Part shown: one piece after another, positions 1 to 32,097 of the stretch | How the letters are laid out: each line of letters opens with the position of its first letter | Numbering within the stretch: position 1 is the stretch's first letter | Assembly (NCBI GenBank): GCA_017476545.1 | Contig: JAFUZP010000031.1 | Span: 1 to 32,097 of the forward strand | Reading direction: 5' to 3' | DNA from: Alloprevotella sp. | Lineage (GTDB): Bacteria > Bacteroidota > Bacteroidia > Bacteroidales > Bacteroidaceae | Length of the DNA: 32,097 bases | Program-made: the position numbers and the translations under genes | Notes under the pieces: model-generated | Seen by the model: the letters and a program-made list of their open reading frames with translations, nothing else | Database searches by the model: none | What the model was told of the DNA's origin: nothing

Positions 1-26
1 CTTCCTTCCTTCCTTCCTTACTTACT
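1..26. repeat. CTTC/CTTA tetranucleotide repeat
   Basis: The window opens with four to five CTTC units that decay into CTTA units, a period-4 microsatellite of about 26 bp. It is cut by the window edge, so its full length is unknown. The remainder of the 171-bp upstream region is GC-rich and shows no gene or clear promoter; TAATTTG near 145 is one base short of the Bacteroidetes -7 box. Confidence 0.7.
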
Positions 27-171
27 AATCCATACCGCTATACATATACGGGCGTGCGCCCGCATTAGCGTCCTCCTCCCCTGCGGCCGTGCCGTGCGGG
101 GAATCTGCACGTGCGGAGCGGGGAAGGCCTGCTGAAACTGAACCGATAATTTGCCAACTAATTAACACAAG

Positions 172-1692
172 ATGTTTATGAAGAAGTTTATCACTATTAT
201 GGCACTCGCCTGCTTAGGGGTGTTTCCAAGCCGTGCGCAGTACATCTACTTTGTGAACCTCGGTTTCTCTACCAGTGAAGACCGTGGGCCTGAATTCTTT
301 GATGAGAACTTGCGCACACCCTACAAGGGGAAAATCTCCTTCCGCGCCCCTAACCGCCTCATCTTTGAGAACGTGTACATAAGTCTCTATTGCGTTTATT
401 TGAACGCGGAGAACGTAGAAGGCTTCACCATTGAGCTGCACGGGAAAAACATTATTGAGGCACCGAGCACCAACCCCATCAATAGCAATACCTCCCTGCG
501 CTTCGAGGCGGCGGACGATGACGCTTCGCTTACCATCAGGGGCGGTTGGAGCAACAGGCAAGGCCTCTGCAACGTGACCGGCTCTGGCGACATGGAGTTC
601 ATCGGCGGGACGTATCACTTCAGTGGCTCAGATTGTGCCTTGGCTTCGCTTGTGTCTGACTATGTTGTCCACGGCGCGTTGCGTTTTGAGAACTGTACGG
701 CGACTTTGAAAGCGAATGGCGATGTCGTTTCCGGCTTCCGCTCCGTGGAGTTCGCGGGCTGCTGTATTTCCAACCCCGAGGACGTCTCTTATGCGAGTGA
801 GAGTGCTTACACGACCGCCAGCGGGGAGAAGGTGAAGGAGATGGGCATTGAGCCGGGATTTGACCTCTACGTTGGGGGTAGGCAGGTGACTCGGACGAAT
901 GCTGGTGACGTGCTCGGTACGGGCAAAGTCCGCTACGATGACGCTACCAAGACGCTCACGCTGGACGGCGGCGACTATATCATGGGAAAGGGAGACAGCA
1001 GCGCGCGAGAGAAGCAATACGGCATCTGCAGCCACATTGACGGCCTGACCATCATTGTGACCGACACCACCTACGTGAGCCAATCGCTGAACCCCAGTGC
1101 CTCCAAGGTGGCCGGCCTTGGGCTCTTCGGCAACACAACCATTACGGGCTCGGCCGCCCTGCTCTGCGGCGGCTATGACAGCGGCATCACCGTTGGCTAC
1201 AGCTCCGCGCTGACCGTGGATGGCAACGTGACCCTGACGGGCATGGACGGCCAGTACGGCATCTCGGGTTCTACGCGCACCGAGTCGGGCGTCGTCCTCT
1301 TCAACGCCGGTCTCACCGTCAGGGGCGGGGCCACGGTGCGCGCCAAGGGCACCAAGCAGAGCCTCTACGGCTTCCAGGACTTCGTGCTGGAGGACAACCA
1401 CACGGTAACGTCCCCAGATGGTGCCGTATGGAACACGTGGCACCATGCCGTGAGTTACGGCACGGGCATCACTTCCAACGACGTGAAAAACGAATTCGTG
1501 GTGATAGCCGCGCCCGCGAATCCCTGCGACCTGAACAAGGATGGCGCGGTGGACGTGTCCGACGTGACGGAGCTCGTTTCCTACGTGCTCAACCCTGACG
1601 GCAGCCACGCCACGGACTACGACCTGAACAAGGACGGCGCGGTGGACGTCTCGGACGTGACGGAGCTCGTCAGCACGGTGCTGGCGCAGTAA
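172..1692 (+). CDS. secreted protein with C-terminal dockerin-like tandem
   Basis: This 506-residue protein begins with a Sec signal peptide (MFMKKFITIMALACLGVFPS, cleavage probably after the RAQ that follows), so it is exported. ATG 178 (MKKF) is an equally plausible start. The body is rich in short Gly/Thr/Val beta-strand segments, with blocks such as LYVGGRQVT, KVRYDDATKTLTLDGG and LGLFGNTTITG. These resemble large secreted Prevotella/Bacteroides proteins and suggest a beta-solenoid or beta-sandwich fold, but I do not recognise a named catalytic domain. Residues 450-506 hold two near-identical dockerin-type I-like calcium-binding segments (DLNKDGAVDVSDVTELVS) 31 residues apart. The DNA copies (1528 and 1621, 93 bp apart) are nearly identical, which points to recent duplication. 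Such segments are common at the C-termini of Bacteroidetes surface proteins. The gene stands alone, followed by a strong hairpin. Function is unknown. Confidence 0.85.
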   Translation: MFMKKFITIMALACLGVFPSRAQYIYFVNLGFSTSEDRGPEFFDENLRTPYKGKISFRAPNRLIFENVYISLYCVYLNAENVEGFTIELHGKNIIEAPSTNPINSNTSLRFEAADDDASLTIRGGWSNRQGLCNVTGSGDMEFIGGTYHFSGSDCALASLVSDYVVHGALRFENCTATLKANGDVVSGFRSVEFAGCCISNPEDVSYASESAYTTASGEKVKEMGIEPGFDLYVGGRQVTRTNAGDVLGTGKVRYDDATKTLTLDGGDYIMGKGDSSAREKQYGICSHIDGLTIIVTDTTYVSQSLNPSASKVAGLGLFGNTTITGSAALLCGGYDSGITVGYSSALTVDGNVTLTGMDGQYGISGSTRTESGVVLFNAGLTVRGGATVRAKGTKQSLYGFQDFVLEDNHTVTSPDGAVWNTWHHAVSYGTGITSNDVKNEFVVIAAPANPCDLNKDGAVDVSDVTELVSYVLNPDGSHATDYDLNKDGAVDVSDVTELVSTVLAQ

Positions 1693-1755
1693 GGGTGGCC
1701 AAAGCCCCTCACGCTCCCACCTCAGCTGGAGGCTGGCGGATCGGTGGTAATATTA

Positions 1756-1790
1756 GCCGGTCGGCGGAGAAATATACTCCGCCGACCGGC
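1756..1790 (+). terminator. 14-bp perfect hairpin after the dockerin-like gene
   Basis: GCCGGTCGGCGGAG at 1756-1769 pairs perfectly with 1777-1790 across a 7-nt AT-rich loop (AAATATA). It lies 63 bp after the stop of the upstream gene and is probably its terminator, although no long T-run follows. Confidence 0.65.
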
Positions 1791-1802
1791 TTGCGTCATA
1801 CC

Positions 1803-1837
1803 GACCACGGCAAGTCATGTGCGGTGACCTGCCGTGG
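1803..1837. repeat. inverted half-unit and first unit of the 23-bp array
   Basis: GACCACGGCAAGTC (1803-1816) is the reverse complement, with one mismatch, of the core GACCTGCCGTGGTC of the first direct unit (about 1826-1839). The array therefore begins with an oppositely oriented unit that can form a 14-bp stem with its neighbour. Confidence 0.6.
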
Positions 1838-2099
1838 TCGTGAGGGGTGACCTGCTGTGGTCATGGGTGGCGACCTGCTGAGGTCGCGGGTGGTGACCTG
1901 CCGTGGTCATGGGTGATGACCTGCTGTGGTCATGGGTGGTCACCTGCTGTGGTCATGGGTGATGACCTGCTGTGGTCATGAGGGGTGACCTGCTGTGGTC
2001 ATGGGTGATGACCTGCCGAGGTCATGAGTGGTGACCTGCCGTGGTCATGAGGGGTGACCTGCTGAGGTCGCGGGCGGTCACCTGCCAGGTGAAAGGGGT
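1824..2099. repeat. 12-unit 23-bp tandem array, core GACCTGCYGWGGTC
   Basis: Unit starts fall at 1824, 1847, 1870, 1893, 1916, 1939, 1962, 1985, 2008, 2031, 2054 and 2077, a strict 23-bp period. Each unit is GTGACCTGCTGTGGTCATGG-like. The best conserved part is an interrupted palindrome, GACC-N6-GGTC; the 9-bp linker varies more (ATGGGTGGT, ATGAGGGGT, CGCGGGTGG). The last unit reads CACCTGCCAGGTG, where both arms have changed but pairing is preserved. The array fills the gap between two convergent genes and is not coding, since 23 is not a multiple of three. Confidence 0.9.
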
Positions 2100-2125
2100 T
2101 GGGTGCTGCCCTCCCGGATACGAAG

Positions 2126-2167
2126 TCAGGCGGGAAACCCCATGGGACGATGGGGCTTCCCGCCTGA
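2126..2167 (-). terminator. long hairpin downstream of ppdK
   Basis: TCAGGCGGGAA (2126-2136) pairs with 2157-2167, and CCCCAT pairs with ATGGGG inside it, leaving a 6-nt loop with a single internal mismatch. It starts 30 bp past the ppdK stop and is the likely terminator for the minus strand, though the T-run is poor. Confidence 0.65.
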
Positions 2168-2196
2168 TGTGATAATGGTGTAGTGGCTTCCGTCGC

Positions 2197-4920
<2,724 letters not shown>

Positions 4921-4967
4921 GAGTATTGCTAAAAATTATGTTTGTTTTTGATTTTTCTAAGTGGCCG

Positions 4968-4998
4968 CAAAGGTAACACTTTTCCCTTGAGTGAGCAA
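4968..4998 (-). promoter_or_regulatory. Bacteroidetes-type promoter of ppdK
   Basis: On the minus strand, TTG (4996-4998) lies exactly 20 bp upstream of TACCTTTG (4968-4975). This fits the Bacteroidetes sigma-ABfr consensus TTG-N19-21-TAnnTTTG, about 47 bp before the ppdK ATG. Confidence 0.8.
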
Positions 4999-5215
4999 AA
5001 ACTCGGCTCACTTTTGTTGGATTAGTGCAGAATTTAGTTTTCCGGTTCCCTTGTTGTCTGCGAAATGCGTCCCGCCGATGCGCCCTTGCCCCATACCGAA
5101 ATTATATATCGCACGCGTAGCGTGTGTGTGGCGCGCGCGTATGGCAAACCGCTTCCCCTGAGCGGGGGGAGCGGTTCGCGCTTAGCTGGCAGCAGCCCAT
5201 TGCGGGCATGGCCGC
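4999..5215. other. intergenic region between ppdK and DUF4248 gene
   Basis: No gene is seen. The region holds a small CACGC/GCGTG hairpin near 5112-5124, a short CG/GT-rich simple-sequence stretch (5111-5140), and the terminator-like hairpin listed separately. Confidence 0.6.
5147..5176 (-). terminator. hairpin downstream of the DUF4248 gene
   Basis: AACCGCT (5147-5153) and CCCC pair with GGGG and AGCGGTT (ending 5176) with one bulged base. It is about 40 bp past the stop of the minus-strand gene and is a plausible terminator for it. Confidence 0.5.
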
Positions 5216-5470
5216 CTACGTCCCGAGGTAACGGACGAAGACCTTGACTTGGGCGCGCGTGAAGCGTCGCTGTCCGTTGCGGTAGCCTTTGCTGCGCAGG
5301 GCGCGCAGCATTTCCGGGTCGCTGTTCAGCCAGCGTTTCATCTTGCGTACGCTGGCTTCAGGCCGCACGGAAGGGAAGTAGTAGCAGGCCAGTTCGCGGC
5401 AGCTGCTCGCCTGGGGCGTGCGTGCGGGACTTACGGACGTGCGGTGGCTGAGTTCTTCGGCTTTTTTCAT
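5216..5470 (-). CDS. DUF4248-family small protein
   Basis: This 84-residue protein, MKKAEELSHRTSVSPARTPQ onwards, contains the block ELACYYFPSVRPEASVRKMK and ends with GYRNGQRRFTRAQVKVFVRY. This pattern (an N-terminal tyrosine/proline helix, then a basic RRFT-x-AQV segment before the C-terminus) matches the Bacteroidetes-specific DUF4248 family, usually 70-85 residues and of unknown function. The predicted fold is helical and basic, reminiscent of small DNA-binding proteins, but that is only an impression. An upstream ATG at 5509 would add 13 residues; I prefer 5470 because the extension is not family-like. The gene stands alone with a candidate -7 box at 5565-5572. Confidence 0.7.
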   Translation of the reverse strand: MKKAEELSHRTSVSPARTPQASSCRELACYYFPSVRPEASVRKMKRWLNSDPEMLRALRSKGYRNGQRRFTRAQVKVFVRYLGT

Positions 5471-5564
5471 GGCGAAAATCTCATGGGTTGGTTGGACATG
5501 GCACCGCAACCTGCGTGTCCGGCGCGTCCCGGGGCATCAGACGCAGCCAGCCCCGGCTGACAGG

Positions 5565-5572
5565 CAAAATTA
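5565..5572 (-). promoter_or_regulatory. candidate -7 box of the DUF4248 gene
   Basis: TAATTTTG on the minus strand matches TAnnTTTG. The nearest upstream TTG (5597-5599) is 24 bp away, longer than usual, so only the -7 element is convincing. Confidence 0.45.
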
Positions 5573-5671
5573 GTTATGTGAAACGGGGACTGGAAGCAAA
5601 AAGCAAAAAACTTGCAGAAGTTTTCCTGCACCCAGGGGCCGGGCGTGTCAGCTGGCGGCAGTTTTTCCGCT

Positions 5672-5775
5672 CCTCAGGCTCGCTATTTCCTAACCCTATG
5701 GTTACGGGAAACCAACTCTGCGGTTACGGCGAACTGACCCTAGGGTTACGGGCTGCTATCCCTATGGGTATTTTC
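5672..5775. repeat. 22-bp palindromic array A (4-5 units)
   Basis: Cores begin at 5691 (TAACCCTATGGTTA), 5713 (CAACTCTGCGGTTA), 5735 (TGACCCTAGGGTTA) and 5757 (TATCCCTATGGGTA), each exactly 22 bp apart. A decayed unit (CCTCAGG) may sit one period earlier, at about 5669. The 8-bp spacers (CGGGAAAC, CGGCGAAC, CGGGCTGC) differ more than the cores. The array lies between the divergent DUF4248 and beta-barrel genes, about 100 bp upstream of the latter's promoter. Apart from the array and promoters I see nothing else in 5471-5976. Confidence 0.85.
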
Positions 5776-5877
5776 CCCGTACCGGCATTCCTGACCCGTT
5801 TTTCCACAGCGAAGTGTTCCGTTTGTCCGTTCTTTTGCCCCAAAACGCTATGAAAGAAAAATTTTTGTTAATAAAAC

Positions 5878-5908
5878 TTGCAGATTTCTGTGGAAGTCCA
5901 TAGTTTTG
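5878..5908 (+). promoter_or_regulatory. Bacteroidetes-type promoter of the beta-barrel gene
   Basis: TTG (5878-5880) is followed after exactly 20 bp by TAGTTTTG (5901-5908), an ideal Bacteroidetes promoter. It implies a leader of about 60 nt, with an AT-rich segment just before the ATG at 5977. Confidence 0.8.
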
Positions 5909-5976
5909 CAGCGTCAGAGAGATAATTTTACGGGTGGGTTGTTCCCTCCCAACGTTTAACTAAAACTAATTGAACT

Positions 5977-6504
5977 ATGAAGAAATTTTTTCTGACTATG
6001 GCTTTTGCCGTTAGTGCACTGGCAATGAATGCCCAGGGTTTCGTGGGCGGCGAACTAGGTCTGTGGCGTGACTGGCACGCAAACAGCACTGATTTCACGC
6101 TGGCTCCCGAGGTTGGTTACAATCTGTCCGACAAATTTGCCATCGGTGTGGCCCTCAATTACGGTCATTTCTACAATGACGGAGTAAAGGCGAATGGCTT
6201 CGGTGTGAATCCCTATGCACGCTATTCGTTCGTGAAGCTCGGTCCTGTCAGCCTCTTTGCCGATGGCGAATTCGCTTTCAATACGTTCAAGTTTAAAGGT
6301 GGCGGCGATGCCATGAACAGCTGGGAGATTGGTATCCGTCCGGGTGCTGCCGTAACGCTGACCAAGCACCTCTCTTTCGTTACCCACGTAGGCTTCCTTG
6401 GCTACAGGGATGCTGATGATGGAATCCGCGACATAGTGGATACGGGCTTGGGCTTTAAGTTGTCGGGCTATGACCTGACGTTCGGTCTCTACTACAACTT
6501 CTGA
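5977..6504 (+). CDS. outer-membrane beta-barrel protein
   Basis: This 175-residue protein has a clear Sec signal peptide (MKKFFLTMAFAVSALAMNAQ, cleavage after Ala-Gln) and then alternating amphipathic strands separated by Gly/Asp-rich turns: GFVGGELGLWRD, FAIGVALNYGHFYNDG, NPYARYSFVKLGPVSLFADG and YDLTFGLYYNF. The C-terminal Tyr-Asn-Phe is a typical beta-barrel last-strand signature recognised by the BAM complex. The size suggests an 8-stranded barrel of the OmpX/OMP_b-brl class. These are common in Bacteroidales and usually of unknown role. The gene is monocistronic, with its own strong promoter and a classic terminator. Confidence 0.85.
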   Translation: MKKFFLTMAFAVSALAMNAQGFVGGELGLWRDWHANSTDFTLAPEVGYNLSDKFAIGVALNYGHFYNDGVKANGFGVNPYARYSFVKLGPVSLFADGEFAFNTFKFKGGGDAMNSWEIGIRPGAAVTLTKHLSFVTHVGFLGYRDADDGIRDIVDTGLGFKLSGYDLTFGLYYNF

Positions 6505-6526
6505 CCCTCCGTCTTAACTGCGAGAA

Positions 6527-6563
6527 AATCCGCGCTCCCTTCTGGGGGCGCGGATTCTTGTTT
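6527..6563 (+). terminator. terminator shared by convergent genes
   Basis: A 13-bp stem, AATCCGCGCTCCC (6527-6539) with 6544-6556 (one G-T pair), closes a TTCT loop and is followed by CTTGTTT. It lies between the convergent beta-barrel and metallophosphoesterase genes and could serve both. Confidence 0.8.
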
Positions 6564-6581
6564 GTGGGTGTCGCCTGCGGC

Positions 6582-7667
6582 TCAGGCTCCGATGGTGGCA
6601 ACAACATACTCCGAGCGCGTACCGATGCGGAACTTACCGCCCCAGATGCCTATGCCCGAGGTGACGTAGTAGCGCGTTGAACCACGCTGGTGCATTCCGA
6701 AAGCGCACTCGTAGAGGCGGTCGGTTATCCAGGATATAGGCCATACCTGCCCGTGGTGCGTGTGTCCGCTGAACTGGAAGTCCACGTCGCAGTTCTCTGC
6801 CTGCTCCAGATTGTAGGGTTGGTGGTCGAGCAGGATGATGTAACGCTCGCGGTTCACCTCGCGCATGATACGGTCGAGCGGTTTGCGGCGCAGATTAGTG
6901 CGGTCGTCGCGTCCTACGATGCAGAGGTTGCTGCCGAGATAGACGAACTCGTCGCGCAGCAAGCGGATGCCCGCATCGGCGTAGAACTGCTCGGCACGCG
7001 GTTCGGTGGCGTAGTACTCGTGGTTGCCCAGGCAGGCATACACGGGTGCGGTGAGCCTGCGGAACTCCTCGGCGCTTCCTTCCTCAAGGAGGGGACGCAC
7101 GCTCACGTCGATAATGTCGCCTGCAATAAGGATTGCGTCCGGTCGCTCGGCGTTTACCATATCGACCCAGCGCGCCAATTCGGCCCGGCGGTTATGGAAA
7201 CCGAGGTGCAGGTCGCTCATCAGGACGATGCGGAGCGGGCGTTTCAGTTCCTTACCCGTCGTCAGGGCCAGCGCTTGGCGGTGCTTGTTGCGGTAGTGGA
7301 GGTTGCCGTAGAGGAATATCCCGCCGATGAGCAGCGCGACGAAGAGCGTCCCGCGCCAGCTGTCCTGTAGGAAACTGGCAGGGACGATGCGGAGAAGCCT
7401 GCCGGCATCAAGGACAAGGAAGACCATGGCGAGGTAGAGTAGCACGATGAGGGCGGAGGTGCCCACTTCATAGAGGGCTGTGGCGTGCTGCATGGGCAGG
7501 CGTTCGGCCGCATCAATGGCGTAGAAGGCTATCAGGCATAGGAACGTGCAGAACAGCAGCGTGCAGATCGTCGCGCTGAGCCAGCCCGGCAGCGGCAGGA
7601 TGCGGTAGATGTGCCACAGGACGTAGGCGTTGCCCAGCAGGGGGACGAGGAGGAAGAGGTACATCAT
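6582..7667 (-). CDS. membrane-anchored calcineurin-like metallophosphoesterase
   Basis: This 361-residue protein has four predicted N-terminal membrane helices (about 3-23, 31-51, 66-90, 105-122), then a cytoplasm-facing or periplasmic phosphoesterase domain. The five metal-binding blocks are visible: SDLHLG (D152, H154), AGDIID (D184), GNHEYY (N215, H216), the HQP block near 282, and GHTHHGQ (H302, H304). The layout resembles YkuE/YaeI-type enzymes, some of which act on lipid-linked phosphates; the substrate here cannot be told. It is last in the tsaB-to-rseP operon, 10 bp after rseP, which favours an envelope-related role. Two adjacent ATGs (7667, 7664) are possible starts. Confidence 0.88.
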   Translation of the reverse strand: MMYLFLLVPLLGNAYVLWHIYRILPLPGWLSATICTLLFCTFLCLIAFYAIDAAERLPMQHATALYEVGTSALIVLLYLAMVFLVLDAGRLLRIVPASFLQDSWRGTLFVALLIGGIFLYGNLHYRNKHRQALALTTGKELKRPLRIVLMSDLHLGFHNRRAELARWVDMVNAERPDAILIAGDIIDVSVRPLLEEGSAEEFRRLTAPVYACLGNHEYYATEPRAEQFYADAGIRLLRDEFVYLGSNLCIVGRDDRTNLRRKPLDRIMREVNRERYIILLDHQPYNLEQAENCDVDFQFSGHTHHGQVWPISWITDRLYECAFGMHQRGSTRYYVTSGIGIWGGKFRIGTRSEYVVATIGA

Positions 7668-7677
7668 GGCGGGGTGG

Positions 7678-9120
7678 TCAGAACACGAAGCGCATGAAGT
7701 CGTTGAAGATGGCGTAGGCCATGAGCAGGATGAGCAGTGTCATGCCGACCTGCTCCGCGCGTTCCATGAACTTGTCGCTGGGCTTACGGCGCAGGATGAC
7801 TTCGCAAAGGAGGAAGAAGGCGTGGCCGCCGTCAAGCGCGGGAATCGGGAGAATGTTCATAAAGGCGAGCATCAGCGAGATGAAGGCCGTCATTTCCCAG
7901 AAGCGGTCCCACTGCCAAGTGGCGGGGAACAGGGAGCCTATGGCACCGAAACTCCCGACACTCTTCGCCCCGTCGCGTGTGAAAAGGTACTTCAAGTCAT
8001 CCACGTAGCCGCACAGCACCTTCCATCCGTGGCTGATGCCCGCCGGGAAACTTTCGAAGAAGCCGTAGCGTACGGTTTTCTTTTCGTAGCGGGTGAAAGG
8101 ATGGTTCCACATGACACCGAGACGGAAGTCGGCATCCAGTGTGCCGCGAAGCGTGTCCACCTCGCCGGAGGTGCGGCAGACGGCAAGCGTTACCTGTCGC
8201 AGGAGCAGGGAATCGGCCGCCGTTGCATGGCTGCGTGGCGAGGTACAGCTGCCCAGCAGGGCAGGGCTGCTTTCTTCCGGGACGCTCTTGGCGGCCAGGA
8301 TGTCGCCGATGCGGGCGAGCTCATCGGTGAACTCGTTCCACGTAGCTATGGGCTTGCCGTTGAATCCCACGATGCGGTCGCCGGCCTGGATACCGAGTCC
8401 GTCGGCTGGCGACCCCGCCATGACGCTGTCCACTACGCTGGGGGCGAGTGCGAGCATGAAGGGTGGCTGCTCTTTCATCATCTCCAACATATTCAGTTCC
8501 CCGGGGAGCGGAATCTTTACCTCATGACCGGCGCGGAGCACGGTCACCTCGCGGGCTTCGCTGATGGCGCGGTAAACATCGCCTATGCTCTGGGTGTCGT
8601 CGAAGCGGGTGAAGGCTACGCGCTCCGTCCGCAGGGGGATGTCGCCGTCACGGAAGCCCAGTTGCTGCGCGCGCTCGTTGTACTTGAGCCCCTCCGTCAT
8701 GCGGTCGATGGGGACGTAGGTGTCTCCCCAAACGAATAGTACCATTGCATAAATGAACAGGGCAAGGATAAAATTCACAAAGACACCGGCTAGCATCACG
8801 ATAAGGCGCTGCCAGGCGGGCTTGGCGCGGAACTCCCACGGCTGTACGGGTTGCTCCAGTTGCTTCTTGTCCATGCTTTCGTCAATCATGCCCGCAATCT
8901 TGACGTAACCGCCCAGGGGGAGCCACCCCAGCGTGTACTGGGTGTCGCTCTTCTTGGGCTTCCATTTGAGGAGGCTGAACCAAGGGTCAAAGAAAAGGCA
9001 GAACTTCTCCACGCGGATTTTGAACAGGCGTGCGGCGAGAAAATGGCCGCCTTCGTGGAGTACGATGAGGATGCTAAAACAGAGTATCAGTTGGAGTGCG
9101 CGAATCAGAAATACTTCCAT
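7678..9120 (-). CDS. rseP: RIP metalloprotease RseP (site-2 protease, M50)
   Basis: This 480-residue inner-membrane zinc protease cleaves transmembrane substrates such as anti-sigma factors and signal-peptide remnants. The first helix carries HEGGH (H22, E23, H26), the zinc site of family M50. The conserved GWLPLGGYVKIAGM block follows. A PDZ segment (SVMAGSPADGLGIQAGDRIV) lies near residues 230-250, and the C-terminal helix has NILPIPALDGGH with the third metal ligand. It is about 30 residues longer than E. coli RseP, mostly from a low-conservation insert between the PDZ region and the last helices (about 275-320). It follows dxr by 45 bp, the common bacterial dxr-rseP order. Confidence 0.95.
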   Translation of the reverse strand: MEVFLIRALQLILCFSILIVLHEGGHFLAARLFKIRVEKFCLFFDPWFSLLKWKPKKSDTQYTLGWLPLGGYVKIAGMIDESMDKKQLEQPVQPWEFRAKPAWQRLIVMLAGVFVNFILALFIYAMVLFVWGDTYVPIDRMTEGLKYNERAQQLGFRDGDIPLRTERVAFTRFDDTQSIGDVYRAISEAREVTVLRAGHEVKIPLPGELNMLEMMKEQPPFMLALAPSVVDSVMAGSPADGLGIQAGDRIVGFNGKPIATWNEFTDELARIGDILAAKSVPEESSPALLGSCTSPRSHATAADSLLLRQVTLAVCRTSGEVDTLRGTLDADFRLGVMWNHPFTRYEKKTVRYGFFESFPAGISHGWKVLCGYVDDLKYLFTRDGAKSVGSFGAIGSLFPATWQWDRFWEMTAFISLMLAFMNILPIPALDGGHAFFLLCEVILRRKPSDKFMERAEQVGMTLLILLMAYAIFNDFMRFVF

Positions 9121-9165
9121 TGGTGCGTAGTTGTCGTTTTGGCGTTTAGTGAATGGGTATCAGTG

Positions 9166-10326
9166 TTATTTTTTCAGGCTGCCGGTGAGACGTGCAGCTA
9201 CGAGGCGGGCCTCCCTATTGATGGCGGGGTAGTCGTCCAGTGTGGGGGCGGGGACGAATGGCACGCGTGCCAGCGTTTCTTCAATAATGCGCGGGATGTC
9301 CATGAAGCCGATGCCGCCTTCCCTGAAGCGGAAGTTGGCTATTTCGTTCGCCGCGTTGAGGACGCATGGCGCAGACCCGCCGCGCGCTATCGCTTCGTAG
9401 GCAAGGCGCAGACATGGGAAGCGCGACGTGTCGGGCTGCTCGAAGTGGAGCGCACCTAGGCTGAAAAGGTCGAGCCGCGCCCCCGGAAGGGGTAGGCGGG
9501 CTGGATAGGAGAGGGCGTACTGGATGGGCAGGTGCATATCGGGCGTGCCAAGCTGCGCAATGACGGCACCGTCCTCAAACTGCACGGCAGAATGGATGAC
9601 GCTTTCAGGGTGGATGACGACTTCAATAGCCTGCGCGGGCAGTCCGAAAAGCCACTTGGCTTCAATCAACTCAAAGCCTTTGTTCATCATGGTGGCCGAG
9701 TCGATGGTGATTTTCGCCCCCATCGTCCAGTTCGGGTGTCGTAGGGCTTGCTCGGCGGTCACGCCTTGCAGTTCCTGCACGGTGCAGTTGCGGAACGGTC
9801 CGCCCGAGGCGGTGAGCAGTATCTTCTCGATGCGGTTGTGCTGTTCGCCGTTCAACGACTGGAAGATGGCGGAGTGCTCGCTGTCCACCGGCAGGATAGG
9901 GCAGCGGTTCTCTATGGCCAGACGCATGATAGCTTCGCCCGCGACGACTAGTGTCTCCTTGTTGGCGAGCGCAACGGCCTTCCCTGCTTTCAGCGCGTGG
10001 ACGGTGGGGGGCAGTCCGGCGAAGCCCACCATCGCGGTGAGTACCGTATCAATAGGTGCTGCTTCTACGACTTCACAGAGTGCCTGCGCGCCGGAATAAA
10101 CTTTAATGGGGAGGTCGGACAGCGCATCGCGCACCAAGTCGTATTTATCCTCGTTGGCAATGACAATGGTGTCGGGGTTGAACTCGCGTGCCTGCCGGAT
10201 GAGCAGTTCGGCGTTGGAGCCGGCCGTCAGCGTGTGCGCCTCGAACTTGTCCGGGTGTTGGCGGATGATGTCGAGCGTCTGTGTGCCGATGGAGCCGGTT
10301 GAGCCGAGTATGCAAATTCTTCTCAT
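9166..10326 (-). CDS. dxr: 1-deoxy-D-xylulose 5-phosphate reductoisomerase
   Basis: This 386-residue cytoplasmic enzyme converts DXP to 2-C-methyl-D-erythritol 4-phosphate with NADPH, the committed step of the MEP isoprenoid pathway and the target of fosmidomycin. Visible motifs are the NADPH-binding GSTGSIG (residues 8-14), LANKETLVVAGE (120-131), the metal-binding PVDSEHSAIFQ (starting 147), ASGGPFR and MGAKITIDSATMMNKG. Its ATG overlaps the rimM stop by 4 bp (ATGA), implying translational coupling. A second MEP enzyme, ispE, is in the same window. Confidence 0.96.
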   Translation of the reverse strand: MRRICILGSTGSIGTQTLDIIRQHPDKFEAHTLTAGSNAELLIRQAREFNPDTIVIANEDKYDLVRDALSDLPIKVYSGAQALCEVVEAAPIDTVLTAMVGFAGLPPTVHALKAGKAVALANKETLVVAGEAIMRLAIENRCPILPVDSEHSAIFQSLNGEQHNRIEKILLTASGGPFRNCTVQELQGVTAEQALRHPNWTMGAKITIDSATMMNKGFELIEAKWLFGLPAQAIEVVIHPESVIHSAVQFEDGAVIAQLGTPDMHLPIQYALSYPARLPLPGARLDLFSLGALHFEQPDTSRFPCLRLAYEAIARGGSAPCVLNAANEIANFRFREGGIGFMDIPRIIEETLARVPFVPAPTLDDYPAINREARLVAARLTGSLKK

Positions 10327-10856
10327 GGGGTATTCAGTTCTAAAAGCCCGTTGGGTAGTTGCAGCTGTAGCGTGCGCATTTTCAGGTCGAAGCTGAGGAG
10401 AAAGTCATCGTGGTAGGGAATGATGGCTTCCGTACCGTCCGGACGTTGCAGGAACAGCAACACGTTAGCCGTACTGTCGTTCACGTTGGTGATGGTGCCT
10501 ATGTCCGTACCGTTTTCGTCCTGCACGCGGAATCCTTTCAGAGCTTGCAGGGAGGGCAGTCCCTCGTCTTCGCCCTCGGGGACGCAGGCGTAGGGGTAAT
10601 ACGCCTCGGCCCCCACGAGCCGTTTGGCGGCAGTTTCCGTATCGCAACCCTCCAGTTTCAGGATGACTGTCGCGCCGCCCTTGAAGCGGTACTCCTCCCA
10701 GAAGAAGGGCACGAATATGCCGTCCAGCTTTAGTGCCACGTATTCCGCGCTTCCCCTGTCTATGATGTCGTCGGTGTAGCGCAGCTCCACTTCGCCCCGG
10801 ATGCCCCGGGTCTTTGCGATGTAGCCTATCTGGAAAACTTCTTCTTCGCGTATCAC
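10323..10856 (-). CDS. rimM: 16S rRNA processing protein RimM
   Basis: This 177-residue assembly factor helps mature the head of the 30S subunit by binding ribosomal protein S19. The N-terminal RimM barrel shows FQIGYIAKTRGIRGEVELR, typical of the family; the C-terminal PRC-barrel half includes LKGFRVQDENGTDIGTITNV and IIPYHDDFLLSFD. Length is normal. It starts 35 bp after murA and overlaps dxr by 4 bp. Placement beside murA, rather than with rpsP-trmD-rplS as in proteobacteria, is a Bacteroidetes habit. Confidence 0.94.
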   Translation of the reverse strand: MIREEEVFQIGYIAKTRGIRGEVELRYTDDIIDRGSAEYVALKLDGIFVPFFWEEYRFKGGATVILKLEGCDTETAAKRLVGAEAYYPYACVPEGEDEGLPSLQALKGFRVQDENGTDIGTITNVNDSTANVLLFLQRPDGTEAIIPYHDDFLLSFDLKMRTLQLQLPNGLLELNTP

Positions 10857-10891
10857 GTCTTGCCGTTCGGTGTGTGGGGGATGACTTTGCC

Positions 10892-12199
10892 TTAATCTAT
10901 GCGTTCGATGACGGCGCCTAGTGCGCGCAAACGCTCCTCTATGCGTTCGTAGCCCCGGTCTATTTGTTCAATGTTATCTATGATACTGGTTCCTTCGGCT
11001 GACATGGCGGCAATCAACAGGGCGATGCCAGCGCGTATGTCCGGGCTGGTCATGCGCCGCGCGCGGAGCCGCATGGCGTTGTCGTGGCCGATGACGACGG
11101 CGCGGTGTGGGTCGCAGAGAAGTATCTGCGCCCCCATGTCGATTAGCTTATCCACGAAGAAGAGGCGACTCTCAAACATTTTTTGGTGGAACAGCACAGA
11201 GCCTTTCGCCTGTGTCGCTACAACAATGAGTACGCTGAGCAGGTCGGGGGTCAGCCCCGGCCATGGCGCGTCCGCAACCGTCATGAAAGAGCCGTCAATG
11301 AAGGATTCGATTTCATAGTGGCTGTGGTAGGGGATGAAAATGTCGTCGTCCCGCCGTTCTACCGTGACGCCCAATCGCCGGAAAATGTCGGGGATGAGCC
11401 CGAGCCCCTCGTAGCCGACGTTCTTGATGGTGAGCCCGTTGCCTGCTATGGCTGCCATTCCGATGAAAGACCCCACCTCAATCATGTCCGGCAGGATGCG
11501 TATTTCCCCGCCGTGCAGGCTCTTGACGCCCTCAATGGTGAGTAGGTTGGATGCGATGCCGCTGATGCGCGCTCCCATGCGGTTGAGCAAGAGGCAGAGT
11601 TGCTGTATGTAGGGTTCGCAGGCAGCGTTGTAGATGGTTGTTACCCCTTGTGCCAGGACGGCCGCCATGATGATGTTGGCCGTTCCGGTTACGCTGGCTT
11701 CGTCCAGTAGCATATAGGTGCCTTGCAACTGTCCGGCACTGATTTCGAACGTACCCCGTTCCTCATCGTGGTGGAACTGCGCGCCGAGTTTCTTGAAGCC
11801 ATAGAAGTGCGTGTCGAGCCTGCGCCTGCCGATTTTGTCGCCGCCGGGTTTGGCAATGGCAGCGTGGCCGAAACGGGCGAGCAGCGGGCCGAGCAGTAGG
11901 ACGCTCCCCCGCAGGCGCGAGCAGCGACTCAGGAAATCGGGACTCTGGAGGTAGGCCAGGTTGATGTCGGCGGCACGGAAGGTGTAGTCGCCCGGTGCGT
12001 TGCGCCGGACTTCCGCACCCATATCGCTGACGAGTTGGATAAGGTTGTTCACGTCAAGGATGTCCGGGACGTTCGTCACGCGAACCTCATCGGCCGTGAG
12101 GAGTGTTGCGGCAATGATTTCTAGGGCTTCGTTCTTGGCTCCCTGCGGCGTGATTTCGCCTTGCAGGCGGTGGCCGCCCTCTATCTTGAAGGATGACAT
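10892..12199 (-). CDS. murA: UDP-N-acetylglucosamine 1-carboxyvinyltransferase with Asp in place of the catalytic-loop Cys
   Basis: This 435-residue enzyme transfers enolpyruvate from PEP to UDP-GlcNAc, the first committed step of peptidoglycan synthesis. I chose ATG 12199 (MSSFKIEGGHRLQGEITPQG): it aligns with the usual family N-terminus and leaves a 19-bp gap after the DUF4290 stop, whereas the longer frame (start 12304) would overlap that gene. K22 and N23 of the PEP site are present. The mobile loop reads KPGGDKIGRRRLD, so residue 121, equivalent to E. coli Cys115, is Asp. That substitution occurs naturally in Mycobacterium and Chlamydia MurA and abolishes fosfomycin alkylation while keeping activity. 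Confidence 0.96.
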   Translation of the reverse strand: MSSFKIEGGHRLQGEITPQGAKNEALEIIAATLLTADEVRVTNVPDILDVNNLIQLVSDMGAEVRRNAPGDYTFRAADINLAYLQSPDFLSRCSRLRGSVLLLGPLLARFGHAAIAKPGGDKIGRRRLDTHFYGFKKLGAQFHHDEERGTFEISAGQLQGTYMLLDEASVTGTANIIMAAVLAQGVTTIYNAACEPYIQQLCLLLNRMGARISGIASNLLTIEGVKSLHGGEIRILPDMIEVGSFIGMAAIAGNGLTIKNVGYEGLGLIPDIFRRLGVTVERRDDDIFIPYHSHYEIESFIDGSFMTVADAPWPGLTPDLLSVLIVVATQAKGSVLFHQKMFESRLFFVDKLIDMGAQILLCDPHRAVVIGHDNAMRLRARRMTSPDIRAGIALLIAAMSAEGTSIIDNIEQIDRGYERIEERLRALGAVIERID

Positions 12200-12218
12200 A
12201 TGGCAGAGGTGTGCTGCG

Positions 12219-12728
12219 TCAGATTTGTATGGCTCCCGCTGTGTACGCCTCGATGTCTCGCGCCACCTTGTCGTCGGTTGCGCCGTCCCCTTTCCATGCG
12301 GCAAGGTTGCGTTTCATGCGGTTGGCAATCTGGTAGGTGCGCAGGTCGCGTTCCTTTCCTGCCGGCATCTGTCCGATTTGCTCCAGGGCTTTTTCTAGGA
12401 GATGCCCGTAGTGGCGGTGGCGTATCTTTGCCTGCGGGTATTCCAGTCGCGGCGGGCGTTGCGCCGTGTCGCGGCGTTGGATTTCCACGGGGTAGTCTAT
12501 GTCGAGCTTGTAGTCCGTTATGTAGGCCAGATGGTCCCAGAGTTTGTGCTGATAGTCGGGCACTCCCTTCATCTTCGGGTTGAGGTGCCCCATCACTCTT
12601 ACCGTGTGTTCGGCGTAACGCTGCCGCTGTTCGCGGTTCTCGATGGTCATGGCATATTCCGCCATCTGCTGCACGAGCCGTCCGTATTCCGGCAGGCGTA
12701 GTTTTTCTCGTTGCGTATTGTAGTCCAT
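12219..12728 (-). CDS. DUF4290 family protein
   Basis: This 169-residue soluble protein (MDYNTQREKLRLPEYGRLVQ start) is recognisable as DUF4290, a Bacteroidetes-specific family of unknown function. It is helix-rich, with YAMTIENREQRQRYAEHTVR and a conserved-looking LWDHLAYITDYKLDIDYPVE segment, and has no signal or membrane segment. It starts 1 bp after tsaB and ends 19 bp before murA, so it is certainly co-transcribed. The persistent linkage to murA suggests a housekeeping role, but nothing in the sequence defines it. Confidence 0.9.
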   Translation of the reverse strand: MDYNTQREKLRLPEYGRLVQQMAEYAMTIENREQRQRYAEHTVRVMGHLNPKMKGVPDYQHKLWDHLAYITDYKLDIDYPVEIQRRDTAQRPPRLEYPQAKIRHRHYGHLLEKALEQIGQMPAGKERDLRTYQIANRMKRNLAAWKGDGATDDKVARDIEAYTAGAIQI

Positions 12729-12729
12729 G

Positions 12730-13455
12730 TTACTTGGTGTATTCGTTTTCAGTGCGTGACAAATTTTCCAGCGGGTTGCGGGGTGCTCCTGCCTGATAGG
12801 CTTTCAGGTAGAACGGCTCGAAGTAGGCCGTATCCTCAACCGTCCCTTGCAAGAAGCGTCGTTCGGCCAACGGAAACATATTCCGCGCCCTCGGGACGGC
12901 TCCGTCCGCGAACCGCGCATTTGGGTGGCGGATGATATCGTGGCATTTCGCTGCGCCATTGCCGAGGAACAGGACGGGCTGTTCGTCCAGTAGCTTGCGG
13001 TAGGTTCCTTCATCTACGATGTCGGCCTGTGCAGGGCGTACCTCCCGTAAGGCGCGGTCGTACACGGCGGCATACACTTCCATGCGGCGCGCATCAATCA
13101 TGGGGCAGAGCAGAGTGCCTTCCTCCACCTCCTCGCCGAGTAGTGCCGGCACGCAGATGAGCTGGAGTGTCGGCACGCTGATGAGTGGCAGGGAGCGGCC
13201 GTAGCATACTCCCTTGGCCTCGCTCACGCCGATGCGCAGTCCCGTGTAGGACCCCGGGCCGCTGCTGACGGCTACGGCATCAAGCGGGATGGCATGGCTG
13301 TCGGCAAAACTCACGGCATCGCGTACAAACGGAGCGAGAACCTCTGCGTGCCGGTGCCCTTCGCGGCTCTCGTCCTCGTAGAGCAGGGCACCGTCTTGCG
13401 AGAGTGCCACGGAGCAGATGTCCGTAGAGGTTTCTATGTGGAGAATGCAGGCCAT
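12730..13455 (-). CDS. tsaB: tRNA t6A37 biosynthesis protein TsaB
   Basis: This 241-residue protein is the TsaD partner required for threonylcarbamoyl-adenosine at position 37 of ANN-decoding tRNAs. The N-terminal ASKHA fold is evident from ILHIETSTDICSVALSQDG, HRHAEVLAPFV and SSGPGSYTGLRIGVSEAKG. TsaB lacks the full metal-binding motif of TsaD, as expected here. It is the first gene of the seven-gene operon and has a good promoter only about 24 bp upstream, so its leader is very short. Confidence 0.94.
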   Translation of the reverse strand: MACILHIETSTDICSVALSQDGALLYEDESREGHRHAEVLAPFVRDAVSFADSHAIPLDAVAVSSGPGSYTGLRIGVSEAKGVCYGRSLPLISVPTLQLICVPALLGEEVEEGTLLCPMIDARRMEVYAAVYDRALREVRPAQADIVDEGTYRKLLDEQPVLFLGNGAAKCHDIIRHPNARFADGAVPRARNMFPLAERRFLQGTVEDTAYFEPFYLKAYQAGAPRNPLENLSRTENEYTK

Positions 13456-13478
13456 TATATATTTTTCTTAAGTAGGCG

Positions 13479-13508
13479 CAAATTTAGTTTAATTAGGGGG
13501 AAGGGCAA
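13479..13508 (-). promoter_or_regulatory. promoter of the tsaB-murA-dxr-rseP operon
   Basis: On the minus strand, TTG (13506-13508) is followed after 19 bp by TAAATTTG (13479-13486), matching the Bacteroidetes consensus. The expected start site is within 20 nt of the tsaB ATG. Confidence 0.75.
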
Positions 13509-13591
13509 AATGAAACGGGGGCTTTTCATTCCCAGAGCCTCCGGCGGGTGCGTCCGGGCGGGGGTGGTGGTTGTTCCTTTTATCGGTTTTT

Positions 13592-13724
13592 TGGATTATC
13601 CAGGCCGGGTTACGGACACCCGCCTTGGGGGGAGTGCGAATTACCCCTATGGTTACGAGGAATTATCCCTAGGGTTACGAAGGATTATCCCTGGGGTTAC
13701 GAATTACTGGCGCATGGGTTATTT
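13592..13724. repeat. 22-bp palindromic array B (4 clear, up to 6 units)
   Basis: Clear cores begin at 13642 (TACCCCTATGGTTA), 13664 (TATCCCTAGGGTTA), 13686 (TATCCCTGGGGTTA) and 13708 (TGGCGCATGGGTTA), at exactly 22 bp. Decayed units sit one and two periods earlier: CCTTGGGGGG near 13623, and GGGTTACGG at 13607 preceded by GGATTATCC. Spacers are CGAGGAAT, CGAAGGAT and CGAATTAC. It lies upstream of the tsaB operon promoter and downstream of the OmpA-like lipoprotein gene. Confidence 0.85.
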
Positions 13725-13760
13725 CTTGTTTTCTCCCAGCAGGATTTTTACTACTCTTAT

Positions 13761-13913
13761 ATGAGAAAGAAAACCAGTGTGTTATTTTATTTTGTTTGTG
13801 TACTAATTTTATTGTGTTTCGGCGTGTGCGGCTGGAGTGTCCGGGTGTTGGCGGCGGACTTTCCCTGGGTTGTTCTTTTTTTCGGTTCGCCGAAATATAG
13901 TGCGGGGCGGTAG
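13761..13913 (+). CDS. possible 50-residue membrane peptide
   Basis: An ATG after array B opens a 50-codon frame starting MRKKTSVLFYFVCVLILLCF, with a positively charged N-terminus, a hydrophobic helix of about 20 residues and a second hydrophobic patch (FPWVVLFFG). The stop codon lies at the foot of a GC-rich hairpin. I recognise no family. The local base composition is much more AT-rich than the neighbours, and no convincing promoter is seen, so it may be chance. Product unknown. Confidence 0.25.
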   Translation: MRKKTSVLFYFVCVLILLCFGVCGWSVRVLAADFPWVVLFFGSPKYSAGR

Positions 13914-13936
13914 CTGAATGCCGCCGCCCCGCCTTT
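13902..13936 (+). terminator. plus-strand terminator-like hairpin
   Basis: GCGGGGCGG (13902-13910) pairs perfectly with CCGCCCCGC (13924-13932) and is followed by CTTTT. It is oriented to end a plus-strand transcript from the array-B/small-ORF region, the main reason for taking that ORF seriously. Confidence 0.5.
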
Positions 13937-13944
13937 TGGGGGAA

Positions 13945-13971
13945 ATGGAGGGGGTGAAGGCCGCCCTCCAT
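13945..13971 (-). terminator. hairpin downstream of the OmpA-like lipoprotein gene
   Basis: ATGGAGGG (13945-13952) pairs with CCCTCCAT (13964-13971), about 20 bp past the stop of the minus-strand gene. A short TT run follows in that direction. Confidence 0.5.
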
Positions 13972-13989
13972 CCATGCTTCAGAGTTTCT

Positions 13990-14688
13990 TTATTCGCCGG
14001 CCTGCGCTTTGGCGTTCTGGATCATTTGTTCGCTCGGCATTACGTAAACCTCCACACGGCGGTTGGCCTCAAGCGTAGGCTGCGTGGTATCTTCGCCCAT
14101 GCCCTTGACCTCTTTCAGCTGTGCGTAGCTGATGCCGTTCTGAGCCATGAAGTTGCTGACGGCGGATGCACGCTGCTCGGAGAGCAACTGGTTCTTTTGG
14201 CGGCTCTGCTCGGCGGTGGAGTTCTTCCAGCCCTGGCTGTCAGTGAAACCGTACACATAGAGATCCATATCTGCCTCTAGGTTTTTTGCAAACGTAGCCA
14301 AGTCGCTCTTGGCCTGTACGCTTAGCTCATCCTTTCCTGTGGCGAAGAGTAGGCCGGAGGGGAACGTCACTTTGACGTACGTAAGACCCGTTTCCTCGTT
14401 CTTAATCAGTTCGGCTTCGGCGTTTGCCAGTTCGGCTGCTTTCTTGGCCTTGTCCATTTTGTTGCCGATGAGTACGCCTGCACCGCCACCAACTACGGCG
14501 CCAATGCTGGCACCGATGGCGGCACCCTTGCCCCCACCTGCAATGGCACCGATGATGGCGCCGATAGCTGCACCGCCGGTACCGACGGCTGTACCCATCT
14601 TAGCCTTGTTGCTGGCGTTCTGAATCGTGCTGCATCCGCTCAGGATGAGCAGTGCGCTGAGAAATAGCGCAGTGACTTTTGTTTTCAT
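13990..14688 (-). CDS. OmpA-family lipoprotein with glycine-zipper domain
   Basis: This 232-residue outer-membrane lipoprotein starts with a lipoprotein signal peptide (lipobox LSGC, lipidated Cys19). Residues about 33-75 form a glycine-zipper hairpin (GTGGAAIGAIIGAIAGGGKG and a second similar stretch), which may insert into or span the membrane. After a charged helix comes an OmpA-like peptidoglycan-binding domain (about 105-225), shown by YVYGFTDSQGW, NQLLSEQRASAVSNFMAQNG and ANRRVEVYV. The likely role is anchoring the outer membrane to the peptidoglycan, as for the YiaD/Pal group. It is monocistronic, with a near-perfect promoter, consistent with high expression. Confidence 0.92.
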   Translation of the reverse strand: MKTKVTALFLSALLILSGCSTIQNASNKAKMGTAVGTGGAAIGAIIGAIAGGGKGAAIGASIGAVVGGGAGVLIGNKMDKAKKAAELANAEAELIKNEETGLTYVKVTFPSGLLFATGKDELSVQAKSDLATFAKNLEADMDLYVYGFTDSQGWKNSTAEQSRQKNQLLSEQRASAVSNFMAQNGISYAQLKEVKGMGEDTTQPTLEANRRVEVYVMPSEQMIQNAKAQAGE

Positions 14689-14726
14689 ACCTTGTTTCTG
14701 TGTTAAATGTTAAACGGTTTGCGAGG

Positions 14727-14757
14727 CAAAAGTACGGCTTCCCCCGAAAACGTGCAA
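14727..14757 (-). promoter_or_regulatory. Bacteroidetes-type promoter of the OmpA-like gene
   Basis: On the minus strand, TTG (14755-14757) lies exactly 20 bp before TACTTTTG (14727-14734), about 39 bp upstream of the ATG. Confidence 0.8.
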
Positions 14758-14838
14758 GCCGCCAGGGCTTTTTTTGCGCAGGCTGATTGCGCCCTCGCTC
14801 AAATTCCACACATATTTATATATATGTCCGCAGAAAAT

Positions 14839-14846
14839 TGTAACTT
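14839..14846 (+). promoter_or_regulatory. candidate -7 element of the proS cluster
   Basis: TAACTTCG is one base from TAnnTTTG and lies 41 bp before the proS ATG. No TTG is found at the -33 position. The same GTAACTTCGC string precedes lptB, which raises its credibility. Confidence 0.4.
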
Positions 14847-14887
14847 CGCGCCCGAAATTCTAAAACAAGGAAACGAATATTTCTACT

Positions 14888-16372
14888 ATGGCAAAAGAAC
14901 TCAAAGACCTGACCAAGCGCAGTACGGATTATTCGCGCTGGTATAACGAACTCGTGGTGAAAGCGGATCTGGCGGAGCAGGCGGATGTCCGTGGCTGCAT
15001 GGTGATAAAGCCTTATGGCTATGCCATTTGGGAACGGATGCAGCAGGAACTGGACCGAATGTTCAAGGAAACGGGTGTGCAGAACGCCTATTTCCCGCTC
15101 CTCATCCCCAAGTCGTTCCTTTCTAAGGAGGCGGAGCATGTGGAGGGATTCGCCAAGGAGTGCGCCGTAGTGACCCACTACCGTCTCAAGCAGAACCCGG
15201 ACGGTGACGGCGTAGTCGTGGATCCCGCAGCCCGCCTTGAGGAGGAACTCATCATACGCCCTACGAGCGAGACGACTATCTGGAACACTTATAAGAAGTG
15301 GATACACTCGTGGCGCGACCTACCCGTGCTTTGTAACCAATGGTGCAACGTGATGCGTTGGGAAATGCGCACCCGTCTGTTTCTCCGCACCTCCGAGTTC
15401 CTTTGGCAGGAGGGGCACACGGCGCATGCCACCCGCGAGGAGGCAGAGGAGCGCACCCGCCAGATGCTGGGAATTTACGCCCGCTTCGCCGAGGAATTCA
15501 TGGCCATGCCGGTCGTGCAGGGCGTGAAGAGCGAGACAGAACGCTTTGCCGGCGCACTGGATACTTATACCATTGAGGCGCTCATGCAGGACGGTAAGGC
15601 ATTGCAGAGTGGTACGAGCCATTTCCTTGGGCAGAACTTCGGAAAAGCCTTCGGCGTGCAGTTTGTAAACAAGGAGAACCAGTTGGAATATGCCTGGGCC
15701 ACCAGTTGGGGTGTTTCAACCCGACTGATGGGTGCGCTTATCATGACCCACTCGGATGATAACGGCCTCGTGCTGCCGCCGCGCCTCGCGCCGCTGCAAG
15801 TCGTCATCGTGCCCATTTATAAGGCTGAGGGTGACCTGGAGAAACTGAACGCAGTCCTTGGCGGAATTGAGGCGGAGCTACGTTCGCGCGGTATCCGCGT
15901 TAAGTACGACAATGCCGATAACAAGCGTCCCGGATTCAAGTTTGCGGATTACGAACTCAAGGGCGTACCTGTGCGTCTCGTGATGGGTGGGCGCGACTTG
16001 GAGAACGGTACGATCGAAGTGATGCGCCGCGACACACTGGATAAGGAGACACGTACGACGGAGGGCATCGCGGACTACGTACAAGCACTGCTCGCAGAAA
16101 TCCAAAATAACATATACGTGAAGGCGAAGAACTTCCTGGATACGCATATTTATGAGTGCTCCGATTACGCCGAGTTCCGCGAGCGGATTAAAGATGGCGG
16201 CATGTTCCTGTGTCCTTGGGACGGGACGGAAGAGACCGAAGCGCGTATCAAGGAGGACACACAGGCCACTATCCGTTGCGTACCCTTTGACGTGGATCAG
16301 ACCAACCCTGGGACGGATATGATTAGCGGCCGCCCTGCAAAGTACAAAGCACTTGTAGCCCGTTCATACTAA
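14888..16372 (+). CDS. proS: prolyl-tRNA synthetase, archaeal/eukaryotic type
   Basis: This 494-residue class II synthetase charges tRNA-Pro. Its length and motifs ([27 protein letters not shown] at 124-130, motif 2 with [16 protein letters not shown] at about 165-180) mark the short archaeal/eukaryotic-type enzyme, without the roughly 180-residue editing insertion of E. coli-type ProRS. This type is normal in Bacteroidetes. A C-terminal domain with [20 protein letters not shown] follows the anticodon-binding region. It is the first gene of a plus-strand cluster, 32 bp before the ABC-F gene. Confidence 0.96.
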
Positions 16373-16404
16373 GCGCTTGCGTTGCAGTAGCTGCGTAGTC
16401 ATCT

Positions 16405-18351
16405 ATGATTTCAGCCAACAACCTGAGCGTTGAGTTCTCGGCCCGCCCCCTCTTCAGTGGCGTATCGTTCGTTATCAATCCCCGCGAACGTATCGCCCTT
16501 GTCGGCAAGAACGGTGCAGGGAAATCTACGTTGCTGAAAATCCTTGCAGGGCAACAGACGCCTACAGCGGGCCTGTTGTCGGTAGAGCGTGGCATCAGTG
16601 TCGGCTACCTGCCGCAGGTGATGCCGCTGAGCGATACATGCAGTGTCCGAGAGGAGGCAGAAAAAGCTTTTTCCTCGATACAGGAGCTCCAACAGTCCGT
16701 AGCGCGGATGGAGGCGGATCTTGCGGAAATGTCTGCAAACGCGGACAGTCCCGATTATCTAGCTCTGGTGGAAAAATTCTCTCATGCGAGTGAACGGTTG
16801 CAGATGATGGGGGGATTAAATTACCATGCCCGGTTGGAGCGCACCTTGCTCGGCCTCGGTTTTTCGCGGGACGACCTTGACCGCTCCACGAGCGAGTTCA
16901 GTGGTGGCTGGCGTATGCGGGTAGAACTCGCCAAGCTTCTGTTACAGGCTCCCGACGTACTTCTCTTGGACGAGCCGACGAACCATCTGGATATTGAGAG
17001 CATACGTTGGCTCGAAACTTTCCTGGCCCGAAGTTCCGGGGCGGCGGTCATCGTCAGTCACGACCGTGCCTTCCTGAATAATGTGACCTCGCGGACGATG
17101 GAAATCTCTTGTGGCATACTTACCGACTACCGCGTGAAGTATGACGACTATGTGCGGCTCCGTGCCGACCGGCGCGAGCAGCAGTTGCGCGCATACCAGA
17201 ACCAGCAAAAAGAGATTGCCGAGATAAAAGACTTTATAGAACGCTTCCGTTATAAGCCAACCAAGGCTGTGCAGGTGCAGAGCCGCATCAAGCAACTGGA
17301 GAAGATTGTCCCGATTGAAGTTGATGCGGTAGATACGTCCTCTTTACACTTGAAGTTCCCGCCTTGCGAGCGCAGTGGGGATTTTCCTGTCATCTGCGAC
17401 GGGGTGGGTAAGGACTATGGTGCGCATCGCGTATTCTCCGGGGTAGATATGACTATCCGGCGCGGAGAGAAAATTGCTTTTGTGGGAAAGAACGGTGAGG
17501 GTAAGACTACGCTCGTCAAATGCATCATGCAGGAAATCCCATACCAAGGGACACTGAAAATCGGGCACAACGTCAGGATAGGTTACTATGCACAGAATCA
17601 GGCCCAACTGCTGGACGGAGAACTCACGGTGTTTGACTCGGTGGACCGTGTCGCAACGGGTGATGTGCGCCTCCGCCTGCGGGATATTCTCGGGGCCTTT
17701 ATGTTCGGCGGCGCGGAGTCGGAGAAAAAAGTGAAAGTCCTAAGTGGCGGCGAGCGCAGTCGCTTGGCTATGATAAAGTTGCTGCTGGAACCGGTGAACC
17801 TCCTTATCCTTGACGAACCGACCAACCATCTGGATATGCGTACGAAAGATGTGCTCAAGGAGGCGTTGCTAGCCTTTGACGGCACAGTCATCCTCGTGTC
17901 GCACGACCGCGATTTTCTGGATGGGCTTGCTGAGAAGGTGTATGAGTTTGGCGGTGGTCGTGTGCGGGAGCATATTGGCGGTATATATGATTTCCTATGG
18001 AAAAAGGATATTGACTCGTTGGACGAGCTCCATTTGTCTGCCTCCCAGCATGTAACGTCATCGAAACCGGTATCGGAGGGCGGTGGCGGGCGACTTACTT
18101 ACGAACAGCAGAAGGAACGGGCGAAACTTCTCCGCCGTGCCGAAAAAGGCGTGGCACAATGCGAGGCGGATATCGCTCGGTTGGAAGAAAAAATCGCTAG
18201 TATTGAAGCCCGCCTCTCTACCCCGGAAGGGGCGGCGGATGCGGCTTTGGCGACAGAATATGCCGCCAGTCAGAAAGAACTGGAGCTGGCGATGGAAGCG
18301 TGGGAGGCGGCAGAAAACCATCTTGCCGCCTTGTCTGAAGAACACCTATAA
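16405..18351 (+). CDS. ABC-F family ATPase (ribosome-associated)
   Basis: This 648-residue protein has two ABC domains and no membrane segment, so it is an ABC-F translation factor and not a transporter. Domain 1 has Walker A GKNGAGKST (34-42), signature FSGGW and Walker B LLLDEPTNHLD. The inter-domain linker (about 250-310) is a charged coiled hairpin with RYKPTKAVQVQSRIKQLEK. Domain 2 has GKNGEGKTT (about 361-369), LSGGERSR and ILDEPTNHLD. The last ~75 residues are a predicted coiled coil like that of Uup/YheS. The family acts at the ribosomal E site to relieve stalled states. The neighbouring proS fits a translation role. Antibiotic protection cannot be inferred. Confidence 0.93.
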   Translation: MISANNLSVEFSARPLFSGVSFVINPRERIALVGKNGAGKSTLLKILAGQQTPTAGLLSVERGISVGYLPQVMPLSDTCSVREEAEKAFSSIQELQQSVARMEADLAEMSANADSPDYLALVEKFSHASERLQMMGGLNYHARLERTLLGLGFSRDDLDRSTSEFSGGWRMRVELAKLLLQAPDVLLLDEPTNHLDIESIRWLETFLARSSGAAVIVSHDRAFLNNVTSRTMEISCGILTDYRVKYDDYVRLRADRREQQLRAYQNQQKEIAEIKDFIERFRYKPTKAVQVQSRIKQLEKIVPIEVDAVDTSSLHLKFPPCERSGDFPVICDGVGKDYGAHRVFSGVDMTIRRGEKIAFVGKNGEGKTTLVKCIMQEIPYQGTLKIGHNVRIGYYAQNQAQLLDGELTVFDSVDRVATGDVRLRLRDILGAFMFGGAESEKKVKVLSGGERSRLAMIKLLLEPVNLLILDEPTNHLDMRTKDVLKEALLAFDGTVILVSHDRDFLDGLAEKVYEFGGGRVREHIGGIYDFLWKKDIDSLDELHLSASQHVTSSKPVSEGGGGRLTYEQQKERAKLLRRAEKGVAQCEADIARLEEKIASIEARLSTPEGAADAALATEYAASQKELELAMEAWEAAENHLAALSEEHL

Positions 18352-18360
18352 TATATTATA

Positions 18361-20397
18361 ATGCGTATTATGACAAGCAGGATTTTTTTTCCATTGGCGG
18401 CTCTCTTTGCCGTTACAGCCATGGGGCAGACGCTCAAGTCGGGCATTGACAAGTCGGCCATGAACACCAAGGTCAAGCCCGGTACCGACTTCTACGATTA
18501 TGCTACGGCGGGGTGGCGCAGTGCCCATCCCCTTACGGCGGAGTATAGCCGCTACGGGCAGTTCAATGTGCTTCAGGAAGAAAACCAGAAGCAGCTGCGC
18601 GAACTCATTGAAGGGTTAGCGGCGGAGGCCCAACCGCAGGGTTCGCTCGGCCAGAAAATAGGGGGGCTCTACCGTCTCGCGATGGATAGTACGCGGCGTA
18701 ATGCGGAAGGCTTTGCCCCCATACGCCCCCTGCTGGAGCGCATCGCGGCCGTGAAAACGCGCCCGGCCTACCAATTCCTGGTGGCACAGCTCGCGCGGAA
18801 GGGCGTACCCTCCCTGATGTTCAGCGTTTACTGTGCGGCGGATTTACGCGAGGCGGCGATGAACCTCGTTCAGATAGACCAAGGTGGGCTTTCCATGGGC
18901 GAGCGGGACTATTATCTCGGCGATGACGAGAGCACCGTCCGCATCCGTGAGGCTTACAGGCAGTATGTGTACAACCTCTTCCGCATGGTGGGTAACGACG
19001 AGGCGGCTGCTACGAAAAAGCGCGACTATGTGCTGGCCGTTGAGACACAGATTGCCGAGGCCAGTTACACGGCAGTGAAGCGCCGCGATGTGGAGGCTAA
19101 CTACCACAAGATGGGGTATGCAGAGTTGCTTGAGGAGTACCCCGGTATAGACTGGGGCAATACGTTGCTCGCCCTTGGCTATCCGTCTGTGGAGGCGGTC
19201 AGCGTGAGTCAGCCCGAGCCCATCCATGAGGTAGAGAAAATTCTCTCGGAGGCCAGTCTTGACGCGCTCAAGGCATACGCGGAATTTAAGGTTATTGACG
19301 ATGCGGCCGATGCTTTAGATGACGCCTTCCGGGCGGAGAGTTTCGGCTTCTATAGCCGCACGATGCGCGGTGTGGAGCAGGACAAACCACGTTGGAAGCG
19401 TGCGGTTGGTTCGGTGGATGACGTTATGGGAATGGCACTAGGTCGCCTGTACGTGGAGAAGTACTTCCCCGAGAGCAGCAAGCAGCGTATGCTTGAGCTT
19501 GTGGAGAACCTGCGTGTGGCCCTCGGTGAGCGCATACAGGGGCTGACGTGGATGGGGGACGCTACGAAGCGGCAGGCGATGGAAAAGCTTGCCAGTTTCT
19601 ACGTAAAAATCGGCTACCCTGATACCTGGCGTGACTATAGCGGCCTGCAGATTGACGAGCAGCAGAGCTATTACGAGAATCTCTCACGGGCGAATGAGTT
19701 CCTTCTGGCGGACCAGATTGCACGGAGGGTCAATAAACCTGTTGATAAGACGGAGTGGCTGATGACGCCGCAGACCATCAACGCTTACTATAACCCCACA
19801 ACGAATGAAATCTGCTTCCCGGCAGGCATTCTTCAGCCGCCTTTCTTCAATCCCGAGGCTGACGATGCGGCCAATTATGGCGCGATAGGCGTTGTCATTG
19901 GCCACGAGATGACGCACGGTTTCGATGACCAGGGTGCGCAGTTTGACAAGGATGGAAACTTACGCAACTGGTGGACGGACGAAGATAAGGCACGCTTCAC
20001 GGAGCGCACGAAGGTGATGGAGGAATTCTTTAATGGGGTGGAAGTCCTGCCGGACATGCGGGCGAACGGAAAGCTGACCCTTGGTGAGAACATCGCGGAC
20101 AACGGCGGACTGAACGTTGCCTACCAGGCCTTGCAGAATGCCATGCGCACCCGACCGCTCGGTATGCAGGACGGCCTGACGCCCGAGCAACGCTTCTTCG
20201 TCTCCTACGGCCTCATTTGGGCGGAGAATATCCGCGACGAACAACTCCGTCAGTATAATAAGACCGACCCCCACAGCCCGGCCCGCTGGCGCGTGAACGG
20301 TGCATTGCCTCATGTCGATGCGTGGTACAGTGCCTTCGGAGTGGGTAAGCGCGACAAACTCTTCGTACCTAAGGCGAAACGCGTAGCCGTTTGGTAA
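18361..20397 (+). CDS. secreted M13 (neprilysin/PepO) metallopeptidase
   Basis: This 678-residue zinc endopeptidase has a signal peptide (MRIMTSRIFFPLAALFAVTA, then MGQ; alternative start at M4), so it acts in the periplasm or at the surface, cutting peptides. KPGTDFYDYATAGWRSAHPL near residue 40 is the family N-terminal hallmark. The active site is VIGHEMTHGFDDQG (H515, E516, H519), with the third ligand in GENIADNGG (E576). The C-terminus has LPHVDAWYSAFG, close to the conserved substrate-contact end. Length is typical. It starts 9 bp after the ABC-F stop and ends 6 bp before metA. Confidence 0.95.
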   Translation: MRIMTSRIFFPLAALFAVTAMGQTLKSGIDKSAMNTKVKPGTDFYDYATAGWRSAHPLTAEYSRYGQFNVLQEENQKQLRELIEGLAAEAQPQGSLGQKIGGLYRLAMDSTRRNAEGFAPIRPLLERIAAVKTRPAYQFLVAQLARKGVPSLMFSVYCAADLREAAMNLVQIDQGGLSMGERDYYLGDDESTVRIREAYRQYVYNLFRMVGNDEAAATKKRDYVLAVETQIAEASYTAVKRRDVEANYHKMGYAELLEEYPGIDWGNTLLALGYPSVEAVSVSQPEPIHEVEKILSEASLDALKAYAEFKVIDDAADALDDAFRAESFGFYSRTMRGVEQDKPRWKRAVGSVDDVMGMALGRLYVEKYFPESSKQRMLELVENLRVALGERIQGLTWMGDATKRQAMEKLASFYVKIGYPDTWRDYSGLQIDEQQSYYENLSRANEFLLADQIARRVNKPVDKTEWLMTPQTINAYYNPTTNEICFPAGILQPPFFNPEADDAANYGAIGVVIGHEMTHGFDDQGAQFDKDGNLRNWWTDEDKARFTERTKVMEEFFNGVEVLPDMRANGKLTLGENIADNGGLNVAYQALQNAMRTRPLGMQDGLTPEQRFFVSYGLIWAENIRDEQLRQYNKTDPHSPARWRVNGALPHVDAWYSAFGVGKRDKLFVPKAKRVAVW

Positions 20398-20403
20398 GCA
20401 GCA

Positions 20404-21336
20404 ATGATACACCTGCCTGACGGTCTTCCCGCTCTGCAAGCACTTCGTGCAGAGGGTACGGTCTGCGCCTCTTACCTCCTACAGCAGGCTGCCGTTGCCG
20501 GAGTGCCCGGTGATGGTAGTCTGCGTGTGCTTTTCTTGAACCTGATGCCGGAGAAGGAACAGGCAGAGCTGGACGTTTGTCGTGTGCTGGCCGCCAGTAA
20601 GCTGGATGTACAGCTCATTCCCGTCCGTTTTCGCGGGCAGACCTATAAGACTACGCCGCAGGCGCACATGGAAAGTTTCTACTTGGAGGTCGAGGCTGTG
20701 CAGGGAGCCTTCTTTGACGGGCTCATTATCAACGGTGCGCCATTGGAACACCTGCCCTACGCCGAGGTGCGCTATTGGGATGCTTTCTGCCGCCTGATGG
20801 ATTGGGCGGGAAACCACGTCCGCAGTACGTTCCACGTCTGTTGGGGGGCGCAGGCCGGGCTCTACTACCATTACGGCATTCCCAAGTTTCCCCTCCGCGA
20901 GAAGCGCTTTGGGGTGTACGTACACCGCGTACTATGCCCGGATAGCCCACTCTTACGCGGTCTTCCGGCGGACTTTCCCGTACCTGTGAGCCGCCATACA
21001 GAGGTGCGTGCCATCGATTTTCAAAATACTCCGGTGCGTATCGTTGCTACTGATGCGCGGGGCGGGGTGGGGTTGGCCGTGGATGAAGCCGCCCGCCGCG
21101 TTTTTTCTATCGGCCATCTGGAGTATGAGCCCCTCCGTCTTGCCCGCGAGTATCAGCGTGACGTGGCCTTGGGGCGGCCCATTGCCCTGCCGGGGAACTA
21201 CTATGAAGGCGACAATCCTGCCGCCCCGGTACGCCATGTGTGGCGTACGGCGGCGGAGTTGGTGTATGGCAACTGGCTGCGCTATTACGTCGCACCCGGC
21301 AATTTTTTCCAAGACCCTGCGGTTACTAAAAATTAA
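20404..21336 (+). CDS. metA: homoserine O-acyltransferase MetA, predicted acetyl-specific
   Basis: This 310-residue enzyme activates L-homoserine for methionine synthesis. The catalytic Cys is in HVCWGAQAGL (C146), and the His/Glu pair is in SIGHLEYEP (H238, E240). Family members are usually labelled O-succinyltransferases. The residue after GAPL is Glu (GAPLEHLPYAEVRYW, E115), equivalent to Glu111 of Bacillus cereus MetA, which favours acetyl-CoA; E. coli has Gly there. O-acetylhomoserine is therefore the predicted product. The ATG lies 6 bp after the M13 peptidase stop. The final codons and the stop lie inside array C, whose first two units form the terminator. Confidence 0.95.
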   Translation: MIHLPDGLPALQALRAEGTVCASYLLQQAAVAGVPGDGSLRVLFLNLMPEKEQAELDVCRVLAASKLDVQLIPVRFRGQTYKTTPQAHMESFYLEVEAVQGAFFDGLIINGAPLEHLPYAEVRYWDAFCRLMDWAGNHVRSTFHVCWGAQAGLYYHYGIPKFPLREKRFGVYVHRVLCPDSPLLRGLPADFPVPVSRHTEVRAIDFQNTPVRIVATDARGGVGLAVDEAARRVFSIGHLEYEPLRLAREYQRDVALGRPIALPGNYYEGDNPAAPVRHVWRTAAELVYGNWLRYYVAPGNFFQDPAVTKN

Positions 21337-21391
21337 CCGCAGGGTTATTTTTCCGTAACCCTAGGGTCGGTTCGCCGTACCCCTAGGGTTA
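21312..21391. repeat. 22-bp palindromic array C (4 units)
   Basis: Cores begin at 21312 (AGACCCTGCGGTTA), 21334 (TAACCGCAGGGTTA), 21356 (TAACCCTAGGGTCG) and 21378 (TACCCCTAGGGTTA), each 22 bp apart. The second unit is the reverse complement of the first in its 12 inner bases, so they can pair with each other. The array overlaps the last eight codons of metA and lies between convergent genes. Confidence 0.85.
21314..21352 (+). terminator. metA terminator formed by two array units
   Basis: ACCCTGCGGTTA (21314-21325) pairs perfectly over 12 bp with TAACCGCAGGGT (21334-21345) across an 8-nt loop, followed by TATTTTT. The metA stop codon (21334-21336) is the start of the right arm. Confidence 0.8.
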
Positions 21392-21461
21392 GTTCCTGTG
21401 TACGCGGTGGCGCATATTCTTCCTGCTTCTGTAGGGCGGGGCTGATTCTGTGGATAGCGGG

Positions 21462-21495
21462 ACGCGGCGTGCGGAGAAGTCTCCGCACGCCGCGT
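21462..21495 (-). terminator. 15-bp perfect hairpin downstream of ispE
   Basis: ACGCGGCGTGCGGAG (21462-21476) pairs perfectly with 21481-21495 around an AAGT loop. It lies 48 bp past the ispE stop. There is no T-run, like the other long hairpins between convergent genes here. Confidence 0.55.
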
Positions 21496-21542
21496 AGGAT
21501 TGGTGTCGTGTCGGGCGGTGATTCGTCACCAAGGCCACCGCG

Positions 21543-22373
21543 CTATTGTAGCAGCTGGGCTTGGTGGACGAAGCAGTCGGGGAAGATGTCCTTGGCATTG
21601 GACTGGCGATGGCGGAAGAGCCCGTACACGCAGCTGCCACTGCCGGACATGGCGGCGTAGGTGGCTCCCATGTCGTAGAGCGTCTCCTTAATGGCGGCGA
21701 TGCGGGGGTAGCGCGGGAAGACACTGGACTCGAAGTCGTTTGTGACGCTGTTGCGCCATTCCTCTACGGGGCGTTCAACTGCCTCGCGCAGGCTTTGGGC
21801 GGGTTGTTTGGGCGTGATGCCGGCATAGGCTTGGGCGGTGGATACGGAGTCGGCAGGCTTGACGAGCACGAGAATCCAACCGCGCAGACTGAGGGGGATG
21901 GGAGTGAGTATGTCGCCAATGCCAGTGGCATAAGCAGGTTTCCCTTGGATGAAAAAGGGGCAGTCGGCACCGAGGTGTGCGGCGCGCCGTTCCATTTCGG
22001 TGTTGTCCATGCCGAGGCAGAACATATCGTTGAGCAGGCGCAGCATGGCGGCGGCATCGCTGCTCCCACCGCCGAGCCCCGCACCGGAGGGGATGCGCTT
22101 GAAGAGGTATATGTCCAGCGGGGGTATCTGCGGGAAGTCGGGGCGCAGCTCCTCAAGGGCGCGTATGACGAGGTTGTCCGCCGGTGAGCCCTCCAGCGCG
22201 TTGCCGGCCAGCTGTAGCAGGTAGGGGGCTGCGGAGTTGCGCAGCTCACGTACCTCCAGGTTGTCCGTTAGGGGAATTGGGTAGAAGACGGTCTCGATGT
22301 TGTGGTAGCCGTCGGAGCGTCGCTCCGTGACGTGCAGGCCGAGGTTAATCTTGGCGCAGGGGGTGGTAAGCAT
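21543..22373 (-). CDS. ispE: 4-diphosphocytidyl-2-C-methyl-D-erythritol kinase
   Basis: This 276-residue GHMP kinase phosphorylates CDP-ME in the MEP isoprenoid pathway. The N-terminus MLTTPCAKINLGLHVTERRS has the catalytic Lys, DGYHNIETVF follows, and the ATP-binding glycine loop PSGAGLGGGSSDAA is at residues 95-108. AHLGADCPFFIQGKPAYATG carries the catalytic Asp. The C-terminal SGSGSCVYGLF is the third GHMP motif. Length is normal. It sits 94 bp downstream of yggS with a candidate promoter in the gap, so it may be transcribed separately. Confidence 0.95.
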   Translation of the reverse strand: MLTTPCAKINLGLHVTERRSDGYHNIETVFYPIPLTDNLEVRELRNSAAPYLLQLAGNALEGSPADNLVIRALEELRPDFPQIPPLDIYLFKRIPSGAGLGGGSSDAAAMLRLLNDMFCLGMDNTEMERRAAHLGADCPFFIQGKPAYATGIGDILTPIPLSLRGWILVLVKPADSVSTAQAYAGITPKQPAQSLREAVERPVEEWRNSVTNDFESSVFPRYPRIAAIKETLYDMGATYAAMSGSGSCVYGLFRHRQSNAKDIFPDCFVHQAQLLQ

Positions 22374-22397
22374 GGTTGCGTGTTATTGGTTCTGTTT

Positions 22398-22405
22398 CGA
22401 AGGTA
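22398..22405 (-). promoter_or_regulatory. candidate -7 element of ispE
   Basis: TACCTTCG on the minus strand lies 25 bp before the ispE ATG and differs by one base from TAnnTTTG; no -33 TTG is seen. A lone copy of the repeat core (CCTATGGGTACG, about 22440) lies just upstream. Confidence 0.35.
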
Positions 22406-22467
22406 GGATGTTTTTCGGAAGGGCCTACGAAAAGTTTTTCCTATGGGTACGTGGCCGTTTCCGTGTG

Positions 22468-23142
22468 TCAGTATTCGCGCGGGCCAAAGATGGCCGATCC
22501 GATGCGCACCATCGTGGAACCCTCGTCCAGCGCGATGCGCCAGTCGCCGGACATGCCGTAGCTGCGTTCACGGAAGTTCTCATCTGTGGGGAAGTGGTTG
22601 CGCTTCGCTTCCTCGAAGAAGCGGCGCGCTTCCCGAAAGTCCGCGCGGATGCGGGCGGTGTCGTCAGTATTGCTGGCCATGCACATAATACCGCATAGTT
22701 GTACGTTGCGCAGTTCCTTCCACCTACCCTGTGCGAGCAGTTCCCGTGCCTCGTCGGTTGTCAGTCCGAACTTGTTTTCTTCTTGGGCCACATGGAGCTG
22801 GAGCAGGCAGCGCAGGGTACGGCCGCAGCGCGCTCCCTGCCGGTCTATTTCCTCCAGCAGACGGAGGGAATCAACGGCGTGGATAAGGGAAATGAAGGGG
22901 GCAATCTGTTTGACTTTATTGGTTTGTAGATGCCCGATGAAGTGCCACTCAATGTCTGCCCCGTGCAGGGCGGCTTCCTTTTCTACGAGCTCCTGCACGC
23001 GACTCTCACCAAAGATGCGCTGTCCTGCAGCATGGGCTTCCCGGATGCAGCTGGCAGGGTGGTACTTGGATATGGCGACAAGGCGGACTTCCGCCGGGAG
23101 GTCCGCCCTGAGTTGCGTAATACGTGCGCCGATGTTATCCAT
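22468..23142 (-). CDS. YggS/PLPBP-family pyridoxal-phosphate homeostasis protein
   Basis: This 224-residue TIM-barrel PLP carrier lacks a catalytic domain of its own and buffers free PLP, affecting amino-acid and keto-acid balance. The PLP lysine is in VAISKYHPA (K26), followed by FGESRVQELVEK and WHFIGHLQTNKVK, both characteristic. Near the end, MSGDWRIALDEGSTMVRIGS is the phosphate-binding block. It starts 9 bp after the DUF4494 gene, so the two are co-transcribed. Confidence 0.95.
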   Translation of the reverse strand: MDNIGARITQLRADLPAEVRLVAISKYHPASCIREAHAAGQRIFGESRVQELVEKEAALHGADIEWHFIGHLQTNKVKQIAPFISLIHAVDSLRLLEEIDRQGARCGRTLRCLLQLHVAQEENKFGLTTDEARELLAQGRWKELRNVQLCGIMCMASNTDDTARIRADFREARRFFEEAKRNHFPTDENFRERSYGMSGDWRIALDEGSTMVRIGSAIFGPREY

Positions 23143-23151
23143 CCTTTGCGC

Positions 23152-23631
23152 TTATTCTTCCGCCGTTTCTTCCACCTTCCCGCTTCCGGCAGTTGCGCCT
23201 AGGGGGTGATGGAAAACATCCATGATGGGGGTCTCGGCGAGGCTTGTTATCTGGTAGTCCATCATAGTCCCTTTCAGGCCGGCATCAAGGCGTTTGACGG
23301 CATCGCGTAAGTCGGCAGCTTGTACGAGGAGAGCCTGCGACACGCGCTTTTCCTTGCCACTCTTCTCGTCAAGCGTTATGATGGATATTTTCGCTTTGAA
23401 GTAGCGGTCTGCCGCATCGTCCGTACTTTCAAACAACTCAACGTAACGCGCTTTCTTGATGTCGCTCACCTCGAAGATGCCGCTGATGTAGTGGGAAAGC
23501 TCTTCTATCGTACGCTTCTCTGCCTCCGTGAAGCTGAGTGCGTCAATGAGATAAGGCTCGGAAACTTTCTTGAGTGCACCGTCTTCCATTGTCTTCTCGT
23601 ACTTGACGGTGCATTGATACCATTCGCTCAT
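23152..23631 (-). CDS. DUF4494 family protein
   Basis: This 159-residue protein starts MSEWYQCTVKYEKTMEDGAL and contains EPYLIDALSFTEAEKRTIEE, matching the Bacteroidetes family DUF4494 of unknown function. It is predicted soluble, with an alpha/beta mix and an acidic tail (GKVEETAEE). It is separated by 9 bp from the downstream yggS-type gene, an arrangement that suggests a shared operon. No catalytic motif is visible. Confidence 0.88.
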   Translation of the reverse strand: MSEWYQCTVKYEKTMEDGALKKVSEPYLIDALSFTEAEKRTIEELSHYISGIFEVSDIKKARYVELFESTDDAADRYFKAKISIITLDEKSGKEKRVSQALLVQAADLRDAVKRLDAGLKGTMMDYQITSLAETPIMDVFHHPLGATAGSGKVEETAEE

Positions 23632-23670
23632 AGTCTTTATACGTGTGTAGTTATATTATATGCGTATAGA

Positions 23671-23690
23671 AAAGGTGGCAGGCGCCTGCC
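23671..23690 (-). terminator. weak hairpin after the GH25 gene
   Basis: The perfect palindrome GGCAGGCGCCTGCC (23677-23690) abuts the GH25 stop; in the minus direction it is followed by ACCTTTTC. It is a possible weak terminator or attenuator before DUF4494. Confidence 0.35.
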
Positions 23691-24521
23691 TTACATCTGC
23701 AATTGCCGCAGGTCAAAGCCCGGCATGAGGCAGCTGCGGTCCACGTCGCCCCGTATGCCGCTCAGCCTACCGCTGCAACTATATTGCCACATGATGTAGG
23801 TGCGTCCGTCCTTCAGCACGGGTTCGGCGGGACTATAGCAGGCTATCATCCAATGGTAGTCCCGGAACATATTCAGGAAATGCTTGTTGTAGAAGTTCTG
23901 GTACGTGTAGAGCAGCGGTTTCTTACCGTAGTAGCGCGTGACGGCCTCTACGAACTGTCGCAGGTTACTCACGAAGGCGGCCTCCGAACCGCTGAACTTC
24001 TCGATGTCAATCAATGGGACGAGGTCCTGTTCCTCGGGCTTGATGACTGCCTTCATCAGCTCCAATTGCTGCCGCCAGTCCACGTTAGGGCGGTAGAAGT
24101 GGTAGCTGCCTACGCTGATTCCCGCCCTACGTGCTCCTTCAAGGTTGCGGCGGTAGTAGTCATCGCGGAGATTGTTGCCCTCAGTGGCCTTGATATAAGC
24201 GTAGGAGATATTCTCATTGCGCGCCAGTGCGGCCCAGTCAATGGAGTATTGGTAGTGCGACACGTCAATGCCTTGGCGGTAGTTGGCGTTGATGCGCCCT
24301 TTTGGCGTTTGCTGTTGCTGGACCTGGGGCTTGTGCATATCCTGCTGCGGTGCGACGATGCGCTCAGCGGTGGCTTTCTGCTGCGGCGCATCGGGTTCGG
24401 GGGGAAGGGTTCCGGCGGCGTAGCTCTCGTGTTTCTTCTTTGGATCCTTACGGCCATAGGAGGGTAGGACTGTAAGCAGAGCGAGTATGATGGCGGTGAA
24501 GGTGATCGGTGATAGCTTCAT
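23691..24521 (-). CDS. GH25 family lysozyme (muramidase), exported
   Basis: This 276-residue protein has a signal peptide or N-terminal anchor (residues 1-23), a Pro/Gln-rich low-complexity linker (about 28-80) and a GH25 domain (about 83-276). GIDVSHYQ (D86), YIKATEGNN, GSYHFYRP and the catalytic PLIDIEK (D172, E174) are all present, as is MWQYSCSGRLSGIRGDVDRS near the end. GH25 enzymes hydrolyse the MurNAc-GlcNAc bond. In this chromosomal setting, cell-wall remodelling is the likely role, but interbacterial use cannot be excluded. A -7 box (TATCTTTG, 24548-24555) lies 27 bp upstream. Confidence 0.93.
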   Translation of the reverse strand: MKLSPITFTAIILALLTVLPSYGRKDPKKKHESYAAGTLPPEPDAPQQKATAERIVAPQQDMHKPQVQQQQTPKGRINANYRQGIDVSHYQYSIDWAALARNENISYAYIKATEGNNLRDDYYRRNLEGARRAGISVGSYHFYRPNVDWRQQLELMKAVIKPEEQDLVPLIDIEKFSGSEAAFVSNLRQFVEAVTRYYGKKPLLYTYQNFYNKHFLNMFRDYHWMIACYSPAEPVLKDGRTYIMWQYSCSGRLSGIRGDVDRSCLMPGFDLRQLQM

Positions 24522-24547
24522 CTTTTACTGTTCGGTGTTTCAAGTTG

Positions 24548-24555
24548 CAAAGATA
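24548..24555 (-). promoter_or_regulatory. candidate -7 box of the GH25 gene
   Basis: TATCTTTG on the minus strand matches TAnnTTTG. No TTG is found at the expected -33 site, which is instead covered by a small CCGCT/AGCGG palindrome. Confidence 0.5.
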
Positions 24556-24589
24556 GTGCTTTCGCCGCTAAGCGGTGGCACGGGGAGCG

Positions 24590-25423
24590 TTAATTAGTGT
24601 TGCGTTGTGGCACTTCCTCCCTCGTGTTGTTTTCCATCAACTGGAAGTCCTTTTTGCGTAGCTTGAAGGAGTTGGTGAGGTATTTGTCGCGTACAATTTG
24701 ATTTTCCGCCAGTTCTTCAGGCGTTCCGGCAAAGAGAATTTTTCCTTCAAATAGCAGGTAGGCGCGGTCTGTGATGCAGAGCGTTTCCTCAACGTTGTGG
24801 TCGGTGATAAGGATGCCGATGTGGCGTTTTTTTAGCTGCCACACCACTTTTTGGATGTCCTCTACTGCGATGGGGTCCACCCCTGCGAAAGGTTCGTCCA
24901 ACATGATGAACTTGGGGTCTATGGCGAGGCATCGGGCAATCTCCGTGCGCCTCCGTTCGCCGCCGCTCAGAGCCGTGCCCTTGTTCTTGCGCACTTTACC
25001 GAGATTGAACTCTGCGATGAGGCTTTCCATCTTATCCTTGCGGTAACTGTAGGGGCGGCCTGTCATTTCGAGAACGGACATGATGTTGTCCTCAACGGAC
25101 ATGTCACGGAACACGCTGGGCTCTTGCGCGAGATAGCCGATGCCGTACTTTGCGCGTTTATAGACGGGAAAGTCCGTAATTTCATGGCTGTTGAGGAATA
25201 TTTTTCCCCCATTCGGCACAACGAGGCCTGTGGTCATATAGAAAGAGGTCGTCTTGCCGGCACCGTTCGGGCCGAGCAATCCGACAATTTCGCCCTGTCG
25301 CACGTCAAAACTTACGCCATTGACAACCGTACGGCGGCCGTATTTTTTTATAAGTCCCTCGGTGCGCAGCACCATCTGGTCGTTCTCTGCCAACCGGGCC
25401 AGGTCTTTCTGAATGTCGTCCAT
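24590..25423 (-). CDS. lptB: LPS export ABC transporter ATP-binding protein LptB
   Basis: This cytoplasmic ATPase powers LPS extraction from the inner membrane with LptF/G. Walker A GPNGAGKTT is at 51-59, signature LSGGERRRTEIARCLA follows, and Walker B is FIMLDEPFAGVDP. GYLAQEPSVFRDMSVEDNIM is the LptB-type Q-loop region. I chose ATG 25423 (277 residues) over 25471, because a -7-like box lies inside the longer frame; M17 of the chosen frame (MVLRTEGL) is another option closer to the usual ~241. The C-terminal extension (about 35 residues, KLRKKDFQLMENNTREE) exceeds the E. coli protein. lptF/G are not in the window. Confidence 0.93.
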   Translation of the reverse strand: MDDIQKDLARLAENDQMVLRTEGLIKKYGRRTVVNGVSFDVRQGEIVGLLGPNGAGKTTSFYMTTGLVVPNGGKIFLNSHEITDFPVYKRAKYGIGYLAQEPSVFRDMSVEDNIMSVLEMTGRPYSYRKDKMESLIAEFNLGKVRKNKGTALSGGERRRTEIARCLAIDPKFIMLDEPFAGVDPIAVEDIQKVVWQLKKRHIGILITDHNVEETLCITDRAYLLFEGKILFAGTPEELAENQIVRDKYLTNSFKLRKKDFQLMENNTREEVPQRNTN

Positions 25424-25447
25424 GTGTCTGTAGCTCTTTGCTGGGTG

Positions 25448-25455
25448 CGAAGTTA
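25448..25455 (-). promoter_or_regulatory. candidate -7 element of lptB
   Basis: TAACTTCG on the minus strand lies 25 bp before the chosen lptB ATG, within the longer reading frame. It shares GTAACTTCGC with the region before proS. Confidence 0.4.
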
Positions 25456-25495
25456 CGAAAAATCCCCGCACCGGGAGAGCGTGTGGCGGGGATTT
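25455..25495 (-). terminator. terminator of the acyl-CoA synthetase gene
   Basis: AAATCCCCGC (25460-25469) pairs perfectly with GCGGGGATTT (25486-25495). Read on the minus strand the stem ends in a T5 run. It is 21 bp past the stop of the upstream gene and overlaps the lptB promoter region. Confidence 0.75.
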
Positions 25496-25515
25496 GTTCG
25501 CATTTTAGGGAAGTT

Positions 25516-27189
25516 TTAGATTTCCGCGTCGGCGTAGAGGAAACGCTTGATGCTCTTCTTCGGCGTTTTCTCGAATTCCTCGGGCCAGATTCGGATACCG
25601 GCTAGTTGTTCGTAGTTGTTCACCATGAGGTTCAGGTCTTTGCGGTTCTGTTCCATTTGTGCCTCGATCATGGCTTGGTCCAGGCCGTCTTTTTCCGCTT
25701 GCTCGGTGTCGGGATAGACGAGGGCGTAGAGACGCTCGTTTTTCTGGATAACGACGCATTCCGCCACATATGGCAGGGTGTTCAGCTTCTCCTCAATTTC
25801 TTCCGGATAGATGTTCTGTCCGGAGGAACCAAGGAGCATGTTCTTGGAACGTCCACGGATGTAAAGATTGCCTTCCTCGTCCACAAGTCCGAGGTCTCCC
25901 GTGTGATACCATCCTTCAGGGTCGATTGCGGCCGCCGTTGCTTCAGGGTTTTTGTAGTATCCCAGCATGACATTTGCTCCGCGCACTAGTATCTCGCCGA
26001 CGACATTCTCGGGATCGGGGCTGTCAATACGCAGTTCCATATTCGGCACTATCTTGCCGCAGGAACCCAACTGCTGCTCTTTCCAGTCGTTGTATGTGAT
26101 GATGGGCGCACACTCCGTCGCGCCATAGCCAACTGTGTAGTTGAAGCCGATGCGGTGGAGCAGGGCATCGATGTCACGGTTGAATGCGGCGCCGCCGATT
26201 ATGATTTCATAAAAATTGCCGCCGAACGCCTCGTAGAGCTGAGTACGTATGCGTTCGCAGATCTTATCGCTGATGACAGGGAGGCGCAACAGCACCTTCA
26301 TGCTCGGTGTCTGTAGCTTCGGGAGGACGGCCTTCTTGATGATTTTCTCGATGATTAGGGGGACGGAGATGATTAGGTCGGGCTTCACTTCGCCGAACGC
26401 CTTGAAGATGATGTTCGGGCTGGGTATGCGCGTGAGGAAGTAGATGTGCATCCCGCTCATGAACTCGTAGAGTAGCTCGTAAGCCATGCCGTACATGTGG
26501 GCAAGTGGCAGGATGCTGATGACTTTCATCCCGGGCTTCAGAATGTGGCCGAGCACCTGATTGGCGAAGAACATGTTCGACCAAAGCGCGCGGTAGGGTA
26601 TAAGTACTCCTTTGGACTTTGAGGTTGTTCCGCTCGTATAGTTCAGTACGGCCAGTGCGTCCGGGTCGCTAGCAGGGCGGTAGTGTACGTGTTCTGGGCG
26701 GAAGAACTTCGGGTATTTTTCGCCGAAGAACCGGTTGAGGTTTTCGCGGGCCTCTGTGAGGCGTTCCGAACGGGAGACGAGCAGCTCGTAGTCCTGTAGT
26801 TGGATAATACCCTCAAGTACGGGCATTTGTTCCGCGTCCAGAGTAGGCCATATCTGGTCGCCTACGAGGAGCAGGCGGGCGTCGCTGTGGTTTACGATGT
26901 CGTGTACCTGCGGAGCCTTGAACTCGTGCAGGATAGGGACGGCTACCGCGCCGTAACCCAGAATGGCGAAGAAGGCCGATGCCCAGGCCGCGCAGTTACG
27001 CCCGCATAGGGCTACTTTGTCGCCCGGCTGCAGGCCGGCATGTTCAAAGAGCAAGTGCAGTTTCTCGATTTTCCGGGCCACGTCGTGATATTGCAGGGTG
27101 ACGCCCTGATAGTCTGTCAGTGCGTCGCGGTTCCAATTGTCCCGTATGCTCTGCTCGAACATGCCTACGAAGTCTTGGTACTGGTTCAT
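25516..27189 (-). CDS. long-chain acyl-CoA synthetase / AMP-binding ligase
   Basis: This 557-residue adenylate-forming enzyme probably activates fatty acids with ATP and CoA for lipid synthesis. I chose ATG 27189 (MNQYQDFVGMFEQSIRDNW); the frame upstream is low-quality and contains the promoter. Motifs in order: LNYTSGTTSKSKGVLI (phosphate-binding loop), YGATECAPIITYNDW, GWYHTGDLGLVDEEGNLYIR and GRSKNMLLGSSGQNIYPEEI. The family is long-chain-fatty-acid–CoA ligase-like, but chain-length preference cannot be read. It is a single gene, with a candidate promoter box at 27253-27260 and a strong terminator. Confidence 0.92.
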   Translation of the reverse strand: MNQYQDFVGMFEQSIRDNWNRDALTDYQGVTLQYHDVARKIEKLHLLFEHAGLQPGDKVALCGRNCAAWASAFFAILGYGAVAVPILHEFKAPQVHDIVNHSDARLLLVGDQIWPTLDAEQMPVLEGIIQLQDYELLVSRSERLTEARENLNRFFGEKYPKFFRPEHVHYRPASDPDALAVLNYTSGTTSKSKGVLIPYRALWSNMFFANQVLGHILKPGMKVISILPLAHMYGMAYELLYEFMSGMHIYFLTRIPSPNIIFKAFGEVKPDLIISVPLIIEKIIKKAVLPKLQTPSMKVLLRLPVISDKICERIRTQLYEAFGGNFYEIIIGGAAFNRDIDALLHRIGFNYTVGYGATECAPIITYNDWKEQQLGSCGKIVPNMELRIDSPDPENVVGEILVRGANVMLGYYKNPEATAAAIDPEGWYHTGDLGLVDEEGNLYIRGRSKNMLLGSSGQNIYPEEIEEKLNTLPYVAECVVIQKNERLYALVYPDTEQAEKDGLDQAMIEAQMEQNRKDLNLMVNNYEQLAGIRIWPEEFEKTPKKSIKRFLYADAEI

Positions 27190-27252
27190 GTCTTTCTTAG
27201 TTTTCTTTGGTGGTTCTTGTGACCGAAATGGCACATTTTCCAAAATTTTGTG

Positions 27253-27260
27253 CAAAAGTA
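27253..27260 (-). promoter_or_regulatory. -7 box of the acyl-CoA synthetase gene
   Basis: TACTTTTG on the minus strand matches TAnnTTTG, 64 bp upstream of the chosen ATG. The -33 element is unclear. Its place inside the longer open frame supports the shorter start. Confidence 0.55.
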
Positions 27261-27393
27261 GGCAAAAATCCTGATAGTGTATAGTGAAACGCGAATAATG
27301 TTGCATTTTTTCTCGTCGCAGCCTTGCAGCACCCTTTTCGGAGGGGTATTCGCTGCTCTGTCCTTCCTTTTTGGCAGCTTGCCGCCTCCGCGT

Positions 27394-27424
27394 TTGGTGC
27401 ATTCGGGCGTTCTGCGTAAATTTG
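27394..27424 (+). promoter_or_regulatory. Bacteroidetes-type promoter of mltG
   Basis: TTG (27394-27396) and TAAATTTG (27417-27424) are separated by exactly 20 bp; the leader would be about 55 nt. The rest of the divergent gap 27190-27486 holds the opposing promoter and no further gene. Confidence 0.75.
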
Positions 27425-27486
27425 CACGGAAAACGGATGTGCCTGCCGCACCCTGATGTCTCACAATACAAACGAATTTGTCTCCA

Positions 27487-28506
27487 ATGCCTCACACCCG
27501 CCGCTTGCGCCGTCACCTGCTGGCGTTCTTTCTGTTTGTTATGCTCGTCGCTGTGGCGGGTTGGTTTTTCTTTTTCCCCATGACGGGTACGCCCGGCACT
27601 TGCATCTACCTCCGCCCCGGTACGGAGCAGACAGACCTGCGCGCAGCTCTTGAGACAGCAGCACGCGCACCGCAACGGGCGGCATTCCGCCTATTGGCCG
27701 ACTTGGCGCACTACAACGGGCACGAGCGTGCCGGCCGCTACCGCCTGGACGGGGTGGGTGCACTCAACTTACTTCGTAACCTGCGCAACGGGCAGCAGGA
27801 GCCGCTCCGCTTGAGCGTACCGCTCGTTTGGACTCCTATGCACCTGGCCAAGCGGTTGGGTGACCGCCTCGCAGCGGACTCTGCGGCTTTTGCCAAAGCC
27901 TTCGCCGATACGGCATTGCTTGCCGAGCTTGGCTGCACGCCAGCAGGGGTGTTCAATATTATTATCCCGGACACCTATGAACTCTACTGGACGGTGACTC
28001 CCGGCGACTTCCTGAGGCGCATGAAGCGGGAGAGTGCTGCGTTTTGGACGGAAGCGCGCCGCAGTGAGGCGGAACGTCAGGGGCTTACGCCGAACCAGGT
28101 GGTCGCGCTGGCCTCTATCGTGGAGAAGGAAACGGCCGACGGGGCGGAGAAACCGCGTATCGCGGGACTCTATCTCAACCGACTGCGCCAGGGAATCCGC
28201 TTACAAGCCGACCCCACGGTCAAATTCGCCGTCGGAGACTTCGGGTTGCGCCGTATCCTGAACTCCCACCTCAGTACTCCGTCGCCCTATAATACCTACC
28301 TCGTTTCCGGTTTGCCCCCTGCACCCATCTGTCTCCCTTCGCGCGAGAGCATCGAAGCAGTGCTTTCCGCAGAGCAACACAACTATATATATATGTGCGC
28401 GCGCGAGGACTTCAGCGGGACGCACCGTTTCGCGGAAACTTACGCCGAGCATCAGCAGAATGCCCGCCGCTACGTGGCTGCGCTCAACCAGCGGGGAATC
28501 AAATAG
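27487..28506 (+). CDS. mltG: endolytic murein transglycosylase MltG (YceG-like)
   Basis: This 339-residue protein has one N-terminal membrane anchor (about 8-32, LLAFFLFVMLVAVAGWFFFF) and a periplasmic YceG domain. It cleaves nascent glycan strands and is thought to set their length. ALASIVEKETADGAEKPRIA contains the catalytic Glu, and AGLYLNRLRQGIRLQADPTV, SPYNTYLVSGLPPAPICLPS and FAETYAEHQQNARRY are family blocks. I chose ATG 27487; the in-frame TTG at 27478 is possible but less likely. It is monocistronic, with its own promoter, and converges on glyA. Confidence 0.94.
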   Translation: MPHTRRLRRHLLAFFLFVMLVAVAGWFFFFPMTGTPGTCIYLRPGTEQTDLRAALETAARAPQRAAFRLLADLAHYNGHERAGRYRLDGVGALNLLRNLRNGQQEPLRLSVPLVWTPMHLAKRLGDRLAADSAAFAKAFADTALLAELGCTPAGVFNIIIPDTYELYWTVTPGDFLRRMKRESAAFWTEARRSEAERQGLTPNQVVALASIVEKETADGAEKPRIAGLYLNRLRQGIRLQADPTVKFAVGDFGLRRILNSHLSTPSPYNTYLVSGLPPAPICLPSRESIEAVLSAEQHNYIYMCAREDFSGTHRFAETYAEHQQNARRYVAALNQRGIK

Positions 28507-28533
28507 CGTGCAGCGTTGCGTACGCATAACAGG

Positions 28534-28583
28534 AGGGCGGGCAGACAAAACCAAGCTGAACAGCCGGCTTGTCTGCCCGTCCT
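28534..28583 (+). terminator. 15-bp hairpin downstream of mltG
   Basis: AGGGCGGGCAGACAA (28534-28548) pairs with 28569-28583 with one mismatch; the loop contains a further CAAGC/GGCTTG stem. It is 28 bp past the mltG stop with no T-run. Confidence 0.6.
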
Positions 28584-28634
28584 AAATGTATCTGTCCGCT
28601 GTTGGAAGATGCCGTCGCGGCAGACGGATATCCT

Positions 28635-28736
28635 TACCCATAGGGTTGGCGTTTCCTACCCCTGCGGTTAGTCCTTCCTATCCCTGCGGTTAGTTTCTTG
28701 TACCCCTATGGCTATTCTTCCTTAATCCTCGGGTCG
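28635..28736. repeat. 22-bp palindromic array D (5 units)
   Basis: Cores begin at 28635 (TACCCATAGGGTTG), 28657 (TACCCCTGCGGTTA), 28679 (TATCCCTGCGGTTA), 28701 (TACCCCTATGGCTA) and 28723 (AATCCTCGGGTCGG), each exactly 22 bp apart. Spacers are GCGTTTCC, GTCCTTCC, GTTTCTTG and TTCTTCCT. It lies between convergent mltG and glyA and ends about 25 bp from the glyA stop. Confidence 0.85.
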
Positions 28737-28761
28737 GTCCGCAGTCTTCCTGCACCTTTCT

Positions 28762-30042
28762 TTACCACGCGAAGATGGGATAGTCTTTCATCGTTGCGTT
28801 TACACGTGCGCGGACTTTGGCGATAACGGCTTCGTCCGTGGGAGCGTTGAGTACTTCCTCAATCATTTCGGCTATTTCCACCATGAAGTCTTCCTTGGCG
28901 CCGCGCGTCGTGATGGCGGGCGTGCCGAGGCGGATGCCGCTGGTCTGGAAGGCGGAGCGCGTGTCGAAGGGCACCATGTTCTTATTGACGGTGATGTCGG
29001 CGCTGACGAGGGCGTTCTCGGCCACCTTACCCGTGAGTTCGGGATACTTCGGGCGCAGGTCCACGAGCATGGAGTGGTTGTCCGTGCCGCCACTGACGAT
29101 GTCGAAGCCGCGCTTTACAAGCTCCTCGGCCAAACGGGCTGCATTCTTCTTCACTTGTGTCTGGTAAACCTTGAAACTGGGGTCGAGGGCTTCGCCAAAG
29201 GCAACAGCCTTGGCAGCGATGACATGCTCCAGAGGACCGCCCTGTTGGCCGGGGAATACGGCGCTGTTCAGGAGGCTGGACATCATGCGCACTTCACCCT
29301 TCTTCGTTGTGATGCCCCAAGGATTCTCAAAGTCCTTACCCATCAGGATGATGCCACCGCGCGGACCGCGAAGCGTCTTGTGGGTGGTAGAGGTGACGAT
29401 GTGGGCATACTTCACGGGGTTATCCAAGAGGCCAGCGGCGATAAGGCCGGCGGGATGAGCCATATCTACCATGAAGATGGCACCTACCTGGTCGGCAATC
29501 TTGCGCATACGGGCATAATCCCATTCGCGACTATAAGCCGAGCCGCCGCCGATGATAAGTTTGGGCTTGTGCTGGAGGGCAAGCTGTTCCATTTCGTCAT
29601 AGTCCACACGTCCGGTCTCGCGGTTCAGGTTGTAACCCACGGGATGGTAGAGGATGCCGCTCGTATTGACAGCTGAGCCGTGGCTGAGGTGACCACCATG
29701 GTCGAGGTTCAGTCCCATGAAAGTATCGCCGGGTTTCAGCACAGCCAGTAGAACGGCGGCATTGGCTTGAGCACCGCTATGGGGCTGCACGTTGGCGTAT
29801 TCTGCGCCGTAGAGCTGCTTAATGCGGTCGATGGCGATGTTCTCCGTTTGGTCAACCACCTGGCAGCCGCCGTAGTAGCGGTGGCCGGGATAGCCTTCGG
29901 CATACTTATTCGTAAGGCAGGAGCCCATGGCCTGCATTACCTGCTCGCTGACAAAATTTTCAGAGGCAATCAGTTCGATGCCCCGCAGCTGGCGTTGGTG
30001 TTCTTCCTCTATGAGGCGGAAGATTTCGGTGTCTTTTTGCAT
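28762..30042 (-). CDS. glyA: serine hydroxymethyltransferase
   Basis: This 426-residue PLP enzyme interconverts serine + THF and glycine + 5,10-methylene-THF, supplying one-carbon units. [10 protein letters not shown] (near 23) and [16 protein letters not shown] (45-60) are family signatures, [10 protein letters not shown] holds the PLP Asp, and [15 protein letters not shown] carries the Schiff-base Lys (K222). Length is normal. It lies 64 bp downstream of pyrB on the same strand; a shared transcript linking one-carbon and pyrimidine supply is plausible but unproven. Confidence 0.97.
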
Positions 30043-30106
30043 ATTTGTTTAGGTTAGTTGTTTTTTCAGGGATTATAGGAAACTTTAGGAGAGCCGAGGT
30101 ATTCTT

Positions 30107-31039
30107 TTAGGCGCGCACGTCGTCCAGGGTGAGGCCGAGTGCGTCGCAGAGGATGGCCTGGCGCATGAAGAGTCCGTTCTTGGCCTGCTGGAAATAGTAG
30201 GCGTGGGGGCTGTCGTCCACGTCAGTACTGATTTCGTTCACACGGGGCAGCGGATGGAGGATGCGCATGTTGGCGCGAGCGTCGCGCAGCATGTCGCGAT
30301 TCAAGATATAGACGTCCTTCACACGTTCGTATTCGTCCAGGTCGGCAAATCGCTCACGCTGGACACGCGTCATGTAGAGGATGTCCGCCTCCGCAATGGT
30401 GGCGGCGTCAAAGCGTTCCGTCTCCGTGAAACGTATGCCGTGCTCGTGGCAGTATTCTTTGTACTTCTCGGGCATGGCGAGCTCACGCGGCGCAATGAAG
30501 GTGAATGTGGGGTTGAAGTGTCCCATAGCCTGTAGCAGGGAATGGACGGTGCGCCCGTACTTCAGGTCGCCCACGAGGTGTATGTTGAGGTTTTCCAGCG
30601 TGCCCTGCGTCTGGAGTATGGTGTAGAGGTCCAGCATGGTCTGCGTGGGGTGCTGGTTGGCGCCGTCGCCGGCATTAACAATAGGCACGGGACTCACTTT
30701 CACGGCACGTTCGGCTGCGCCCTCGATGTAGTGGCGCATGACGATGACGTCGGCATAGTTGCCCACCATGCGTATGGTGTCTTCCAGCGTCTCGCCCTTC
30801 GTAGAACTGGTGACGGCGGGGTCGCTGAAGCCGATGACGCGGGCACCGAGGCGCAGGGCTGCGGTCTCGAAGGATAGACGCGTGCGCGTGCTGGGCTCGA
30901 AGAAGAGCGTGGCAACGATGCGCCCGTCAAGGATTTTGCGGTTGGGCTGGCGTTCAAATTCACGCCCCATGCGGAGCAGGTACTCCAGGCGTTCGCGCGA
31001 GAGACCTTTGATGGTGGTAAGGTTGTTGAAAGTGGTCAT
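30107..31039 (-). CDS. pyrB: aspartate carbamoyltransferase catalytic subunit
   Basis: This 310-residue enzyme condenses carbamoyl phosphate and aspartate, the first committed pyrimidine step. I chose ATG 31039 ([20 protein letters not shown]), which matches the family length; the upstream extension to 31171 is lysine/serine-rich and non-family. The carbamoyl-phosphate site [15 protein letters not shown] is intact, as are [10 protein letters not shown] and the PLPRVNEIS aspartate loop. In many bacteria with this class of enzyme pyrI follows directly; here only 64 bp separates it from glyA, so the regulatory chain is absent or elsewhere. Confidence 0.95.
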
Positions 31040-31089
31040 GGGTGGAACTTTTGGTGACGGGCGCGGATTATCGGCGTCCTTAACGGAAG

Positions 31090-31097
31090 CGAAAATA
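31090..31097 (-). promoter_or_regulatory. candidate -7 element of pyrB
   Basis: TATTTTCG on the minus strand lies 51 bp before the chosen pyrB ATG. It is one base from TAnnTTTG and has no clear -33 TTG. Confidence 0.3.
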
Positions 31098-31191
31098 GCA
31101 AAAGAAAATAAAAGCACCACGCCGGGAAAGGAAAAAATGTGCGGACAGACGATTTTTTTCGTTTCGTGCACGGCATATAATAATAATGCCT

Positions 31192-31199
31192 TATCTTTG
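31192..31199 (+). promoter_or_regulatory. -7 box of the rubrerythrin gene
   Basis: TATCTTTG, followed by C, matches TAnnTTTG, 126 bp upstream of the ATG. The -33 region has TTTCG rather than TTG. The leader of about 115 nt contains GGCC-rich potential stems (31230-31260) but no recognisable riboswitch. Confidence 0.55.
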
Positions 31200-31324
31200 C
31201 AGCATACCTGCGGATAATGGCCGGTGCTCCTGCGGAAAGTGGGGCCTGCCCACGGCCGTGTGAATTATGCGGCTCCTTTTGGTAAAATGATCCCATAACA
31301 ATTAAACACAACAATCACAGCATT

Positions 31325-31867
31325 ATGAAGGACTTAAAAGGCACAAAAACAGAGCGGAACTTGCAGACGGCGTTTGCCGGCGAGTCACAAGCGCGCAACA
31401 AGTACACCTACTACGCTTCCAAAGCTAAGAAGGACGGTTACGTACAAATCGCCAAAATCTTTGAAGAGACGGCGGCTAACGAGAAGGAACACGCCAAGAT
31501 TTGGTTCAAACTGCTGCATGGCGGCGCAGTACCCGGCACTGAGGAAAATCTGCTTGATGCTGCCGAAGGCGAGAACTACGAGTGGACGGACATGTACGCG
31601 CAGTTCGCTCGCGAGGCACGCGAGGAAGGTTTCCCCGAAATCGCAGCAAAGTTCGAAATGGTCGGTGCTATTGAGAAGCACCACGAGGAGCGTTACCGCC
31701 GCCTGTTGAAGAACATCGAAGATGCCGTAGTCTTCAGCCGCGACGGCGACTGCATCTGGCAGTGCTCCAACTGCGGGCACATCGTCATCGGGCCGAAGGC
31801 GCCGGAGGTTTGTCCCGTTTGCGACCATCCGAAGTCCTACTTCGAGCTCCGCGCGGAGAACTACTAA
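31325..31867 (+). CDS. rubrerythrin
   Basis: This 180-residue cytoplasmic peroxidase reduces hydrogen peroxide in anaerobes. An N-terminal ferritin-like four-helix domain (1-135) has the diiron ligands in AFAGESQA (E20), ANEKEHAK (E53, H56) and the EKHHEERY block near 117-124. The C-terminal rubredoxin-like domain binds one iron through C147-x2-C150 and C163-x2-C166. Length and layout are classical. It stands alone between its promoter and a very strong terminator and is divergent from pyrB. Confidence 0.97.
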
Positions 31868-31916
31868 AGCATCTTTCCGCGGAGCGTTCAGCTACGGATA
31901 GCACGCTAAAAATTTT

Positions 31917-31960
31917 CCCGCATACGGACATAAAATTGTCTGTATGCGGGAATATTTTTT
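31917..31960 (+). terminator. rubrerythrin terminator
   Basis: A 14-bp stem, CCCGCATACGGACA (31917-31930) with 31937-31950 (one G-T pair) around a TAAAAT loop, is followed by AATATTTTTT. It is a textbook intrinsic terminator. Confidence 0.9.
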
Positions 31961-32000
31961 TATTGGTGTCCGCTAAAACTTTTTTGTACAAATAAAAATT

Positions 32001-32034
32001 AGGCTGAAACCCTAGTGTGGGATTCAGCCTTTTT
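32001..32034 (+). terminator. hairpin upstream of the truncated transposase-like frame
   Basis: AGGCTGAA (32001-32008) and CCC pair with GGG and TTCAGCCT (32023-32030), with one A-A mismatch, followed by TTTTTG. It could block transcription entering from rubrerythrin. Confidence 0.65.
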
Positions 32035-32036
32035 GT

Positions 32037-32044
32037 TACCTTTG
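32037..32044 (+). promoter_or_regulatory. -7 box upstream of the truncated frame
   Basis: TACCTTTG matches TAnnTTTG and lies 25 bp before the ATG at 32069; the -33 site is not clear. Confidence 0.5.
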
Positions 32045-32068
32045 TTTTTACCACAAAACTTCGATAAC

Positions 32069-32097
32069 ATGAACAAAGGTACACATTTTATCGGACA
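32069..32097 (+). CDS. 5' end of a probable IS4-family transposase (partial)
   Basis: Only nine full codons (MNKGTHFIG) are inside the window. This opening resembles Bacteroidales IS4-family/DUF4372 transposases as I remember them, and the upstream hairpin-promoter layout fits an insertion sequence. The identification is tentative. Confidence 0.4.

Follow-up and report, generated by a model that had tools for sequence, protein, structure and literature searches.

The genome analysed here carries arrays of short palindromes, mostly three to five in a row at exact 22-bp steps, which lie between genes and are spaced more evenly along the chromosome than random placement in the same intergenic gaps would give. 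Arrays of the same design, built from other motifs, are present in other Bacteroidales and were absent from the other bacteria sampled, and in relatives they are associated with genes for HU-HIG proteins (Pfam PF18291). On balance, the arrays probably serve as landing pads for an HU-type protein that binds DNA sequence-specifically, most likely a HU-HIG protein, with a chromosome-organising role.

Architecture of the arrays

The window is the whole 32,097-base stretch that was analysed, bases 1-32097 of contig C20 in an assembly of 1,980,113 bases and 46 contigs that is about 80% complete. Its proteins and relatives suggest that this genome belongs to the Bacteroidales; among the matches listed, the nearest named MetA comes from an Alloprevotella and shares 49% identity. 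The arrays consist of successive 14-bp palindromes (consensus TAACCCTAGGGTTA, with a variable centre), with 8 degenerate bases between neighbouring units. The four 22-bp arrays of the original prediction are all present in the window (Table 1), and the starts of the first three are as predicted, as are the intervals of 7951 and 7670 bp between them; the fourth array, thought to start at 28657, begins one unit earlier, and the third interval is 7323 bp from start to start, not 7345 bp. All four had been placed between genes, which is correct except that unit 1 of Array 3 overlaps the final 25 bp of ORF 20404-21336. The window contains 11 copies of CCCTNNGGTTA, compared with 0.10 expected from shuffles. 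By eye, a possible degenerate fifth unit follows Array 4 at 28723-28736. The window also contains, at 1814-2085, another tandem array with a 23-bp period and 11.8 copies. To the eye, its arms (GGTCA...TGACC) are similar to the 23-bp arrays that precede the HU-HIG genes of L368 and L082.

Table 1. Palindromic arrays of the window and the genes on either side of them.
Array	Position	Strand	Structure	Setting
Array 1	5691..5770	no strand	four 14-bp palindromic units, 22-bp steps	divergent gap, ORFs 2197-4920 (-) and 5977-6504 (+)
Array 2	13642..13699	no strand	three units, 22-bp steps	co-directional gap, ORFs 12730-13455 (-; presumably tsaB-like from its sequence features) and 13990-14688 (-; presumably lipoprotein-like, likewise)
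Array 3	21312..21391	no strand	four units, 22-bp steps	convergent gap, ORF 20404-21336 (presumably metA-like) and next ORF 21543-22373 (-)
Array 4	28635..28714	no strand	four units, 22-bp steps	convergent, ORF 27478-28506 (+) and ORF 28762-30042 (-; presumably glyA-like)

Across 751,116 bases (ten contigs or parts of contigs, 38% of the genome), 68 arrays were identified, and the same search of the reversed sequence of these 751 kb returned none. Four units are present in 48 of the 68 arrays, three in 8, five in 7, two in 2, six in 2 and eight in 1; the 63 arrays with three to five palindromes at 22 bp match the architecture of an HU-HIG-associated array (21-23-bp steps), a class defined in this analysis from relatives. 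In this count, as in those for the congeners G215 and G210 below, arrays were extended at the expected step only, and a better guide to the step is a multi-step scan of 423 kb of this genome, in which it was 22 bp in every case with 21, 22, 23 and 44 bp permitted, together with the analogous scan in G215 and G210. Assembly-wide, the core pattern CCCTNNGGNTA matches 594 times, versus 40 times when read backwards (one palindrome can score on both strands), the paired pattern matches 248 times versus 0 backwards, and a pattern with incorrect spacing has no match. Scaling 68 arrays in 751 kb to 1.98 Mb, it is estimated that one motif occupies about 180 intergenic places in this species. Minor families built from other palindromes at 22- or 23-bp steps were also observed in the same genome (G000 C3:8475, C7:370 and C3:33635, with further arrays at C11:34818, C6:30 and C8:56780).

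Spacing along the chromosome

The 58 intervals between arrays in the 751 kb have a mean of 10.9 kb, a median of 9.5 kb and a coefficient of variation (CV) of 0.512. When arrays were placed at random in the same intergenic gaps, the CV averaged 0.86-0.87 (sd 0.09-0.10), and not one of 5000 simulations was as even as the observed spacing under any of three null models, in which gaps were weighted equally, by length or by square root. Short and long intervals are both depleted: 1 of 58 is below 3 kb (8.1-11.1 expected), 4 are below 5 kb (18.8-19.7 expected) and 2 exceed 20 kb (7.8-7.9 expected). Array spacing is even, neither random nor strictly periodic. The near-even spacing suggested at first by four arrays holds over these 58 intervals, and the random placement against which it was to be judged is rejected for the 38% of the genome covered (CV 0.51 versus 0.86); strict periodicity does not survive, the CV being 0.51 and the intervals ranging from 2.2 to 33.7 kb.

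In 18 of the 20 intervals longer than 13 kb (contig ends included) no hidden weak array was found. In the other two, a four-unit score exceeded the control maximum of 1.2, at C9 124494 and C11 17884; these weak arrays lie within two of the three longest intervals, that of C9 inside the longest of all (about 33.6 kb), and were excluded from the count, to which their addition could shrink some intervals.

Other motifs, same design in relatives

Of the 58 genomes of the genus, five besides the present one match the paired pattern, each only once or twice, and it matched in 39 of 201 genomes of the family; two other genera possess 22-bp units that are similar but not the same. Among the relatives, some genomes (e.g. 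G165) have stretches whose noncoding tandem repeats are dominated by a period of 21-23, and in others (e.g. G142 and G223) such repeats are few or absent. When 80 loci were divided by record title, the 26 from Bacteroidales (439 kb, one locus from Marinilabilia) yielded 12 noncoding arrays with lags of 22-24, spread over 9 loci, and the 54 from other bacteria (778 kb) yielded none.

The congener G215 has a different palindrome, CT[AG]CAnnnnnTG[CT]AG, in 30 arrays within 257 kb, 27 of which consist of three units at a 21-bp step; its multi-step scan returned steps of 21 and 42 only, and its spacing is also even (CV 0.44 versus 0.86, P=0.0002). In G210, a near relative of G215, all 18 arrays found in 220 kb have three units, with steps mostly of 21 and also of 42, 105, 126 and 9; the evenness of their spacing is not significant (CV 0.64, P=0.076), and there are no intervals below 3 kb where 3.0 were expected (P=0.028). 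The proteins of G215 and G210 have a median identity of 90.7% over 100 reciprocal best pairs. Among 76 conserved neighbouring gene pairs, an array is present in both species at 10, in G215 only at 5 (one of which, pair 40, is a two-unit array) and in G210 only at 0. Alignments of 14 of these 15 gaps (pair 31 was omitted on account of its length) contain several common arrays that are recognisable despite diverged flanks, and in pairs 26, 47, 52 and 75 the flanks are still alignable. Arrays upstream of tsaB occur in G021, which belongs to another genus, and in some congeners, where the motifs are different; this position was rejected as proof of common descent because long gaps may carry arrays by chance.

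HU-HIG genes and their upstream arrays

HU-HIG proteins were reportedly described by Burroughs and colleagues in 2017, and the long members of the family consist of an HU/IHF-like DNA-bending domain followed by a winged helix. The first part of a profile of seven long HU-HIG proteins resembles HU and IHF structures, with E-values down to 1.6e-8, and the second part weakly matches the winged helices of eS25 and CodY (E-values of 1.6e-4 to 3e-3). In the accessible parts of the literature searched, no published binding sites for HU-HIG proteins and no published description of such arrays were found.

When the neighbours of 33 arrays from other families and genomes were inspected, HU-HIG genes lay downstream of three, as recognised by a Pfam scan of seven flanking proteins picked by eye. 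In 30 HU-HIG loci from as many genomes of the genus (that of the window among them), nine lag-22 arrays were found. Seven of these lie a short way upstream of the HU-HIG gene and are composed of a motif that is its own or a close variant. In a larger set, arrays with lags of 20-24 lie upstream of 29 of 69 HU-HIG loci and 32 of 710 control genes (Fisher P=2e-17), a comparison in which the 69 loci are best-scoring loci and chosen stretches, contain orthologous pairs and are not independent, since they include six of the seven loci already seen to have an upstream array in the 30-locus scan. No array with a lag of 15-19 or 25-29 was found upstream of the same 69 loci. By frame length, which was used for 50 of the 69, upstream arrays accompany 18 of 25 HU-HIG open frames of at least 200 aa and 0 of 25 shorter frames; among canonical short HU loci, 2 of 12 have one. 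Two of the 18 positives (L327 and L348) look poorly palindromic, and the upstream arrays are, by eye, mostly four-unit. Left out of the 69 were L082, L151 and L190 (the source of the lead), duplicates, and the contig-edge or misplaced loci L283, L285, L288, L293, L303, L308, L314, L328, L339, L340 and L349, of which L285, L328 and L339 do carry arrays.

Of 27 HU-HIG arrays, 12 have a TAnnTTTG box, the consensus of the Bacteroidetes -7 box, at their 5' edge, in 10 cases at a distance of 11-20 bp; the density of the box further upstream, in largely coding sequence, is 0.007 per 60 bp. The frequent location of the array just downstream of a promoter box suggests autoregulation of HU-HIG genes. 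At L350 and L332, CCCCTAAGGGG-like units come after the HU-HIG gene's own upstream array, and may represent cross-control between HU-HIG proteins. The genome G043 (L151 and L273) has 30 HU-HIG matches, compared with 1-12 in the other 57 genomes of the genus. In the window's genome, a short HU-HIG gene (L305, 1501-1932) has three AGGAAG..CTTCCT palindromes directly on its 3' side, which by eye follow 22-bp steps.

In G114, one motif is common to an HU-HIG promoter and to dispersed arrays. With the core profile of the 21-bp array of gene L312, three further arrays were detected within 200 kb of G114 and one in nine other genomes (2.0 Mb), and a different profile of the same array has 6 matches in G114 (both strands counted) and 2 in G210. 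Similarly, the core profile of L286 of G215 finds four arrays in its own 277 kb and two in 1.9 Mb of other genomes. The link between L304 and the main motif of G215 is mixed and at most suggestive. Under the dispersed-array profile of G215, the L304 promoter has a four-unit score of 16.8, compared with a reversed background of at most -8.0 and with -24 to -75 for 12 other HU-HIG promoters; this score rests on one unit (17.2, the others being 2.1, 0.4 and -2.9), and single-unit background reaches 17.1. In reverse scans with the L304 promoter motif, the first profile had 2 matches in G215, 5 in G210 and 4 in G114, and the core profile had 0 in G215 and 6 in G210, so that no G215 array rose above chance. 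Most of the 19 promoter arrays scanned showed no excess in their own genomes. In the window's assembly, about 80% complete, no full-length gene for an HU-HIG protein with a winged helix was found, and the best score of this genome's motif profile on 35 HU-HIG promoters was -4.7; for these two reasons, the link to a protein is made by analogy in this genome.

A putative chromosome-organising role

HU-HIG proteins are the likely binders because in Bacteroidales relatives many HU-HIG genes are preceded by arrays of this architecture, and the landing-pad reading is favoured by the HU/IHF and winged-helix profile, by palindromes that would each suit one dimer, and by the two-turn steps. Each array may be a pad for several dimers, one per palindrome, and since successive units are separated by two turns of the helix, the three or four dimers would be on one face of the DNA. 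Lined up in this way, they could bend or wrap approximately 60-90 bp, and arrays about 10 kb apart are as would be expected if they anchored or separated chromosome domains. Binding, wrapping and a function in domains are predictions from sequence, and a HU-HIG identity is presumed for the protein that would occupy the arrays of this genome. That arrays accompany HU-HIG genes in relatives lends indirect support to the nucleoid-protein role put forward in the original prediction; the support is partial, since no cognate was found here and the spacing is even, not periodic.

A wider and considerably more tentative proposal is that Bacteroidales possess a fast-changing, sequence-specific chromatin system, in which each member of a set of HU-HIG proteins has its own phased multi-dimer array, one such array per species has spread as domain anchors at even intervals, and protein and motif change together between species. 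If this is true, a large and little-studied family of HU-like proteins would have its DNA targets, evenly spaced multi-site landing pads would mark the chromosome, bacteria would provide a case of an organising protein and its sites co-changing quickly between related species, and what sets the size of bacterial chromosome domains would become testable.

Noc sites and the matS sites of MatP are short palindromes scattered over a chromosome, each kind recognised by its own chromosome-organising protein, as is proposed for the present arrays. They are single sites, unlike the three- or four-unit arrays described here, with their two-turn steps, even placement and motifs that differ between species.

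Gene context and transcriptional regulation

Alternatively, though with rather low probability, a global transcription regulator, perhaps the HU-HIG protein itself, uses the dispersed arrays as its operators, and their spacing follows the spread of the regulated units. The promoter boxes beside HU-HIG arrays (12 of 27) are in keeping with such a function, as is the preference of G215 arrays for divergent gaps (11 of 20) over convergent gaps (2 of 21). In the window's genome, however, convergent gaps hold arrays as often as divergent gaps (15 of 54 and 14 of 49), co-directional gaps do so in 32 of 137 cases, and the orientation bias expected of a promoter or terminator element is absent; these gene calls were made with our own simple script, which missed ORF 27478-28506 (+) and consequently counted Array 4 as co-directional. 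By the same calls, no array of the 68 is centred in a gene, and in four cases the overlap with a gene exceeds 10 bp. Flanks with a TAnnTTTG box directed towards the array number 0 of 136 in this genome, 0 of 60 in G215 and 1 of 36 in G210, and a search for this genome's arrays next to a CTTTG box gave one match, probably due to chance. Furthermore, random choice among the same gaps fails to reproduce the observed evenness. The original view that the arrays are neither promoters of one class nor simple terminators fits this genome, where the orientations are used alike and none of the 136 flanks has the box.

Sequence constraint and mobility

Somewhat less probable again is a reading of the arrays as palindromic repeats of a mobile or selfish kind, kept apart by insertion immunity or avoidance of nearby copies. 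A few-kilobase exclusion zone would suit target immunity, which is known from Mu and Tn7, and the arrays of some relatives look recently copied: in G165 and G114, stretches of approximately 90-117 bp that cover arrays are 86-94% identical between loci, and on contig C9 of G210 (L258-L268) some arrays have an inserted conserved module and form composite elements. The window's genome argues otherwise. From the third base outwards, its 136 array flanks have no more than 0.23 bits at any position, and spacers are about as similar within an array (0.535) as between arrays (0.523), which points to maintained binding sites more than to recent copying. The nearly fixed number of units and the arrays that G215 and G210 have in common at 10 of 15 orthologous gaps, the flanks of some having diverged, also speak against mobility. 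As a separate observation, the starts of contigs C1 and C8 (L119 1-240 and L131 1-240) have approximately 140 bp in common, followed by similar but non-identical arrays.

REP/BIME elements are likewise interspersed intergenic palindromes of high copy number. They consist of longer units that form hairpins, the host genome often encoding a REP transposase, and they are not known to have the nearly fixed array size, exact two-turn phasing and even spacing of the present arrays. A likeness within the Bacteroidales is the BrickBuilt MITE of Porphyromonas gingivalis, which is reported as scattered intergenic tandem repeats of 23 nt in 19 copies, with repeat numbers from 1 to 22.8, leader and tail segments and inverted-repeat ends (PMC4596501). 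The arrays resemble BrickBuilt in being scattered intergenic tandem repeats and differ in their nearly fixed unit number and unconserved flanks. A MITE of this type was rejected as a reading of the arrays, the 136 flanks having no conserved leader or tail and no terminal inverted repeats.

It is very improbable that the arrays are RNA elements or terminators: neighbouring palindromic units can in principle pair, and the outer units of some G215 arrays are inverted, but several arrays of the window's genome have all listed units in one orientation, the step corresponds to two turns of DNA, and convergent, divergent and co-directional gaps are used alike.
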